From: Inquilinus sp. KBS0705
GTDB taxonomy: Bacteria; Bacteroidota; Bacteroidia; Sphingobacteriales; Sphingobacteriaceae
Length of the DNA stretch: 64,000 bases
Direction: 5' to 3'
NCBI GenBank assembly: GCA_005938025.2
Contig: VCCI02000001.1
Location: 1-64,000, forward strand
The position numbers and the translations under genes are program-made. Shown here piece by piece: positions 1 through 64,000 of the stretch. Below the pieces are notes generated by a model. That model was not told where the DNA came from and did not search any database. It saw nothing but the letters and a program-made list of their open reading frames with translations. The first letter of the stretch is position 1, and each line of letters starts with the position of its first letter.

Positions 1-4
1 AGCA

Positions 5-33
5 CAGGCCTTTACCTTTTGGCCTGGTTTTTT
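5..33 (+). terminator. Rho-independent terminator of an upstream gene
   Basis: A 6-bp stem CAGGCC (5-10) / GGCCTG (21-26) is followed by GTTTTTT. It would end a rightward transcript whose gene lies left of the window. From here to 222 I see no gene or clear structure. Confidence 0.7.
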
Positions 34-222
34 GTCGGGCCTTTCCGCTCGTTCGATAATTCTCCTAAGCAGCCTCCACTCCGGGTATCAAGAAGCCTCG
101 CTGATCACGCAATCATCTACATATTTGAAATCCGCACATCTGCACATCATTTTCCGATTACTCCTCTGTCAACCCACCAACATTTTAATCAAATACCTAT
201 TTATTAGGCCTTTTATATTACT

Positions 223-230
223 TAACTTTG
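223..230 (+). promoter_or_regulatory. Bacteroidota -7 element of lpdA
   Basis: TAACTTTG matches the Bacteroidota -7 consensus TAnnTTTG exactly. No convincing -33 TTG is visible at the usual spacing. Transcription would begin near 236, giving a leader of only about 15 nt before ATG 252. It rules out the upstream TTG at 228 as the start codon, because that codon lies inside the promoter. Confidence 0.55.
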
Positions 231-251
231 CCAGCCATAAAATATACTACT

Positions 252-1655
252 ATGCAATATGATGTTATCGTTATAGGTTCGGGTCCGGGTGGTTATGTAG
301 CTGCTATACGTTGCGCCCAGTTAGGGATGAAAACCGCCATTATTGAAAAATATAACACCCTTGGCGGTACTTGCCTTAATGTGGGTTGTATACCATCAAA
401 GGCGCTTTTAGATTCATCTGAACATTACCATAACGCCGCGCATACCTTTACTACGCATGGTATTAAGCTGGATAACCTGGGCATTGATTTTGGCCAGATG
501 ATAAAACGTAAACAGGAAGTGGTTGATGCCAATACCAGCGGTATTACCTACCTAATGAAGAAAAATAAGATTGACGTGCACACAGGAGTGGGTTCGTTTA
601 AAGATAAAAATACCATTATTGTTACCAAAGCAGATGGTACTGCTACCGAAATTACTGGTAAAAACGTGATCATTGCTACAGGCTCAAAACCATCGAGCCT
701 GCCATTTTTAAAGATAGATAAGAAACGCATCATCACCAGTACCGAGGCTTTAACCTTAACCGAAATACCTAAACACCTTATATTAATAGGTGGCGGCGTT
801 ATTGGTTTGGAGTTAGGATCTGTTTACGCGCGTTTGGGTGCCAAAGTATCGGTAATTGAGTTTATGGATGGCATTATCCCTACTATGGATAAGGGCTTAG
901 GCCGCGAACTGCAAAAGGTGCTGAAAAAATTAGGTATGGAGTTTTACCTGGGCCACAAGGTAACCGGTGCTACAGCTAAAGGTAAAGAAGTGACCGTTAC
1001 TTTTGATAACCCTAAAGGCGAAAAACAAGAACTTAAAGGCGACTACTGTATGGTAGCCGTTGGCCGTGTAGCCTATACAGATGGTTTAGGCCTTGATAAG
1101 ATAGGTATTACCGTTGAAGAGCGCGGCCGTAAAATTACGGTTAACGAGCACCTGGAAACCAGCGTTAAAGGCGTTTACGCCATTGGCGATGTGGTAAAAG
1201 GCGCCATGCTGGCCCACAAGGCCGAAGACGAAGGCACTTTTGTTGCCGAAGTTATTGCAGGCCAAAAACCGCATATTAACTACAACCTTATACCAGGTGT
1301 AGTGTATACCTGGCCCGAAGTTGCTGCCGTTGGTTATACCGAGGAGCAGTTGAAAGAGGCAGGTACCAAATATAAGGTAGGTTCATTCCCTTTTAAAGCC
1401 AGCGGACGTGCTCGTGCCAGCGGCGACTTAGACGGCTTTGTGAAAGTTTTAGCCGATGCTACTACCGACGAGATATTAGGTGTGCACATGATAGGCCCGC
1501 GTGCGGCAGACATGATAGCCGAGGCGGTGATAGCCATGGAGTTCCGTGCCAGCGCAGAGGATGTAACCCGCGCCAGCCACGCCCACCCAACCTATACCGA
1601 GGCAATGCGCGAAGCCTGCTTAGCAGCAACGGAGAATAGGGCGATACATATTTAA
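252..1655 (+). CDS. lpdA: Dihydrolipoyl dehydrogenase (E3)
   Basis: This flavoprotein reoxidises dihydrolipoamide in the pyruvate and 2-oxoglutarate dehydrogenase complexes and glycine cleavage, passing electrons through FAD to NAD+. The 467-residue product has the FAD motif GSGPGG (residues 9-14), the redox disulfide C41-LNVG-C46, a central NAD-binding GGGVIGLELG motif and the C-terminal dyad H445/E450 in HPTYTE. Length is normal for the family. The ATG at 252 is preferred because a longer reading from TTG 228 starts inside the -7 promoter element. It is monocistronic; the next gene follows an intergenic inverted repeat. Confidence 0.96.
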   Translation: MQYDVIVIGSGPGGYVAAIRCAQLGMKTAIIEKYNTLGGTCLNVGCIPSKALLDSSEHYHNAAHTFTTHGIKLDNLGIDFGQMIKRKQEVVDANTSGITYLMKKNKIDVHTGVGSFKDKNTIIVTKADGTATEITGKNVIIATGSKPSSLPFLKIDKKRIITSTEALTLTEIPKHLILIGGGVIGLELGSVYARLGAKVSVIEFMDGIIPTMDKGLGRELQKVLKKLGMEFYLGHKVTGATAKGKEVTVTFDNPKGEKQELKGDYCMVAVGRVAYTDGLGLDKIGITVEERGRKITVNEHLETSVKGVYAIGDVVKGAMLAHKAEDEGTFVAEVIAGQKPHINYNLIPGVVYTWPEVAAVGYTEEQLKEAGTKYKVGSFPFKASGRARASGDLDGFVKVLADATTDEILGVHMIGPRAADMIAEAVIAMEFRASAEDVTRASHAHPTYTEAMREACLAATENRAIHI

Positions 1656-1668
1656 GGAGTAGCGGTAG

Positions 1669-1765
1669 TTAGTTGCAGTAGCAGTTAACTGCCCGTGCTG
1701 CAACTAATTATAAATGCGACAAAGAAACTTGAGTTATACTTTTAACTGCAACTGCTACCGCAACT
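1669..1765. repeat. Intergenic inverted repeat with two alternative hairpins
   Basis: Between lpdA and crtZ. Arm 1671-1686 (AGTTGCAGTAGCAGTT) pairs with 1750-1765 (AACTGCTACCGCAACT) with one mismatch. The same left arm can instead pair with 1698-1707 (TTAGTTGCAG at 1669-1678 / CTGCAACTAA, 10 bp perfect), so the two folds exclude each other. The 12-mer AACTGCTACCGC recurs in the ilvC-leuC repeat near 17719. It may act as an lpdA terminator, though no long T-tract follows. Confidence 0.7.
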
Positions 1766-1774
1766 GCCACTAAA

Positions 1775-2215
1775 ATGCAAGCACTGTTAAACACCGGTAT
1801 CGTAATAGGTACCATCGCACTGATGGAACTAACCTCCTGGGCTATGCATAAGTTTTTGTTCCACGGGCCGTTGTGGTTTATACATAAAACGCACCACCAA
1901 CAGCGACACGGCTGGTTCGAGCTGAATGACCTGTTCAGCATCGGCTTTGCGGTATTGGCCCTTGGGCTAATGTGGACCGGGCACACCACTTTAGATTATC
2001 GCTTTTGGATAGGCACGGGCATCAGTACCTACGGCACCATTTACTTCATCTTTCACGATTGGTTTATACACAACCGCTTTAAGGCCTTTAAAAGCAATAA
2101 CCGCTACCTTATGGGCATCCGCAGGGCGCATAAAATTCACCATAAATCAACTGAGAAAAATCCCTCGGAAGAGTTTGGGTTGTTGGTGGCTGGTAAGAAA
2201 TGGTTTAAACAATAA
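1775..2215 (+). CDS. crtZ: Beta-carotene hydroxylase, CrtZ type
   Basis: Membrane di-iron hydroxylase that would add hydroxyls to beta-ionone rings (beta-carotene to zeaxanthin). All four histidine boxes of the fatty-acid-hydroxylase/CrtZ family are present in 146 residues: H25xxxxH30, H37xxHH41, H94xxxxH99 and H119xxHH123, separated by hydrophobic segments. It is slightly shorter than typical proteobacterial CrtZ. It lies about 4 kb from the main carotenoid cluster, separated by permease, murB and sigma genes. Its last 11 bp overlap the convergent permease gene. The substrate could also be another carotenoid ring; family assignment is firm. Confidence 0.9.
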   Translation: MQALLNTGIVIGTIALMELTSWAMHKFLFHGPLWFIHKTHHQQRHGWFELNDLFSIGFAVLALGLMWTGHTTLDYRFWIGTGISTYGTIYFIFHDWFIHNRFKAFKSNNRYLMGIRRAHKIHHKSTEKNPSEEFGLLVAGKKWFKQ

Positions 2216-3518
2216 CTGCCGATTTCTTCCCCACCTTATATCCTGCTACAGCGTAATAAAGGATAAACAGGTAAATAGGCAGCAATATCCAGTAGCTGGT
2301 TTGCGATGCTGCCTCTATCCCGGCCGTTGCTTTTGCATGATCTACCAGTGCACCATATATCGGCGGGAACACTGCCGCGCCGGCAATACCCATTACCAAT
2401 AACGACGAACCTATCTTGGTGAATCTGCCAAGACCCGATAATGCCAATGGCCATATAGCAGGCCACATTAGCGAGTTGGCCAGGCCTAATAAGGCTATAC
2501 AGGCTATCGAAGCATATTTTGGGGCAAACAGGGCCACGGTGGTTAATATAGCACCTAACAGTGCCGAATAAACCAATGCCTTTTGTTGTGTAATGTACTT
2601 AGGGATAAACAATATGCCTGCTACATAGCCCAGTACCATACAGCCCAATGTACCCGATGCAAAGAATTTTGCGGTTGATAAGGGTATGTGGTGCGCCATT
2701 CCGTAGCTGATGATGGAGTCGCCGGCAATTACCTCGGTGCCGACGTAAAGGAACAACGCTATTACACCCAATACTAAATGCGGGAACTGCGTTATGCTTG
2801 TTTTGCCCGAATTGGCCAATGCTACGTTCTCATCCTCGTGGTCGGTATCAATTTCGGGCAGGCCCGAAAAGTAGATCAACACCGCCAGTACTACCAATAC
2901 AATTACTATCAGCACATAAGGAACGATCACCCTTGATGCAAGCTCGTTCAGTTCAACTATCTTTTGGGTGGCATTTAGTTTTGCCAGGTTAGCGGTAAAC
3001 TCATCTATGTTTTTTAATACAACCGCGCCTAAGGCAATGGGAGCCAGCACACCAGCTGATTTATTAAATATCCCCATAATGCTGATACGCTTTGCTGCGC
3101 TTTCTTCGGGGCCTAAAATGGTGATGTAGGGGTTTGATGCTGATTGCAGTACGGCTAAACCACTGCCTTGTACAAACAGGCCTATCAAAAATACAGCATA
3201 GGTACGCGTTAACGCCGCAGGTATAAATATTAAGGCGCCAATGGCCATAATAAACAGGCCAACAGCCATTCCGTTTTTAAAGCCAAATATTTTAAGCAGC
3301 CAGGCCGATGGTTTGGCCATTAGCAAGTAGGCAATGTAAAAAGCACTCGCAACCAAAAACGATTCGATATTATTCAGCTGGCAGGCAATTTTTAAATAAG
3401 GTATCAATACCGAATTAAGCCAGGTTACAAAACCAAATATGAAAAATAAAGCACCTATAATAATAATAGGGTTTAGCCCTGATTTTTTAATTGATGGTGC
3501 TGTGGTTGCGACTGCCAT
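2205..3518 (-). CDS. Sugar:H+ symporter, MFS FucP/GluP family
   Basis: A 437-residue inner-membrane permease with about 12 hydrophobic segments. The N-terminal FFIFGFVTWLNSVLIPYLK block is characteristic of the fucose/glucose-galactose permease branch of the MFS. It would import a hexose such as L-fucose, glucose or galactose by proton symport; the sugar cannot be read from sequence. It is a single gene, convergent with crtZ (11-bp overlap, no terminator between them) and divergent from murB. Confidence 0.88.
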   Translation of the reverse strand: MAVATTAPSIKKSGLNPIIIIGALFFIFGFVTWLNSVLIPYLKIACQLNNIESFLVASAFYIAYLLMAKPSAWLLKIFGFKNGMAVGLFIMAIGALIFIPAALTRTYAVFLIGLFVQGSGLAVLQSASNPYITILGPEESAAKRISIMGIFNKSAGVLAPIALGAVVLKNIDEFTANLAKLNATQKIVELNELASRVIVPYVLIVIVLVVLAVLIYFSGLPEIDTDHEDENVALANSGKTSITQFPHLVLGVIALFLYVGTEVIAGDSIISYGMAHHIPLSTAKFFASGTLGCMVLGYVAGILFIPKYITQQKALVYSALLGAILTTVALFAPKYASIACIALLGLANSLMWPAIWPLALSGLGRFTKIGSSLLVMGIAGAAVFPPIYGALVDHAKATAGIEAASQTSYWILLPIYLFILYYAVAGYKVGKKSAVIV

Positions 3519-3580
3519 AGTTTTTAATTTTTTGTGGTAAGTGTTTGAAGTTCCTAAAATAATTAAAAAAGTTGAAAATT

Positions 3581-3604
3581 AAGCATCGCAATTAAAGATG
3601 CTTT
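3581..3604. repeat. Inverted repeat in the permease/murB divergent gap
   Basis: AAGCATC (3581-3587) and GATGCTT (3598-3604) form 7-bp perfect arms 10 nt apart, about 65 bp upstream of the permease start. It could be an operator for a dimeric regulator or a weak hairpin. No regulator gene is adjacent, and I see no clear TAnnTTTG for either gene. Confidence 0.35.
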
Positions 3605-3697
3605 TACAAATTATCATTTTTTAACCTAATTCAATTAAAATTCCGAAATTCGCCGATGTTAATTCGATATTGACCATTCGAACTCCGAAATAAAAAC

Positions 3698-4717
3698 ATG
3701 CTGCAAATACAGGAAAACGTATCACTTAAAAACTTTAACACTTTTGGTATTGATACCAATGCCCGCTATTTTGCAGAGATAAACCACCCCGAAGAATTGG
3801 CTGAACTGTTTGCCGACCCGTTTTGGCTAAGCCGTAAACGGCTGGTATTAGGCGGCGGTAGTAATATGCTAATGGTTAAAGATTTTGATGGCTTGGTAAT
3901 ACGCCTTAATATTAGGGGCATCGAGCACCGTATAAGCCATAGTGATGTTTATGTAGAAGCAGGCGCAGGCGAAGTTTGGAACGATCTGGTTAATTTTTGT
4001 GTGGATAGGGAATACGCCGGTATGGAAAACCTGAGTTTGATACCTGGCTCGGTAGGCGCATCGCCTATACAAAATATAGGCGCTTATGGTGTAGAGCTGC
4101 AGGATGTGTTTGAAAGCTGCCGCGCATTTGAAATAGCCACCCACCAATTTAAAACATTTACCAAAGCCGATTGCAAATTTGGCTACCGCGAAAGTGTTTT
4201 TAAAGCCGACTTGGCCGGGCAGTATATTATCGTATCGGTTAAGTTTCATTTATCGCTGGTGCCGCGTTTAAATTTAAAGTATGGTGCTATAGAGCAGGAG
4301 TTGGCCAGCCGGGGCATCACCCAGCCTACTATTAAGGAAGTATCGCAAGTGGTATCACATATCCGGGTATCTAAACTGCCCGATCCGTCTACCATTGGTA
4401 ATGCCGGTAGTTTTTTTAAAAACCCGGTAATAAGTGCCGAAGAGTTTGCACCCATACAAACTAAATTCCCTGATGTTGTAAACTACCCGGCCGGCAACGC
4501 GCAGGTGAAACTGGCCGCCGGATGGCTCATAGAGCAGTGTGGTTGGAAAGGAAAAACCATTGGCAACACCGGCACCTGGAAGAACCAGGCACTGGTGTTA
4601 GTTAACCATGGCGGTGCAACGGGCGAAGAAGTGTACAGTCTTTCGTCGCAAATCATAGACAGTGTGTACACTAAATTTGGCGTTACACTACAACGCGAAG
4701 TAAATATTATTAATTAA
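3698..4717 (+). CDS. murB: UDP-N-acetylenolpyruvoylglucosamine reductase
   Basis: Cytoplasmic FAD enzyme reducing UDP-GlcNAc-enolpyruvate to UDP-MurNAc with NADPH, the second committed step of peptidoglycan synthesis. The 339-residue length fits the type I (E. coli-like) form. Visible motifs are the N-terminal NTFGI block, the FAD-binding GGGSNML, the central GSVGASPIQNIGAYG, YRESVFK, and GNAGSFFKNP carrying the catalytic Ser. The ATG at 3698 gives the normal N-terminus. The gene stands alone, away from other mur genes. Confidence 0.96.
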   Translation: MLQIQENVSLKNFNTFGIDTNARYFAEINHPEELAELFADPFWLSRKRLVLGGGSNMLMVKDFDGLVIRLNIRGIEHRISHSDVYVEAGAGEVWNDLVNFCVDREYAGMENLSLIPGSVGASPIQNIGAYGVELQDVFESCRAFEIATHQFKTFTKADCKFGYRESVFKADLAGQYIIVSVKFHLSLVPRLNLKYGAIEQELASRGITQPTIKEVSQVVSHIRVSKLPDPSTIGNAGSFFKNPVISAEEFAPIQTKFPDVVNYPAGNAQVKLAAGWLIEQCGWKGKTIGNTGTWKNQALVLVNHGGATGEEVYSLSSQIIDSVYTKFGVTLQREVNIIN

Positions 4718-4734
4718 ATAATTTAATTAATAAT
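4706..4734. repeat. Perfect A/T-only palindrome spanning the murB stop codon
   Basis: Two 14-bp perfect arms, 4706-4719 and 4721-4734, around a single central base at 4720. The murB TAA (4715-4717) lies inside the left arm. Its position suggests a 3'-end hairpin for murB, although the all-A/T stem would be weak. Confidence 0.6.
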
Positions 4735-4988
4735 TTAATTTCATAGTCGCCTCGACTACAGTAAGTTAAAACTTTTATCAAGTATAAATAAGGCATAGCC
4801 ACCGTTGTCAATGTAATTGTGGGTTAAATTGCGCTTAAATAGCTATTATATAGCCATTTAGGTATTTTTATACCTTTTCTGATATTCTTTATTGTTTTAA
4901 ATGTATTGCAGTGCGGTGTAACTGTTATTGTGGTTTTTATTGTTTTGGTATGCTGTTTGCCTAACTATCAATACAAAACATTAACAGA
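4735..4988. other. Intergenic region before the ECF sigma gene
   Basis: No gene. Two small hairpins: AAAT-GCTAT (4837-4846) with ATAGC-ATTT (4850-4859), and AGGTAT (4860-4865) with ATACCT (4870-4875) followed by TTTT. A weak promoter candidate is TTG at 4928-4930, N21, GCTGTTTG (4952-4959), about 30 bp before the sigma-factor ATG. Confidence 0.35.
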
Positions 4989-5525
4989 ATGACAAAGATT
5001 GAGTTTAACACCCTGGTATTACGTCAAGCAAGTTCATTAAGGTCATACGCCTTACACTTTACCCACGACGCAGACGATGCTAACGACCTTGTTCAGGATA
5101 CAATGTTGAAAGCCATAACTTACTATAACAAGTTTAAAGAAGGAACAAATTTGAAAGGGTGGTTGTATACCATCATGAAAAATACGTTTATCAACAATTA
5201 TCGCCGTTTTGTTAAGATGAGCACTTTTGTTACCAAAAGTGATGAGATATCATCTCCTAACCTGGTATTCAGTTCAACAAAAAACCAGGGCGAGGCAAAG
5301 TTTGTGATGGATGATATTAAACGTGCTTTAGACAGGCTTCCGGCTGATTACTATGTGCCTTTTACCATGTATTTTGAGGGCCATAAGTACCACGAAATTG
5401 CCGACCACTTAACTATACCTATTGGTACTGTTAAAACGCGCATACACGTAGCACGCAAGCTATTGAAGAAAAATTTGAAAGCTTATGATAACGGCATAGC
5501 TAAACCTGTATACGCCGAAAACTGA
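4989..5525 (+). CDS. ECF-type RNA polymerase sigma factor
   Basis: A 178-residue sigma-70 family protein with only regions 2 and 4. Region 2 covers roughly residues 10-75 (HDADDANDLVQDTMLKA, then GWLYTIMKNTFINNYRR). Region 4 is near 110-165 (ALDRLPADYYVPFTMYFEGHKY, then the helix-turn-helix IPIGTVKTRIHVARK). It redirects RNA polymerase to a specific promoter set. No anti-sigma gene follows, so control may be transcriptional or through a distant partner. It ends at a strong terminator. Regulon unknown. Confidence 0.93.
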   Translation: MTKIEFNTLVLRQASSLRSYALHFTHDADDANDLVQDTMLKAITYYNKFKEGTNLKGWLYTIMKNTFINNYRRFVKMSTFVTKSDEISSPNLVFSSTKNQGEAKFVMDDIKRALDRLPADYYVPFTMYFEGHKYHEIADHLTIPIGTVKTRIHVARKLLKKNLKAYDNGIAKPVYAEN

Positions 5526-5555
5526 TCAAATTAAACTCAACATATATAAATGAAG

Positions 5556-5583
5556 AAACCCGCTTTTTTTGGCGGGTTTTTTT
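5556..5583 (+). terminator. Rho-independent terminator of the sigma-factor gene
   Basis: An 8-bp perfect stem, AAACCCGC (5556-5563) / GCGGGTTT (5572-5579), is followed by a run of T to 5583, 30 nt after the stop codon. Confidence 0.9.
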
Positions 5584-5634
5584 GTTGGTATATATTATAT
5601 GGGTTTGGAGGTGACGGCAACGAACATAATAAAG

Positions 5635-5730
5635 CGTCATTGCGAGGTACGAAGCAATCTCTACACAGGACAAGCCACCCGGCAAACGCTCATGCATAGT
5701 CGGGAGATTGCTTCGTACCTCGCAATGACG
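5635..5730. repeat. 27-bp perfect inverted repeat (REP/MITE-like)
   Basis: Arms 5635-5661 and 5704-5730 are exact reverse complements (27 bp), with a 42-bp loop. The arm begins CGTCATTGCGAGGTACGAAG, a phrase I recognise from intergenic repeats in many bacterial genomes including Bacteroidota. It lies between the sigma-factor terminator and the 3' end of the leftward carotenoid operon. A small leftward reading frame across it is an artefact of the repeat. Confidence 0.9.
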
Positions 5731-5786
5731 TGTGGGTAAAAGCAGCACCACGGCTTACAAACCCGCAGTAGCAAAAGCAAATTAGG

Positions 5787-6023
5787 CTACCCCAACCTGC
5801 CTATCACTTTAAACTTCTCAAAAACTGTTTCGGTATGCGGGGCGTCGGGTAGCTCTTCGGTAAGGTCTTGCCCGGCCCAGTGCTCGTAGTGCTTGCCATT
5901 GCGCCAAAGGCGGCTTTCGGTAACATCATATATCAGTCCTTTATAAGCTACCCATATCTCGGGTTTATCCTGCCCGTTGCGCAGGGCCAGCTGGCTTTTG
6001 GTGTATATAGGCAAATCCATCAT
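5787..6023 (-). CDS. Cytochrome b5-like heme-binding protein
   Basis: A 78-residue protein that is essentially one cytochrome b5-like heme/steroid-binding domain: WVAYKGLIYDVTES, then KHYEHWAGQDLTEELPDAPH, with an HxxHWAGQD motif supplying the likely heme ligand region. There is no signal peptide or membrane segment, so it is probably cytosolic. Its ATG overlaps the crtYcd stop (ATGATGG, 4-bp overlap), so it is translationally coupled to the end of the crtB operon. I infer it could carry electrons to a carotenoid-modifying enzyme such as CrtZ; that role is not shown by sequence. Confidence 0.82.
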   Translation of the reverse strand: MMDLPIYTKSQLALRNGQDKPEIWVAYKGLIYDVTESRLWRNGKHYEHWAGQDLTEELPDAPHTETVFEKFKVIGRLG

Positions 6024-6703
6024 GCGGCAAGCTGTTTACGGTTTTTAAAGTATTCAAAAAAACCAATGTTCATCAGCAAAAGGGCCATACTGTAAAAATG
6101 ATCTTCGAAAGGGATGGTACCCACCCTAAAGCCTAAATTTTGATTGTTGTTGTACAAAACAACCGGTATAGAGGTAAGCAAGCCATTTACAATATAAAAG
6201 GGGATAAGCGATACCAGGTAAGCCTTGTAAAAGCCACTGAGCCAATCCGCACGCCATACAAATAACAGCAGTAACAATATTATCGCCAGCAGGGCAAACG
6301 TAACGGTGGTATACAGCTTACTGTAATTACCCATCAATATAAACGCCGATGCCAGCACCAACAGGCCGCTGATGCTGCGGGCAACATCGGTGTTTAGCTG
6401 CCATTTTATATAATAATTTAAGCAAGCGTAAATAAATATACAGGCAAAGGGCACGGTTAAAAAAAAGAAGATCTCCTCCAACGGCAAGCCAAAAAACTTG
6501 ATGCCTATAATGTACTTATCATTAAACGACCATACACCGTTTATAGTGAACAGCACGTCCCAAAACAAAAAAATTATACCTGTAATAGCCATGCCCGGCC
6601 AAATAAATTTCCAGCTTTTAAAAAATTGCACACGCTTATCAAACGATAACACTACCGGGAAAAATATGGTAAGTATGTTGATGAGCAGGTAGGTGTATTT
6701 CAC
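6020..6703 (-). CDS. crtY: Lycopene cyclase, single-chain CrtYcd type
   Basis: Integral-membrane cyclase converting lycopene to beta-carotene. It belongs to the CrtYc/CrtYd family, with both halves on one chain: the PLEE motif at 74-77 and its partner PFED at 198-201, with 6-7 hydrophobic helices. I start it at GTG 6703 (227 aa, MKYTYLLIN), because that GTG overlaps the upstream TAG stop (TAGTG) and matches the usual family N-terminus. An ATG at 6754 would add 17 residues and overlap the upstream gene by 52 bp. It sits between the unknown exported-protein gene and the cytochrome b5 gene. Confidence 0.9.
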   Translation of the reverse strand: MKYTYLLINILTIFFPVVLSFDKRVQFFKSWKFIWPGMAITGIIFLFWDVLFTINGVWSFNDKYIIGIKFFGLPLEEIFFFLTVPFACIFIYACLNYYIKWQLNTDVARSISGLLVLASAFILMGNYSKLYTTVTFALLAIILLLLLFVWRADWLSGFYKAYLVSLIPFYIVNGLLTSIPVVLYNNNQNLGFRVGTIPFEDHFYSMALLLMNIGFFEYFKNRKQLAA

Positions 6704-7269
6704 TATAAGGCGGCTAAATGCTGTGTAAGGTTTTGATGCTCGGCAGGGGTACACCGTTTAGATTCGAGCAAAAAGTTAATAATAGTTTTTACCAGCTGGT
6801 TATCGGCAGTGGTATAATGTTTCCTGTCTATTTGTTTGATCATTTCGGCTTTATCTGCCGCCAGGTTTTTATTGTAACCCAAAAAGCCAGGCACGTTATG
6901 CTCTACCGAAAAGCGCATAAAACGTATCTCGATGTTGTGCGGGTCGGTATCAACTGCCGCGCTAAACGATCTTTCGGAGTCTTTAAGGTACTTAATTTTG
7001 TAATAAGGGTTCCAGGTATGCTTGGCCTTTAAAGCCTCGAGCGTGGCTATATAACCCGTAATAAGCGACGAGCGGTTTTTTACAGCACCCAGGCTGTTGT
7101 ACAACGAGTCGGTAGTTTTGCCGCTTTTAATGGCGCTAACCAACAGTTTGCGTATGGCGGGTATATTTGGTTCGGTATCATCAAACCTCACCCTTGCGTT
7201 TGTGTTGGCCACAAACAGTAAAAGCATAAAGGTTAGCAAGTATCTTACTTTAACAAACAGCATCGGCAT
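6703..7269 (-). CDS. Unknown exported protein of the carotenoid operon
   Basis: A 188-residue protein I do not recognise as a named family. It opens with a signal-peptide-like segment (VRYLLTFMLLLFVANTNA, about residues 8-25), so it is probably periplasmic. The remainder is soluble, rich in Lys, Asn and His, with no cysteine pattern suggesting a cofactor. It lies between crtB (16 nt upstream) and crtY (TAGTG overlap), so it is co-transcribed with pigment enzymes. A structural or envelope role linked to carotenoid placement is only inference. Confidence 0.8.
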   Translation of the reverse strand: MPMLFVKVRYLLTFMLLLFVANTNARVRFDDTEPNIPAIRKLLVSAIKSGKTTDSLYNSLGAVKNRSSLITGYIATLEALKAKHTWNPYYKIKYLKDSERSFSAAVDTDPHNIEIRFMRFSVEHNVPGFLGYNKNLAADKAEMIKQIDRKHYTTADNQLVKTIINFLLESKRCTPAEHQNLTQHLAAL

Positions 7270-7285
7270 ATTTTGTAATAACCAT

Positions 7286-8119
7286 TTATATCCTATTCAG
7301 TTTTTGGTGCAGCATAGCTTTAAAATAAAGCACCAGCTTTTGGGTATCGCTTACGCGCACCCTTTTTTGTATAATAACCGATGGCGGCATCCTGCTTATT
7401 TTTTTAAACAGCTGCAGGTAGTATACATAAGCTACATAAACGCCCAGCCTGCTGCCTTTCGGTAAAAGCTTAATGCCTGCCAGGGCATCATCAAACTCCT
7501 TTTTAATATCAGCCTCAATAAAACGTTTATCGGCCTCGGTAAACTTAGTAAAATCAACCCCGGGGAAGTACGTGCGCCCCCGGTCTTCATAGTCAGACTT
7601 AATATCGCGCAAAAAGTTTATTTTTTGAAATGCCGAACCTAAACTGCGCGCTTTTGGCACCAGTCTGTCAAACAGCGCGGTATCATTGTCGCAAAAAACA
7701 CGCAGGCACATCAGCCCAATTACTTCGGCCGAGCCATATATATAGGTTTTATAATTGGCGTTATCGTAATCGGTTTTATCCAGGTCCATTTTCATGGAGG
7801 TTAAAAAAGCCTCTATCAGCTCTTTATCAATACCGTACTGGTTAACCACCTGCTGAAACGATTGCAAAACAGGGTTTAGGCTGATGCCACGCTCGATAGC
7901 TTTAAATGTTTCGGCTTTAAATTCATCTATCAACTCGCGCTGGTTGTAGTCATAAAATGTGTCTACAATTTCATCAGCGTAGCGCACAAAGCCATAAATG
8001 GCGTAAATAGGGAAACGCAGGCGCTCATCAAAAGCGCCTATACCCATGCTAAACGATGTACTGTATTTAGTAGTGATCAGTTTACTGCATTCAAAACACG
8101 TTTGGTCGAATAGGTTCAT
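7286..8119 (-). CDS. crtB: Phytoene synthase
   Basis: Condenses two geranylgeranyl diphosphates to phytoene, the first committed carotenoid step. The 277-residue protein has both aspartate-rich motifs of head-to-head prenyl synthases: DEIVD (49-53) and the second in NFLRDIKSDYEDRGRTYFP. The ATG at 8119 (MNLFDQTCFECS) is chosen over an ATG at 8248, since the extension would run through the promoter region and into crtI. It is the first gene of the leftward crtB-unknown-crtY-cytb5 operon. Confidence 0.95.
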   Translation of the reverse strand: MNLFDQTCFECSKLITTKYSTSFSMGIGAFDERLRFPIYAIYGFVRYADEIVDTFYDYNQRELIDEFKAETFKAIERGISLNPVLQSFQQVVNQYGIDKELIEAFLTSMKMDLDKTDYDNANYKTYIYGSAEVIGLMCLRVFCDNDTALFDRLVPKARSLGSAFQKINFLRDIKSDYEDRGRTYFPGVDFTKFTEADKRFIEADIKKEFDDALAGIKLLPKGSRLGVYVAYVYYLQLFKKISRMPPSVIIQKRVRVSDTQKLVLYFKAMLHQKLNRI

Positions 8120-8193
8120 TGGCGATAAAAGTACAAAATCAATATCGTATTGTTTTTTACGGAGATGAAAGTATTTGCTTAATTTGGCTGCAA
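8120..8193. promoter_or_regulatory. Divergent crtB/crtI promoter region
   Basis: Only 74 bp separate the two start codons. For crtI, TTG (8150-8152), N17, AGTATTTG (8170-8177) is a partial match to the Bacteroidota consensus. For crtB, TGATTTTG on the minus strand (8141-8134) is a partial -7 match. The two promoters must overlap, which suggests coordinated control of both arms of the pathway. Confidence 0.4.
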
Positions 8194-9681
8194 ATGGGTA
8201 CCAAAAAGCATATTGTAGTAATAGGGGCGGGTTTTGCAGGTATGGCATCGGCCTGTGTATTGGCTAAAGAAGGATATAAGGTTACCCTGCTGGAAAAGAA
8301 TGACCAGCCGGGCGGCCGTGCCCGTGTTTGGGAGAAAGACGGTTTTAAGTTTGATATGGGCCCAAGCTGGTATTGGATGCCCGATGTGTTCGAAAACTTT
8401 TTTGCCCTGTTTGGTAAAAAACCGGCTGATTTTTACGAGCTAAAACGCCTTGACCCCGGTTACCGTGTGTACTATGGTAAAGATGATGGACTGGATGTAC
8501 CTGCCGATATGGCCCAATTAGAGCAGCTTTTTGACGAGATAGAACCCGGTAGCAGTAAAGGGCTCCGCACATTTTTAGACCAGGCCGCTTATAAATATAA
8601 AGTAGGCATGGGCGAGTATGTTTTTCGCCCCTCACATTCTATCACCGAGTTTATTGACCTTAACCTGATACGCAAAAGCGTGAGTATGCAATTGCTTACC
8701 AGCATGAGCAGCCATGTGCGCAAGTACTTTAAAAATCCTAAGCTGATCAAGCTGCTGGAGTTCCCGGTGTTGTTTTTGGGCGCTACACCTAAAGATACCC
8801 CGGCCATGTACAGCATGATGAACTACGCCGACCTGGCCTTGGGCACCTGGTACCCGTTGGGCGGCATGAACGAGATTGTAAAGGCCATGGTGAGCATAGC
8901 CGAAAGTTACGGAGTTGAGATAAAACTGAATACAGAAGTAAGCAAAATTGAGGTAGCAAATAAGCAGGTAAGCAACGTGCAAACCAATAACGGCAGTTTC
9001 GCGGCCGACTTTGTAATATCCGGCGCAGATTACGAACATACCGACCAGTATCTTTTAAGCAAACCTGATAGGAATTATACAGAGAAGTATTGGGACACGC
9101 GTACCATGTCGCCATCCAGCCTGTTGTTTTATATAGGCACCAACAAAAAAATAGAGGGCATACAGCACCATAACCTGTTTTTTGATGAGGATTTTGAGCT
9201 GCACGCTAAAGAGATATATAAAGACCCGCAGTGGCCTACTAAGCCGCTGTTTTATGTTTGCTGTACCTCTAAAACCGATGCGGAGGCTGCACCTGAGGGT
9301 GGCGAAAACATATTCTTTTTAATGCCGATAGCACCCAACCTTCCTGATAGCGACGCCACCCGCGAGCACTATTTTGATATGATGGTAGATAGGTTTGAGC
9401 ATATTACCGGCCAGAGCCTAAGGGATAGCATTGTAGTAAAACGCAGCTACGCGCTGGATGATTTTAAAGCCGATTACCACTCGTTTAAAGGCAATGCCTA
9501 TGGGTTGGCCAATACGCTGGCGCAGACCGCGTTTTTTAAACCCGCCATGCGTGCCAAACACATTAAAAACCTGTTGCACACCGGCCAGTTAACCGTGCCT
9601 GGTCCGGGTGTACCCCCGGCCTTAATATCCGGCCAGATAGCCGCTATCGAGGCAATGAAAATTTTGGAGAAGGAAGATTAA
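8194..9681 (+). CDS. crtI: Phytoene desaturase
   Basis: FAD-dependent desaturase turning phytoene into lycopene (or neurosporene). The 495-residue protein has the N-terminal dinucleotide motif GAGFAG (11-16), a PGGRA segment typical of the CrtI/amine oxidase fold, and the C-terminal carotenoid-oxidoreductase signature GPGVPPALISGQIAA. The ATG at 8194 (MGTKKHIVVIG) is chosen; an ATG at 8119 would add 25 residues over the crtB promoter. It is divergent from crtB and monocistronic. Confidence 0.95.
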   Translation: MGTKKHIVVIGAGFAGMASACVLAKEGYKVTLLEKNDQPGGRARVWEKDGFKFDMGPSWYWMPDVFENFFALFGKKPADFYELKRLDPGYRVYYGKDDGLDVPADMAQLEQLFDEIEPGSSKGLRTFLDQAAYKYKVGMGEYVFRPSHSITEFIDLNLIRKSVSMQLLTSMSSHVRKYFKNPKLIKLLEFPVLFLGATPKDTPAMYSMMNYADLALGTWYPLGGMNEIVKAMVSIAESYGVEIKLNTEVSKIEVANKQVSNVQTNNGSFAADFVISGADYEHTDQYLLSKPDRNYTEKYWDTRTMSPSSLLFYIGTNKKIEGIQHHNLFFDEDFELHAKEIYKDPQWPTKPLFYVCCTSKTDAEAAPEGGENIFFLMPIAPNLPDSDATREHYFDMMVDRFEHITGQSLRDSIVVKRSYALDDFKADYHSFKGNAYGLANTLAQTAFFKPAMRAKHIKNLLHTGQLTVPGPGVPPALISGQIAAIEAMKILEKED

Positions 9682-9725
9682 ATTATTTTTTAGACAATCC
9701 CCAAACGCAGTTGCAAAAACGAATG

Positions 9726-9814
9726 CTTGGAATAACCAAAAATTATTATATATTAGTTACACACACCAAACGAATTAAAACGAAAAATCCGCAAAAAAAA
9801 CGAAAAAAATGGAA
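9726..9814 (+). promoter_or_regulatory. Conserved promoter/A-rich leader module, copy A
   Basis: CTTG (9726-9729), N19, TATATTAGT (9749-9757), 35 nt, then A8-C-G-A7-TGGAA (9793-9814). The last block is identical over 22 bp to copy B at 18905-18926 (opposite strand). It reads rightward in the gap between crtI and the convergent ilvA, so a transcript would begin near 9763 and run antisense into ilvA. The frame after the ATGG in the block is only 10 codons, so it is probably not coding. Confidence 0.55.
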
Positions 9815-9827
9815 TCGTTTAAGTATA

Positions 9828-9877
9828 GGTGTGGAAAATAAACGAAGGCAATTTAACCCGATTAGTTTATTTACACC
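9828..9877. terminator. Hairpin at the ilvA 3' end
   Basis: GGTGT (9828-9832) plus AAATAAAC (9836-9843) pairs with GTTTATTT (9865-9872) plus ACACC (9873-9877), a 13-bp stem with a 3-nt bulge over the ilvA stop codon. No T-run follows on either strand, so its terminator function is uncertain. Confidence 0.4.
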
Positions 9878-11121
9878 AGGTATTCAAACAGGGTAGCGTC
9901 CTTGTTTATCTCTATAACCTCAAAGCGGTGTGCCTCCATTCGCTGTAAAAGGGCAGGGTAGTCTTCGGCATTTTTCAGCTCGATACCTACCAATGCAGGG
10001 CCGTTCTCTTTAGCCGTTTTCTTGATAAATTCAAAGCGGGTAATGTCATCACCAGGCCCTAAAACGTTGTTAACAAACAACTTAAGTGCGCCCGGCCGTT
10101 GCGGAAAACGGACGATAAAGTAATGTTTTAAACCCTCATACAGCAACGATTTCTCCTTGATCTCCTGCATGCGGTCGATATCGTTATTCCCTCCGCTTAT
10201 CACACAAACTACCTTTTTGCCCTTAATTTGCTCGCGACAGGCATCCAGCGCGGTAACAGACAGTGCGCCGGCAGGTTCAACTACAATGGCATCCTCGTTA
10301 TATAGCTTTAATATGGTGGTACATACCTTACCCTCGGGTACGGTAAGCATATCGTCAAGTGCCTCTTTACAAAGCAGATAGGTTTTTTCGCCGACACGTT
10401 TTACGGCGGCACCATCCACAAAACGGTCAATTTGCCCCAAGGTTACCGGGTGGCCCTCTTTAAGCGCAGTAAGCATAGATGGGGCACCATCCGGCTCCAC
10501 GCCTATCAGCAGTATAGTAGGGTTCTGCTGTTTTAAATAAGTACCTGTACCGGCAGATAATCCGCCGCCACCAACAGGCATTATTACCACCTCTGTGTCG
10601 GGGAGGTCTTTCAGTATCTCAACGCCCACAGTGCCCTGTCCCTCAATTACTTGCTCATTATCAAACGGTGGGATAAAGGTCATGCCATTAGCCTCGGTAT
10701 ATATCAAAGCTTCGCGCAGGCAATCATCAAAAGTATCGCCTGTTAACACCAATTCAACGTTACCGTTGCCAAACATTTCGGTTTGTTTAACTTTTTGTTT
10801 GGGCGTTATTTCGGGCATAAAAATTACGCCTTTAGTACCCAGTTTTTTGCATGAAAAAGCCACACCTTGCGCATGGTTACCTGCGCTGGCACAAACTACA
10901 CCACGGCTTAATTGCGCTGTGCTTAAGCGACTTATCATGTTATAGGCGCCCCTTAGCTTGTAAGAGCGCACTATCTGCATGTCTTCGCGTTTAAGGTATA
11001 TCTCGCATTCGTACTTTTCAGACAGGCGGGCGTTGTACTCCAAAGGCGTATGCCTTACTACATCTTTTAACCTGTTATAAGCAGATTCAAAATCTAACCG
11101 GCTTTGCGTTGCTGTGTCCAT
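9871..11121 (-). CDS. ilvA: Threonine ammonia-lyase (threonine deaminase)
   Basis: PLP enzyme deaminating threonine to 2-oxobutanoate, entry to isoleucine synthesis. The 416 residues comprise a catalytic domain with the PLP lysine K55 in RSYKLRGA and the phosphate-binding GGGGLSAG, then one C-terminal ACT-like regulatory domain (FIVRFPQRPGALKLF to the end). E. coli IlvA has two such domains and about 514 residues; the shorter single-domain form is common outside enterobacteria. It is the last gene of the ilv-leu operon, 3 nt after leuA. Confidence 0.95.
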   Translation of the reverse strand: MDTATQSRLDFESAYNRLKDVVRHTPLEYNARLSEKYECEIYLKREDMQIVRSYKLRGAYNMISRLSTAQLSRGVVCASAGNHAQGVAFSCKKLGTKGVIFMPEITPKQKVKQTEMFGNGNVELVLTGDTFDDCLREALIYTEANGMTFIPPFDNEQVIEGQGTVGVEILKDLPDTEVVIMPVGGGGLSAGTGTYLKQQNPTILLIGVEPDGAPSMLTALKEGHPVTLGQIDRFVDGAAVKRVGEKTYLLCKEALDDMLTVPEGKVCTTILKLYNEDAIVVEPAGALSVTALDACREQIKGKKVVCVISGGNNDIDRMQEIKEKSLLYEGLKHYFIVRFPQRPGALKLFVNNVLGPGDDITRFEFIKKTAKENGPALVGIELKNAEDYPALLQRMEAHRFEVIEINKDATLFEYLV

Positions 11122-11124
11122 TAT

Positions 11125-12291
11125 CTAATTTTTTACCAGCTTATGCGCCATAAGGCCCTGCAGGTCATCATCGTTTATATCAAGCTTATTATCTGCTAAC
11201 GTTAAAAAGCGCTGATATACTTCGTAAAGTTCGTCTTTATCTAATTTATGGCCAAGTCGCTCTAAATGAAACTTAAGCGCATGCCTGCCGCTACGCGCAG
11301 TAAGCACAATACTGGCACTCGGGAAACCCACATCTTCCGGGCGAATGATCTCGTAGTTCTCGCGGTTCTTTAAAAAGCCATCCTGGTGAATACCAGAGCT
11401 ATGTGCAAACGCGTTACTGCCCACAATGGCTTTATTAGCCTGCACAGGCATGCGCATCTGGCTGCTTATCATGCGGCTCATTTCATAGAAATTCTTGCTG
11501 TTGATTTGGGTATATAAACCAAGTACCTGGTGGGTTTTTAATATCATCACCACCTCTTCAATAGATGTATTACCCGCACGTTCGCCAATACCGTTAATAG
11601 TGCCTTCTATCTGCCTTGCACCGTTTTGTAAACCTGCAATAGAGTTAGCTGTAGCCAAACCTAAGTCGTTGTGGCAGTGTACAGATATGATGGCTTTATC
11701 GATATTCTTTACGTTTTCCTTCAGGAATTTTATCTTGCTGCCATATTGGTCGGGCAGGCAATAGCCGTTTGTATCAGGTATGTTTACTACCGTAGCACCT
11801 GCAGCTATAACAGCCTCAACCATTTGCGCTAAAAAAACAATATCCGCACGGCCGGCATCCTCAGCATAAAACTCAATATCCTCTACCGATTTTTTGGCAT
11901 AGGCAACTGCATCAACCGCACGCTGCAATATCTCTTCGCGGGTGCTGTTAAACTTTAATTTGATGTGTGTATCTGATGCACCAATGCCTGTGTGTATACG
12001 GGGGCGCTTAGCGTATTGTAACGATTCTACCGCTACATCAATATCGTTTTTGTTGGCACGGGTAAGCGCGCAAACAATGGGCTCTTTTACCGCTTTTGAT
12101 ATCTCTACAACGCTGTTAAAGTCGCCCGGACTTGATACCGGGAACCCGGCTTCTATAATATCCACGCCCAGCGTTTCCAGCTCGCGGGCTATCTCTATCT
12201 TTTCAGGGGTTGTCAGCTGGCATCCCGGTACCTGTTCGCCATCGCGAAGCGTGGTATCAAAAACATAAACGCGGTTTGGGTCGTGTAACAT
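11125..12291 (-). CDS. leuA: 2-isopropylmalate synthase, short form
   Basis: Condenses acetyl-CoA with 2-oxoisovalerate, the first leucine-specific step. The 388-residue TIM-barrel protein has [10 protein letters not shown] near the N-terminus, the metal-binding HCHNDLGLA and [14 protein letters not shown]. It stops after the barrel and a short helical tail, so the C-terminal leucine-binding regulatory domain of the roughly 500-residue LeuA proteins is missing. Feedback inhibition by leucine would then need another mechanism. Homocitrate or citramalate synthase is conceivable from fold alone, but leuBCD in the same operon supports LeuA. Confidence 0.92.
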
Positions 12292-12339
12292 AATCTTTCC
12301 TTTTTATTTATTTAGTGCTGTTTATAGCAATTACTGCTA

Positions 12340-13098
12340 TTATATTTCTTTTATCGCTGTAAATCTTAATCGCTTATAATCGGCATACCATTCGCCGTTG
12401 TTGTTGTAATCCGGCTCTAATAGCTGGCTTATCTCGTTTAATATCATATCTAATTTATCTGCAGGTACTTCTGCAAAAAACGATGGGCCAAACATTTTAA
12501 GCCATTTAGTGACACCGTCCTGCCCATCCTGTAACAAAGTGGGGCGGTCAAAATGAGCTGTAAAGGTTACTCTGAATCCCTGTGCCTCCAGCTTTGTAGC
12601 GTATCCGGCTGTTGAAGGGAAATACCACGGATTTGCAGCATCTACGTTATTGTAACCATATTTTTCTAACACGGCCCTTGTAGCTGCAATCATTTGATCC
12701 ATATTGCCTTTGCCACCCATTTCGGCTACAAAGCGGCCACCGGGTTTAAGGGCGTTATACACGCATTTTATGCAGGCATCAGCATCTTTTATCCAATGTA
12801 GCGTGGCGTTGCTAAACACGGCGTCAAACTTTTGGTCGAAGTGGAAATCGGCACCATTCGCCACAAAAAAATCTACATCGGGGTAGGTTTCATGTGCCTT
12901 TGTTACCATCTCCGGCGATGCATCAATACCGGTAACAATACCGCCTTGTTGCTGTATCTGGCTGGTTAAGTAACCTGTGCCACAGCCAAGGTCAAGGATA
13001 CGCTCGCCTGCTTTGGCGTTTAATAATTCCAATACATTCTCTCCGTATTGAAATACGAAGGAGTGTTTATCATCATATAATTCGGCGTTCCATTTCAT
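12340..13098 (-). CDS. SAM methyltransferase, trans-aconitate-methyltransferase-like
   Basis: A 252-residue class I methyltransferase with the SAM motif LDLGCGTGYL and a post-motif FDAVFSNATLHWIKD resembling trans-aconitate methyltransferase (Tam). Yeast Tmt1, which acts on trans-aconitate, also methylates 3-isopropylmalate, the leucine intermediate made by neighbouring leuA/leuCD. The position between leuB and leuA makes a related substrate an attractive inference, not a proven one. Its ATG overlaps the stop of the upstream membrane-protein gene by 4 bp; 48 nt separate it from leuA. Confidence 0.82.
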   Translation of the reverse strand: MKWNAELYDDKHSFVFQYGENVLELLNAKAGERILDLGCGTGYLTSQIQQQGGIVTGIDASPEMVTKAHETYPDVDFFVANGADFHFDQKFDAVFSNATLHWIKDADACIKCVYNALKPGGRFVAEMGGKGNMDQMIAATRAVLEKYGYNNVDAANPWYFPSTAGYATKLEAQGFRVTFTAHFDRPTLLQDGQDGVTKWLKMFGPSFFAEVPADKLDMILNEISQLLEPDYNNNGEWYADYKRLRFTAIKEI

Positions 13099-13466
13099 AT
13101 TACATTGTATTTTTTAACATATATGGCGGCATATATAATTGCTACCAATATAAATAGCACATTAGGTAACGATTGTATCTGAAAGATGCTATCAAGTGTT
13201 AATGTAGCAGCTAATACTATGCAGCTTAATAAAGCCAACACCATCAGCATAATATAATTAAACCTGTATCGGTGCTTTATTGCGGCCAAAACGCCTATAA
13301 TTTGCAGACCCAGTATGGCAAATAAAAAGCTGTTTTCTTTATATCCGTTGCTAAAAGTATCACCTAATAATTGCCCTTCAAGGCGAATAAAAGATTTAAC
13401 CTCGCGCCCTGTTTTTAACACGCAAAACAGAAACAATATTAAAGCGAGGATCTTTAAAACTCTCAT
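13095..13466 (-). CDS. Small four-helix membrane protein, unknown
   Basis: A 123-residue protein with about four hydrophobic segments (residues 4-18, 47-61, 68-87 and 99-116) and a basic C-terminus. I do not recognise a family. It lies inside the leucine operon, 16 nt after leuB and overlapping the methyltransferase start by 4 bp, so it is translated with them. No catalytic motif is visible. Confidence 0.75.
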   Translation of the reverse strand: MRVLKILALILFLFCVLKTGREVKSFIRLEGQLLGDTFSNGYKENSFLFAILGLQIIGVLAAIKHRYRFNYIMLMVLALLSCIVLAATLTLDSIFQIQSLPNVLFILVAIIYAAIYVKKYNVI

Positions 13467-13482
13467 TAGCCTAAGTTATAAA

Positions 13483-14565
13483 TTAAGCACGCAAATAAGC
13501 CAATACTTTTTGCCCCATAGCCTTTGTGCCTAAAATCTTTCCTTTATCGGTATTTGCATCTGCAATATCACCTGTGCGGTAACCATCTTTAAGGGTTTTA
13601 TCAATTGCCGATGTTATTTTTTTTGCTTCCTCTTTTAATCCAAAGCTTATCTCGAGCATTAATGCTACTGATAGGATGGAAGCCAGCGGATTGGCTTTAT
13701 CCTGTCCTGCAATATCATGTGCCGAACCATGTATAGGTTCAAAGAAACCTGTACCATCACCTATTGATGCCGAGGCCAGCATGCCCATTGATCCTGCTAT
13801 TTGCGATGCCTCATCAGTTAAAATGTCGCCAAAAAGATTAGCTGTTAGTACAACATCAAACTTTTTAGGGTTTTTAACTAATTGCATAGCAGCGTTATCA
13901 ATAAACATGTGCTCTGTTTCTACATCAGGATATTGTTTAGCTATCTCCTGAACGACCTCGCGCCATAAGCGCGATGCCTCTAATACATTAGCCTTATCAA
14001 CCGAGCATAACCTTTTGCCACGAACACGTGCAGCTTCATAAGCCTTTTTAGCAATACGTTCTACTTCGTAACGATGATAGATCATTAGATCGGATGCGGT
14101 ATTACGATCTTCGCTGCGTTTTTTCTCGCCGAAGTATACATCACCGGTCAGTTCGCGAAAGAAAAGGATATCTGTACCCTTTAATATCTCAGGCTTTAGG
14201 CTTGATGCATCTAAAAGCTCGTCGAAAAGCATAATGGGGCGCAGGTTGGCATATAGGCCAAGCTCTTTGCGTATTTTTAGTAATCCCTGCTCGGGCCTAA
14301 CCTTGGCAGACGGATCGTTATCGTATTTAATATGCCCGATGGCGCCAAATAAAATAGCATCACTTGTTTTTGCTTTAGCCAGTGTTTCGTCAGGTAAAGG
14401 TTCACCAGTGGCCTCAATTCCGGCATGGCCCATCAGGGCTTCATCAAAAGTGAATTCATGGCCGAAATCTTGCCCTATTGCCTCTAATACAGCTTTACCC
14501 CAGGTTGTTACCTCGGGGCCAATACCATCGCCGGGTATTACTAATATGTGTTTTTTAATTCCCAT
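13483..14565 (-). CDS. leuB: 3-isopropylmalate dehydrogenase
   Basis: NAD-dependent oxidative decarboxylation of 3-isopropylmalate to 2-oxoisocaproate in leucine synthesis. The 360-residue protein opens with the family start KHILVIPGDGIGPEV, has the substrate-binding FRELTGDVYFGEK, and the metal and cofactor region DNAAMQLVKNPKKFDVVLTANLFGDILTDEA followed by GSAHDIAGQDKANP. Length is typical. It lies 5 nt after the upstream methyltransferase gene. Confidence 0.97.
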   Translation of the reverse strand: MGIKKHILVIPGDGIGPEVTTWGKAVLEAIGQDFGHEFTFDEALMGHAGIEATGEPLPDETLAKAKTSDAILFGAIGHIKYDNDPSAKVRPEQGLLKIRKELGLYANLRPIMLFDELLDASSLKPEILKGTDILFFRELTGDVYFGEKKRSEDRNTASDLMIYHRYEVERIAKKAYEAARVRGKRLCSVDKANVLEASRLWREVVQEIAKQYPDVETEHMFIDNAAMQLVKNPKKFDVVLTANLFGDILTDEASQIAGSMGMLASASIGDGTGFFEPIHGSAHDIAGQDKANPLASILSVALMLEISFGLKEEAKKITSAIDKTLKDGYRTGDIADANTDKGKILGTKAMGQKVLAYLRA

Positions 14566-14570
14566 TATGT

Positions 14571-15359
14571 TTATTTGTTAGTCCCGCGCACTTCTTTTAG
14601 TTTCATTATCATCAGTTGCGCGTCGCTTTCAATCCATTTATTATAATCTTCAATTGCCTGTAAACGATCGGTGTCATCAATGTAACCTTCCTCAACCATC
14701 TGGGTTGATTTAGCTACCGACGACCAAATGCCTATCTTCTTTAAAAAGTTCGGCTCGCCTTTTTTGTATAACTCGTTAGCTTCCAGCACTTCTACATCAC
14801 TTAAGCCTGCTTCATTAAATAGCGGCCCTAATTCGTCAGCCATTTGGTTGCTCATACCCGCATCACTTCGCCACCTTAAAAAGGTTGCGTAAAAACGACT
14901 CATGCTTACTGGCGGTTGTGGCTGCCATTCTAAGGTTTCGTGGTTATAATCTAAAACAGATAATATGCCACCCGGCTTTAACATGCTTTTAAGCTTAATT
15001 ATAGCCTTTAACGGGTTGTTTAGCCATTGTAAAACCCTTGCGGCTACAATCAGATCAAATTTTTCTTGCGGCTCATAGGCAAACAAGTCGGTATGTATCA
15101 GGTAAAGGTTCTTAACATCGGCATAGGTGCTTTTCCCACTTTCAATAAAATATGCCGTATTATCAATACCTGTAACATGCCCGGCCGAGCCTAACTTTAG
15201 TGCTATTCCTTTTGAGATAGCGCCTGTGCCGCAGCCAACATCTAACACACGCCAACCTTGTTTTAAAAGAGGGGGCAGGGTAGCATAGTCAGCTTCAAGG
15301 CTGCGTTCGTCAAATAATTTAGCAGTACCTTCGCCTTCTCTTTTAATTTCTTTATTCAC
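14571..15359 (-). CDS. SAM-dependent methyltransferase, unknown substrate
   Basis: Class I methyltransferase with motif I VLDVGCGTGAISKGIA and motif IV region FDLIVAARVLQWLNNP; about 262 residues. I choose GTG 15359 (MNKEIKREGEG), which begins 1 nt after the leuD stop; a TTG at 15374 would overlap leuD by 14 bp. It is only distantly similar to the other methyltransferase in this operon (12340-13098), so the two are not a recent duplication. Substrate unknown. Confidence 0.82.
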   Translation of the reverse strand: MNKEIKREGEGTAKLFDERSLEADYATLPPLLKQGWRVLDVGCGTGAISKGIALKLGSAGHVTGIDNTAYFIESGKSTYADVKNLYLIHTDLFAYEPQEKFDLIVAARVLQWLNNPLKAIIKLKSMLKPGGILSVLDYNHETLEWQPQPPVSMSRFYATFLRWRSDAGMSNQMADELGPLFNEAGLSDVEVLEANELYKKGEPNFLKKIGIWSSVAKSTQMVEEGYIDDTDRLQAIEDYNKWIESDAQLMIMKLKEVRGTNK

Positions 15360-15360
15360 G

Positions 15361-15948
15361 TTATTTGGCCTCAAATTCCTCTATCAACTCTTTTTTACTC
15401 AATATATAGTCGATATCATCATAACCATTTGTCATACAAGCTTTTTTGTAAGGATTTACCTCAAAGCTTTCCTGCTCGCCTGTAGCTACGATTTTAATGA
15501 ACTGGTCTACCAGGTCAATCTCTATCACAGCATTTGGATCCGCGAAAACTGCGTCAAATAGCTTTTTCAAAAAGTCTTCGCTTACCTGTACCGGTAATAA
15601 GCCATTGTTTAAGGCATTGCCTTTAAAAATATCGGCAAAAAAGCTGCTTACTACAGCATCAAAGCCATAATCGGCAAGGGCCCAGGCGGCATGTTCGCGA
15701 CTGCTGCCACAACCAAAGTTTTTACCCGCAACCAGTATTTTACCGCTGAAAGTTGGGTCGTTAAGTACAAAATCCTGTTTAGGGTTGCCTTCGTTATCAA
15801 AACGCCAATCGCGAAACAGGTTATTGCCAAAACCCTCGCGGGTGGTGGCCTTTAAAAAACGAGCAGGGATGATCTGGTCCGTATCGATGTTCTCGATAGG
15901 TAAAGGCACCACGCTGGTTTGTATATGTTTAAAAATTTTAGTTGCCAT
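15361..15948 (-). CDS. leuD: 3-isopropylmalate dehydratase, small subunit
   Basis: The swivelling aconitase-type domain that pairs with LeuC to isomerise 2- to 3-isopropylmalate. The 195-residue protein has [14 protein letters not shown] and [14 protein letters not shown], both hallmarks of LeuD. Its start overlaps the upstream ABM gene by 11 bp. It is separated from leuC by that small gene, an unusual interruption of the usual leuC-leuD pair. Confidence 0.97.
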
Positions 15949-16237
15949 AATTTACACTTTCGTAATGTTCAACAGTGGGGAATGGGTTGTAAAAATGATG
16001 TAACAACGCTTTCCATTCCTGATATTCTTTAGATTGCCTGAAGCCTACTGTATGATCTGTAAGTTTCTGCCATTCAACCAGTAGTATAAAACGGCTTGCA
16101 TTCTCTAAGCATCTTTTTAATTGATGCGATGCATAGCCCGCCATACTTGATATGATAGGCTGGGCTTGCTCAAATGCTTTCAAAAAGTCATCCTCAAGGC
16201 CCGGAATCACATTTAGTATGGCTACTTCTAATATCAT
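15938..16237 (-). CDS. ABM (antibiotic biosynthesis monooxygenase) domain protein
   Basis: A 99-residue single-domain protein of the dimeric alpha-beta barrel ABM type: [18 protein letters not shown], a central [12 protein letters not shown] strand and a helical [14 protein letters not shown] region. Proteins of this family include quinol monooxygenases and small stress-linked oxygenases, but many have no known activity. It is wedged between leuC (11 nt gap) and leuD (11 bp overlap), so it is co-expressed with the isomerase. Function unknown. Confidence 0.8.
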
Positions 16238-16248
16238 TAGCTTACCAA

Positions 16249-17655
16249 TTACTCCTCGGCTAAAAACGTTCTTATATCGGTAACAACACCTGTAACAGCC
16301 GAAGCTGCTGCCGTTAACGGACTTGCCAAAAAAGTGCGGCTATTTGGCCCCTGGCGTCCCTCAAAATTGCGGTTTGAGGTAGATACGCAGTATTTTCCGG
16401 CAGGTATTTTATCTTCATTCATACCCAGGCATGCGCTGCATCCCGGTTCGCGTAATGGGAAACCCGCCGCGTCAAATATCTTATCTAAACCTTCGCGGAT
16501 GGCTTGTTCTTGTACTTGTTTTGAGCCTGGTACTACCCAAACGGTAACATTATCGGCCTTATGCTTGCCTTTTACAAATTGGGCAACTTCGCGCAGGTCT
16601 TCTATACGGCTATTGGTACAGCTGCCAATGAATACATAATCAATAGGTTTGCCCAACAATTGCTCGTCATCCTGTAGCCCCATATAATCAAGGGCTTTTT
16701 TGTACGATCCTTGCTCTTTTTGCTCAAACGACGCAGTTTTTGGAACATGCTGTGTAACACCAATGCCCATTCCGGGGTTTGTCCCGTAGGTTATCATCGG
16801 CTCAATATCTTCGGCTTTAAAGCTTAAAACACTGTCGAAACTTGCATCTTCATCAGAATACAGTGTTTGCCAGTAAGCTACCGCTTTGTCCCATTCTTCG
16901 CCTTTAGGGGCAAACTCGCGGCCTTTTACGTAGTTTATAGTGGTTTCATCAGGTGCAATTAATCCGCAACGCGCACCCATTTCAATGCTCATGTTACAAA
17001 TGGTCATGCGGCCCTCCATGCTTAACGAGCGGATGGTATTGCCGGCATATTCTACAGCGTACCCGGTACCACCAGCGGCTGATATTTGCGATATGATGTA
17101 AAGGATGATGTCCTTTGCACCAACGCCTTTTTGCAATTTGCCATTTACTTCAATCTTCATCCTTTTGGGGCGCGATTGTAGTAAACATTGTGTAGCCATT
17201 ACCTGCTCTACTTGTGATGTGCCTATACCGAACGCTATGGCACCAAAGGCGCCGTGTGTTGAAGTATGGCTATCGCCGCACACATAAGTGCCACCGGGGC
17301 GTGTAATGCCTAATTCGGGCCCTATAACGTGTACAATACCCTGGAATGGATGCCCTAAGCCATAAAGCTCGATGCCGAACTCTGCACAGTTTTTGGTGAG
17401 CATATCAACCTGGTAGCGGGAAAGTTCTTCTTTAATGGGAAGGTGCTGGTCCCAGGTGGGGACGTTGTGATCGGCCGTGGCAACGGTTTGTTTTGGCCTG
17501 AAAACCGGTAACCCTCTGGCGCGCAAGCCATCAAATGCCTGCGGACTGGTTACCTCGTGTATAAAATGCGTATCGATGTATAAAATATCAGGAAAACCCT
17601 CGTTGCTACTGACGACGTGTGCATCCCAAATCTTGTCGAATAATGTCTGTCCCAT
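16249..17655 (-). CDS. leuC: 3-isopropylmalate dehydratase, large subunit
   Basis: Aconitase-family [4Fe-4S] subunit acting with LeuD. The 468-residue protein has the cluster cysteines in [11 protein letters not shown] and in [11 protein letters not shown], plus the N-terminal DKIWDAHVV and [13 protein letters not shown] motifs. Length matches bacterial LeuC. It is the first leu gene after ilvC, separated from it by the inverted repeat at 17690-17730. Confidence 0.97.
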
Positions 17656-17689
17656 TGTATTTTTATTAGTAAAAGTAGTAGTAGCAGTG

Positions 17690-17730
17690 GCGGTAGCAGT
17701 TTGAAGACTGCCACTTAAAACTGCTACCGC
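17690..17730. repeat. Inverted repeat between ilvC and leuC
   Basis: 13-bp perfect arms: GCGGTAGCAGTTT (17690-17702) and AAACTGCTACCGC (17718-17730), 15-nt loop, flanked by more AGTAGTAGTAGCAG-like sequence. It shares the 12-mer AACTGCTACCGC with the lpdA-crtZ repeat. A few A/T-rich bases follow on each side, so partial attenuation between ilv and leu genes is possible. Confidence 0.75.
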
Positions 17731-17739
17731 TACTAAAAA

Positions 17740-18798
17740 TTATGCTTCTATGGCCTGGTTCTCAGGGCGTAAGCTGCGTACTGTTTTACCAGCTTGCCAT
17801 AATTCGCTATCGCGTAGTTCTTTTAATTCGGCATCTAATTTCTCGCGGTAGTCTGCTTTACTGTTAGAGTCGATTGATTTTTGTGATTCAACGCCTGTAG
17901 CAACGCTTTTGTAAAGGTCTTCAAATACAGGTTTGGTAGCATCACGGAATTTTTTCCACCAGTCTAAAGCGCCGCGTTGTGCTGTAGTTGAGCAATTGGC
18001 GTACATCCAATCCATGCCGTTTTCTGCAACTAAAGGCATTAATGATTGGGTTAACTCTTCTACAGTTTCGTTAAACGACTCTGATGGAGAGTGGCCGTTT
18101 GCACGCAAAACTTCGTATTGTGCGGCAAAAATGCCTTGTATACAGCCCATTAGCGTACCGCGCTCGCCGGTTAGGTCGCTATAAACTTCTTTTCTGAAGT
18201 CGGTTTCGAACAAGTAACCGCTGCCTACGGCAATACCTAAGGCAACTACTCTGTCTTTAGCTTTACCGGTAGCATCCTGGAAGATAGCATAGCTTGAGTT
18301 TAAGCCACGGCCTTGCAGGAACATACGGCGTAATGAGGTACCGGAACCCTTAGGGGCAACCAAGAATACATCCACATCAGCAGGAGGGATGATGCCGGTT
18401 TGCTCTTTAAAGGTGATACCAAAACCATGCGAAAAGTATAATGCTTTGCCTGGTGTAAGGTGTTTTTTAACAGTTGGCCAAAGTTCAATTTGGGCTGCAT
18501 CGCTAAGCAGGTAGCAGATGATAGTTCCTTTTTCAAGGGCTTCTTCAATCTCAAAAAGGGTCTCTCCGGGTACAAAACCGTCATTTACAGCTTTATCCCA
18601 TGTTTTTGAGTTTTTACGCTGGCCAACAATTACGTTAATGCCATTGTCTTTTTGATTGAGCGCCTGGCCCGGGCCTTGAACGCCATAGCCAATTACAGCT
18701 ACAACTTCGTTTTTTAACACTTCCTGAGCTTTTGCTAAAGGGAACTCCTCGCGGGTTACTACATTTTCTTCACTGCCGCCGAAATTTAATTTTGCCAT
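17740..18798 (-). CDS. ilvC: Ketol-acid reductoisomerase
   Basis: Mg- and NADPH-dependent enzyme making dihydroxy-isovalerate and dihydroxy-methylvalerate. The 352-residue length fits class I. The Rossmann motif is VAVIGYGVQGPGQA, followed by the cofactor-specificity stretch VIVGQRKNSKTW. The metal-site acidic residues lie in the C-terminal half (DLTGERGTLMGCIQG, FNETVEELTQS). It is preceded by a 190-bp leader that carries module copy B, so it may have its own promoter inside the operon. Confidence 0.97.
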   Translation of the reverse strand: MAKLNFGGSEENVVTREEFPLAKAQEVLKNEVVAVIGYGVQGPGQALNQKDNGINVIVGQRKNSKTWDKAVNDGFVPGETLFEIEEALEKGTIICYLLSDAAQIELWPTVKKHLTPGKALYFSHGFGITFKEQTGIIPPADVDVFLVAPKGSGTSLRRMFLQGRGLNSSYAIFQDATGKAKDRVVALGIAVGSGYLFETDFRKEVYSDLTGERGTLMGCIQGIFAAQYEVLRANGHSPSESFNETVEELTQSLMPLVAENGMDWMYANCSTTAQRGALDWWKKFRDATKPVFEDLYKSVATGVESQKSIDSNSKADYREKLDAELKELRDSELWQAGKTVRSLRPENQAIEA

Positions 18799-18818
18799 TG
18801 TTTTTTGATTTGTGATTT

Positions 18819-18845
18819 CACCGGTTTGGTTTATTAGCCGGTAAT
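18819..18845. repeat. Small hairpin in the ilvC leader
   Basis: ACCGG and CCGGT arms, about 13 nt apart, sit some 20-45 nt upstream of the ilvC ATG. The stem is short (5 bp). It may influence ilvC translation, but the evidence is limited to the symmetry. Confidence 0.3.
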
Positions 18846-18904
18846 TTTATTTTTTATTGTTGACTATAATTGATTCTCTTTTTTTGTTGGTCTAAGGTGA
18901 TTTT

Positions 18905-18973
18905 TTCCATTTTTTTCGTTTTTTTTACACTTAGCGTGTTTACTAATATAAAAAAATCTACCACATATACAAG
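18905..18973 (-). promoter_or_regulatory. Conserved promoter/A-rich leader module, copy B (ilvC)
   Basis: Reading leftward: CTTG (18973-18970), N19, TATATTAG (18950-18943), 16 nt, then A8-C-G-A7-TGGAA (18926-18905). This gives a candidate promoter with a transcript start near 18936 and a leader of about 137 nt before ilvC. It lies just after ilvN, so ilvC and downstream leu genes could be expressed separately from ilvD-ilvB-ilvN. An 18-codon frame starts at the ATGG of the block but has no Ile/Leu/Val enrichment. Confidence 0.6.
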
Positions 18974-18988
18974 GCACAAAAATGGTAT

Positions 18989-19594
18989 TTACATGGTAAA
19001 CACTTTTTGGCCCTTGTTTAAATATTCATTTTCTACCACATCCTCGCCCGGTTCCAGTCTTTCAAACTCGCGCAGTTTAGAGTTGAACCCATCGCTGTCT
19101 TTGATGATGGCAACCCTTGCACTGCGTACAAATTCTATCAATCCGTAAGGTTGTAAAATGCTTATCAGGTTGTCGGTTTCCTCGCGGTGCCCGGTTGTTT
19201 CAAAAACGGTGTAATCTTTACGCAAAACTACCACGCGTGCGCCATTTTCGCGAAGCAAACGCTCTACGCTTACCTTCTCGGCAATAACATCGGTAGATAC
19301 CTTGTAAAGGGCCAGTTCCTGCCAAATTACATCGGCGTTGGTGTGGTAGTATACCTTTAGCACCTCTACCTGTTTCTCTATCTGGCGGGTTAGCTTGCGC
19401 ACCACCTCTTCCGACTCGGTTATTACAATGTTGAAGCGGTGTATGCTCTCAATCTCCGAAGGGGAGGTGTTTAAGCTATCAATATTGATCTTACGACGGG
19501 TAAATATAATGGCAATGCGGTTTAGCAAACCTATTTGGTTTTCGGTATAAACCGTTATGTTGTATTCCTGCTTTTCGTTATCCTGAGTTTCCAT
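18989..19594 (-). CDS. ilvN: Acetolactate synthase, small regulatory subunit
   Basis: Regulatory partner of IlvB; binds valine through an N-terminal ACT domain (YNITVYTENQIGLLNRIAII, residues 10-85) and activates the catalytic subunit. The 201-residue protein also has the C-terminal half typical of long-form small subunits (VRSARVAIIKD). It follows ilvB after a 52-bp gap containing a CCTCTCC/GGAGAGG hairpin. Confidence 0.94.
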   Translation of the reverse strand: METQDNEKQEYNITVYTENQIGLLNRIAIIFTRRKINIDSLNTSPSEIESIHRFNIVITESEEVVRKLTRQIEKQVEVLKVYYHTNADVIWQELALYKVSTDVIAEKVSVERLLRENGARVVVLRKDYTVFETTGHREETDNLISILQPYGLIEFVRSARVAIIKDSDGFNSKLREFERLEPGEDVVENEYLNKGQKVFTM

Positions 19595-19616
19595 TGTGTT
19601 GTCTTAGTTTTAAACT

Positions 19617-19635
19617 CCTCTCCTTTTTGGAGAGG
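19617..19635. repeat. Short hairpin repeat between ilvB and ilvN
   Basis: CCTCTCC (19617-19623) and GGAGAGG (19629-19635), 5-T loop, followed by CCGGGTGAGG. I recognise this phrase as a common Bacteroidota intergenic repeat. It lies inside the operon, so it could reduce rather than end read-through. Confidence 0.7.
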
Positions 19636-19646
19636 CCGGGTGAGGC

Positions 19647-21386
19647 TTACTTTAACCTTATCTCGCTTACACTGCAACCTTGCGGTACCATCGGGAACAC
19701 ATTGTTCTCTTTGGTTACCATCACTTCTAAAAGGAACGAGCCCTTATTGGTCAGCATTTGATTAAGTGCCGATGGCAGGTCTTTGCGGTCGTCTATTACT
19801 TTGCCGGGTATGCGGTAAGCTGCTGCCAGCGCCACAAAATCGGGGCTCTGTATATCTACGAAGGAGTACCTGCGCTCGTTAAACAGCTCTTGCCACTGGC
19901 GCACCATACCCAAAAAACGGTTGTTTAAGATGATGATCTTTACATCAACACCGCTTTGCATAATGGTACCTAACTCCTGGCAGGTCATCTGGAAACCGCC
20001 ATCGCCAATAATGGCTACTACAGTGCGGTGCTGTGCCCCAAATTTGGCGCCTATGGCGGCCGGCAGGGCAAAGCCCATGGTACCTAAGCCACCGCTGGTA
20101 ACGTTGCTGCGGGTGTTGTTAAACTGCGCGTAGCGGCAGGCTACCATCTGGTGTTGGCCCACATCAGTTACTATAACAGCTTCGCCTTTGGTAATTTCGT
20201 TCAGTTGTTTAATTACCTCGCCCATGGTCATCTCGTCCGTGGTGGGGTTAAGTTCTTTTTCAATAACCTGTTCAACCTCCTGGCGGGTATAATCGTTGAA
20301 CTTTGCTAACCACTCGGTATGTTGTTTCTCTTCAACCAAAGCGGTAAGGAGCGGCAGGGTTTCTTTGCAATCGCCCCAAACGGGTACGGTACTTTTAACA
20401 TTCTTGTCTATTTCGGCAGGGTCGATATCTAAATGTACCACCTTTGCCTGTTTAGCGTATTTATCTAAACGGCCGGTTACGCGGTCGTCAAAACGCATGC
20501 CTATGGCAATTAGCACATCGCACTCGTTGGTTAACACGTTTGGCCCGTAGTTGCCGTGCATGCCCAGCATCCCCACGTTTAATGGATGATCTGTTGGGAT
20601 AGCACCTGCACCTAAAACGGTCCATGCTGCAGGGATGCCGCTTTTTTCGACAAAGGCTTTAAACTCCTGCTCGGCGCTGCCTAATATTACACCCTGGCCC
20701 CAAATAATAAACGGTTTTTTAGCCTGGTTTATCAGTTCGGCGGCTTGCTGTATGTATTGCGGGCGAACAATAGGTTTTGGCCTGTAACTGCGTATGTGGT
20801 TACATTTTACATAGCCTTCAAAATCAAATTTTTGTATCTGCGCGTTTTTGGTGATATCAATTAAAACAGGCCCTGGTCGGCCGCTTTTGGCAATATAAAA
20901 GGCCTTGGCTAACACCTCGGGTATTTCGGTAGCATCGGTTACCTGGTAGTTCCATTTGGTAACCGGGGTGGTTATGTTAATTACATCTGTTTCCTGGAAG
21001 GCATCGGTACCCAGCAAGTGTGCAAACACCTGGCCCGTAATGCAAACCAATGGAGTGCTATCTATCTGCGCATCGGCCAGGCCGGTAACCAAATTGGTAG
21101 CACCGGGGCCGCTGGTAGCAAATACCACACCCACTTTGCCAGACGTGCGCGCATAGCCCTGGCCGGCATGTATGCCGCCTTGCTCGTGGCGTACCAGTAT
21201 ATGGTTCAGCTTGTCGTTATAATCATACAAGGCATCGTAAATAGGCATAATAGCACCGCCCGGATAACCAAAAATGGTATCCACCCCCTCTACTATCAGT
21301 GCCTCTAACAATGCTTCGGATCCTGATAACTTTACCGCTTGCGCTTTGGCAGCCGGTACTAATACTTCCTGTTGTGCAATTTCCAT
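19647..21386 (-). CDS. ilvB: Acetolactate synthase, large catalytic subunit
   Basis: Thiamine diphosphate enzyme condensing two pyruvates (or pyruvate and 2-oxobutanoate), the first common step for Val/Leu/Ile. The 579-residue protein has the catalytic Glu region RHEQGGIHAGQGYAR, the FAD-binding middle domain and the ThDP motif GDGGFQMTCQELGT. Length is normal. It follows the DUF6090 gene by 36 nt and is paired with ilvN downstream. Confidence 0.97.
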   Translation of the reverse strand: MEIAQQEVLVPAAKAQAVKLSGSEALLEALIVEGVDTIFGYPGGAIMPIYDALYDYNDKLNHILVRHEQGGIHAGQGYARTSGKVGVVFATSGPGATNLVTGLADAQIDSTPLVCITGQVFAHLLGTDAFQETDVINITTPVTKWNYQVTDATEIPEVLAKAFYIAKSGRPGPVLIDITKNAQIQKFDFEGYVKCNHIRSYRPKPIVRPQYIQQAAELINQAKKPFIIWGQGVILGSAEQEFKAFVEKSGIPAAWTVLGAGAIPTDHPLNVGMLGMHGNYGPNVLTNECDVLIAIGMRFDDRVTGRLDKYAKQAKVVHLDIDPAEIDKNVKSTVPVWGDCKETLPLLTALVEEKQHTEWLAKFNDYTRQEVEQVIEKELNPTTDEMTMGEVIKQLNEITKGEAVIVTDVGQHQMVACRYAQFNNTRSNVTSGGLGTMGFALPAAIGAKFGAQHRTVVAIIGDGGFQMTCQELGTIMQSGVDVKIIILNNRFLGMVRQWQELFNERRYSFVDIQSPDFVALAAAYRIPGKVIDDRKDLPSALNQMLTNKGSFLLEVMVTKENNVFPMVPQGCSVSEIRLK

Positions 21387-21422
21387 AATCTTTTAATTCC
21401 AAATATTAATCAAACACGCGCA

Positions 21423-22154
21423 TCAATCCTTCTTTTTTAGCTCTTCCTCTATCTCGGCAGCCATTTTATTCATTTTTGCAGCAAGCTGTTTTTTATGCCT
21501 TATACGCTCGCGCAGGTAAGTACCATACCAGGCTATCTGGTACCGTACTGCCGGGTCGTTTACAATTTTAGACACCTGCGTTACCTGGTTAGCATCCATT
21601 GGCGCCTTTACACCAATGTAAGTATTATAACCCTGGCGCCTTTCGTTGTAAAACATCGCATCGGCATTTACCTCAAATGGTATATAGCTCATATACAAAT
21701 AGGTAAGGTGCTGCAGTAACGTTTTATTCTCTATCAACCGCAAATATCCTGATGATTTAAAACCTTCAAAGCGCGCGTTATCAAAAGTTAAAAAGCTGGT
21801 ATTACTCAGCTGATAACTATTGGTATCAATATAAGCCGCATCTACTTTGCCTGACGATATCTGTTTCCAGGCCTCATCATAATAGCTTGCTGTTTTATTA
21901 ATTTCGTCCACATTACCTATGTTTTCAGCGTCGCGCTTTAAATCATCTTTAATGCCCTCTAAAAACTCCTTTTCCATTTTATGCTCATGCCGCTCGTCGT
22001 TCCAGTTATGTAATGCCAGCGTAATGGTTACTGCAAAAACAATGATGGCTATCTCTTCGGCAAGTTCTTTAGCCTTTCCCAACCAGTTCTTTTCTTTATT
22101 TTTTATTATATGCACCGCTTTGCCGGCATGCTTTATAACTTTTTCTTCAGACAT
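21423..22154 (-). CDS. DUF6090-like membrane-anchored protein
   Basis: A 243-residue protein with a basic, helical N-terminus, one hydrophobic segment (EIAIIVFAVTITLAL, about residues 33-47) followed by HNWND, then a long soluble region starting EFLEGIKDDLKRD and a charged C-terminal coiled tail. This arrangement resembles what I know as DUF6090, common in Bacteroidota and without known function. It lies between ilvD and ilvB with 38- and 36-nt gaps, so it is probably co-transcribed, but nothing ties it to amino-acid synthesis. Confidence 0.72.
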   Translation of the reverse strand: MSEEKVIKHAGKAVHIIKNKEKNWLGKAKELAEEIAIIVFAVTITLALHNWNDERHEHKMEKEFLEGIKDDLKRDAENIGNVDEINKTASYYDEAWKQISSGKVDAAYIDTNSYQLSNTSFLTFDNARFEGFKSSGYLRLIENKTLLQHLTYLYMSYIPFEVNADAMFYNERRQGYNTYIGVKAPMDANQVTQVSKIVNDPAVRYQIAWYGTYLRERIRHKKQLAAKMNKMAAEIEEELKKKD

Positions 22155-22192
22155 TGATATAAATAGATAGTCAGTTGGTGTTTAATTAGTGT

Positions 22193-23905
22193 TTAAGCCA
22201 TTTCGTCTGTTACGCAACCTTCGGCAGCTGTACTCACGGTTTTGGCGTATTTGTATAGCAGCCCTTTTTTAGCCTTTAATTCGGGTTTTACCCATTTTGA
22301 ACGACGGGCCGCAATTTCTTCGTCAGATACCTTTAGCACCATGGTATTGGTAATAGCGCTTATCTCTATAATATCATTATCCTTTACCAGCCCTATCAAG
22401 CCGCCATCGTACGCTTCGGGCGTAATGTGGCCCACTACAAAGCCGTGTGTACCACCGCTAAAGCGGCCATCGGTAATTAACGCTACCGAAGCACCTAAGC
22501 CGGCACCGAAGATGGCACCTGTGGGTTTAAGCATTTCGGGCATGCCCGGCGCGCCTTTAGGCCCAATATTACGTATCACTACAACATCGCCGGCACGCAC
22601 ATGGCCGCTGGTAATGCCGTTTATTAATTCAAACTCACCATCAAAAACGCGGGCAGGGCCTTCAAAGCGCTCGCCCTCTTTACCGCTAATTTTGGCAACG
22701 CTGCCGCCTTCGGCTAAGTTGCCATATAATATTTGTAAGTGGCCGGTTGCCTTAATAGGGTTTTCGGCCGGCATAATTATTTTTTGCGTGTCAAAGTTTA
22801 TCTCGGGCACATCCGCTAAATTCTCGGCAATGGTTTTACCGGTAACCGTTAGGCAACTGCCATCTATCCAACCCATTTTTAACAGGTATTTCATTACAGC
22901 CGGTACACCGCCTACCTTGTGCAAGTCTTCCATCATGTATTTGCCGCTTGGCTTCATATCGGCCAAAACAGGTATGCGGTTACTCACCGCCTGAAAATCG
23001 TCCTGGGTTACTTTTACACCCACGCTTTTAGCCATGGCTATAAGGTGCAGCACCGCGTTGGTACTTCCGCCCAACACCATTATGGTAACTATAGCGTTTT
23101 CAAAAGCCGCGCGGGTCATAATGTCCGACGGTTTAATGTCTTTTTCTAACAATATTCTGATGGCCTTACCCGCAGCCAGGCACTCCGCCTTCTTTTCGTC
23201 GCTTAATGCCGGGTTTGATGATGAGTAGGGCAAGCTCATGCCTAAAGCCTCGATAGCTGAAGCCATTGTGTTAGCGGTATATATACCACCGCAGGCACCT
23301 GCGCTTGGGCAGGCATTTTTTACAACACCCATAAAATCTTCGGGGGTAATGTTGCCTGCTATTTTTTGGCCCAGGGCTTCAAAAGCCGATACTATGTTCA
23401 GGTCTTCGCCTTTGTAATGCCCCGGCTTAATAGTACCGCCATACACCATTATTGATGGGCGGTTTAACCTGCCCATGGCTATAACCGAGCCCGGCATGTT
23501 TTTATCGCAACCCGGCAGGGTGATTAAACCATCGTAGTACTGTGCGCCGCAAACCGCCTCAATCGAGTCGGCAATAACATCGCGGCTAACTAACGAATAA
23601 CGCATGCCATCGGTACCCATGCTCATGCCATCGCTTACGCCAATGGTATGAAAGATAAGGCCCACCAGGTCCTCGTCCCATATTCCTTGTTTAACCAGCT
23701 TGGCTAAATCGTTAAGGTGCATGTTACAGGTATTGCCATCATAACCCATACTTGCTACGCCTACCTGCGCTTTTTTCATGTCATCGTCGGTTAAACCAAT
23801 GCCATAAAGCATTGCCTGCGCGGCGGGTTGGGTAGGGTCCTGGGTAAGTGTTTTGCTGTATTTATTCAATTCCACAGCTTGCAAGGTATCTGATGATGAA
23901 CTCAT
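22193..23905 (-). CDS. ilvD: Dihydroxy-acid dehydratase
   Basis: Fe-S dehydratase giving 2-oxoisovalerate and 3-methyl-2-oxopentanoate. The 570-residue protein has the conserved GCDKNMPGS and [16 protein letters not shown] cysteine motifs, and a C-terminal [19 protein letters not shown] block. Length is typical of IlvD. It is the first gene of the leftward ilv-leu operon, behind a 415-bp region that probably carries the main promoter. Confidence 0.97.
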
Positions 23906-24320
23906 TTTTTAATTTTTACGTTTTATCGTAATCACAAAAATTGTTTAATACTTAGGGTTGTGATTTGGTATTTGTAAGTTAGATATAGCAGTAAGGAATA
24001 ACAATAGCCTAAATAAAAAAGTGAAAAAAACTATTTTGTATTGTTTTTATTTAATATTCGATATTTAATTCTAATATATGTTGTAAATATAGAATATAAT
24101 TTTTAACTACTTATACCAAAGTTTAAAACGGTATTCGGTATGTTTTTTATGCATGCATAGCAAGTTGGCGAAATTCGGCGTGAAATGGGGGTTTAGGGAT
24201 TGTGAGTTGAGCTTTTAATGCTCCGGTAGGAGTTACCTCATTGTAGCATTTTGTCAATTGGTTTTAAACCCATCGCTATTTTATTTAACATTGTGCAAAT
24301 GCTGTATTAGCTAATAACAA
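23906..24320. other. Divergent ilvD/Fic intergenic region
   Basis: No gene is visible. A candidate ilvD promoter on the minus strand is TTG (24004-24002), N20, TAACTTAC (23981-23974). A second TATATTAG occurs further upstream without a matching TTG. For the Fic gene TAACATTG lies about 30 bp before the ATG. AATGCT (24217-24222) / AGCATT (24245-24250) encloses CTCC/GGAG, a composite hairpin with a phrase common in this group's intergenic DNA. The proximal half is very A/T-rich. Confidence 0.4.
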
Positions 24321-25109
24321 ATGAACAAAATCATTTTTGAAATATTGCCAATTGACTTGCTGCAGGATTACTGCGAGCAAAGCGATAAGGATATTTTAAA
24401 GAATTTTGAAAAGCTAACCGAAAGCCCACTATCTGTTTCAACATTCAGTTTTTATACATCCGTATCTGCCGTGTTTTCGTCTAAGATAGAGGGGGAGGAT
24501 ATCGAATTGGATTCGTTTATCAAGCATAAACTATCGGGTGTAAAGTTTTTACCTGATTATACACAAAAGATAGACGACTTATATAATACATACCAGTTTG
24601 CCCAAAGTAACCCGCTTGACAAAAATGCAGTAAAGCAAGCGCATAAACTATTGACCAGGCATATATTGCACAAAAGCCAGCGCGGTAAAATCAGGGCCGA
24701 GAATATGTTTGTGATAACTCCGGATGGTAAGATAGAGTACGCTGCCTGCCCGCCGGATAAGATTAAGGCTGAAATGAAGAAGCTGTATAAGGATATAGCT
24801 GCATTGCTGGAGGAAGAACTGAGCATAGAAGAAAGCTTTTTCTTTGCCGCGATGGTCCATTTGGTTTTTGTAAAAATACACCCTTTTAACGATGGCAACG
24901 GACGCACCGCACGCCTGATCGAAAAATGGTTCCTGGCGCAAAAGTTAGGGCCTAAAGCCTGGTACTTGCAGTCAGAGAAGCAATATTATAATCAGCATAA
25001 TACCTACTATAAAAACATTAGGGCCCTGGGTTTGGAGTACGAAACGTTGGACTACAGTAAGGCTATGGCTTTTTTGAAGATGTTACCGGGGGCGTTGATG
25101 GTTAAGTAG
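24321..25109 (+). CDS. Fic family AMP-transferase-like protein, self-inhibited
   Basis: A 262-residue Fic-fold protein. The active-site loop HPFNDGNGR (187-195) is intact, with catalytic His187, so it should transfer AMP (or another nucleotide) to protein hydroxyls. The inhibitory motif S53-SKI-E57-G58 fits (S/T)xxxE(G/N) and lies N-terminal to the Fic core, the class II arrangement in which Glu blocks ATP. It is monocistronic; no antitoxin-like partner is adjacent, consistent with internal inhibition. Target unknown. Confidence 0.9.
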   Translation: MNKIIFEILPIDLLQDYCEQSDKDILKNFEKLTESPLSVSTFSFYTSVSAVFSSKIEGEDIELDSFIKHKLSGVKFLPDYTQKIDDLYNTYQFAQSNPLDKNAVKQAHKLLTRHILHKSQRGKIRAENMFVITPDGKIEYAACPPDKIKAEMKKLYKDIAALLEEELSIEESFFFAAMVHLVFVKIHPFNDGNGRTARLIEKWFLAQKLGPKAWYLQSEKQYYNQHNTYYKNIRALGLEYETLDYSKAMAFLKMLPGALMVK

Positions 25110-25110
25110 C

Positions 25111-25183
25111 TGTCAGTCTGAGCTTGTCGAAGACTTATATAACTGGCATGGTCCAATAATGGTTCGACGGGCTCACCATGACA
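25111..25183. repeat. Imperfect inverted repeat downstream of the Fic gene
   Basis: TGTCAGTCTGAGCTTGTCGA (from 25111) is roughly mirrored by a segment ending at 25183 (TTCGACGGGCTCACCATGAC), 21-bp arms with about five mismatches. I recognise the phrase as a widespread intergenic repeat in Bacteroidota. It sits 2 bp after the Fic stop codon. Confidence 0.75.
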
Positions 25184-25202
25184 TTTGAGAATACAACCAA
25201 CA

Positions 25203-25231
25203 AAAAGCCCGGACAAACTGCCCGGGCTTTT
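25203..25231. terminator. Bidirectional terminator between the Fic gene and atpC
   Basis: 10-bp perfect stem, AAAAGCCCGG (25203-25212) / CCGGGCTTTT (25222-25231), with A-runs on one side and T-runs on the other. It can end both the rightward Fic and the leftward atpD-atpC transcripts. Confidence 0.88.
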
Positions 25232-25253
25232 CATATTTTAAAAGGATTGAATA

Positions 25254-25505
25254 TTACTTGTGTGTAATGCCTTCAACCAATACGGTTACTTTATTGTTTA
25301 GGGCTTCTACTACACCGCCTTTAATAAAAAATACTTCTTCTTTAGCGGCGGCACCCCTAATAGTTAGCTTGCCATCATTTAATGTAGATATGATAGGGGC
25401 GTGGTTATTAAGTATCTCTAAAAAGCCTAAAGTACCCGGCAATGTTACCGAGTTAGCCTCGCCTTCGAAAACTTTTTTATCAGGGGTAAGAATTTCTAAT
25501 GTCAT
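25254..25505 (-). CDS. atpC: ATP synthase F1 epsilon subunit, short form
   Basis: Central-stalk subunit of F1. I start at ATG 25505 (MTLEILTPDKKVFEGEA), 83 residues. An in-frame ATG at 25520 exists, but that codon lies in the ATGCACATC-type intergenic repeat. The protein is only the N-terminal beta-sandwich; the C-terminal helical hairpin that inhibits ATPase in E. coli (about 139 residues) is absent, as is usual in Bacteroidota. It follows atpD after an 80-bp repeat-filled gap. Confidence 0.92.
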   Translation of the reverse strand: MTLEILTPDKKVFEGEANSVTLPGTLGFLEILNNHAPIISTLNDGKLTIRGAAAKEEVFFIKGGVVEALNNKVTVLVEGITHK

Positions 25506-25532
25506 ATTATTGATGTGCATATATGCAGATAT

Positions 25533-25575
25533 GCAGATGTGCAGATGCTTTTAATTTGCATATCTGCACATCTGC
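25533..25575. repeat. Inverted repeat between atpD and atpC
   Basis: GCAGATGTGCAGAT (25533-25546) and ATCTGCACATCTGC (25562-25575) are 14-bp perfect arms, 15-nt loop. Extra GCAGATAT units on the left make it a small tandem array too. It creates the spurious upstream ATG of atpC. A related GCACATCTGCACAT phrase occurs near 133, before lpdA. Confidence 0.8.
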
Positions 25576-25585
25576 CATTTGCATA

Positions 25586-27172
<1,587 letters not shown>

Positions 27173-27222
27173 AGGTTTATTGCCAAATATTTAAATACTT
27201 ATGTGAACATTTTTTACGCCTG

Positions 27223-27249
27223 TTTGATTAATAGTATTTTGTTACTTTG
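27223..27249 (+). promoter_or_regulatory. Candidate promoter of the porin gene
   Basis: TTTG (27223-27226), N15, TTACTTTG (27242-27249), about 40 bp before the ATG. The -7 is one base off consensus and the spacing is short, so this is a candidate only. Confidence 0.35.
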
Positions 27250-27288
27250 CAACGCAATTATAAAACCATTTCTTGATCTTAATTTAAC

Positions 27289-28512
27289 ATGAAAAAACTT
27301 TTACTGCTACTGCTGTGGCTTGCGCCGGCTATTGTATGCGCGCAAGGCTTCCAGGTAAATTTAAACGGGCAAAAGCAAATTGGTATGGGGCATACAGGCA
27401 CAGGCCTGTTGCAGGATGGGGCTTCGATAGCGTTTAACCCGGGCGCTGTAGCAATGCTTGATCAAAACTATGTGCAGGGCGGTATAAGCCCGCTTTGGTT
27501 TAAATCGGCCTTTAACCCTGCCGGCTCAAACGCACAATACAACACTAAAGACCGCGTGGCCACACCATTTAACGCATACGCCGTTTGGGGCCCAAAAACA
27601 GCCCCCTGGAAGATTGGCTTAGGCGTTTATACGCCATTTGGTGGCCTAACCGATTGGGGCCACGACTGGTATGGCAAATACGCGCTGGAAAGCCTGGACC
27701 TGAAATCGATATTCTTTCAGCCAACGGTGAGTTATAAACTTACTGATGCTATAAGCATAGGCGCGGGCTTTATTTATAACCATGCTACGGTTAACCTGCA
27801 ACGCGCCATACCATTAGCCGGTGCCAACAGCAACCAGGGCGAAGCCGAAATAAGCGGTAGTGGTAAAGGCTACGGCTGGAACGCAGGGATATTTATTAAA
27901 CCTGCCAAATCGTTCACCATAGGTATTGATTACCGCTCAAAAGTGAATACCAAAATAACTAATGGAGATGCTGTTTTTACAGTGCCTGCATCGTTGCAAG
28001 GCAATTTTCCGCAGCCTAATACTTTTACAGCGGCTATACCGCTGCCATCGCAATTAACGTTGGGGCTGGGCTATTACCCAACGGCTAAATGGACGGTAGC
28101 TTTTGATGCCAGTTTAGTAGGATGGAACGCTTATAAAGTTTTAGCTTTTGATTATGCCAGCAATACACCTGCCTTGCAGGATACCTATTCGCCGCGTAAC
28201 TACAGGGATGCTTATAGCCTGCGTGGCGGCGCCCAGTATAAAACTACCGATAAAGTTGCTTTACGCGTAGGTGGTGGTTATACCAGTACCGCAGTGCGCG
28301 ATGGCTATGTTACCCCCGAGGTACCTGATGCTAATCGGTACTATTTAACAGGCGGTGTAGGCTATAAAGTAACCAAACAATTAGATATCGACCTGTCGTT
28401 TGAATACGAGCACTTGTTTACCCGTACACAAACCAATATCGAGTCGCAGTTATCCGGAACGTTTAAAAGCGAGGTTTATATCCCCGGCATCTCTTTATCT
28501 TATCACTGGTAA
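27289..28512 (+). CDS. OmpP1/FadL/TodX-family outer membrane transporter
   Basis: A 407-residue outer-membrane beta-barrel with a signal peptide (KKLLLLLLWLAPAIVCAQG, cleavage after the Ala-Gln region). The mature N-terminus FQVNLNGQKQIGMGHTGTGLLQDGASIAFNPGAV matches the FadL N-terminal plug motif, and the C-terminal YHW ends in an aromatic residue as expected for barrel insertion. Members import long-chain fatty acids or other hydrophobic molecules. It is followed 19 nt later by an SGNH lipoprotein, so the pair may release and import lipid-like products. Confidence 0.92.
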   Translation: MKKLLLLLLWLAPAIVCAQGFQVNLNGQKQIGMGHTGTGLLQDGASIAFNPGAVAMLDQNYVQGGISPLWFKSAFNPAGSNAQYNTKDRVATPFNAYAVWGPKTAPWKIGLGVYTPFGGLTDWGHDWYGKYALESLDLKSIFFQPTVSYKLTDAISIGAGFIYNHATVNLQRAIPLAGANSNQGEAEISGSGKGYGWNAGIFIKPAKSFTIGIDYRSKVNTKITNGDAVFTVPASLQGNFPQPNTFTAAIPLPSQLTLGLGYYPTAKWTVAFDASLVGWNAYKVLAFDYASNTPALQDTYSPRNYRDAYSLRGGAQYKTTDKVALRVGGGYTSTAVRDGYVTPEVPDANRYYLTGGVGYKVTKQLDIDLSFEYEHLFTRTQTNIESQLSGTFKSEVYIPGISLSYHW

Positions 28513-28531
28513 TATTATTAATACAGCTTAA

Positions 28532-29860
28532 ATGAAAACTTTAAAACATACGATATATATAGCTGCCGGATTATTTTTATTGGCAGCCTGCAAGCCCGAA
28601 ATTAATGTTGCGCCGGCATCAAAAGGTACCGCCGATTTTAGCCGCTACATTGCTATTGGTAACTCGCTTACCGCCGGCTATGCCGATGGCGGACTGTACC
28701 TTGAAGGGCAGCAAAACTCTTACCCATCTATCATTGGCAAGCAAATGCAGGCTGTTGGCGGTGGCGAGTTTAAACAAGCCTTGTTTAGCCAGGCCCAATC
28801 AAACGGATCGGGTTATTTACAGCTTACCGGCTTTAGTGCTACAGGCAGCCCGATTACAGCACCTGTTACTACCGGCTTAGCTGTGCGTGGCGTACAGGCT
28901 ATACCGGGTTTTGGCAACGTGGTACTTTATACCAAATTTACCGGCGAAACGGATAACTACGGTGTGCCCGGCATAAAGCTGCAACAAATTACCTATGCGC
29001 CTTATGGTAACCTAAACGGCTACTACGAGCGCTTGCTGCCTAAATCATCGCCAAACAACACAACGGCTTATCTCGATTTTGTAACCGCTAAACCATTTAC
29101 CTTTTTTACCAACTGGTTGGGTAACAACGATGCCCTGGGCTACGCCACAACCGGCGGCGCGGGCGATGTGTTAACAGATAAGGCCACTTTTCAGGCGCTG
29201 TATAATTTGCTGATAACCAAAATGACAGCTGCCGGCCAAAAAGGCGCGGTGGCTACCATACCAGATGTTACCGCTGTGCCTTATTTTAACACCGTAACCG
29301 TAGGTGCTATTTTAGCGGGTGTGCAAAAAGCCAACCCGGCTGTGGCGGCGTTATATATCAGCGCTAAAACAGCGGTATCTGTTGATGCGGCTTATGCCCC
29401 CCGTGCGGCAAAGGCAAGCGACCTGATCGTACTTACCTTTCCTACAACAAAAATTGGTACGCCCGTTTCTACTGTTGCGGGTATGCAGCCTTATGGCCTA
29501 ACCCCATATTCGCCTATCGAGAACCAGTATGTGCTTGATGAGGACGAGGTAGCCTTAACAAAAGATTATGTAGATGCTTATAACACCACCATTAAATCGG
29601 TAGCTGCCGCAAAAGGTTTAGCAGTATTTGATGCTTATACCTTTTTAAACAATTTAAAGGCACATGGTATGATAGTGAATGGCATAAGTGTAAACTCCAG
29701 CTATATCAGCGGGGGCATATTTTCGTTGGATGGGGTGCATTTAACACCGCGTGGTTATGCTATAGTAGCCAACGAGTTTATAAAGGCCATCAACTCAACC
29801 TATAATTCAAGTATCCCGCTGGCCGATGTTTCGGCCTATCGTGGGGTAAAGTTCCCATAA
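28532..29860 (+). CDS. SGNH/GDSL-type lipoprotein hydrolase
   Basis: A 442-residue lipoprotein with lipobox LLAAC (lipidated Cys about residue 20). SGNH blocks are visible: GNSLTAG (nucleophile Ser), an Asn in WLGNNDALGY (block III) and DGVHLTPRGYAIVANEF (Asp-His). It is probably an esterase or lipase anchored in the outer membrane. Its pairing with the FadL-type porin upstream suggests release and uptake of fatty acids, as inference. It ends 15 bp before an inverted repeat shared with the next, convergent gene. Confidence 0.9.
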   Translation: MKTLKHTIYIAAGLFLLAACKPEINVAPASKGTADFSRYIAIGNSLTAGYADGGLYLEGQQNSYPSIIGKQMQAVGGGEFKQALFSQAQSNGSGYLQLTGFSATGSPITAPVTTGLAVRGVQAIPGFGNVVLYTKFTGETDNYGVPGIKLQQITYAPYGNLNGYYERLLPKSSPNNTTAYLDFVTAKPFTFFTNWLGNNDALGYATTGGAGDVLTDKATFQALYNLLITKMTAAGQKGAVATIPDVTAVPYFNTVTVGAILAGVQKANPAVAALYISAKTAVSVDAAYAPRAAKASDLIVLTFPTTKIGTPVSTVAGMQPYGLTPYSPIENQYVLDEDEVALTKDYVDAYNTTIKSVAAAKGLAVFDAYTFLNNLKAHGMIVNGISVNSSYISGGIFSLDGVHLTPRGYAIVANEFIKAINSTYNSSIPLADVSAYRGVKFP

Positions 29861-29875
29861 TTCAGTTTGCGGTTT

Positions 29876-29934
29876 GCAGTAAGGAGTTTGCATTTACATT
29901 TTTAACAAAGTGCCAACTGTAAACTCCTTACTGC
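29876..29934. repeat. Inverted repeat serving both convergent 3' ends
   Basis: GCAGTAAGGAGTTT (29876-29889) and AAACTCCTTACTGC (29921-29934) are 14-bp perfect arms, 31-nt loop. The right arm contains the stop codon and last codon of the oxidoreductase gene, so the repeat extends into coding sequence. It may act as a two-way terminator. Confidence 0.8.
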
Positions 29935-30911
29935 CAACTTATAACTATCTTCCCCATATGCTCGCTGCTTTCCATTAGTTGGTGGGCCTGTGCGGCTTGT
30001 TGCGCCGGGAAGATTTTGTAAACTACAGGTTTTATGTGCCCTGTAGCCAGTAAAGGCCATATATGTTTTTCCAGGTTTCGGGCTATAACACTTTTAAAGG
30101 CCGTGTCCCTGGCCCTAAGCATAGATCCTGTAATGGTTATCCGTTTGCGCATCACTAAAGACAAGTCTACCTGCACATCCTTCCCCTTCATGGCGTTGAT
30201 ATGTACCAAGCGGCCAACAGTTGCCAGGCATTGCAGGTTTAACGGCGTATAGTCGCCGCCAATCATATCTAATATTACATCTACACCTTGCCCGTTGGTA
30301 AGGCGGTCAATAGCAACGGCAAAATTCCCGGTTTTATAATTGATGGCATGCGCTGCGCCAAGGGCTTCACAAAATTTGCACTTATCATCACTGCCCGCGG
30401 TAACGTATACGGTGCTGCCCAGCGCGGCTGCCATTTGTATGGCTGCTACGCCAATGCCGCTGCTACCACCATGCACCAACAAAGTTTCGCCCTTTTGCAA
30501 ATGCCCCCTGTCAAACACATTACTCCAAACGGTAAAAAATGTTTCGGGCAGTGACGCTGCTTCGGTAAACGAAAGGTTGCCGGGTATGGGCAGGCACTGG
30601 CCCTGTGGTACATTACAATATTCGGCATAGCCGCCGCCAATAACCAGCGCGCATACTTTATCGCCGATTTGCCACCGGGTTACATGGGCACCAATTTCGG
30701 TAATAATGCCTGCAATTTCCAATCCGGGTACATCCTGCGGTGCATTTGCAGGCGGGGGGTAATTGCCCTTGCGCTGTGCTACATCGGGCCGGTTAACGCC
30801 GGCCGCTATCACTTTTACCAATACTTCATCGGCAGTATACCCTGGGGTGGGCCTTTCTGCTATCTGTAAGACATCAGATGTGCCGGGCTTGGTGATTACT
30901 ATGGCTTTCAT
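29928..30911 (-). CDS. NAD(P)H-quinone oxidoreductase, PIG3-like MDR family
   Basis: A zinc-free medium-chain reductase of 327 residues, N-terminus MKAIVITKPGTSDVLQIAERP, substrate motif GVNRPDVAQRKGNYPPP, and NADPH-binding VHGGSSGIGVAAIQMA. It reduces quinones one electron at a time in known homologues and protects against electrophiles. Its last residues (SWQ) are encoded inside the inverted repeat. A weak -7 TACATTTA (minus strand, 30924-30917) lies just upstream of the ATG. Single gene. Confidence 0.93.
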   Translation of the reverse strand: MKAIVITKPGTSDVLQIAERPTPGYTADEVLVKVIAAGVNRPDVAQRKGNYPPPANAPQDVPGLEIAGIITEIGAHVTRWQIGDKVCALVIGGGYAEYCNVPQGQCLPIPGNLSFTEAASLPETFFTVWSNVFDRGHLQKGETLLVHGGSSGIGVAAIQMAAALGSTVYVTAGSDDKCKFCEALGAAHAINYKTGNFAVAIDRLTNGQGVDVILDMIGGDYTPLNLQCLATVGRLVHINAMKGKDVQVDLSLVMRKRITITGSMLRARDTAFKSVIARNLEKHIWPLLATGHIKPVVYKIFPAQQAAQAHQLMESSEHMGKIVISWQ

Positions 30912-30962
30912 TTTGTTAAATGTATAACAAGGTAATTAACAAGGCCCGTTTTTGTTTAAATT

Positions 30963-31700
30963 TTAATGCAGGGCTTTTAACGATTTCCCCGAAAGTATAA
31001 TTGCCGAACTATCCGACAGGTTAAGTTTAAGGTTATCGGCATAGCCATGGCCAATATCCAGCAAGGTGTAATCTTTAAGGTTGGCAGTAACGCTTTTAAA
31101 ATTCATTGTTGCGGTGCCTTTTAACTCAGGCGCCATTTCAAACATCACCTGGCTCGAATCGGCTTGGGTAACATTTAAGGTATCAAAGTTATGGCTGTAG
31201 CTTTCTACCTCTAAACGCGATTTACCCCTTAAATTAATGCTGATGCTTTTTTGCTGCATTTTTTCTATCTCAAAATTAGTGTTGTTGCCATTAATTGATA
31301 GTAACTGCGGGGCAAACAGGCGTACCAATACTGTACGCTGCATCCATTGCTTTTCGCCCTCGTTGGGGTAGGTGTTAGGGAAGGTTATATGTAAAGTGTC
31401 GTTACTTACATAGGCTTTAAAGGTAACATCCTTTTTATATTCGCGCCAGTAGTTTAATACCCTTACCGATGGGTTCTTGCTCTGTTCAAAAATGATATTG
31501 GTGATATTGCCGCCATCTATTTTTAGATGCTTATAAGGCTGTTGTAATATTTTGTTGTAATTCCAGTAAATATCGCTCTTGTCTATCCCGTCGTACTGGT
31601 GCTTTAAAACCAGGTTTGATGCAAACACACCTATTACCGCTAATACTAAAACAGAAATTAATATGATGGTGCTTAACTTAAGCGCTATTTTATTTTTCAT
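30963..31700 (-). CDS. Membrane-anchored beta-helix protein (DUF2807/GIN-like)
   Basis: A 245-residue protein: short cytoplasmic start, one hydrophobic segment (LSTIILISVLVLAVIGVFA, about 9-27), then an extracytoplasmic region of repeating beta-strand units (KHLKIDGGNITNI, NLRGKSRLEVESY, LDIGHGYADNLKLNLSDSSAI) typical of GIN-domain adhesin-like proteins. I start at ATG 31700 (MKNKIALKL), which overlaps the GntR gene by 11 bp; an ATG at 31757 would overlap it by 68. It is the last gene of the GntR-ABC operon. Exact role unknown. Confidence 0.72.
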   Translation of the reverse strand: MKNKIALKLSTIILISVLVLAVIGVFASNLVLKHQYDGIDKSDIYWNYNKILQQPYKHLKIDGGNITNIIFEQSKNPSVRVLNYWREYKKDVTFKAYVSNDTLHITFPNTYPNEGEKQWMQRTVLVRLFAPQLLSINGNNTNFEIEKMQQKSISINLRGKSRLEVESYSHNFDTLNVTQADSSQVMFEMAPELKGTATMNFKSVTANLKDYTLLDIGHGYADNLKLNLSDSSAIILSGKSLKALH

Positions 31701-32079
31701 TGTTGTTTTCTTTAAATGTTTTCTCAATAAATTCTTCGTATCGTTCCTTAATGTCATTTAAGGGGATGTTTAACAAGTACATGCTTCTGAATAATACAGG
31801 CAATTCGTTTTCTATAAATTGCTCTTTTCTAAAACTAATCACACGGGCAATAGCGCCATCTTCTATAAAATAACCTATGCCGCGCCTGTTGGTAATAATT
31901 TCGCGCTGTTGTAAAAAATCGTAGGCGCGTTGTACCGTGTTGGGGTTTACTTCCATCATTACGGCCAAATCGCGTATGCTTAGTATTTTGCTGCCCAATT
32001 GCCATTGCTTTAGCAGTATTTGCTCGCAAACGTATTCGGCTATTTGCAGGTATATCGCTTGTTTCTCTCTAAATTCCAT
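31690..32079 (-). CDS. GntR-family repressor, short YtrA type
   Basis: A 129-residue regulator: an N-terminal winged helix (AIYLQIAEYVCEQI..., NPNTVQRAYDFLQQREIITNRRGIGYFI) plus a short helical dimerisation tail, lacking the large ligand domain of other GntR proteins. This is the YtrA/YhcF subfamily that controls adjacent ABC transporters. Its ATG abuts the permease stop directly. It probably binds the palindrome 33725-33750 at the operon start, giving autoregulation. Confidence 0.92.
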   Translation of the reverse strand: MEFREKQAIYLQIAEYVCEQILLKQWQLGSKILSIRDLAVMMEVNPNTVQRAYDFLQQREIITNRRGIGYFIEDGAIARVISFRKEQFIENELPVLFRSMYLLNIPLNDIKERYEEFIEKTFKENNNEK

Positions 32080-32874
32080 TTAAATTTCTTTTTCCCTTAA
32101 CCGTATGTAGGCCGTTACCCATAAAGTTATAGGTAGTATATATTGCAAACATACATCGGCAAGTTTTGATGCAAAGGGCGGTAGCTGAATATTACCCGAC
32201 TCGCTATTCACCGAAATTAATACATTATAAAATGGGAATGCTATATCAACATTTTTAAAAAGCACATGGGCAATGGCTAAATTTAAAAAGTAAATGGCAC
32301 CCATTGTAAAACAAGCTACTAAGGCAACTTTAACAAGCGCTACCCTGTTAAAATACAACGAACCTACCAGCATTACCCCTGCAAAATTTACAAACATGGT
32401 AACCGATTGCCTTACAGTATTCCCCTCGAACGAGAATATATGTACAGCATCGTAAAGCCTTGCATATAAAGGGCTGCTACGATCGAGACTGTTATGATAG
32501 CCTGTAACGAAGCAGGTATCTATAAGGCGGTAAAAACCTAAAAAAAGCAGGCAAAAAAGTACACCGGTTATTAATACGCCACACAGCCATTTTTCGAAGA
32601 CAGAGGCAGGAAGGGTTAAATAGGCCGAACCACTTGCATTGGTATTAAAATAGCCAAAAATGTTACTGGATAAAAAGATACCGCCACCAATAAACCCCCA
32701 TATAAACGACAGGAATTGTGCCGTACCCCACCCACCGAAGTAGAGCAATCCTGAATACAGAATTAGCGTGAAGCTAAGTATAAGCGCTATAACACCTATT
32801 ATTTGAGCAGGCCGCTCTAAAACTGATTTTCTTAATAGCAGGCCAAACCTTGTAAGGCTGAAAATATCATTCAT
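32080..32874 (-). CDS. ABC transporter membrane subunit
   Basis: A 264-residue polytopic protein with six hydrophobic segments (near residues 24-46, 52-70, 96-115, 160-178, 184-205, 240-256). No extracellular domain is apparent. It is not similar to a substrate-specific permease family that I recognise, but its place 10 nt after the ATPase and directly before a YtrA-type GntR gene marks it as the permease of a GntR-linked ABC exporter. The substrate may be a drug, peptide or cell-envelope stress signal, as inference. Confidence 0.82.
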   Translation of the reverse strand: MNDIFSLTRFGLLLRKSVLERPAQIIGVIALILSFTLILYSGLLYFGGWGTAQFLSFIWGFIGGGIFLSSNIFGYFNTNASGSAYLTLPASVFEKWLCGVLITGVLFCLLFLGFYRLIDTCFVTGYHNSLDRSSPLYARLYDAVHIFSFEGNTVRQSVTMFVNFAGVMLVGSLYFNRVALVKVALVACFTMGAIYFLNLAIAHVLFKNVDIAFPFYNVLISVNSESGNIQLPPFASKLADVCLQYILPITLWVTAYIRLREKEI

Positions 32875-32884
32875 AATGTAGTTA

Positions 32885-33724
32885 TTAATTTATTGGGAAT
32901 AGTTGTTGAGCCATTTCGGGGTTTTCGGTAATGCCGTTAAACAGCTGTTCAAGGTTAAGGCCCGAATCTTCGTTATCTAAATTCTCTATAACAATTGAAG
33001 TTCCGCGTAGCATTTTTTCGGCATAAAGCACTTTAACCCCTGCTGGTATTGTAGATACAGTTTTAAAGCAAAGCTTTTCGGCAATGGTGGCTATAGACGA
33101 ATGCAGCAGCAGGTTACCATTATCTACAATCATTACGTTATCTATCATGTTTTCAAGATCGCGTATTTGATGGGTTGAAATAAAGATGATACGGTCATCG
33201 TTCATCACCGATGCCACCAGTTTACGAAATCGCGCCTTTGATGGTATATCAAGCCCGTTGGTGGGTTCATCCATTAGTAAAACCTTAGTATTGCAAGCCA
33301 GCGCAAATGCTATAACAAACTTTTTTTGCTGCCCAAATGATAGCTTATTTAATTTGCCATCAACGCTTACTTCTAATTCGGCCAGGTACCTATAAAAGTT
33401 AGCCTCATCAAACAAAGGGTAAAACGGTGCAAAAAGGCTTTGGTACTGTTTTATGGTTAGGGCAGGCACGTATACATCTTCGGCTATGTAATAAATGGTT
33501 TGCAAAAATGACGGCTTGCGGCTTTGCGGATTCATACCGTTTACAATTACACCCCCTTCAAGCGGGAACAGGGTGCCTACCATGTTTTTAAGCAGGGTTG
33601 ATTTACCCGCACCGTTTTTTCCTAACAAACCATATATGCTGCCATCCTGAATGTTTAACGACAGATTTTTATAAAGCAGCTTTTTGGGCGAATAACCAAA
33701 AGACAAATTATCAAATTGTATCAT
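32885..33724 (-). CDS. ABC transporter ATP-binding protein
   Basis: A 279-residue ATPase with Walker A GKNGAGKST (about 36-44), signature LSFGQQKK, Walker B VLLMDEPTNGLD and the H-loop STHQ. It powers the membrane subunit that follows. It is the first gene of the leftward operon ATPase-permease-GntR-GIN protein. The ATG ends 1 bp from the operator palindrome, so repression would block both transcription start and translation initiation region. Confidence 0.94.
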   Translation of the reverse strand: MIQFDNLSFGYSPKKLLYKNLSLNIQDGSIYGLLGKNGAGKSTLLKNMVGTLFPLEGGVIVNGMNPQSRKPSFLQTIYYIAEDVYVPALTIKQYQSLFAPFYPLFDEANFYRYLAELEVSVDGKLNKLSFGQQKKFVIAFALACNTKVLLMDEPTNGLDIPSKARFRKLVASVMNDDRIIFISTHQIRDLENMIDNVMIVDNGNLLLHSSIATIAEKLCFKTVSTIPAGVKVLYAEKMLRGTSIVIENLDNEDSGLNLEQLFNGITENPEMAQQLFPIN

Positions 33725-33750
33725 TAGTGTATTAGTTAATTAGTACACTA
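33725..33750. promoter_or_regulatory. Palindromic operator for the GntR repressor
   Basis: TAGTGTA (33725-33731) and TACACTA (33744-33750) are perfect 7-bp arms. The inner bases also have dyad symmetry, giving TAGTGTAnTAnTTAAnTAnTACACTA overall (26 bp in total, positions read from the sequence). It begins directly upstream of the ABC ATPase start codon and directly downstream of the -7 element, overlapping the expected transcription start, as for YtrA-type autoregulated operons. Confidence 0.8.
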
Positions 33751-33780
33751 CAAATGTAAATCAATAATTATCAATTCAAA
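33751..33780 (-). promoter_or_regulatory. Promoter of the GntR-ABC operon
   Basis: On the minus strand TTTG (33780-33777), N18, TACATTTG (33758-33751) is a full match to the Bacteroidota -33/-7 consensus. The start would fall inside the adjoining operator, leaving a leader of only 20-odd nt. Confidence 0.8.
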
Positions 33781-33881
33781 GCTTTATTTAAAATATTTTT
33801 AGTGTCAAATTATGGCCTTTTAAATCTGTGTTATGTATTTATCGTTTATTTATTATTCATTTGCATAAAAAACAAAACAAC

Positions 33882-34343
33882 ATGTCGTTACAAGCAGGCC
33901 AGCCGGCACCACAGTTTAAATTAACATCAAGCGATCTTAAAGAAGTTTCATTAGCCGATTTTAAAGGTAAAAAAGTGGTTGTCCATTTTTTTCCGTTAGC
34001 GTTTACAGGTGTTTGCACTACGCAGTTATGCACCATGCGCGATAGCTTTGGCTATTATGATGGCCTTAATGCCCAAATATTGGGTATCTCTGTTGATTCG
34101 CCTTTTACGTTGGCTAAGTTTAAAGAAGAGAATGCCTACCAGTTTCCGCTACTGTCAGATTTTAATAAAGAGGCATCTGCAGCTTACGGCGCCTTATACG
34201 AATCGTTTGCATTTGGAATGAAAGGCGTGTCAAAACGCGCGGCTTTTGTAATTGACGAGGAGCAAAATATTATATATGCCGAAGTATTGGAAAATGCCGG
34301 CGACCTGCCTGATTTTACCGCAATTGCAGAAAAAGTAAAGTAA
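33882..34343 (+). CDS. Thiol peroxidase, AhpE/BCP-type peroxiredoxin
   Basis: A 153-residue peroxiredoxin reducing hydroperoxides in the cytosol. The peroxidatic Cys45 is in FTGVCTTQLC, with a second cysteine at 50 as in E. coli BCP (C45/C50), plus a conserved FPLAFTG lead-in and MRDSF. I start at ATG 33882 (MSLQAGQPAPQFKL), the usual N-terminus; an ATG 54 nt earlier would add a nonconserved hydrophobic stretch. It is divergent from the GntR-ABC operon. Reductant unknown. Confidence 0.92.
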   Translation: MSLQAGQPAPQFKLTSSDLKEVSLADFKGKKVVVHFFPLAFTGVCTTQLCTMRDSFGYYDGLNAQILGISVDSPFTLAKFKEENAYQFPLLSDFNKEASAAYGALYESFAFGMKGVSKRAAFVIDEEQNIIYAEVLENAGDLPDFTAIAEKVK

Positions 34344-34354
34344 TTGATAAAAAG

Positions 34355-34386
34355 TTTGCAGTGGATGCAAGAAAATTCTATTTTTG
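34355..34386 (+). promoter_or_regulatory. Promoter of tRNA-Arg
   Basis: TTTG (34355-34358), N20, TATTTTTG (34379-34386) matches the Bacteroidota consensus exactly. It lies 12 nt after the peroxiredoxin stop and about 62 nt upstream of the tRNA. Confidence 0.8.
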
Positions 34387-34390
34387 CAGT

Positions 34391-34428
34391 CCGTTAAAAA
34401 ACGGTCTTACATCGGTTAGTGATGTAAG
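34391..34428 (+). other. Two hairpins in the tRNA-Arg 5' leader
   Basis: CCGTT (34391-34395) / AACGG (34400-34404), then CTTACATC (34406-34413) / GATGTAAG (34421-34428), the latter 8 bp perfect. They lie between the promoter and the mature tRNA start, so they belong to the precursor removed by RNase P. Role unknown. Confidence 0.6.
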
Positions 34429-34448
34429 GAAACATACTACTGTTTAAC

Positions 34449-34522
34449 GCACTTGTAGCTCAATTGGATAGAGCATCTCACTACGGATGAGAAGGTTTGG
34501 GGTTCGAATCCCTACAAGTGCA
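34449..34522 (+). tRNA. tRNA-Arg (anticodon ACG)
   Basis: A 74-nt cloverleaf. The acceptor arm GCACTTG (34449-34455) pairs with CAAGTGC (34515-34521), discriminator A. The D-arm is GCTC/GAGC, the anticodon stem TCTCA/TGAGA with loop CTACGGA gives ACG (Arg CGN), and the T-arm has TTCGAAT. CCA is not encoded. Flanked by its own promoter and terminator. Confidence 0.97.
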
Positions 34523-34531
34523 CACTTAATT

Positions 34532-34562
34532 AAGCCTTTTTGTATAACGCAAAAAGGCTTTT
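34532..34562 (+). terminator. Terminator after tRNA-Arg
   Basis: An 11-bp perfect stem, AAGCCTTTTTG (34532-34542) / CAAAAAGGCTT (34550-34560), followed by TT. It lies 10 nt after the tRNA and 19 nt before adk. Confidence 0.85.
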
Positions 34563-34580
34563 AACTTTAATCACAAAGGG

Positions 34581-35156
34581 ATGCTTAACTTAGTACTGTT
34601 TGGTCCGCCCGGAGCAGGGAAGGGTACTCAATCACAAAATCTTATCGAGAAATTTGGTTTAATACACCTTTCGACAGGCGATTTATTGCGTGGCGAAATA
34701 ACCCAGGGCACTACACTTGGTTTAGAGGCAAAAAAACTAATGGACGAAGGTGTGTTGGTACCCGATAGCGTTGTTATAGGCATGATAAGCAATAAACTTG
34801 ATGCTAATAGAGATGCTAAAGGCTTTATTTTTGATGGTTTCCCGCGTACGGTTGCACAGGCCGAGGCATTGGATAATTTATTATCATCAAAAAAATCGGC
34901 TATATCGGGTATGATAGCACTGGAAGTGACCGACGAAGAATTAGAGCAACGTTTACTATTGCGTGGTAAAAGTTCGGGCAGGCCAGATGATGCCAATCCC
35001 GAAGTGATACGCAAACGTATTAAAGAATATAATGATAAAACCGCACCTGTTGCAGGGTTTTACAAAAACCAAAATAAGTTTACAAGCATTAATGGTATAG
35101 GGCCTGTAGAAGACATCTTTACCCAGATATGTAAGGTTATTGCAGGTTATAAATAA
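34581..35156 (+). CDS. adk: Adenylate kinase
   Basis: Interconverts AMP + ATP and 2 ADP in the cytosol. The 191-residue protein has the P-loop GPPGAGKGT (8-16), the AMP-binding STGDLLR and DGFPRT. The LID domain is the short, non-zinc type (RGKSSGRPDDANPEVIRKR). It begins 19 nt after the tRNA terminator and is followed by an inverted repeat and obgE. Confidence 0.97.
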   Translation: MLNLVLFGPPGAGKGTQSQNLIEKFGLIHLSTGDLLRGEITQGTTLGLEAKKLMDEGVLVPDSVVIGMISNKLDANRDAKGFIFDGFPRTVAQAEALDNLLSSKKSAISGMIALEVTDEELEQRLLLRGKSSGRPDDANPEVIRKRIKEYNDKTAPVAGFYKNQNKFTSINGIGPVEDIFTQICKVIAGYK

Positions 35157-35181
35157 ATAATATTACGCAAGTTGGCGGGTA

Positions 35182-35230
35182 AGTAAAGTCCGGAAGAAGA
35201 AGGTTTATTTCTTGTCTTTCGGACTTTACT
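35182..35230. repeat. Inverted repeat between adk and obgE
   Basis: AGTAAAGTCCG (35182-35192) and CGGACTTTACT (35220-35230) are 11-bp perfect arms, 27-nt loop, flanked by GTTGGCGGG and CTTTCGGGC. I recognise the CGGACTTT phrase from other Bacteroidota intergenic repeats. It might limit read-through from adk to obgE. Confidence 0.75.
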
Positions 35231-35261
35231 AACTTTCGGGCTTTCCTAAATAAAGATAATT

Positions 35262-36278
35262 ATGTCCCAGGGTTCAAATTTTGTTGATTACGTAAAAATA
35301 TGCTGCCGTTCGGGACACGGAGGGGCGGGCTCGTCGCACCTGCACCGTGATATTTTAACCTCAAAAGGCGGCCCTGATGGTGGCGATGGTGGCCGTGGCG
35401 GCCATGTTATTGTAAAGGGTAATGCCCAGTTATGGACTTTGCTGCACCTTAAATTCCGCAAACATGTAATTGCCGGCGACGGCGATTCGGGCGGAAGCTC
35501 GTTACGAAGCGGTAAAACCGGGCGCGATGAGATATTAGAAGTACCGCTGGGTACTATAGCCAAAAACGCCGAAACCGGTGAAGTGCTTTTTGAAATAAAC
35601 GCCGATGGCGAAACTAAAATATTAGCTAAAGGCGGCCGTGGCGGTTTAGGTAACTGGCATTTTAAAACCGCTACTCAGCAAACCCCACGCTTTGCCCAAC
35701 CCGGCGAAGATGGCGAAGAAGACTGGAATATACTTGAATTAAAATTACTGGCCGATGTAGGTTTGGTGGGTTTCCCTAATGCGGGTAAATCAACACTGCT
35801 ATCGGTAGTGTCGGCTGCCAAGCCGGAGATAGCAGATTACGCCTTTACAACGCTTGTGCCTAATTTGGGTATAGTTGGCTACCGCGATAATAAATCGTTT
35901 GTTATGGCCGATATTCCGGGTATTATAGAGGGCGCTTCACAGGGTAAGGGCTTGGGTATCCGTTTTCTGCGCCATATCGAGCGTAACTCGGTACTGTTGT
36001 TTATGGTACCTGCCGATACCAACCGTAGCATTAAAGAAGAATACAGCATACTGCTTAAAGAATTAAACGAGTACAACCCCGAACTGATGCACAAACCACG
36101 CGTTTTGGCCATCACCAAAAGTGATATGCTGGATGCGGAGTTGCAGGAAGAGATGGAGAAAGAGGTACCGGCAGATATACCGTACGTATTTATATCATCA
36201 GTGGCTCAGAAGAATATTACCGAGCTTAAGGATTTGCTTTGGAAAGAGATAAACCGCGATATTACCGGGGCAAAGTAG
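35262..36278 (+). CDS. obgE: Obg GTPase (ribosome-associated)
   Basis: Ribosome-assembly and stress GTPase. The 338-residue protein has the glycine-rich N-terminal Obg domain ([24 protein letters not shown]), then the G domain with GFPNAGKST, the switch-II DIPGI and the G4 motif TKSD. It ends after the G domain, so the C-terminal OCT domain seen in B. subtilis and E. coli relatives is missing, as in many short Obg proteins. The last 17 bp overlap the convergent membrane-protein gene. Confidence 0.96.
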
Positions 36279-37836
36279 CATAATATAGCACGTAATCGTC
36301 GCTTAGTTGTTTAAATGTAAAACCTTTGTACCCCGGGAAGCATTTTAATATTACTGACGCCCTTATACCTATGTATTTTGCAGGCAACAAGATGTATATA
36401 GGGCCGCCAAAGCCTTTGTGCACATAGCTGTCAAAATTAATACTGATATCATCATTTAGTGGTTCCAGGTTGATGACACGGTTGTGGGTGATCTCAAGAC
36501 CTAAGTCTGGACTGGTAAATACAAACAGTGCCTTTTTATTTTGCTTATCCAGTTGGGTTACATAATCAAGCGATGGCTGGTCAATAAATTGTTGCGCTAT
36601 CCCCGACGGGCCGTAAGCGCAATCATCCCTTAAAACACTCATAGCTTTCACATAAAAGCGAATAGTAAATACAGCTATCACCATTATTGCCGTTACGGCT
36701 ATAGTGCGGTATGTCGGCTTAAATTGGCTAAACAAGTATACTGCCCCCGGCGTAACCAGTAAGCCAATCATCCTGAAGTGGCGCCCCTCAAATGATATGG
36801 CCATTTGCCTTAAAAAAGCATAACCGAAAAACAGGATAGATACGCCGTAAAATACCACTAATAGCAACCCGTATTTTTGAGGGACTTTTTTATAAATAGC
36901 ACGCATAAGCAGTATGCTTAGTACTGCCGATATCACTAAAACTACTATAGCCCCGGTATAATTGAGCAGGGGCACATCATTATTTAATATAAGGCCGTGA
37001 AATACGTCATCTACCGAAAAGCCTGCGAGTAGCGGCGAAGCCAAAGGAAAGGTAAATGTTTCCCAACTAAGCTTTAGCCCGGCGGTATCTGACGAAGGGT
37101 TGTTGCCTTTAGACAGGTACAATGCATAAATAACCGCAACTGATATCACCGCAGGAATACCCGGCCATAAACCTTTAATTATCCATTTGCCAAAACCTTG
37201 CTGATCTTTACATAGTTGTAACCATATAAAAAGCAAGCCGGCAGCATACATCCATATAAACGACGATTTGCATATAAATCCTATCCAGCCGCTTAGTAGC
37301 ACAAATAAAACGAGTTTTAAATTCGGTTTATCAAATACCAGGCAGCCATATAAAAACCAACCTGCAAAGGCAAACAACAAAGTTTCGCCGCCATTATAAA
37401 AAATGTATGGTGTTAAAAATGCCTGTTGGCAAATTACTACAACAAGGCTTAAGGTGGCTATTAATGAACTAAACCCGGCTTTTTTAAAGAAGAAATACAA
37501 GCCTGCAAGCCCTGTTAACTGGCATACAGTAGTAGTAACAGCCGTTGCCTGCCCGGTATTTAAACCCAGCAACGCTTTAAAAAAGTAAGGCACTAAATAC
37601 TGTCCTGGTGACCACCAACTTAAAAACTCGCTTACATTGGTTGCAACGTTTTCAGGGTTTACGCTGATAAGGGTATTAAACGCCGCACCCATCTGCATAG
37701 AACGCAGCACCCAAAAACCCCAGCTGGGGTCTGGAAATATGGCCGCGGGTTGTATAAATGATACTATACCTAATACCACAACCAGCAGGCCAATTGCCAA
37801 TAAAATAAACCTATAAAAGTTGTTTGCTGACGACAT
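36262..37836 (-). CDS. Polytopic membrane protein, GT-C-like, end of the polysaccharide locus
   Basis: A 524-residue protein with about 11 hydrophobic segments and a C-terminal soluble tail of about 110 residues. The first extracytoplasmic loop is large and acidic/aromatic ([40 protein letters not shown]), as in GT-C glycosyltransferases that use lipid-linked sugars, though I see no unambiguous DXD. I do not recognise its family. It is the last gene of the leftward locus, 18 nt after wcaF; function in polymer modification or export is inference. Confidence 0.72.
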
Positions 37837-37854
37837 TAAATACTAAAATATATT

Positions 37855-38406
37855 TTATAAAATTGTACGCGTGCGCACTTTTACGGCCGGGTTGCCCTGG
37901 TAAACCCCATAGGCCTGTGTGCTTTTGGTAGCTACAGACCCACTGGTGAGCACAGAATGTGAAGCCAGGACGATGCCTTGATTTACTATAGCACGGCAAC
38001 CCACCCATACCCCGTCTTCGATAGTGATGCTGCCGGTTATAAGGTCGAAAGTTGGTGTTTTGTAGTTGTGGCTGCCGGTTTCTAAAATAGCTGCTTGCGA
38101 TATGCATACATTGTTGCCAATAGTTACGGCGGCTACATTATCTATCCAAACACGTTCGCCAAGCCAGGTATTGTTGCCAATGGTAAGCAGCCATGGATGT
38201 TTAATATTAACGCAGGGCTTTATAATAACTCCTTTGCCCACCTTTGCCCCAAATAAGCGCAGTAACGCAACTTTTAATGAACTGATGGGTACTAAGCTGG
38301 TTTTAAACAATAAAGCGTTTACATAATGCCACAAAGCTCGTTTAAAAGCATTCCCGCCGGGATGATAAGGGTGATTGTTATATGCCGAAAGATCAGTTTG
38401 CTGCAT
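37855..38406 (-). CDS. wcaF: WcaF-type polysaccharide O-acetyltransferase
   Basis: A 183-residue left-handed beta-helix acetyltransferase of the colanic-acid WcaF branch. The coil region carries hexapeptide repeats (VIIKPCVNI, LTIGNNTWLGERVWID, VTIGNNVCISQAAIL, ITIEDGVWVGCRAIVNQG), with an active-site His in TGSHNYKT. It moves an acetyl from acetyl-CoA onto a sugar. It overlaps the exosortase gene by 14 bp, so the two are tightly coupled. Confidence 0.9.
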   Translation of the reverse strand: MQQTDLSAYNNHPYHPGGNAFKRALWHYVNALLFKTSLVPISSLKVALLRLFGAKVGKGVIIKPCVNIKHPWLLTIGNNTWLGERVWIDNVAAVTIGNNVCISQAAILETGSHNYKTPTFDLITGSITIEDGVWVGCRAIVNQGIVLASHSVLTSGSVATKSTQAYGVYQGNPAVKVRTRTIL

Positions 38407-38956
38407 CGGGGTTGTTTTTTTTGCTGTTTACCCAATGGTAAAGAGTAACGGCAATTACAATATAAATAAACACATCAAATATAATGTGATGGTCTATTAT
38501 ACGCTCTTTGGTACGGTTCCAGTATAGTGCAAGTAATATAAAACGCAGGATATTTAACACTTGGATGCCTAACAAGCCGGTTATCAATAATATAATTTTT
38601 GATTTAAGGGTTTTAGGATAAGCCATAACAAATGCGGCAAAAAAGCTCATCACCCCTAAGCCCAAACAAGTATATATAAGCCTTATTTTACTATGCCCTA
38701 CTGCCAAAAGTTCGTAATTACTTACTAAAGACATATAGCCTAACCAGTTAAGCACTTTTGCAGCAGAATGCAGCAGTATCCATCTCAGCCATTTAATGTA
38801 ATTTAAATGCTCATCTAAAAACGCGCTGTAATGGTTGCCTTTAGAGGTGATGCCGAAATAGAAAACATTGAAATAATAAAACAACAGAAACAACACCAGG
38901 AAAGTAATAACAAACCTCACAGGTGATGATTTTTTGAAATAATGCTTATTGGTCAT
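38393..38956 (-). CDS. Exosortase (XrtY-like)
   Basis: A 187-residue membrane transpeptidase-like protein of the exosortase/archaeosortase family with about five hydrophobic segments. The triad is intact: Cys97 in YTCLGLGVM, Arg138 in NILRFILLALYW and His156/157 in DHHIIFD. Such enzymes process C-terminal sorting signals and attach cargo to the envelope or polysaccharide. No protein with an obvious PEP-CTERM-like tail is visible in the window. Its place inside a polysaccharide locus fits what I recall as exosortase Y of Bacteroidota. Confidence 0.86.
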   Translation of the reverse strand: MTNKHYFKKSSPVRFVITFLVLFLLFYYFNVFYFGITSKGNHYSAFLDEHLNYIKWLRWILLHSAAKVLNWLGYMSLVSNYELLAVGHSKIRLIYTCLGLGVMSFFAAFVMAYPKTLKSKIILLITGLLGIQVLNILRFILLALYWNRTKERIIDHHIIFDVFIYIVIAVTLYHWVNSKKNNPDAAN

Positions 38957-39818
38957 TATTCTGTTTCTTTAGTATTTCGTCAATTTTTATGTCCACTACC
39001 AGCCGGAACCAAAAGCCTTGTAAAAAATGAAATACGATGCCGGTACGGCCATCTAAAATACCTAATTGAAAAACAATACGATATAAAAAATATAACATTG
39101 GCCGCATATATCGTGGTAATCTCCACCATATTTGTTTTAACCATGCGGTGCGTTCATCAGGCGATCCCCAAAATTTTGGCTTTATAGTTTGGCTACGCAG
39201 GTTTTGTAAACGTTCAACTTCTTCTAATGCAACCAGGTCGCTGTATTTATTATGCTTATCTATCCAAAAACGTATGTTGTTCTCTTTAAGATTTTCTTCT
39301 AAAATATGCCCGTCTTTCCAAATAACGGTGTTGCCGGGCACAATAAGCCGGTGGTCCATGTTTTCGTTAAGGTCAGAAAAACCAACACCAAACCTTACCA
39401 TTTTAAGCAGGTAAAAAGGATAATAGCCACCATGTTTAAGCCATCGCCCCTTAAAATAGTTTTTACGATTAAAGTATATGCCGTTAATGTGCTGATGATG
39501 TTCGTCTTTAAAGTTAGCCAATCGCTGATACAGCTCTGGCGTGACCACTTGGTCGGCGTCGAGGCATATTACCCAAGGCGTTTTAATATCAAATATTTTT
39601 AGAGCGTAATCCCATTGTTTAGGGTGGTTTACAAATGGATGCTGCATAATTACAGCGCCGGCTGTTTCGGCTATTGTAATAGTGCCATCAGTACTTCCGG
39701 AGTCGAGTATAAAGGTATTTGCATGCAGCGCGGATATTGATTCCAGCAGCCTTGGCAGATGCATTTCCTCATTATAAGTTAGTATAATAAACGAAAATGA
39801 GGGGTTTAACTCAGGCAT
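38946..39818 (-). CDS. Family 2 glycosyltransferase
   Basis: A 290-residue GT-A enzyme: SFIILTYNEEMHLPRLLESI, DSGSTDGTI, then CLDADQVVTP as the DXD-type metal site. The C-terminal half (RNYFKGRWLKHGGYYPFYLLKM, then RYMRPMLYFLYR) resembles the WaaE/lipid-A-core branch of GT2. It overlaps the exosortase start by 11 bp, so the two are co-translated. Donor sugar unknown. Confidence 0.88.
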   Translation of the reverse strand: MPELNPSFSFIILTYNEEMHLPRLLESISALHANTFILDSGSTDGTITIAETAGAVIMQHPFVNHPKQWDYALKIFDIKTPWVICLDADQVVTPELYQRLANFKDEHHQHINGIYFNRKNYFKGRWLKHGGYYPFYLLKMVRFGVGFSDLNENMDHRLIVPGNTVIWKDGHILEENLKENNIRFWIDKHNKYSDLVALEEVERLQNLRSQTIKPKFWGSPDERTAWLKQIWWRLPRYMRPMLYFLYRIVFQLGILDGRTGIVFHFLQGFWFRLVVDIKIDEILKKQNNDQ

Positions 39819-40426
39819 GCTTTAATGATCATCGATTTCCATAAGTAAGGTATACGGCCGCATCCTGTAAAGTCGGTTACTTTAAAACCATTATCTGTTA
39901 ATAATTTACTAAGCGTTTTAAACGACCATAATTTAATATGGCCGCCCAACCATATAGGGTTGGCATGACTGTCCCATTTGTTAAACAGGCTAAGCATCAG
40001 GTTTTTTAAATAACCATGATAGGGGGTAGAAAGTATAATTTCGCCTTTGCCACCTAACATCTTTTTACAAAAAAGTATAAAGCCTTCCGGGTCGTAAAGG
40101 TGTTCGATCACCTCGGTAGATATAATGGTATCAAATTGTATTTGCTGTAAAGGTACAGGTAGTTCGCCGGTTGAAAGGTCCTGAAGAAAAAACTTGTTTG
40201 AGTTGGTTTTTTGCGCTATTTCAATCCCTTGTTCAGAGGCATCAGTGCCGTAGGCGTTATAACCTAATGAAAGCAGGTGATTAACCAGGAAACCATTACC
40301 GCAACCCAGATCTAAAATGCATTGGTTTTTATTTTTATCAAGCAATTGTAGCAGGGGCTGCAATATGTAATGGAAGTTGTGGGTCATTCCATCGCTATGA
40401 TAAACGTAATCCTTATAGTCAGACAT
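39806..40426 (-). CDS. Class I SAM-dependent methyltransferase
   Basis: A 206-residue enzyme with motif I LDLGCGNGFLVNHLL (about 37-51), the acidic loop GTDASEQGIEIA and a motif IV-like FDTIISTEVIEHLYDPE. It is the type used in sugar or lipid-linked intermediate methylation. It overlaps neighbours by 13 and 8 bp. Substrate unknown. Confidence 0.85.
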   Translation of the reverse strand: MSDYKDYVYHSDGMTHNFHYILQPLLQLLDKNKNQCILDLGCGNGFLVNHLLSLGYNAYGTDASEQGIEIAQKTNSNKFFLQDLSTGELPVPLQQIQFDTIISTEVIEHLYDPEGFILFCKKMLGGKGEIILSTPYHGYLKNLMLSLFNKWDSHANPIWLGGHIKLWSFKTLSKLLTDNGFKVTDFTGCGRIPYLWKSMIIKACLS

Positions 40427-41558
40427 TTTGGGTTATGGTTTGATAAAGATTGATATATTTTTTAACTATTTCATCATCATTAAAATCATGATGTATAATA
40501 GCCGGCGCAGTTGCCCTTATTCTTTCAAGGTCGGTTTGATGATTAACTGCGATATCTGTTATTTTTTGGCCGAGTAACGCCGCATCAGTATCGCCTATCC
40601 AACCCAGCTTGTTTTCTATGATATAATGAGCAAGGCCCACATGCTTGCTTAACAGTACAGCGGTGCCAACACTTAAGCTTTCTATCACCACGTTACCAAA
40701 GTTTTCGTTGTGCGAGGGTAGTATCTTTAGCTGATGTTGTTGCAGCATGTCAAACTTATCATCGTTGTAAAAGCCGGCCCAAGTAATGTGTTTGTCGACT
40801 CCATTGGCTGTAGCCAATTTTTTCAATTCATCTATATATGCTTTATCGCCATCGCCTGCAATGGTAAGATGGTAAGGAATGGTGATGTTTTTTAGGGCGT
40901 TCAACAAAATATCAAGTCCCTTTTTTTCGTCGATGCGCGAAAAGAAAAGAAGCTTAAACGCTCCATCAATTGGTTGTTCAGAATGGGGTATTTCGGCCAG
41001 TTTTACAAAATTGGGAATGGTAGTGATGCTTACGGGTTTAATAAGTTGACTAACCTGTTCGCTTTCGGCAAGCGAGGTAGTGTGTATATGGCATTTGCTC
41101 AATAACCGTTTGCCAACTAAACGATGCAACAGCTGTTTAGACCCAATGTTTCTATAGCCGAATGAATAATTGCTAAGCGTACCCCTTGGAGATAATACGA
41201 CAGGGGCGCCTTTTTTTAAGGCAATGGCACATGATAACACCGAAACCAAATTCCACCAGGCGTGTATATGTACTATATCAAATTCGTTTACCCTTTTCCA
41301 TAGTGTTTTAAGTAACGAAGGCGAAAAATGAGTGTGATCTTTTGTTACGCGTGTAAAATATGTCACCGTAACGCCGTCGACAATTACCGGCTGATTTATT
41401 GATACACTTAACTCATCAAGGCCGTTGGCTGTGGTAGTAAATACCTCTACCTTATGCCCGGCTTTCAACAGTTCCTCGCTTAGTTTAGATACCGACATGG
41501 TTGGTCCGCCATATATATAGGCCGGTTTATAAGATGCGTTAATTTGTAGTATTTTCAA
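40419..41558 (-). CDS. Family 4 glycosyltransferase (exosortase-linked)
   Basis: A 379-residue GT-B enzyme: N-terminal KPAYIYGGPTMSVSKLSEEL, central GTLSNYSFGYRN, and donor-binding PSHNENFGNVVIESLSVGTAVLLSK with the E-x7-E pattern. This is the type of GT1/4 that I recall as partner of the Bacteroidota exosortase in reference annotations (XrtY-associated), but I cannot confirm the family without a search. Four bp overlap with the Wzy-like gene. Confidence 0.88.
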   Translation of the reverse strand: MKILQINASYKPAYIYGGPTMSVSKLSEELLKAGHKVEVFTTTANGLDELSVSINQPVIVDGVTVTYFTRVTKDHTHFSPSLLKTLWKRVNEFDIVHIHAWWNLVSVLSCAIALKKGAPVVLSPRGTLSNYSFGYRNIGSKQLLHRLVGKRLLSKCHIHTTSLAESEQVSQLIKPVSITTIPNFVKLAEIPHSEQPIDGAFKLLFFSRIDEKKGLDILLNALKNITIPYHLTIAGDGDKAYIDELKKLATANGVDKHITWAGFYNDDKFDMLQQHQLKILPSHNENFGNVVIESLSVGTAVLLSKHVGLAHYIIENKLGWIGDTDAALLGQKITDIAVNHQTDLERIRATAPAIIHHDFNDDEIVKKYINLYQTITQNV

Positions 41559-42958
41559 ACCGGGCGTAAAATGGTTTTATAACGTAATACCCACGCTATC
41601 ATCAGCATACTGATGTAGCTCCAAAAAACTGAATTAATAATAAACTCGAGGCTTAACCCCCGCCAAAATATTTGGAATAAGCCGGAGAAGATAAGCGCCG
41701 TCCCTAACATATAACCACCAAATAAGCTTTCAGCTTTTATAGATATAATTTGTGCGGTGGCCCCATATACAAACAAAAATAGCCACACGCCGAACCCACC
41801 GTATGAGAGATAAGAATCGACAATAAAAGCCGGTTTTGCCGATACCTTAGAGGCGCGGTTTACTACGCCTGCGTCATATACACGCTCCATTACCAAATCT
41901 TCTGTGCTCGGTTTTTCGGGCCAAAATATACGCGGGATTATAACTATAAGCGACTGTTTAAGCAGCTCTGAATTGTAAAAAGGAATATTTGAAGGAGTAG
42001 ATTGAACGAATGTTGTGAACATATCTATCTCGCTTAAACGATAAACTAAAAAGCCCCAGTTAGTATCGTCAATGTCGCTATCGTTAAGTGCTGCATCCAG
42101 TGCTAATTGCGTGGCATCGTCGGCCGATACATCATCTGCCCATGCGTTTTGCCTAAAAGTACGTGCATAAGTTGGCAAAAGCATAAATAAGGCGAATAAG
42201 GCAGGTAAAAAAATGGCCAGTACTACTTTTTTATAGGTTGGATATAAAAAAATGCCTAACACCAAAACACTAATAATAATCGGCTCTTTAAAACCTGAGG
42301 TAAGCGCTGCATAAAAGTTAGAGAAATATAAGCCGAAGCAAATAGCGGTATTCCATATTTTTTTTTGCGGTATAGCAAATGCTAATGCCAGCGTACCCGA
42401 TATAAAGCTTAGTGAGCTAAACTGATTAGAAAATTGAGAAAGCCCGGGTATTTTTAAAAACAACACCGATAGTGGGAGGGTGATAATAGCAAAATAAAAT
42501 AGCAAGTTGCTAAAGCTTTGTGTATCTACCTTGTACTTTAATTTTACAGGGTATTTCATAAAGCATATAATACCCGATACAAAGGCTGCGTGCCCTAAAC
42601 AATAGTAGCGTTGGCACTCTGCTGTTATTTGCAGTTTATTGGTATCTACCAAATAGGCAGCGTTTATTTTACTAAAGTTATCGTACCCTATCACGTTTAA
42701 AAAGTAGAAGATAGAGGTACAACAAGTATAACCGGCAAAAATAATCTGAACTAAAAATATAGGGCGCATTAGTTGCCCGGCAATGGGCCTGTCGTCGGGC
42801 AATGCTTTTGTCCAACCGGTTAAGGTGGCAAAAAATATAAAAAACGACCCAAGCCAGGCGATATAATAGGATACCAAGGCATCAGATTTTAGCAATGTGG
42901 CTAATATCCAGGGTATATATAATAAAATTAAACGCTCAAACGATAACTTCTTATCCAT
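41555..42958 (-). CDS. Wzy-like polymerase/ligase membrane protein
   Basis: A 467-residue protein with about 11-12 hydrophobic segments and a large periplasmic loop near residues 255-340 (TYARTFRQNAWADDVSADD, FPFYNSELLKQSLIVIIPRIFWPEKPS). This layout matches Wzy polymerases or O-antigen ligases. Placement two genes from an exosortase supports the exosortase-associated Wzy-like family I recall, making this the likely polymerase of the exopolysaccharide. Follows a 27-nt gap after the next GT4 gene. Confidence 0.8.
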   Translation of the reverse strand: MDKKLSFERLILLYIPWILATLLKSDALVSYYIAWLGSFFIFFATLTGWTKALPDDRPIAGQLMRPIFLVQIIFAGYTCCTSIFYFLNVIGYDNFSKINAAYLVDTNKLQITAECQRYYCLGHAAFVSGIICFMKYPVKLKYKVDTQSFSNLLFYFAIITLPLSVLFLKIPGLSQFSNQFSSLSFISGTLALAFAIPQKKIWNTAICFGLYFSNFYAALTSGFKEPIIISVLVLGIFLYPTYKKVVLAIFLPALFALFMLLPTYARTFRQNAWADDVSADDATQLALDAALNDSDIDDTNWGFLVYRLSEIDMFTTFVQSTPSNIPFYNSELLKQSLIVIIPRIFWPEKPSTEDLVMERVYDAGVVNRASKVSAKPAFIVDSYLSYGGFGVWLFLFVYGATAQIISIKAESLFGGYMLGTALIFSGLFQIFWRGLSLEFIINSVFWSYISMLMIAWVLRYKTILRPV

Positions 42959-42985
42959 TAACTACAGGTTATCCGCAAGATAGAT

Positions 42986-44134
42986 TTAATGTTGAATACA
43001 TTTAGCTTCGATTGCCTTCGCAATGGCTAAAAAAGTATAATTGCTTATAATTTGTGCCGATCGTACGCCCATTTTTTTAAGTCCGGGCTTGTCAGCAACA
43101 AGCGTTCTTAAGGCTGTAAGCAATTCATTTATATTTTCACTTTCGAAAATAATACCATTTTGCTGTTGCACCAGGTTAATAGCACAACCAACCTTGTTGG
43201 CAGCAATAATTGCCTTACCACATGCCATTGCTTCGTTTACCGCAAGCCCCCATGTTTCGCCGGGACCTTTCGAGGGCAGGCAAAAAACATCGCATGCCTG
43301 GTATACTACCGGCATGTAGGCTTGGTTTTGAAAACCTATAAAGTGCACATTTTTATTTGTAGCAGCTTTTTGTTGCAGCAATTCACTCAAATTGCCGCTA
43401 CCCGTAAATAGCAAATGTGCATTGGGTGCGTTGAGTTTTAAAAATGCATCTAATAATAAAGCCGGAGATTTTTTGTTTTCTAACTTGCCTGCAAAAAGTA
43501 TCAGGATATCATCAGCATTAACGCCTAAATCTGCTCGTAACTTATCGGATTCCGTTTTTCTGCTTAGTACAAAACGGTCGTTATCCACGGCATGCGGCGA
43601 AAAAATCAATTGCTCATCTAATAGTCCATACTGTTTAAAATAAGCCTGGTTGTTTGTGCCTACATAAAAAGCAGTATCTACATGTTTATAAACCCACTTT
43701 AAAAATACCGTACGCAGTAGAGATTTGATGCCGGGCTGTATATCCAACAGGGTAGAGTCGCCCCTAAAATACACGGGTATCTTGTCTTTAAAATAACGCA
43801 GCACTTTTAAATGGCTGTGGTATGCCCAGCCAAACACTAATACGGCATCCGGTTTCCATTGGTCAATATCAGCTATCAGATCAGGGTTGATGATGCCTTT
43901 AAAATGATGCGAACCAGCGTCGACAGCGGTATTTTTAACCCAACTGAAAGGATAGCCTTCTAAAAGGGGTATATCCCACTCCACTGTTTTATCAAAGCCT
44001 GGGTCGTGCTTAGTTATTGCTTGCTTGCCCCAGGTATAAAAAACATTTAACTGTATTTTACCGCGCTGATGCAACAGCTTAAAAACCGGGGCATAATACT
44101 GTATTGGGTGTGTAGTGATAATAGCTAAGCGCAT
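42986..44134 (-). CDS. Family 4 glycosyltransferase
   Basis: A 382-residue GT-B protein: MRLAIITTHPIQYYAPVFKLL at the N-terminus, the hinge FSPHAVDNDRF, GKLENKKSPALLLDAF, and donor-site SKGPGETWGLAVNEAMACGKAIIA (E-x7-E type). Its ATG overlaps the FkbM-gene stop by 1 bp. Sugar and acceptor unknown. Confidence 0.9.
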   Translation of the reverse strand: MRLAIITTHPIQYYAPVFKLLHQRGKIQLNVFYTWGKQAITKHDPGFDKTVEWDIPLLEGYPFSWVKNTAVDAGSHHFKGIINPDLIADIDQWKPDAVLVFGWAYHSHLKVLRYFKDKIPVYFRGDSTLLDIQPGIKSLLRTVFLKWVYKHVDTAFYVGTNNQAYFKQYGLLDEQLIFSPHAVDNDRFVLSRKTESDKLRADLGVNADDILILFAGKLENKKSPALLLDAFLKLNAPNAHLLFTGSGNLSELLQQKAATNKNVHFIGFQNQAYMPVVYQACDVFCLPSKGPGETWGLAVNEAMACGKAIIAANKVGCAINLVQQQNGIIFESENINELLTALRTLVADKPGLKKMGVRSAQIISNYTFLAIAKAIEAKCIQH

Positions 44135-45027
44135 TATATGAATTCTCCCATTATTTTAAATGAGGCAGCGCTTGTTAGGCGAGTATTAACAAAATCAATA
44201 TCACGGCAGTAAATAGTGTTGTAATTGCCATGCCCTTCCAATACGTTTAATTCTCTTTTAAAGGGGTTATAACTGCAAGGCTTAAAGTTATTAGTTAGCA
44301 GTAATAGATGGATAGCATTTTCATCAAAGCCATAGCGGCCCCCAGAACCATTTAATTCAATAATTATTGCTTTAAGCGTTATTTGCTTTAAGGTATCGGC
44401 CATGCCTTTTATTACCTCTGTTTCAAAACCTTCCACATCAATTTTTATAAGGCTGGGCTTTTGCTCAAAAGACAAGCTATCAATTGTAATTACATTAACA
44501 GTTTCAACATCGCCATGCTTGAGTTCTTCATTTGTAAGCATATGATTAGTTGTATCTTCATTTTTTGTAAAAGCAGATACACTACTATAAGCGCCAGCTG
44601 CAGCTGCGATAACAGATACTTTACTATCTAATTTATTAAGGGCAACGTTTTTTTGCAGAACAGACGATGCAATGGTAGAAGGTTCTAACGCGATTGTTGT
44701 TGCCTTGCAAATGCCGGAAGCCAATAGCGAATACGACCCGACATTTGCACCTACATCAAAAAAAATATCTTCGGGCCTTAAAAAGTGAAGTAGAAAACCC
44801 ATGTCAGTAAACTCATGCAAGCCGGTATAAATATTGCCTGTTATACCAGTTAAGCCTTTACGGGCATAAAACTTTGTGCTCCCGATAAACTTTTTTACCC
44901 TGAATTGGGTGGGGGACAAACTGCTTTGCAATTGCCAATAAACTAAATACCATATTGATCTGATAGGATGCTTTTTGCCTAAAGGGTGCTGAAAAATAAA
45001 ACCGAATGTTCGCTTAATTTTTTTCAA
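44134..45027 (-). CDS. FkbM-family methyltransferase (first copy)
   Basis: A 297-residue SAM methyltransferase with DVGANVGSYSLLAS (motif I), ALEPSTIASSVLQKNVALN and the FkbM core IKIDVEGFETEVIKG. Such enzymes add O-methyl groups to sugars of surface glycans. It overlaps its upstream neighbour by 14 bp. The second FkbM protein at 57751-58704 is only distantly similar. Confidence 0.88.
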   Translation of the reverse strand: MKKIKRTFGFIFQHPLGKKHPIRSIWYLVYWQLQSSLSPTQFRVKKFIGSTKFYARKGLTGITGNIYTGLHEFTDMGFLLHFLRPEDIFFDVGANVGSYSLLASGICKATTIALEPSTIASSVLQKNVALNKLDSKVSVIAAAAGAYSSVSAFTKNEDTTNHMLTNEELKHGDVETVNVITIDSLSFEQKPSLIKIDVEGFETEVIKGMADTLKQITLKAIIIELNGSGGRYGFDENAIHLLLLTNNFKPCSYNPFKRELNVLEGHGNYNTIYCRDIDFVNTRLTSAASFKIMGEFI

Positions 45028-46315
45028 TTATAATTTTATCAAAAAGAGCACATTGTTGTTCGGTCATGTTTTTTGCAGAATATTTTTTTATAGCCGCAGC
45101 ATTGTAATGTTGGACCGGGGACTTTTTAGCAATTATATTTCTTATAAATTTTTCAATATCTGTTTCGTGTATGTCATTGTAATTATAAATATATTCTGCC
45201 TCATACTCCTTTAAAACATCTATAGCCGGGCTCGCCGGATTAAAAATGGCCAGTAAAGGTTTTTGTGTTAGTAAATAGGGATATATTTTTGATGCCGTGT
45301 ATTTTGGGTCGTCAGAACCGGGGATGAACAAGCCATCGGCCTGTTGCAGGGTTAATAATGTATGATAGTAACTGATGCGATCTGTAATTTCTATAACAGC
45401 ACTTTCAACACCATAATGCTTTGCGAGCGGCAATATAGTGGCTGCACCTTGCCCTGCAGCTGCGTAGCTGGTGCCTATAAAATAAAATTTAAGTTTGCCA
45501 TATATTTCAGGCTGTTTTTTTAAGCCTTGTTTTAAAACCTTAAAAACGGGATGCACAGCCTTATGCATATCTAACCCGCCGCGGCCTACGTAGACTATGT
45601 TAGTATAGCCTGGTTGTAGTAACGTTTTAAAGTTTAATGCGTTGTTTTCGGCGATTTCGATATCCTTATCAAAAGCGCCAAACGTTATTGTTTTAGCCGG
45701 TATGTTTTTTATTCCCGGATAACGATTTTTTAGATCGGTAATGTAATCTTCTGAAACGCTGATGAGGCCATCCACTGCTTTTATTGCTATTGGCTCCAAA
45801 TATTTATTTAAGCGATAGGAGAACCAATATTTTGGCGGTTGTTCGCTTTTGGGTTTGCTTTGGTAATAGTCAGAATGCCATGGATCTTGCGTATCAATAA
45901 CATACGGTACGTTAAATCGCTTTTTCCAATAAGCGCCCAATATGCAAACCGGGAATTGAGTGGTTGAAAAGTAGATAAGATCGTATTTATTAGCAAGCAA
46001 CAAACGGTTAACTTTTTGCCTGTAAAACCATAACGAACGTAAGGCGATACTCCCCAGCCCTAACTTGGCTGTCCACTTTTTATCAAGTGCTTTTACTTTA
46101 TGAATTTTGATGCCTGCAGGTATGCTTTGCAATAGCAAATCGTCTTTTGCAATATCTGCATAAGCTTCATCCACCATTACCACTTCGGCTTGCCAGCCAT
46201 TATCAGCAAAATAGCTAAGGCTCATGCGCACACGTTGCATATCAGCAGCGTTAACAGGGGGGAAGTATGGCGATATGATCAATAGCTTTTTCAAATGCCT
46301 AAAAGTCTGTTCCAC
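45014..46315 (-). CDS. GT4-type glycosyltransferase
   Basis: A 433-residue GT-B protein starting KKLLIISPYFPPVNAADMQRVRMSL, with VYVGRGGLDMHK, then IPGSDDPKYTASKIYPYLLTQKPLLAI near the donor site. The ATG at 46315 overlaps the upstream gene by 25 bp. A TTG at 46294, overlapping that gene's TGA, would give MKKLLIISPYF and fits family style better; both are possible. Sugar unknown. Confidence 0.82.
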   Translation of the reverse strand: MEQTFRHLKKLLIISPYFPPVNAADMQRVRMSLSYFADNGWQAEVVMVDEAYADIAKDDLLLQSIPAGIKIHKVKALDKKWTAKLGLGSIALRSLWFYRQKVNRLLLANKYDLIYFSTTQFPVCILGAYWKKRFNVPYVIDTQDPWHSDYYQSKPKSEQPPKYWFSYRLNKYLEPIAIKAVDGLISVSEDYITDLKNRYPGIKNIPAKTITFGAFDKDIEIAENNALNFKTLLQPGYTNIVYVGRGGLDMHKAVHPVFKVLKQGLKKQPEIYGKLKFYFIGTSYAAAGQGAATILPLAKHYGVESAVIEITDRISYYHTLLTLQQADGLFIPGSDDPKYTASKIYPYLLTQKPLLAIFNPASPAIDVLKEYEAEYIYNYNDIHETDIEKFIRNIIAKKSPVQHYNAAAIKKYSAKNMTEQQCALFDKIIIEKN

Positions 46316-47247
46316 CAGCGGTTGTTCTTTAATTTTTCGCGGGCCTCATCCCAGTTGCAAACATCATCAACGATATCATAGAACCCCTGCTGACTTTTGG
46401 GCAACTGGTTGTTGTTAATGCGCCCGATTAACGCAGGCAAGGCATCGTAAAAATTTGTGGTACGATAGGGGGGATGTAAAGACCAAAGCCCGCTACCTAA
46501 AAAGTCGATACGTTTCAAATGGTACTTGGCCATAAATGCCGATATCAGTATTTCGGGTAATTCAGCGTTAGGGTTACCTTCGGCCACTGCTTTTACCTGG
46601 CTGCGTAAAGTGGGTTTCGTTAACCTTAATTTATGTAAATCAAACTTCGATTTATCTATCATAAACAGCCGTGTACTCATGCCGTTTAATTGGTAAGTAT
46701 AGGGAGCAAGTTTGCTTATTACTGATTGATCTATTAATATATCATCATCATGCGGCGGACCGGGTAAAGGCGAAACGATGAAACAATTTTCATCGTTATT
46801 GTAAAACTCTTTAGCTTCATTTATCCAGTTTTTACTCCCACCACCTAATAGTATATCCGAATCTAAATGAAAGACAAGGTTGTTGGTGGCAGTATATAAA
46901 CCAAAGAAGTATACATAAAATGGCCCTCCTCTAAAGTCTTTTTCAGGAATGTGCTTTCCGCCAAAAAAATAGCGGGCAACTTTGCTCTTTGTTTCATCAG
47001 AATAATCTACTGGCACTATCTTTACATTGTAGTTTGGCTGAATTTCGGCAATTAAGAAATTATCAAAGGCTTTTTTATATTCTTGCCAGCCTGTGGCGAA
47101 ACGCCCTTTTGCAGGCCTGGTATCTACAGTTAAAATAATCTCGTTGACCTGTGCAGCTAATATGCTTAACTGGTGTTTTAGAATATGTCTGGCGTGCAGG
47201 TAGTCCCCTGGTGCAAGGTTTATTTGTAAGGTTACGTTATTTATCAA
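46291..47247 (-). CDS. Putative GT-A glycosyltransferase
   Basis: A 318-residue protein with the metal-binding motif LDSDILLGGG in LVFHLDSDILL and a strand-loop start TLQINLAPGDYLHAR. I do not recognise the CAZy family; the DXD site and locus support nucleotide-sugar transfer. Tail RWWNRLLGI may touch the membrane. It overlaps neighbours by 25 and 11 bp. Confidence 0.7.
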   Translation of the reverse strand: MINNVTLQINLAPGDYLHARHILKHQLSILAAQVNEIILTVDTRPAKGRFATGWQEYKKAFDNFLIAEIQPNYNVKIVPVDYSDETKSKVARYFFGGKHIPEKDFRGGPFYVYFFGLYTATNNLVFHLDSDILLGGGSKNWINEAKEFYNNDENCFIVSPLPGPPHDDDILIDQSVISKLAPYTYQLNGMSTRLFMIDKSKFDLHKLRLTKPTLRSQVKAVAEGNPNAELPEILISAFMAKYHLKRIDFLGSGLWSLHPPYRTTNFYDALPALIGRINNNQLPKSQQGFYDIVDDVCNWDEAREKLKNNRWWNRLLGI

Positions 47248-48445
47248 GCGTTTTTTTTACAAAGGCAAGCAACTTGCCCGATTCATTGTCCCAGTTATAA
47301 GCTTTTGCTGCTTCAATTGTTCGTATCCTGGCTGCTTGTAGTTCAACAGGGTCTTCAAGCCATTTTTCCAGTGCCACTATTTCAGCATCGGTTGGTTTTT
47401 GCGATAACATAAAGCCAGGCTCAAATTGCTCGAAACCCTCTTTTTGGCCGGCTGTTTTGCTGGCTATTACGGGTAAACCGGCCTGTATATATTGGAAGAA
47501 CTTATTTGTAATAGTATAATTACGGCTCATAGGGGTGTCTAATTCGAGCGCAAGGCCGATATCAAAAAGCGCTATTTTATTGGCTAAATCATTTTCGGGC
47601 ACCAATGGATGAAAGTGAAGCTGATGTTGTACCGGCATGATAGAAATTAATTGCCCGCGATAGGCATTGTGAATGTTGCCTAATAAATGTAACTCCAATG
47701 GTTTTTTTAGTTTTGCTGATATGCTGATAAACTGTTCTAAGCCCCTGCCTAGGCCTATGGTTTGTGAGAACCAAAAAAGTTTTAGTGTACCTGTAAAATC
47801 TTTTGTTTTTTGCAATATATCCTGCCTTGAAGGGAACACGTTATAGATAACGTTGGGTGCTTTTGATGAATATGTTTCGCTAAGCTTACCTGCTAATACC
47901 TTTGAAGTAGTGATACAATAACTGCCATCTTTTAATGCAGTATGCTCTGCTTTGCGCAATAGGTTTAATGGCCGCTCTTTACGTGCCTGGAGCAGCAGGT
48001 CTTCTGAATACCAATCCTCAAAATCAAAAGCAACTTTATAGCCATGCGCCATCAATTTTGTGCCAATGTAAGTAGCCAGTTCCTGATGGCATATATACAA
48101 ACTTGCATTTATCGCTTTACAAGCTTTAAAATACTTATATGCGCCATACCCTAATGACAATGATGATTCGATATTTAAATATTTTTTTAGTGATCGGCCG
48201 AGCTTGTAAATAGCTCTATCAGTAAACGAATTTGGACCGTACAGATCAGATACGATATGGATGTTGATATTTGAATACGCAGCTATGAGTGATAGGTCCT
48301 GTTGATAAAGATTAGTAGAGATTGCTATAGTAATAATTGTTACCCGATACCCCTGAGCAGCTAACGCCATAGCTTCTTTTAAAACCCGCGGGTTCCGGCA
48401 TAGATGAGATTGGGTTACAATACATATATGATCTTTAACGCTCAA
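47237..48445 (-). CDS. Family 4 glycosyltransferase
   Basis: A 402-residue GT-B protein opening HICIVTQSHLCRNPRVLKEAMALAAQGY, a PRVLKEA motif common in GT4 genes of surface-glycan loci. The C-terminal donor region reads MSRNYTITNKFFQYIQAGLPVIASKTAGQKEGF, a modified E-x7-E site. It overlaps both neighbours by 11 bp. Specificity unknown. Confidence 0.87.
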   Translation of the reverse strand: MSVKDHICIVTQSHLCRNPRVLKEAMALAAQGYRVTIITIAISTNLYQQDLSLIAAYSNINIHIVSDLYGPNSFTDRAIYKLGRSLKKYLNIESSLSLGYGAYKYFKACKAINASLYICHQELATYIGTKLMAHGYKVAFDFEDWYSEDLLLQARKERPLNLLRKAEHTALKDGSYCITTSKVLAGKLSETYSSKAPNVIYNVFPSRQDILQKTKDFTGTLKLFWFSQTIGLGRGLEQFISISAKLKKPLELHLLGNIHNAYRGQLISIMPVQHQLHFHPLVPENDLANKIALFDIGLALELDTPMSRNYTITNKFFQYIQAGLPVIASKTAGQKEGFEQFEPGFMLSQKPTDAEIVALEKWLEDPVELQAARIRTIEAAKAYNWDNESGKLLAFVKKTLDK

Positions 48446-49439
48446 TTTGCTGGTTATTAAGGCTATTGATCAAGAAAACAAAATGGCTTGATAGTAATTC
48501 AGGAGCCTTTATGGCTTTATAGCACACACGCGGGCTTTTTAACCATACTAATGCATAACGTAGGCGCTCTTTTAAAGTCGATATTTTAAATAATGGACCC
48601 GCTTTGGGATGCGATAAGCCACTATGCAGTAAAGCGGTTTTATATAAAGGATTGCCATTACGTGCGGTTGCCCAAAGTTCGCCAGCCAATGCATCAGCTT
48701 GGTGATGGGTTAAATTTACAAATACCGAAGCGATAAGTAATACCTGGTACATACTCCAAACCAAGCCATCTGATCGGTTTGTATGGATGGTTTGGGCATA
48801 GTTAACCAATGGTGTATTAACTAACAAAATGGGGTGGGGTATAATACGTTCTCTAAAATGTTCGGTAACATCTATAGGTATATCATCTGGTGTTAACCAT
48901 TCTCTGGTAGGTTCTGTCCGCCAGAGCATAGAGCTATTGCAGATTTTGGCCGACCCGCATTTATCTTTTAGTTGATACCTATAAAAGCTGGTACCAGTCG
49001 TTTCCTTCCATATTGTCCTTTCGCTATTAGTCCACGAACCATCGACGCCTTCTATCCATATGTTTTGATTACCCACTGCCATCATTTTTCCTGGATTATT
49101 TTGAAGCGCGCTCAGCATCATTTCCAGGTAAGTAGGCTCGTACCAATTATCATCTTCTAGTATGGTAGCAAAGGGCTCGTGGGTGGGTTTAAGGGCATAA
49201 TTGAAGTTTTGGGTGCCACCCCGTTTTACCGCAGGTGCCGATAATATGATTCTGCTATCATTTATATCGGCCAGTAAATTAGCAACACTCAAATCGTCCG
49301 GGTCATCGTTAATTACTTCGGCTATCCAGGTGGTATGGGTTTGTTGCAATAGCGAATTTAGCGCCCGCTTTAGCAATACCGGCCTTCTGTAGGTTATTAC
49401 ATAAACTTTTATAGTAACAGATGGGGTATCAGTGCTCAA
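48435..49439 (-). CDS. Family 2 glycosyltransferase (first gene after module C)
   Basis: A 334-residue GT-A protein: VKVYVITYRRPVLLKRALNSLLQQT, VINDDPDDL and the metal site LEDDNWYEPTYLEMML. It follows the 261-bp gap with promoter module copy C, so it heads a possible internal transcript toward the exosortase. The neighbouring leftward genes overlap one another throughout. Sugar unknown. Confidence 0.88.
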   Translation of the reverse strand: MSTDTPSVTIKVYVITYRRPVLLKRALNSLLQQTHTTWIAEVINDDPDDLSVANLLADINDSRIILSAPAVKRGGTQNFNYALKPTHEPFATILEDDNWYEPTYLEMMLSALQNNPGKMMAVGNQNIWIEGVDGSWTNSERTIWKETTGTSFYRYQLKDKCGSAKICNSSMLWRTEPTREWLTPDDIPIDVTEHFRERIIPHPILLVNTPLVNYAQTIHTNRSDGLVWSMYQVLLIASVFVNLTHHQADALAGELWATARNGNPLYKTALLHSGLSHPKAGPLFKISTLKERLRYALVWLKSPRVCYKAIKAPELLSSHFVFLINSLNNQQIER

Positions 49440-49510
49440 AACCGGGGTAAGCGTGTTAAAATAATTTTAATTTGGGGGTGATGTTTTGTTTTATAAGGCT
49501 TTTGTAACTA

Positions 49511-49555
49511 AAAAGTGGCTTTGCAGTAAGTATGGGCCTATTCCTTTCCACTTTT
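49511..49555 (-). terminator. Candidate leader hairpin downstream of module C
   Basis: Arms CCACTTTT (49548-49555) and AAAAGTGG (49511-49518), 8 bp, 29-nt loop. Read leftward the stem is followed by a T-tract (CCACTTTTTAG). It lies in the leader between the promoter and the GT2 start, where an attenuator could act; the long loop makes it a weak candidate. Confidence 0.35.
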
Positions 49556-49567
49556 GGCTGTAAATTA

Positions 49568-49657
49568 TTCCATTTTTTTGTTGGTGTAGCACAAGTTTTT
49601 CGTTTTTTTTCGCTACCTCTCACTTACTAATATAAAATTTAATTCCAATTAAACAAG
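49568..49657 (-). promoter_or_regulatory. Conserved promoter/A-rich leader module, copy C
   Basis: Reading leftward: CTTG (49657-49654), N19, TATATTAG (49634-49627), 16 nt, A8-C-G-A5 (49610-49596), 16 nt, A7-TGGAA (49579-49568). Spacing from -7 to the A-tract equals copy B. The frame after ATGG stops after one more codon (TAA), so no peptide is made. It probably drives the 14 genes from the GT2 at 48435 to 36262. Confidence 0.62.
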
Positions 49658-49667
49658 TTTTTTTTAA

Positions 49668-49689
49668 GTCCGCTGCCGTCCGGGCGGAC
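49668..49689. repeat. GC-rich small palindrome
   Basis: GTCCGC (49668-49673) / GCGGAC (49684-49689), loop TGCCGTCCGG, a sharply GC-rich island in A/T-rich surroundings, 12 bp after the GT2 gene at 49701. It resembles a REP-type unit I have seen in Bacteroidota. Confidence 0.5.
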
Positions 49690-49700
49690 AGCCCAGGTGC

Positions 49701-50654
49701 TTAAACCCTGAATTTTGATTTTAAATACTTCACCGTTTTCCAGTTTAAAAACGTTAGCAACAACCCGGTTATGCCTGCCGATGCATAGCTTATATCCGAG
49801 CCGCCAAAGTATTTCACCTTTTCTTCTGCAATTGCTGCTAATGCCTTGTTTTTTGGATATAAATTATAAGCAAGGTCCTGCCAGGTGTTTGCACAGGCTA
49901 ATTTGGCATCTGTATCTGTCCGTTTTTTGAAAAGGTTTTGCGTGCCCTGATCTATTGAACGGAAAGCAGATTGTGCAGCGATATCAGATTTACTATCCGA
50001 TAAACTACCTGCAATCCCCGACCTGTAGTATAATACCGCCTCGCGTTCAAACAATACCTCGCTACAGTTAAGTAGTACACGGGTAAAAAAGTCAAAATCG
50101 TTTATTAAACTCAATGACTCGTCCCATAACCCGGCTTTTTCTATCACCGGTCGTGGTATTAACCATAAGGCGCATTGCATCATCGAGCTGCCCCTGCGCC
50201 ACGAGCGTACCAGCCATTCATCTGCGGGTAAATCTTTCCAAACATCCTCGTGGTTTAGCTTAAAAGTGGATAGGTCGTTGTTATAAAACCTGCCCCAGGC
50301 TGCCGATGTTACAACATCTATTCTGCCGCCAAGCCGGGCCACCTGCTTTTCTATATAAGCCGGCGAAATAATATCGTCGGCATCTACAAATTTTATCAGT
50401 TCTCCTTTACATGCTTTATAGGCAGTGTTGGCGGCGGCGCTCTGACCTTTGTTAGTTTGCGTTAAAATGGTTACACGCGGGTCGGTTAGCTGAGCAAGAA
50501 TGCTTGCCGTATCATCTGTTGAACCATCGTTTACAATGATGAGTTCGATGTGCTCATAGCTTTGCCCCAGCACAGAAGCAACTGCATGTGCAATATATTT
50601 TCCTGCATTATACGCAGGCATGCAAACGGAAACTAAAGGATCACTTTTTTCCAT
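49701..50654 (-). CDS. Family 2 glycosyltransferase
   Basis: A 317-residue GT-A enzyme: PLVSVCMPAYNAGKYIAHAV, IIVNDGSTDDTASIL, then the DxD site in IKFVDADDIISPAYIEK. The C-terminal helix LTFLNWKTVKYLKSK is hydrophobic and may touch the membrane. Overlaps the upstream gene by 22 bp and ends 12 bp before the GC palindrome. Sugar unknown. Confidence 0.9.
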   Translation of the reverse strand: MEKSDPLVSVCMPAYNAGKYIAHAVASVLGQSYEHIELIIVNDGSTDDTASILAQLTDPRVTILTQTNKGQSAAANTAYKACKGELIKFVDADDIISPAYIEKQVARLGGRIDVVTSAAWGRFYNNDLSTFKLNHEDVWKDLPADEWLVRSWRRGSSMMQCALWLIPRPVIEKAGLWDESLSLINDFDFFTRVLLNCSEVLFEREAVLYYRSGIAGSLSDSKSDIAAQSAFRSIDQGTQNLFKKRTDTDAKLACANTWQDLAYNLYPKNKALAAIAEEKVKYFGGSDISYASAGITGLLLTFLNWKTVKYLKSKFRV

Positions 50655-51568
50655 TCGTCCGAAAAATAGGGGAGTTTAGCTTTAAAGATGTAATGTCTTA
50701 AAGTTGCATCGTCCTGTTGGTTAATACTATTATCGTAATATATTTTATAATCATTTTTATTTAAGGCAATACCGTTTTGCGTAGCCAGTATATAGCTCAT
50801 CAGGGTTTGCTCCATAGGCCCAGGCCCCTTGTCAAAATAGGTATCTAATAATTGTGTTGTGCGGTATTCAAGGTCGTCGTAATCTATGGTATTACCATTG
50901 TAAGCTATTATGCCACCATTTACACTTTGAATAACCGGGATATTAAGATTTTTTAATAGACTGTCAGGTTCATCCGAGAAAAAAGACTGCCCGGCGTACT
51001 CTTCCATATAGAAGGCTTTTTTTTGTTTTGAAAGCTCTACCAAGTCGGTTGGATATTTCAAAAACAGCATATCGCTATCTAAATGTATACCCCATTGTGG
51101 TTTACAATGTATGTCTATCATTCGCTTATAAAATGGGCTCCAGTTACGCAAAAAATTAAGTTTGGGATATTTGTTTGCAGGGATAATAGCGTTCAAACTT
51201 TCAATTATCTCTTCTTCGGCGACGAATACGATTTGCGGGCAGTAATTTTTTAATGCTTCATAATGTTCAGCTTGAAGCGAGCCATCTGAGTAAATATTAA
51301 TGGCCAGATCAGTACCGTACTGGTTGATTAGCGACTGTATACCAAATATGGTTTGATACCAATATTGCTGCCCTGTTAAATAATTAATGGTTAAGCAATC
51401 AACAGATGGTTTAAGTGTTATAGCAGGCAACTGAATAGCCGCTTTCTTCATTGCTGTTACGCCAAGCTCGTAATCCAACCAGCCTTTTAGGCCATAATGA
51501 TGGAATTTATAACGGATACCCGCAGTAGGTTCAAAAATGTATTTATATACCAGTTTACCAATGGACAT
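50633..51568 (-). CDS. GT8-like glycosyltransferase (paralogue 1)
   Basis: A 311-residue protein with a GT-A arrangement: LTINYLTGQQYWYQTIFGIQSL, IYSDGSL and the metal motif GIHLDSDMLFLKYPTDL. The pattern LTGxxYxYQTxFxIQSL...LDSDMLFxxYPTD is shared with the gene at 52544-53452, so they are paralogues flanking the GT10 gene. It resembles GT8 more than any other family; not certain. Confidence 0.75.
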   Translation of the reverse strand: MSIGKLVYKYIFEPTAGIRYKFHHYGLKGWLDYELGVTAMKKAAIQLPAITLKPSVDCLTINYLTGQQYWYQTIFGIQSLINQYGTDLAINIYSDGSLQAEHYEALKNYCPQIVFVAEEEIIESLNAIIPANKYPKLNFLRNWSPFYKRMIDIHCKPQWGIHLDSDMLFLKYPTDLVELSKQKKAFYMEEYAGQSFFSDEPDSLLKNLNIPVIQSVNGGIIAYNGNTIDYDDLEYRTTQLLDTYFDKGPGPMEQTLMSYILATQNGIALNKNDYKIYYDNSINQQDDATLRHYIFKAKLPYFSDEWKKVIL

Positions 51569-51569
51569 G

Positions 51570-52538
51570 TTAGCTGTGGCTTAGTTTTTTAAGTACCCGT
51601 TTAGGTATTGTTTTTAGAATGGCAAACTGCGTGTTTAAGTTTCGGGCCGTATTTTTCACCAAGAAATAGGCCGGTCTAATTTTTTGATGAAGTTTAATTT
51701 TTCCGTTGAAGTGATAGGCTACAATTTCGTTGAGCCGGGCTGCTATGTTTTCTTTTTTTACATCATCATTTAAAACGTTGTTTGTAAAAACAGGCTGAGT
51801 AAGGTATTGCTTGTATAACTCATCGTTATTATCAACTTCTATTATACGTTTAATAACATCTTCGAACGACGCGTATTCGTGGCAGTTGATAAATGCTTTG
51901 GTATTAAAGTCTTTTTCAACTAAAGGGTTGCCCCAATAAATAGGTACGCAGCTATTAATAAGCGGTTCATAAATCTTTTCGGTAGTATAACCCGGATAGG
52001 AGGTGTTTTCAAAGGCGATAACAAACTTGTAATCTTTTATAAAAGCCCATTTGTCGTCTACAAAATAGCCGATGTTATTAAACGCTCTGCCGCCGGAGTC
52101 TACTTGTTTGTATTTTGACAATTCCTGAAAAAAAGAATTTCTGATTTCGCTACCGGCATTAGAAACTAAAAAGCAACAAAATTTTGTTTTGCTTTTTAAT
52201 ATAGCTTCGGCATCTACAGGGCGGTTTATCAGCGTGGTTACATCATGGTATAATGCATACAAGGGTAGGCGGTAGTTTCGTTTGGTAACAGGGTAATCAA
52301 AACTAAATGCAAAGTCGCAAAGCATAAAGTCGGGCCTTACATTTTCGCCGGTAAAAAATACTTTGGTGCAGTTGTATTTAATATGGCCGGTATCAAATGC
52401 GTCGTAAAAATAAATGTCGGGTTGTTCAGATATGGTAACCTCATATTTTTCAGCTAACAGATTATAAAAAAAGTTATCTGTTTTATTAAAGCCGGGCCAA
52501 AAAGCTGAGAAGTTAATTTTTAGTGCTGTTTTACTCAA
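51570..52538 (-). CDS. GT10 alpha-1,3-fucosyltransferase-like
   Basis: A 322-residue GT-B protein with GT10 hallmarks: VFFTGENVRPDFMLCDFAFSFD, LVSNAGSEIRNSF, then the fucosyltransferase motif FVIAFENTSYPGYTTEKIYEPLINSCVPIYWGNP. It would transfer fucose from GDP-fucose to GlcNAc or another sugar. It sits between two GT8-like paralogues with 1- and 5-nt gaps. Suggests a fucosylated glycan. Confidence 0.9.
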   Translation of the reverse strand: MSKTALKINFSAFWPGFNKTDNFFYNLLAEKYEVTISEQPDIYFYDAFDTGHIKYNCTKVFFTGENVRPDFMLCDFAFSFDYPVTKRNYRLPLYALYHDVTTLINRPVDAEAILKSKTKFCCFLVSNAGSEIRNSFFQELSKYKQVDSGGRAFNNIGYFVDDKWAFIKDYKFVIAFENTSYPGYTTEKIYEPLINSCVPIYWGNPLVEKDFNTKAFINCHEYASFEDVIKRIIEVDNNDELYKQYLTQPVFTNNVLNDDVKKENIAARLNEIVAYHFNGKIKLHQKIRPAYFLVKNTARNLNTQFAILKTIPKRVLKKLSHS

Positions 52539-52543
52539 GATTC

Positions 52544-53452
52544 TTAAATGAATTTTTTCCAGGCCGATTTGTAATAATACTCTTTTGACAAGTCGACATA
52601 ATGGTGTAAAACGCCTTTTGCATTATCGGTTGGGTTAACAATATAGTTATCTGTATCTAAAGCAATAGTTGGTTTGTGGCCAATTAGCATAGCTGTTAAA
52701 GCCTGCTCTAAATAATAACTTGTACCCTCAGCTGTTTCCAGCTCTTTTACCCAGTGCTCCACATTGTGCCAATTGATATGCTTACTGTTTAAACCGACAG
52801 CGCCCACATTTATTAAGGGCTTAATTGTAGAAGCGGATAGCTTTTCCATTAAATTTGCAGTATAGCCATAGCTTTCTACACAGTCTATCATGTGGATAGG
52901 CTTGTCCGGGTGTTTTAGCCAGTTTAATATATCTGTAGGGTAGGCCCAAAACAGCATGTCCGAATCTAATACCAGTTTCCAGTCATCGCCGGGCAGGGTG
53001 TGTATATCGGTTAGTTTTTTTATGTGCGGATATACCGCTCTTTTATGATGTAAATATGGAAAGCTATCTACCGGTAATGTTTCTTGTAGGTTTTTATCTA
53101 TCGTTTCTTTATCAATAATTACGGCTCCGGGTAGTTGTCGCTTAATTCTTTCCATCAATACCTCATCAAAGCTGCCATCATCAACCAAAATGAACTTGAA
53201 TTTTTCTGTGCTGCTTTTTACCAGCGATTGTATACAGAATAGCGTTTGGTACAAGTAGTTTTTGCCAGTTAAAAAGTAAATGCTAAAACCATCGGCATGC
53301 GATTGAACTGGGGGGAGGCTGGCTGATGCCTTTTGCATAGCCAGGCTTGCCACCATCATGCTGCGATAATTAAAATAGCCGCCAAAACGCTTGAATTTTT
53401 TCAACTCAGCTTTTGGGGTGCGGTATAAAAAATTGATCAGTTGCTGTATCAA
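52544..53452 (-). CDS. GT8-like glycosyltransferase (paralogue 2)
   Basis: A 302-residue protein similar in layout to the one at 50633: YFLTGKNYLYQTLFCIQSL, LVDDGSF, VLDSDMLFWAYPTDIL, INVGAVGLN. N-terminal segments also resemble each other (RSMMVASLAMQKASASLPPV vs TAMKKAAIQLPAI). Metal-dependent sugar transfer is likely. 4-bp overlap with the following fucosyltransferase-like gene. Confidence 0.75.
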   Translation of the reverse strand: MIQQLINFLYRTPKAELKKFKRFGGYFNYRSMMVASLAMQKASASLPPVQSHADGFSIYFLTGKNYLYQTLFCIQSLVKSSTEKFKFILVDDGSFDEVLMERIKRQLPGAVIIDKETIDKNLQETLPVDSFPYLHHKRAVYPHIKKLTDIHTLPGDDWKLVLDSDMLFWAYPTDILNWLKHPDKPIHMIDCVESYGYTANLMEKLSASTIKPLINVGAVGLNSKHINWHNVEHWVKELETAEGTSYYLEQALTAMLIGHKPTIALDTDNYIVNPTDNAKGVLHHYVDLSKEYYYKSAWKKFI

Positions 53453-54282
53453 CTAAGCTGTTTTATAGTTTGCAATGGGGTATTGTAAAGCTTTGCGGCA
53501 ACCTCTGAGAAGGAACTCCAGTACGAACCCAGTATTTTACTTGTTTTAGCTAAGCAATACATATCTATCAATGCATCCTGTATACCTTTAACCGAATTGC
53601 GGTCAATCACCTCTTTATGATGTATCAGTACCTTATCGCCAAATTCCGCTTTCATGGTATCCTGCACAGCTATATCGTCGGTACAAAGGAAAAATTTAGT
53701 CGCATTTTGCTGCTCCAGCTCTTTGTGCATTTGGGCTATAAATAAGCTGATAGGGCTGTTTTGTATAGCCTGTTTGTTATCTGTACGCCTGATATGTACG
53801 CCAATGGTGTATGGGTTAAAGGCATCGGTTATATCATTTATCTTTTTGCTAAGCGCGCTTGTTGGTTTAAAATGTTTGTAAGCCATATCAGCGACACCAA
53901 ATTCTTGACAGGTTTGTATATAAACGTTTTTGTTTTGCCTGACAACTTCATGGATATCCAATTTGCCGGGTAATACCAAATTAAGGATGTCACTATCGTT
54001 TAGGGTATAGTTAATGCCGGTTATTTTATTAACCAGCTTAGTTTTTAACTTTTGCAGACCGCTCATGTGGTTTAATGACCTGGTATGATAATCCAATTTG
54101 TTTTTTGGCCTGATGTTAAAAATACCCTCATCCTCAAATAATAGGTGATAGGGGCAGTTTAGCTCGGCATTCTCATTCCAAACTATGGTAAGCTGCGTTT
54201 TTAAAACTTGTTTAAGCGCAATGCACGATGCTATAACCCGCATGCGATTGGCCAGACCGCCAAAAGGTTCGGCTGTTATCAT
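53449..54282 (-). CDS. Fucosyltransferase-like protein (NodZ/O-FucT fold)
   Basis: A 277-residue protein opening ITAEPFGGLANRMRVIASCIA, the GGLxNR motif of the GT11/GT23/GT65 fucosyltransferase superfamily, with VHIRRTDN (HxRRxD, GDP-fucose binding) and a C-terminal ILGSYWSSFSEVA. It most likely also uses GDP-fucose, pairing with the GT10 gene three kb to the left. Sugar linkage cannot be read. Confidence 0.8.
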   Translation of the reverse strand: MITAEPFGGLANRMRVIASCIALKQVLKTQLTIVWNENAELNCPYHLLFEDEGIFNIRPKNKLDYHTRSLNHMSGLQKLKTKLVNKITGINYTLNDSDILNLVLPGKLDIHEVVRQNKNVYIQTCQEFGVADMAYKHFKPTSALSKKINDITDAFNPYTIGVHIRRTDNKQAIQNSPISLFIAQMHKELEQQNATKFFLCTDDIAVQDTMKAEFGDKVLIHHKEVIDRNSVKGIQDALIDMYCLAKTSKILGSYWSSFSEVAAKLYNTPLQTIKQLS

Positions 54283-55376
54283 TTGCTTTTGTTACTATTA
54301 ATTGATCGTATCAATAGTACATCAGTTGTTTTTTTAAGGTTAATAAAAGGCTTCTCTACCAATAAATGACTGGCCCAGCCTAAGATTACTGAAATTACCA
54401 AAGCAATTCCTATGAATGCCACTACAGGCAAACTATTGCCAAAAATCTGATACAATAATTGCTCTACAATAAAACTATAGATGTAGATGCCGTAAGAGAT
54501 ATCGTATTTAAGCCGGAACGAGAATAACTGGAATACATTGATCAGCGTTAGCGCAATTAATAACGGTGATAGTAAATGAAAACCACCAAATTTGATAAGC
54601 AGTAAGCTGAAACCAGCAATAAAGATGGTTTCCATTTTATTAAATATCAGCTTGTCTCTGAATACATATATAAGCGAACCTGCCACATAAGATATATACA
54701 GTTTAAAAGCAGGCGATAGCAGCAATATGGTAGGGCCAAAGCCTTTTGAAAAGTTAAAGCCAATGGCGAAAAAGGCAAATACAGTAATGGAAATAATAAG
54801 GTAGGGTATGCTGTTCTTTTTTAATAAGCCAAATACACCTGCTAACAGGGTAAAGCAATAACATTGCATTTCGGGGTATAAACTCCAAAGGCTCCCATTC
54901 AGGGAATCCTTATACGATGCAAAATCCAGCACACCCGCTATACTCCATTGATTTATCTTGAGGAAGAAATTTTTCCAAACATAATTAATCGCGCTACCAC
55001 TATTATTAGCGAAATAATCGGCGACGTGCCTGTCTTTAATGCTGTAAATTATTGGTGCAAAAACAAATGCGGTTAATACCAGGCAAACCCAATAGGCGGG
55101 TAGTATGCGTAGTAACCTGTGGCTTGCAAATACTGCAGGGTTGGCACTTCTTTCAAAACTTGCGGAAATTAAATACCCGCTAAGGGTAAAAAAGCCCATT
55201 ACGCCCAACTCTGCTAAATTGGTTTGGCCTTTTGATAGGGTATGTAAGGGGTCGTACAGCTTATAGCCACCCAGTAACAGCGCATGGGTAATTAATACGC
55301 TAATAGCCAATAACAAGCGCAACAGGTCGAACGCGTTCTTTTTATCGGCTGTTTTTTGGGTTATATATTCAATCAT
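54279..55376 (-). CDS. Acyltransferase family 3 (OafA-like)
   Basis: A 365-residue integral-membrane acyltransferase with about 10 segments. The family start FDLLRLLLAISVLITHALLLGG contains the catalytic His, and GFFTLSGYLISASFE, HRLLRILPAYWVC and FSFRLKYDISYGIYIYSFIVEQ follow. It O-acylates sugars on the periplasmic side. I start at ATG 55376 (MIEYITQKT), which shares ATGATTGA with the previous stop (8-bp overlap); an ATG at 55409 is less likely. Confidence 0.88.
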   Translation of the reverse strand: MIEYITQKTADKKNAFDLLRLLLAISVLITHALLLGGYKLYDPLHTLSKGQTNLAELGVMGFFTLSGYLISASFERSANPAVFASHRLLRILPAYWVCLVLTAFVFAPIIYSIKDRHVADYFANNSGSAINYVWKNFFLKINQWSIAGVLDFASYKDSLNGSLWSLYPEMQCYCFTLLAGVFGLLKKNSIPYLIISITVFAFFAIGFNFSKGFGPTILLLSPAFKLYISYVAGSLIYVFRDKLIFNKMETIFIAGFSLLLIKFGGFHLLSPLLIALTLINVFQLFSFRLKYDISYGIYIYSFIVEQLLYQIFGNSLPVVAFIGIALVISVILGWASHLLVEKPFINLKKTTDVLLIRSINSNKSK

Positions 55377-56277
55377 TTGCCAATGCTTCAAACATGCCGC
55401 ATGCGCCACGCCATTTTATATAATTTACGGGTTTTATCCATGCTTTATAAGCAAACCATGCTTTAGCTTTCCTAAGAGCTACCGTCCAAGCGGCAATTTT
55501 TGGCCAGGGGTTTATATTGTGGTTTTGCAATACCTTTATCCATGACTTATTGCTGCTATAGTTGAGTTGCGCCAAATAATCGGCCTGTATTCGCCCGGCC
55601 GGGATAATATGCGTTAAGCTTAACGATGGGAAATACCCCACCTGCCAGCCTTGTTTTACAACCTCCATCACCAGGTCATTATCCCCACCCGAACTTAGCG
55701 AGCTGCCTTGCCTGTCGGTCACGGGGCTATTATTTTTATTTACTTTGGTAATATAACTATTTACAGCGGCCTTCCTGATAGCCATACCTGCACCAACAGG
55801 TGCTGCCTTTGGATATTGCTTGTCACCTTCGCTAATTATCTCACTGTCGCCCTCGTCGCGTATAGCTAATAAGCTGTAAAATTGGTTTAACCATGTGGGC
55901 GGCGTTTCTTCAAACTCAGGTAGTATTTTACCGCCAATGGCACCTATCTTTGGATGTGTATTTAAAATTTTAAGTGTGTTTAGCAGGTAGTTTTCGTCTA
56001 AAATATTGTCATCATCAACCAACACCATAATTTGCCCGACGGCCCTGGAAAAGCCTTTTAGCCTGGCATAGGTAAGCCCCGCTTTAGGCTCGGGAATTAT
56101 ACTGCTATTTGGATGCCAGTTAGTATCAACAGATACAGCGGTGCTGGAGTTGTTATCAATTATAATAAGTTCCCATTTATTTAAAGCGAGTGTTTGGTTT
56201 CTTAGCCCTGCTAAGGTTCTATTCAGTCTTTCGGCATTAGGGTTGTAAGTACAAATAATTACCGATAGCTCAATCAT
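55369..56277 (-). CDS. Family 2 glycosyltransferase
   Basis: A 302-residue GT-A enzyme: IELSVIICTYNPNAERLNRTLAGLRNQT, LIIIDNNSS, and the metal site VLVDDDNILDENYL. I start at ATG 56277 (MIELSVI), which again shares ATGATTGA with the upstream stop; ATG 56307 would add 10 nonconserved residues. C-terminus basic and aromatic. Sugar unknown. Confidence 0.88.
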   Translation of the reverse strand: MIELSVIICTYNPNAERLNRTLAGLRNQTLALNKWELIIIDNNSSTAVSVDTNWHPNSSIIPEPKAGLTYARLKGFSRAVGQIMVLVDDDNILDENYLLNTLKILNTHPKIGAIGGKILPEFEETPPTWLNQFYSLLAIRDEGDSEIISEGDKQYPKAAPVGAGMAIRKAAVNSYITKVNKNNSPVTDRQGSSLSSGGDNDLVMEVVKQGWQVGYFPSLSLTHIIPAGRIQADYLAQLNYSSNKSWIKVLQNHNINPWPKIAAWTVALRKAKAWFAYKAWIKPVNYIKWRGACGMFEALAND

Positions 56278-56818
56278 TTCTATAACCTGTAATATTTGCA
56301 GGTACACCTACAGCTATTGCATAGGGGGGAAGGTCTTTAGTCACCACCGCGCCTGCACCAATTACACAACCATCGCCAATGCTTACGCCGGCTAAAATTT
56401 TTGCTCCCGCACCTATCCATACATCCTTACCAATGGTAACCGGCATTAAAATATCGGGCTGCGAGCGGATGAGTGTAGTTTTATTGGGTACTGTATGGTT
56501 AGCACTAACTATACAGGTATGCATGGCTATTAATGTATTTTCGCCAATTTGCACATCGCCATGGCCATAAATCACTACGTATTCGCCTAAAAAGACATTT
56601 TGATGGATGGTAACTTTGCCACCATATGCTTTAATAACCACGCCCTTGCTTAATTCCGCATTATTGTTGATGGTTAACAGGCCTTTACGGCCATTTGCAT
56701 AACCACAATTAAGGCTTGTTGTATGATGCAGTTTAACAGATGAGTGTATAGCCACACCTTTTAGCCAGTAAACTGCTATTAGTACTTTGGATGCAATTGA
56801 TCTGAGTAGATTTGTCAT
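56270..56818 (-). CDS. Hexapeptide-repeat acetyltransferase
   Basis: A 182-residue left-handed beta-helix acyltransferase: LTINNNAELSKGVVIKA, VTIHQNVFLGEYVVI, VQIGENTLIAMHTCIVSANH (catalytic His), VTIGKDVWIGAGAKILAGVSIGDGCVIGAGAVV. It resembles serine-acetyltransferase/WbbJ-type O-acetyltransferases in capsule loci. Probable substrate a sugar hydroxyl. Second acetyltransferase of the locus besides WcaF. Confidence 0.88.
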   Translation of the reverse strand: MTNLLRSIASKVLIAVYWLKGVAIHSSVKLHHTTSLNCGYANGRKGLLTINNNAELSKGVVIKAYGGKVTIHQNVFLGEYVVIYGHGDVQIGENTLIAMHTCIVSANHTVPNKTTLIRSQPDILMPVTIGKDVWIGAGAKILAGVSIGDGCVIGAGAVVTKDLPPYAIAVGVPANITGYRND

Positions 56819-56831
56819 GCGTGCGATGGCA

Positions 56832-57749
56832 TTACTTTTTTATAAAGTTAACTATTGCGCCTTTTAACAAAAAGGCCATAGTTGGCGATATGCTTTTTAC
56901 CGCTTTAAAAAATGGGTTGTTTAGTGTTGGCGCATTATAACCGCATTGCCGGCTTTGTTTTAAAGCGAATTTGGCTGCGGTAAATTTATTGTAATGCAAT
57001 AATGCGTTAGCAGCCTTTTCATACTGCTGCCCAAGTGCCAATAACTGCTTTTGGTTTAAGCCGGGCTTGTAGCTATCCAAATAGTTTAAGCGGCATAGCC
57101 AACAGTTTTTTTGATTGCTGCTAATGCCATTATTATGCCTTATAGACCAGGCAATTACCTGGTTAATAACCACAAATTTAGCACCTGAACGCGCCAGGCG
57201 GATATGCAGGTCGGCATCTTCCCAGCAATGCTGTTTTTCGTCGAAACCACTTACATTTAAAAAAGCATCTTTTTTATAAGTGGTATTTATTACGCCCAGG
57301 GGGTTCTCAATAAAGTATGCCAATGGGTCGGTAGCTATTTGGTCTTCGTCATATCGCCAGCTAATTAAAGGTTGCCTTGTTGCGCTATCTATCCAGTCGG
57401 CATAGCCTACAATCACATCGGGGACTGATAGTTCTGCCTTTTGTTTAACCAAGCTCAAAAATTCAGGGGCTATCTCATCATCCACATCATGAAAATGGAT
57501 ATAATCACCAGTGGCTGCATGAGCCAAACGGTTGCGTGCATAGCCGGGGCCTTTGTTGCTTTTACCTTGTATTAGGGTGTACCCTTTGGCTAAAATTAAT
57601 CTTACGGTATCATCCGTACTGGCATCGTCGTAAAACAGTATCTCATCAAATGGAATGCTTAATTTTGCAATGTTGGCTAAAAACTTATCTAAATAACTTT
57701 CGGCGTTATAGCAGGGTACTAAAAGCGAATAAGTTGAAGCCGTAGTCAA
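56832..57749 (-). CDS. Family 2 glycosyltransferase
   Basis: A 305-residue GT-A protein: YSLLVPCYNAESYLDKFL, ILFYDDASTDDTVRLI, KGPGYARN, and HFHDVDDEIAPEFL for metal. C-terminal residues are basic (FLLKGAIVNFIKK). It begins 1 nt after an FkbM gene stop. Sugar unknown. Confidence 0.88.
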   Translation of the reverse strand: MTTASTYSLLVPCYNAESYLDKFLANIAKLSIPFDEILFYDDASTDDTVRLILAKGYTLIQGKSNKGPGYARNRLAHAATGDYIHFHDVDDEIAPEFLSLVKQKAELSVPDVIVGYADWIDSATRQPLISWRYDEDQIATDPLAYFIENPLGVINTTYKKDAFLNVSGFDEKQHCWEDADLHIRLARSGAKFVVINQVIAWSIRHNNGISSNQKNCWLCRLNYLDSYKPGLNQKQLLALGQQYEKAANALLHYNKFTAAKFALKQSRQCGYNAPTLNNPFFKAVKSISPTMAFLLKGAIVNFIKK

Positions 57750-57750
57750 T

Positions 57751-58704
57751 TTATAAGGTGTTTTTAAACGCGTATATCATGCCCGCTGTGGCATCATTTG
57801 GCGCGAACGATAAGAAGGTATAGCCATTGTCTTTTAGTGTATTGATGATCTCATCAGGCCCTTTAAAGTGCCATTCCAAAATAATAGCTGTAAAACTTTG
57901 CAATATGTTTGTGGTAGCAAATGATTTGAATATATCGTATTCCGAACCTTCGCAGTCTACCTTTAATATAATGTTTGCCCCTGTTTGTATAAGTTCGTCT
58001 ACTATAGGTGTAAGAAACTCTGCGGCGTTTTTTATGGTGATCTCCTCGCTAACTACTTGTTGAATTTGGTGCGACAAATAATCGGGTACGCCATTAATAC
58101 CCATGTTGCCTTTAAGGGAGTTATCGTAGGTAACCGTAACCAGTTCGTTTTTATTACCTAAACCATATTGATGAGTAACAATCTTGCTTTTTACCGCCGG
58201 GTTTAAATTAATATTTGCCAGTGCCTGCAAATAAGTTGGCTTAAAAGGCTCGAATGAATTTACAGATATACAATTTGGCTTTTGAGCAAAATAAAGCGAA
58301 GTATAGGCCACATTCATTCCAATATCAATTAAGTGGAATGGCTGATTTATATATATGTTATACACCCCGGCAATAAATATCTCGTTCAGTATAAAAAGCT
58401 CTTCAAAAGTTTGAACATGGTAGGTGAGGCCATCAATTTTTATGATCAAAGCCTCATCATCAAAGGTGAATACTGCCTGATAGTGGTCTTTTAAGGTATA
58501 CATCTTTCTTAAGCCATCAATAATGTATCGGTGGCGGTGATAGTTAACGGTAAAGCCAAAATCTTTTAACAGGATGTTTTCATAATTATCCTGCGTTGCC
58601 GAATTACCCTCATTTATACCTAATTGCAACAGTTGGTTTTTTCTGTTAACAACAGATATTTTTACTGATGCCAGGGCCAGTAGTTTTTTAATGAGTTTTT
58701 TCAA
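57751..58704 (-). CDS. FkbM-family methyltransferase (second copy)
   Basis: A 317-residue SAM methyltransferase: LIDIGMNVAYTSLYFAQK (motif I variant, GMN in place of GAN), SFEPFKPTYLQALANINL and ILKVDCEGSEYDIFKS. The family methylates sugar hydroxyls in glycans. The G-M-N variant may or may not reduce SAM binding. Only distant similarity to 44134-45027. Confidence 0.85.
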   Translation of the reverse strand: MKKLIKKLLALASVKISVVNRKNQLLQLGINEGNSATQDNYENILLKDFGFTVNYHRHRYIIDGLRKMYTLKDHYQAVFTFDDEALIIKIDGLTYHVQTFEELFILNEIFIAGVYNIYINQPFHLIDIGMNVAYTSLYFAQKPNCISVNSFEPFKPTYLQALANINLNPAVKSKIVTHQYGLGNKNELVTVTYDNSLKGNMGINGVPDYLSHQIQQVVSEEITIKNAAEFLTPIVDELIQTGANIILKVDCEGSEYDIFKSFATTNILQSFTAIILEWHFKGPDEIINTLKDNGYTFLSFAPNDATAGMIYAFKNTL

Positions 58705-58713
58705 TATTGTTAT

Positions 58714-59661
58714 TTAGAGTTTGGTTAGTAAACTACCTGATATTTTGTATAACGCTGATAATATCTTTTTCCAAAATATCATTTTGTTCCAATTAGGTAC
58801 ATCGCCGTGGGCATCAGCAGCGCAAATTAATTGGTGGTCGGCTTCCCAGGCTGCTTTCATTTTTGGGTCGTAGGTTTTGGCGTCATCGTGCACATTAGCT
58901 ACGGCTAATGGCTGCTTTATTAATTTGCGGCTGTTGCCCTTTACTATACGCAGCCAAAGCTCATAATCTAACGAGCATTGCAACTGCTCCCAAATAGGCT
59001 GATGAATGCTTGCACTCCAAAAGCAAGCCGGTTGTATAAGCGAGGGTATCCTAAGGAAGTAGTCGTACAGGGGTAGGGTTGTAACTAATTCTAAACGCTG
59101 TTGTTTTAGGTGGTAGTTATAGCCATAACCGTATATAAAGTTTGCTTTAGTTTTTACAAAGCTGCTGATAACTGTTTGGAATACACCGGGTAAATAATAA
59201 TCATCGCTGTTTATCCAGGCATAGTAATCACCGGATGCCAGACTAAAACCCATGTTAATGGCCTGCCCCTGGCCTTCATCTTTTTGGCTTTGCTTATAAC
59301 TTATCCATGGGGCGTATTGTTTTAATATTTGCGTGGTATTATCGGTACTGCCGCCATCAATAATTATATACTCCAGGTTAGGGTAGTTTTGTAAAAGTAC
59401 CGACCGTATCGTCTGCTCTAAAAAAGCACCCTGATTATACGATGGTGTTACAATGGTTAGTTTTGGCCAGTTGATGCCTGGGATGTAAATATTAGCTTCG
59501 GTTTCCTCTGTCCATGGCCAGCCTGTTTTGTTATTACCAGGTTTGGGTAATACATTAAGTAAGCCGGTTTTACTTAAAGCTACGGTAGGCAAAGGAACGT
59601 GTACACCATTACTTATAAAACTTGAGCCATATTTTTTTAGATCAGGTAGGTTAATATTCAA
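58714..59661 (-). CDS. Family 2 glycosyltransferase
   Basis: A 315-residue GT-A enzyme: LTIVTPSYNQGAFLEQTIRSVLLQNYPNLEYIIIDGGSTDNT, then YAWINSDDYYLPG for metal and PACFWSASI. An unusual N-terminal extension of about 50 residues with Pro/Gly precedes the GT fold. It begins 9 nt after the DUF5672 gene. Sugar unknown. Confidence 0.9.
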   Translation of the reverse strand: MNINLPDLKKYGSSFISNGVHVPLPTVALSKTGLLNVLPKPGNNKTGWPWTEETEANIYIPGINWPKLTIVTPSYNQGAFLEQTIRSVLLQNYPNLEYIIIDGGSTDNTTQILKQYAPWISYKQSQKDEGQGQAINMGFSLASGDYYAWINSDDYYLPGVFQTVISSFVKTKANFIYGYGYNYHLKQQRLELVTTLPLYDYFLRIPSLIQPACFWSASIHQPIWEQLQCSLDYELWLRIVKGNSRKLIKQPLAVANVHDDAKTYDPKMKAAWEADHQLICAADAHGDVPNWNKMIFWKKILSALYKISGSLLTKL

Positions 59662-59670
59662 TTAAATAAT

Positions 59671-60459
59671 TTAAGGAATGAAGTTCTCATCTTTTATATA
59701 CAGTTTCCATGTATGTGGTTCAAACTTTTCAAATGCATGGCAACCAAACGGCATTTCGCCACCAAGAATTTTTAATGATTGTTTGGGCGAATGCTCTATT
59801 GAAAAGTGCAAGGCTACTTCGTCAGTCGGTAGTTTAAAAATGGGGGAAAATATATTACCCCAGTATCTAAAAAAACCATCTTCGTGGTTGGTACCCCATG
59901 CAGCAACTTTTGATTTTGATAGCGTTAATAACCAATAGCATTTTTTGACTTTGCGCAAGGAAAAACCGCCGTTACCAACATTTTTAATTTTAAAATTTGT
60001 TCCAATAGTTCTGTTAATAAAGTTTAAAATTTTTGAGTATCCTTTTAAAAATTGCATCTCATTTTCTCGGTTTTCGTGAGGGAGAAGAGGTGCACCTATA
60101 TAATCGTAATTTTGCTTGCACCAATACTTAAGGTCATCCTTAAACACGTAAACATCAAGTTGATAGATAAGTAAATACTGATAATCTAAAAAAGCCTTAT
60201 AAAAATCTGGTGTAAGCATTAGTTTATTGTAACCCACTGAAGATTTAAAGTATATATCATTAAAATGTTCTGTTTTAAATAAAACGGCATTATCGGCCAT
60301 TATTTTTTGATAATGCGTGGTATTTAAATTTTTTGAGCATGCAAAAACAATAGGGTAATCCTTTAAAATTTTGAGACATTGTTTTAACGAAATTACCTCA
60401 TTAGCATTCAAGGTGGCTTTATGAATTGGAATTACTATTACAGCTAATTTATTATTCAT
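59671..60459 (-). CDS. DUF5672-type glycosyltransferase
   Basis: A 262-residue protein matching what I know as DUF5672: VVIPIHKATLNANE, FACSKNLN, LIYQLDVYVFKDDLKYWC, YDYIGAPLLP and VGNGGFSLRKV. This family is found in capsule loci and has a GT-A-like metal site. 4-bp overlap with the next gene. Sugar unknown. Confidence 0.82.
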   Translation of the reverse strand: MNNKLAVIVIPIHKATLNANEVISLKQCLKILKDYPIVFACSKNLNTTHYQKIMADNAVLFKTEHFNDIYFKSSVGYNKLMLTPDFYKAFLDYQYLLIYQLDVYVFKDDLKYWCKQNYDYIGAPLLPHENRENEMQFLKGYSKILNFINRTIGTNFKIKNVGNGGFSLRKVKKCYWLLTLSKSKVAAWGTNHEDGFFRYWGNIFSPIFKLPTDEVALHFSIEHSPKQSLKILGGEMPFGCHAFEKFEPHTWKLYIKDENFIP

Positions 60460-61400
60460 TTTATTTTGCAGAATCTCAAGACCCTATTTTTAGCACCTTT
60501 TAATTTTCTAATCAAATATTTTGTGTTTGACTCGATAAATAAGTTGTTTCGTTCGTATATATCCGCTTTTTTATTACAACTTATCTTTTGTGGGTGGGTA
60601 ATATTTGTTATTTCGTACTGTGCCATTTTAGACTGAATTGATTTAGCATCAAATGTGTGCGTTGCATTATCATCAAAACCAATATTAGATACCATGTTTT
60701 TCCATGGTATTATACATAGGCCATTGTTTTTCCATATCCAATACATTAGTTGATAATCCCATGTATCCAGGCCGTCTATAACAATACCTAAATTGTATTT
60801 CCATACGCTACGTTCACGGGTATTTGAAAAATTATAGTTAATAACATCCTTTATTGTTAATTCACTTTCCCCTTCAAGTTTTAAATTATAGCCTTGCCAT
60901 GCTCTTTTCCATGTAGCCCAACCCCATACATGTGCATATTTTGAAAAATAGTAAGTCTCGGAATTTAACGGTTTAGGTTGATAACTTGTTCCGCAAATCA
61001 TCATTACCTTAGCTACCTCCCTGTATTTGCTTAAAAGTGTTTCACAATAACTAAAAAAACTATCATTAGGTAGGCAGTCGTCCTCTAAAATTATACCTTC
61101 GTCAACATTTTCGAAAAACCAATTAATAGACTCCGATACCGCCTTCCCACAACCTAAATTTTCATCCCTAAACAAGGTTTTTAATTCGCAGTCCCAATTT
61201 ATTAGCGTAGTTATTTCTCTGCACTGCTTACAAAGCTCAGCATCCTTTGTGTTGTTTTTGCGGGGGCCATCAGCCGCTATGTATAAATATTTAGGTTGTA
61301 CGTTTTTAATCCTTTCAAACACCAGCATAGTTGTATCCGGTCGATTGAACATCAGCAGCAAAACCGGGGTATTAAAGCCACCTTTATTATCCATTTGCAT
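60456..61400 (-). CDS. Putative GT-A glycosyltransferase (HlpA-like)
   Basis: A 314-residue protein: VLLLMFNRPDTTMLVFERI, YIAADGPRKNN, GCGKAVSESINWFF, GIILEDDCLPNDSFF with the acidic metal site, and WGWATWKRAWQGYNL. It fits a glycosyltransferase group often annotated as hemolytic protein HlpA-like or nucleotide-diphospho-sugar transferase. Acceptor unknown. Confidence 0.8.
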   Translation of the reverse strand: MQMDNKGGFNTPVLLLMFNRPDTTMLVFERIKNVQPKYLYIAADGPRKNNTKDAELCKQCREITTLINWDCELKTLFRDENLGCGKAVSESINWFFENVDEGIILEDDCLPNDSFFSYCETLLSKYREVAKVMMICGTSYQPKPLNSETYYFSKYAHVWGWATWKRAWQGYNLKLEGESELTIKDVINYNFSNTRERSVWKYNLGIVIDGLDTWDYQLMYWIWKNNGLCIIPWKNMVSNIGFDDNATHTFDAKSIQSKMAQYEITNITHPQKISCNKKADIYERNNLFIESNTKYLIRKLKGAKNRVLRFCKIK

Positions 61401-62385
61401 CCCGCTTAATTAACAACCTTAGGTGTTTGTTATGCGCAATTATCTTTTTACGATTATACAGCAACGAAAAAAATGTACCTGAGATGGCTTTATAAGCTAA
61501 TTTTTCGTCTAACGATTGTTTTTTGAACAGCATTGTAATAGACTGTTTTAAATACGACCGCCCCGAAGCCAGCAGCCAGCCATTAAGCACCTGTTCAATC
61601 GGCTTTACTTCGTTATGCAAAATATTGAAATAGCTGTTCAAGAGCACATTTGAGTAGCTAAGCCAATAATATAAGTTAAGTAAATACTTAATGTTTTGCC
61701 TTTGCAGTGGCACAAAGTGTTTGAATTGCAAGTTATCGTCTGCAATAATTTTATAACCCTTTAAATAAGCAACAAAGCAAAATTCAACGTCTTCACCGCC
61801 ATTAAGTTTATTCCCTATACGTCCGGATGTAATAAGGTTCCAACGGTTATCAACTATATCATTAAAAACCGCTTTTTTATATACAGACCCTGCGCCATAT
61901 AACCAATGTTCGGTATCTGCCTGCATTTGCGGGCCGTTAACATATTTAGCTTTATAATTGTCGATATCAATGTTAAAAGGCTGCTCTGGTTCAAATATAC
62001 CGCAACCGCCTAAAACGCCAATATTGGGGTCTGATCGCATTATTTTAAAGGCGTTTTCAATATAATTCTCATTAAGCCAATTATCATCATCGCAAGTTAA
62101 AATATAGTCGAATTTAGCCTTGGTGACGCCTTTTAACAGTGCCTGTGTTTTACCTGTTATGGGTTGCTCAATTAATTTAAAGTTTATAGGCACATTGTAT
62201 TTAGCCCACTCAGTTTTGGATGTCGCAGCGGTATCATCAGTTGACGCGTTATTTACTACAATAACCTCCCATGCTGTATTAGATGACGTAACCTGCATTG
62301 CCAGGTGCCTAAGTGTTTCGGGTAACCTTAATGCGCTGTTGTAACAACAGATGATTACGGAGATACCTGGGGCCTGATTATCCAA
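61387..62385 (-). CDS. Family 2 glycosyltransferase
   Basis: A 332-residue GT-A enzyme: ISVIICCYNSALRLPETL, VIVVNNASTDDTA, the metal site LTCDDDNWLNENYI and the acceptor-side WLYGAGSVYKKAVF...GEDVEFC. It overlaps the preceding gene by 14 bp and begins directly at the GT4 gene end. Sugar unknown. Confidence 0.9.
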   Translation of the reverse strand: MDNQAPGISVIICCYNSALRLPETLRHLAMQVTSSNTAWEVIVVNNASTDDTAATSKTEWAKYNVPINFKLIEQPITGKTQALLKGVTKAKFDYILTCDDDNWLNENYIENAFKIMRSDPNIGVLGGCGIFEPEQPFNIDIDNYKAKYVNGPQMQADTEHWLYGAGSVYKKAVFNDIVDNRWNLITSGRIGNKLNGGEDVEFCFVAYLKGYKIIADDNLQFKHFVPLQRQNIKYLLNLYYWLSYSNVLLNSYFNILHNEVKPIEQVLNGWLLASGRSYLKQSITMLFKKQSLDEKLAYKAISGTFFSLLYNRKKIIAHNKHLRLLIKRDANG

Positions 62386-63501
62386 TTATGTGCAATAAAT
62401 ATTATCCATTTTTGCTTTAAAAATGGGGTAGGCAAATAACTCGTTATACTTTTTAAGGGAGTTGTCGCCGTAAGTTTTACTCTTTTCTGTATCGCTCAAT
62501 AAATTACGCACCGCGTTTATATTTTGCTCAAAATTTAAAGGGTCAGCTAATAGCCCGTTAACGTTATCAGTAACCGACTCTACCAAACCACCCACATTTG
62601 CAACAATACACGGTAAACTGTTGCGCATAGCTTCTAACACAGCAATGCCATGCGATTCGTTAAAACTGGGCTGATAATAAACCGCTGCTTTTTTCAAATA
62701 AGCTTCGGGATTTTTTATAAGGCCTTTAAAAGTAATATTGGGTTCGTTAACGGTTAAGTTTCGATAGTGCTCAAATTCAGGCCCGTTGCCCAGCCATATA
62801 AAATCGACATCGTTATTTGTTGCAGTTATTGCCTGTGCTACCTGTAGCCACATGGCAGGGTTTTTATTTTCATCAACCCGGCCAATGGTTAATACTGTTT
62901 TTTTATTTGCATCGGTTAATACGTTATCATCGCCAACGTCTTGGTGTAATAGGGTATTATGTATAGTAACAACGTAGGCTTGTTTATCGGTGTCTATTGC
63001 CCACTCTTTACAAAGCAGCTTATTCATGGCATCAGAAACTGCTATTATTTTTTTTTGCTTGCCTAAACGTACATTACAGGTATACGTTGTAAAAGGTGAT
63101 ATTGTACCACTGGGCAGCGTATGCAATATATAGGTAACTTTAATAAACGGGATCCAAAAAAGATAAAGGTGCTTTTCGGGTGCTACTGCCGAAATTGTAA
63201 TATCAGCAAAGCCGTTTTTGATGCTCAAAAATAAAAGTCGCGTAATAGAGTAGGCTATTAACATGCCCTCCCTTATATTGGTAGAAAGCCGGTAAGTTAA
63301 ACAAGCAAACTGATGCAAGCCCGGCAATATTTTAAGATTTAAATTATCGCCCGAATGAATATTTTGCAAATAAGGCAATTGATCTTTATCTGCTAATGCC
63401 AGTATCACCGAGCCGCTTTTAAAGTATTGAATCAGTACTTTTAAATGAGAGTTACTGCCACCTGTTTCAAATAGCTCTGTAAGAATAATATGTTTTTTCA
63501 T
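62386..63501 (-). CDS. Family 4 glycosyltransferase
   Basis: A 371-residue GT-B protein: ELFETGGSNSHLKVLIQYF, VLTIGRVDENKNPAMWLQVA, and donor-binding QPSFNESHGIAVLEAMRNSLPCIVANVGGLVESV (E-x7-E). It starts 4 bp inside the partial GT2 gene. Sugar unknown. Confidence 0.9.
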   Translation of the reverse strand: MKKHIILTELFETGGSNSHLKVLIQYFKSGSVILALADKDQLPYLQNIHSGDNLNLKILPGLHQFACLTYRLSTNIREGMLIAYSITRLLFLSIKNGFADITISAVAPEKHLYLFWIPFIKVTYILHTLPSGTISPFTTYTCNVRLGKQKKIIAVSDAMNKLLCKEWAIDTDKQAYVVTIHNTLLHQDVGDDNVLTDANKKTVLTIGRVDENKNPAMWLQVAQAITATNNDVDFIWLGNGPEFEHYRNLTVNEPNITFKGLIKNPEAYLKKAAVYYQPSFNESHGIAVLEAMRNSLPCIVANVGGLVESVTDNVNGLLADPLNFEQNINAVRNLLSDTEKSKTYGDNSLKKYNELFAYPIFKAKMDNIYCT

Positions 63502-64000
63502 GCAGTGCTTTTAGCCCAAAAAGTTAAGCACTTGGCAATAACGCGTAAATTTTGATTGGCTGATAAGTGTGACTGATATTGCGTTTTAAGCCTGAAAAAA
63601 TCATATAGCATACCCGGGTGAAAAGCGGGGGCATTAATATAAAACGCAGCTATCAGGTTCCCTTTTTTTGAATTGATGTAATGCTCGAAAGCTTTATAAT
63701 TCAGCAATAGTTGGTTGGATGCCAACACCGCATTTAGCCAGTTCAATACGTCTTTTAATTGCAGAAAACTCTCAGCCGGTTGATTGTTAATTACTATGTT
63801 GCTGTAAACTTTATCTTGTTGGTTTACCTGGCCAAGGCAGTTGCAAAGCATCGTAATTCGGCATCGTAAAGTATTTTGGTATTGCAGGGCTTTTTTCTGT
63901 TTTGAAACCTGGCTATCGTGGTCGCGATAGGTTAACAAAACTTCGGGTAAATTTGCTATACGGCCTTTGGTAGCCATCCTTGTCCATAATTCATAATCTT
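63498..64000 (-). CDS. Family 2 glycosyltransferase, N-terminus outside the window
   Basis: Only the C-terminal part is present. The frame continues to the window edge upstream of the internal ATG 63977 (DYELWTRMATKGRIANLPEVLLTYRDH), the usual ED/DYELWLRL acceptor block of GT2 enzymes, so the true start is beyond 64000. The remaining 160 residues are helical. Confidence 0.8.
   Translation of the reverse strand, partial: DYELWTRMATKGRIANLPEVLLTYRDHDSQVSKQKKALQYQNTLRCRITMLCNCLGQVNQQDKVYSNIVINNQPAESFLQLKDVLNWLNAVLASNQLLLNYKAFEHYINSKKGNLIAAFYINAPAFHPGMLYDFFRLKTQYQSHLSANQNLRVIAKCLTFWAKSTA

What the first reader, a model, noticed from the sequence alone, without database searches (positions are those of the whole stretch)
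9726..49657. Three copies of one promoter-plus-A-rich-leader module
Copy A (+, 9726-9814), B (-, 18973-18905) and C (-, 49657-49568) all read CTTG, exactly N19, TATATTAGT, a linker, A8-C-G-A5/A7, and A7-TGGAA. A and B share an identical 22-bp block; B and C share the 16-nt linker length. TATATTAG deviates from TAnnTTTG at one base identically in all three. The conserved -33/-7 spacing strongly suggests a functional promoter class with a special leader, perhaps read by an alternative sigma factor or used as a translational enhancer. The three copies serve unrelated contexts.
Basis: partly seen in the sequence, partly recalled or inferred. Interest (0 to 1): 0.78.

Follow-up and report, generated by a model that had tools for sequence, protein, structure and literature searches.

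The report
Genome-wide family of A-rich RNA genes
One bacterial genome (likely Mucilaginibacter) holds about 80 copies of a promoter-like sequence followed by an A-rich stretch, nearly all of those tested lying between genes, with no comparable match in the 148 other genomes of its genus that were searched; they are predicted to be small RNA genes that would likely act as bait for an RNA-binding protein.

Summary
The three window copies match exactly, against 0 in 100 shuffles; the genome has 23 exact CTTG-N19-TATATTAGT sites against 0 reversed. A leader-only sequence model finds 70 places at E<=1e-3; with 14 box-defined copies the union is 84. Of 46 model hits outside the training set, 33 carry 8-9 of 9 box letters nearby, about 1.9 expected. 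Conservation begins sharply at -37 and fades by +190. 65 of 70 are intergenic. Strong terminators follow 20 of 98 hits against 3 of 196 shuffles, but 0 of the 35 best (type II). No conserved fold or reading frame. None of 148 congeners shows the family. Best reading: a lineage-specific multicopy small-RNA gene family with sigma-A-type promoters, perhaps spread as a repeat element. A bait role is a guess: no Hfq found, two RRM proteins. Transcription is unproven.

The parts
9726..9757 (+). Copy A: predicted promoter, CTTG (-33 side), N19, TATATTAGT (-7 side)
   Evidence: exact match, 0 in shuffles
9758..9844 (+). Copy A: A-rich leader (type I); 69 nt of it are identical to a second copy at C4:286920
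   Evidence: R1 match 9769-9844, E 0.158 genome-wide, 5.8e-4 in the small search; 69-nt identity
9836..9872 (+). Copy A: weak 3' hairpin AAATAAAC/GTTTATTT at the end of the convergent threonine dehydratase gene
   Evidence: read; not among the 20 strong terminators
18942..18973 (-). Copy B: predicted promoter in the ilvN-ilvC gap
18844..18941 (-). Copy B: A-rich leader; ilvC starts at 18798
   Evidence: R1 match 18844-18920, E 1.1e-4 genome-wide; element not seen by eye in the same gap of 29 relatives
49626..49657 (-). Copy C: predicted promoter between two glycosyltransferase genes
49508..49625 (-). Copy C: A-rich leader (type II)
   Evidence: R1 match 49508-49624, E 4.5e-25 genome-wide; a training copy of the model
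49511..49554 (-). Copy C: imperfect terminator-like hairpin AAAAGTGG...CCACTTTT
   Evidence: read, fold; not scored as a strong terminator
49668..49689 (-). Copy C: palindrome GTCCGCCCGGACGGCAGCGGAC just upstream of the promoter, similar in about a dozen type II copies

Best explanation
The three window copies belong to a family of about 80 copies in this one genome, each predicted to be a small-RNA gene: a sigma-A-type promoter that would make an unstructured, A-rich, untranslated RNA of roughly 100-150 nt, likely acting in trans as bait for an RNA-binding protein. Shown by sequence: the copy number, the joint conservation of promoter-like box and leader, the intergenic placing, the absence from the relatives searched, and no conserved fold or reading frame. 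Inferred: transcription from the box, with a start a few bases after it; termination at downstream hairpins (strong only outside type II); selection, or conversion between copies, that kept the core while flanks decayed. Weakest step: the target. The A-rich RNA looks like Bacteroidota translation-initiation regions, so it may titrate a protein that reads such RNA (one of the two single-RRM proteins, or ribosomal protein bS1). The copies probably multiplied within this lineage.
For: Copy number: 23 exact promoter words against 0; R1 70 hits at E<=1e-3 and 98 at E<=1, with 150 of 3249 first-look candidates scored; 84 in the union with box-defined copies. Independence: R1 contains no promoter, yet 33 of 46 non-training hits at E<=1e-3 have 8-9 of 9 letters of TATATTAGT within -60..+25 of the model start, about 1.9 expected from shuffles; 25 of those 33 have TTG or TTT at the same spacing as CTTG. 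Edge: information content 0.07, 0.75, 1.3 bits in the three bins from -50 to -20, n=35. Intergenic: 65 of 70 under 10% coding, mean cover 0.024 against 0.77 for the loci. Terminators: 20 of 98 against 3 of 196 shuffles. A4+ tracts: 4.0 per 95 nt against 2.35 shuffled, n=70. Two RRM proteins, no Hfq by its Pfam model. Precedent: FopS, 14 paralogous sRNAs tied to the RNA-binding protein RbpB in Bacteroides (PMC11697453, passages).
Against: No expression data. 0 of the 35 best (type II) copies has a strong terminator; all 20 are among the other 63 hits, and 10 of 98 also have one in the upstream flank, perhaps gene ends. The -7 box has A where F. johnsoniae promoters have a nearly invariant T (PMC6847099). 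Structure tests were negative. Most copies are diverged (best pair over 110 nt or more is 90%) yet absent from congeners, while copy A shares 69 identical leader nt with C4:286920 but not its promoter (26 of 32 letters by eye): copying or conversion of the leader alone, which also weakens the case for selection. No target or partner was tested.
Confidence: 0.45

Rival explanations
1. A selfish MITE-like dispersed repeat that happens to carry a promoter; the RNA has no job for the cell.
For: One lineage only; loci A and B lack it in inspected relatives. Type II copies extend beyond the core: a palindrome upstream in about 12, a tail to about +185. The tail-end motif, taken from these copies, matches at 15 or more of 24 letters in 15 of 35 against 2 of 35 for the control motif; an inverted partner in the left flank is weaker, 11 of 35 against 3 of 35. 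Coxiella QMITE1 has promoters and QMITE1/2 gave rise to sRNAs (PMC5896051, abstract); Porphyromonas BrickBuilt has promoter elements (PMC4596501, abstract). The 69-nt identity of copy A with C4:286920 shows copying within the genome.
Against: In the same 10 copies promoter and leader are 77-79% identical while the tail is at 51%, though conversion could do this. Terminal repeats are degenerate: 2 genome places within 3 mismatches of the tail motif. Types I and III were not shown to have such ends; the copied part of A lacks the promoter.
Confidence: 0.33
2. A portable promoter plus 5' leader that drives and enhances translation of the gene downstream.
For: Downstream gene on the same strand in 32 of 63 copies, ilvC at copy B among such cases. 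Adenines before the start codon favour initiation in F. johnsoniae (PMC6847099, passages). Read by eye from the 35 type II rows, the A7-nTGGAA site has ATG in 17 and GTG in 7. None of the 35 type II copies has a strong terminator.
Against: Downstream gene on the other strand in 31 of 63; median gap 235 nt when it is on the same strand; strong terminators in 20 of 98; in 13 of the 17 ATG cases the third codon is a stop, and 11 of 35 have neither ATG nor GTG (rows, by eye).
Confidence: 0.14
3. A DNA-level feature: phased A-tracts or a protein-binding site that bends or marks intergenic DNA; the promoter resemblance is incidental.
For: T-rich left part and A-rich right part; A-tract spacings cluster at 8-10, 22-24 and 30-32; no conserved fold.
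Against: The best-conserved letters match a Bacteroidota promoter at its spacing, on one strand; terminators follow on the same strand in 20 of 98.
Confidence: 0.08

Closest known systems
FopS/GibS family of paralogous sRNAs with RNA-binding protein RbpB, Bacteroides thetaiotaomicron (PMC11697453, passages)
   Same: Bacteroidota; several paralogous noncoding RNAs on their own promoters, sORFs excluded; an RNA-binding protein as partner (that RbpB is an RRM protein is recalled; two RRM proteins exist here)
   Different: 14 members there, 12-15 copies in related Bacteroides; here about 80 in one genome and none seen in 148 congeners. FopS pairs with mRNAs; A-rich RNA is unlikely to. No Rfam family reached its gathering score at the copies tested
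QMITE1/QMITE2 of Coxiella burnetii (PMC5896051, abstract)
   Same: About 50 dispersed copies each; QMITE1 has sigma-70 promoters; some copies are sRNAs; QMITE2 mainly in 3' UTRs and intergenic regions
   Different: Defined inverted and direct repeats there; here terminal repeats are degenerate and seen for type II only
BrickBuilt MITE of Porphyromonas gingivalis (PMC4596501, abstract)
   Same: Bacteroidota, always intergenic, limited host range, promoter elements
   Different: 19 copies built of a 23-nt tandem minisatellite; transcription in both directions
Primary sigma-factor promoters of Bacteroidota, -33 TTTG / -7 TAHHTTTG (PMC6847099, passages)
   Same: Spacing and 7 of 8 letters of the -7 box
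   Different: A replaces the third T of TTTG in nearly all aligned copies
Correia and ERIC elements (PMC10969869, passages)
   Same: Many dispersed copies, some with promoters, copy number varies by lineage
   Different: Other hosts; sequences not compared here

Membership tests
Multicopy (paralogous) sRNA family, FopS-like | Several to many homologous copies in one genome | tested here: met
   70 at E<=1e-3, 98 at E<=1; union 84
Multicopy (paralogous) sRNA family, FopS-like | Own promoter upstream of each copy | tested here: met
   Promoter-like box: 33 of 46 non-training hits with 8-9 of 9 letters, 1.9 expected; activity untested
Multicopy (paralogous) sRNA family, FopS-like | Own terminator | tested here: inconclusive
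   Strong in 20 of 98, 0 of the 35 best; imperfect in type II
Multicopy (paralogous) sRNA family, FopS-like | No conserved reading frame | tested here: met
   ATG 17, GTG 7, neither 11 of 35, by eye from the rows; the scripts gave 17/6/12 and 15/6/14 because they mis-sorted a few shifted rows
Multicopy (paralogous) sRNA family, FopS-like | Detected as a transcript; bound by an RNA-binding protein | not testable with these tools
   No RNA data; two RRM proteins exist
MITE | Terminal inverted repeats | tested here: inconclusive
   Weak, type II only
MITE | Target-site duplication | not tested
   Ends are not sharply defined; relatives too distant for base-exact empty sites
MITE | High copy, noncoding, lineage-limited | tested here: met
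Riboswitch / structured cis-regulatory RNA | Conserved, covarying fold | tested here: not met
   RNAalifold 0 pairs; own pairing energies not clearly better than swapped ones
Primary-sigma promoter of Bacteroidota | -7 TAHHTTTG | tested here: inconclusive
   TATATTAG: 7 of 8 letters, one near-invariant letter changed (PMC6847099)
Alternative-sigma promoter | Recognised by a specific alternative sigma factor | not testable with these tools
   No regulon or mutant data

The most novel reading that the evidence does not exclude
This lineage has built a genome-wide RNA sponge: some 80-100 dispersed promoters each release a short A-rich RNA that imitates a Bacteroidota translation-initiation region, and together they titrate an RRM protein or the initiating ribosome, setting translation capacity by RNA dosage.
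Probability: 0.12. Interest if true: 0.85.

Novelty: new variant of a known kind. Interest (0 to 1): 0.56.

Why it matters
The paralogous sRNA family described in the paper read here (FopS) has 14 members. A family of about 80 promoter-led RNAs confined to one lineage would be a natural experiment on how noncoding RNA genes multiply and stay alike, and on what A-rich RNA does in a phylum that starts translation without Shine-Dalgarno sequences, in a genome where no Hfq was found. It is directly testable by RNA-seq and pull-down in an environmental, non-model bacterium.

Tried and rejected
Conserved RNA fold: rejected. 0 consensus pairs. Swapping partners between copies gave energies as good as the real ones in 283 (P1), 1381 (P2), 1376 (P3), 230 (type I closing stem) and 387 (type I inner) of 2000 permutations; a pair of segments meant as a control gave 82 of 2000, so none stands out. 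Hairpins that looked compensatory by eye in single copies did not survive.

Known RNA family: nothing reached a gathering score in 20 copies or in the window, apart from the tRNA at 34449-34522.

Leader peptide or start-stop ORF: ATG-GAA-TAA is common in type II but not conserved (rows).

MITE with clean ends: the tail motif gave only 2 places within 3 mismatches, so the mobile-element reading stays a rival.

Phage or plasmid carriage: no match to copy C in the phage or plasmid records; the box-plus-leader pattern has 0 exact matches in viral contigs and genome contigs (the own genome may be left out there).

Theme of neighbours: the downstream proteins of about a dozen type II copies, read by eye, look like unrelated housekeeping genes (names recalled, not searched); only the six window neighbours and the two RRM proteins were run against Pfam.

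Weak congener matches: 7 of 148 congeners had one match each at E 2.7e-4 to 9.8e-4; I looked at 1 of the 7 and saw no box-plus-leader module. In that run only the 24 best first-look candidates per genome were scored.

One search had compared only the 70 model hits; over the union of 84 copies, window copy A and the copy at C4:286920 share 69 identical nt. It also did not say that type II copies have no strong terminator. For these two reasons I lowered the best explanation from 0.5 to 0.45 and raised the two first rivals slightly.

Dropped rows: A1 holds 24 of the 26 type II copies listed (L023, L090 left out by me). Neighbour strands were countable for 63 of 70. One search compared 10 of the 13 palindrome-linked copies. 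In one search, 56 of 57 box-defined copies had coordinates (L033 not).
Full report
WHAT WAS CHECKED. The three copies are as described apart from one end coordinate that is off by one; the core pattern is absent from 100 shuffles of the window. In the own genome (4.38 Mb, 11 contigs, 99.99% complete) CTTG-N19-TATATTAGT occurs 23 times, the reversed control 0 times; TTTTATATTAGT 52 times against 2; the leader word AAAAAATGGAATNNTTTANAGC with up to 3 mismatches 66 times against 6.

THE FAMILY. Each of the 23 exact sites is followed by A-runs of five or more within the printed leader. I aligned 24 type II copies downstream of the box (A1) and built a model, R1. RNAalifold found no common base pair, so R1 scores sequence only. 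R1 finds 98 places in the own genome at E<=1 and 70 at E<=1e-3; 150 of 3249 first-look candidates were scored, so this is a lower bound. Of 56 box-defined copies with an A-rich leader, 42 are among the 70 and 50 among the 98; the union with the 70 is 84. Window copy A is one of the 14 added that way (R1 E 0.158). R1 contains no promoter, yet of the 46 hits at E<=1e-3 outside A1, 33 have 8 or 9 of the 9 letters TATATTAGT within -60..+25 of the model start, against 1.9 in shuffles, and 25 of those 33 have TTG or TTT at the spacing of CTTG. Box and leader travel together.

ANATOMY. In the 35 best copies, anchored on the model alone and without gaps, information content is at most 0.16 bits per position in the bins upstream of -40, then 0.75, 1.3, 1.13 and 1.6 up to the box, high to about +30, lower to +90, and near background by +190. 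The left edge lies where a Bacteroidota promoter would begin. By eye there are three leader types: I (AACGAATTAAAACGAAAA..., copy A), II (GGGGTAGCGAAAAAAAACGAAAATTCCCGC...CAACAAAAAAATGGAATAATTTATAGC, copy C) and III (two units about 32 nt apart); copy B was not assigned cleanly. A-tracts of four or more average 4.0 per 95 nt against 2.35 in shuffles, with spacings clustered at 8-10, 22-24 and 30-32, n=70. Strong terminators follow 20 of 98 hits, 18 of the 20 at +75 to +142, against 3 of 196 shuffles; 10 of 98 have one in the upstream flank on the same strand. None of the 20 is among the 35 best (type II) hits, and none is window copy A, B or C.

NO FOLD, NO FRAME. Pairing energies within copies are not clearly better than with partners swapped. 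At the A7-nTGGAA site of the 35 type II copies I read 17 ATG, 7 GTG and 11 neither from the rows; 13 of the 17 ATG cases meet a stop at the third codon.

PLACING. By an ORF-based test 65 of 70 copies are intergenic; element cover 0.024 against 0.77 coding for the surrounding loci. Of the 63 with both neighbours called, relative to the element (upstream/downstream gene): same/same 23, same/opposed 19, opposed/opposed 12, opposed/same 9. Copies tend to follow a gene on the same strand (42 of 63).

RELATIVES. The nearest named IlvC is that of Mucilaginibacter aquariorum (96%), so the genome is likely of that genus. Among 149 genus genomes R1 found the family in the own genome only; 7 of the 148 others had one match each at E 2.7e-4 to 9.8e-4, close to chance given the number of genomes and rough E-values. 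An earlier run of 60 genomes (own, 36 of the genus, 23 of other families of the class) gave one such weak match outside the own genome. TTTATATTAGT is enriched in the own genome (58 against 8), while 60 other genus genomes have 1-17 against controls of 4-30, above control in 1 of 60. The ilvN-ilvC gap of 29 relatives holds other short repeats but, by eye, not this element. At copy A, threonine dehydratase was found in 10 of 10 fetched relatives and its convergent partner in 7 of 10; R1 finds nothing in the ten stretches (there it detects copy A only at E 5.8e-4).

HOW COPIES RELATE. Over 110 nt or more the best pair of the 70 is 90% identical, the next ones 84-87%, so most copies look old although congeners lack them. 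One exception: copy A and the copy at C4:286920 share 69 identical leader nt, while their boxes and linkers differ (26 of 32 promoter letters by eye, linkers of different length); the next longest identity in the union is 41 nt. A leader can thus be copied or converted without its promoter.

EXTENSIONS. About a dozen type II copies share a palindrome just upstream (copy C: 49668-49689), and many share a tail to about +185 whose end has a weak inverted partner in the left flank. In 10 such copies mean pairwise identity is 0.79 in the promoter, 0.77 in the leader, 0.74 in the terminator-like part, 0.68 in the palindrome, 0.51 in the tail and 0.28 farther upstream. This fits a repeat element whose core was kept, by selection or by conversion, while its tail decayed.

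MECHANISM. Shown: a repeated promoter-like and A-rich module. Inferred: transcription by the main RNA polymerase. In F. johnsoniae the -7 consensus is TAHHTTTG with six nearly invariant letters and a weak -33 element (PMC6847099, passages); here the third T of TTTG is A in nearly all aligned copies, so a weaker or regulated primary-sigma promoter and another sigma factor are both open. Adenines before the start codon favour initiation there, and bS1 has been speculated to bind them (same paper). FopS sRNAs of Bacteroides are 14 paralogues bound by RbpB and made from primary-sigma promoters (PMC11697453, passages). The own genome has two RRM proteins (96 and 131 aa as called) and no match to the Hfq model, which rang in 5 of 14 control genomes. 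Because A-rich RNA would pair poorly with A-rich leaders, a protein bait seems likelier than base-pairing; this is a guess.

IN PRINT. Searches for Mucilaginibacter with sRNAs (2 of 2 papers listed, neither on this by title), for Sphingobacteriaceae and repeat terms (10 of 49 listed), and for multicopy sRNA and related terms found no description of it in the listings; the library holds open-licence PMC papers only. MITE-borne promoters and sRNAs are known (PMC5896051 and PMC4596501, abstracts; PMC10969869, passages).

VERDICT. Observation confirmed and greatly enlarged; interpretation partly supported; a lineage-specific multicopy promoter-RNA family, most likely small-RNA genes, with a repeat-element origin without function as the main rival.

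Noticed in passing
ilvN-ilvC gap of relatives (L212-L240); window 18825-18809 (-): Most of the 29 relatives carry one or more ATCGGTGAAATCA-like words before ilvC; the window keeps one (ACCGGTGAAATCACAAA). Looks like another dispersed or regulatory word.
   Followed up: no
window 9767-9835 (+) and own genome C4:286920: 69 identical leader nt in two copies with different promoters: recent copying or conversion of a leader alone.
   Followed up: partly
window 49668-49689 and upstream of about 12 type II copies: Palindrome CCGTCCG-nn-CGGACGG-cnGCGGACTTAAAAAAAA directly before the promoter; could be an operator or the end of a repeat element.
   Followed up: partly
relatives L221, L222, L230, L232, L237 (ilvN-ilvC gap): Inverted GTCATTGCGAGGTACGAAGCAATC-like repeats in the same gap.
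   Followed up: no
L233, L238, L240 (ilvN-ilvC gap): An extra ORF of about 600 nt, resembling an O-methyltransferase by eye, lies between ilvN and ilvC in three relatives; L234 has a different insert.
   Followed up: no
whole family: The -7 box has A at the same otherwise near-invariant T in nearly all aligned copies, and most copies are diverged yet confined to one genome.
   Followed up: partly
window 44134-63977 (-): Long run of same-strand ORFs; the two next to copy C are glycosyltransferases, so this is probably a polysaccharide cluster.
   Followed up: no
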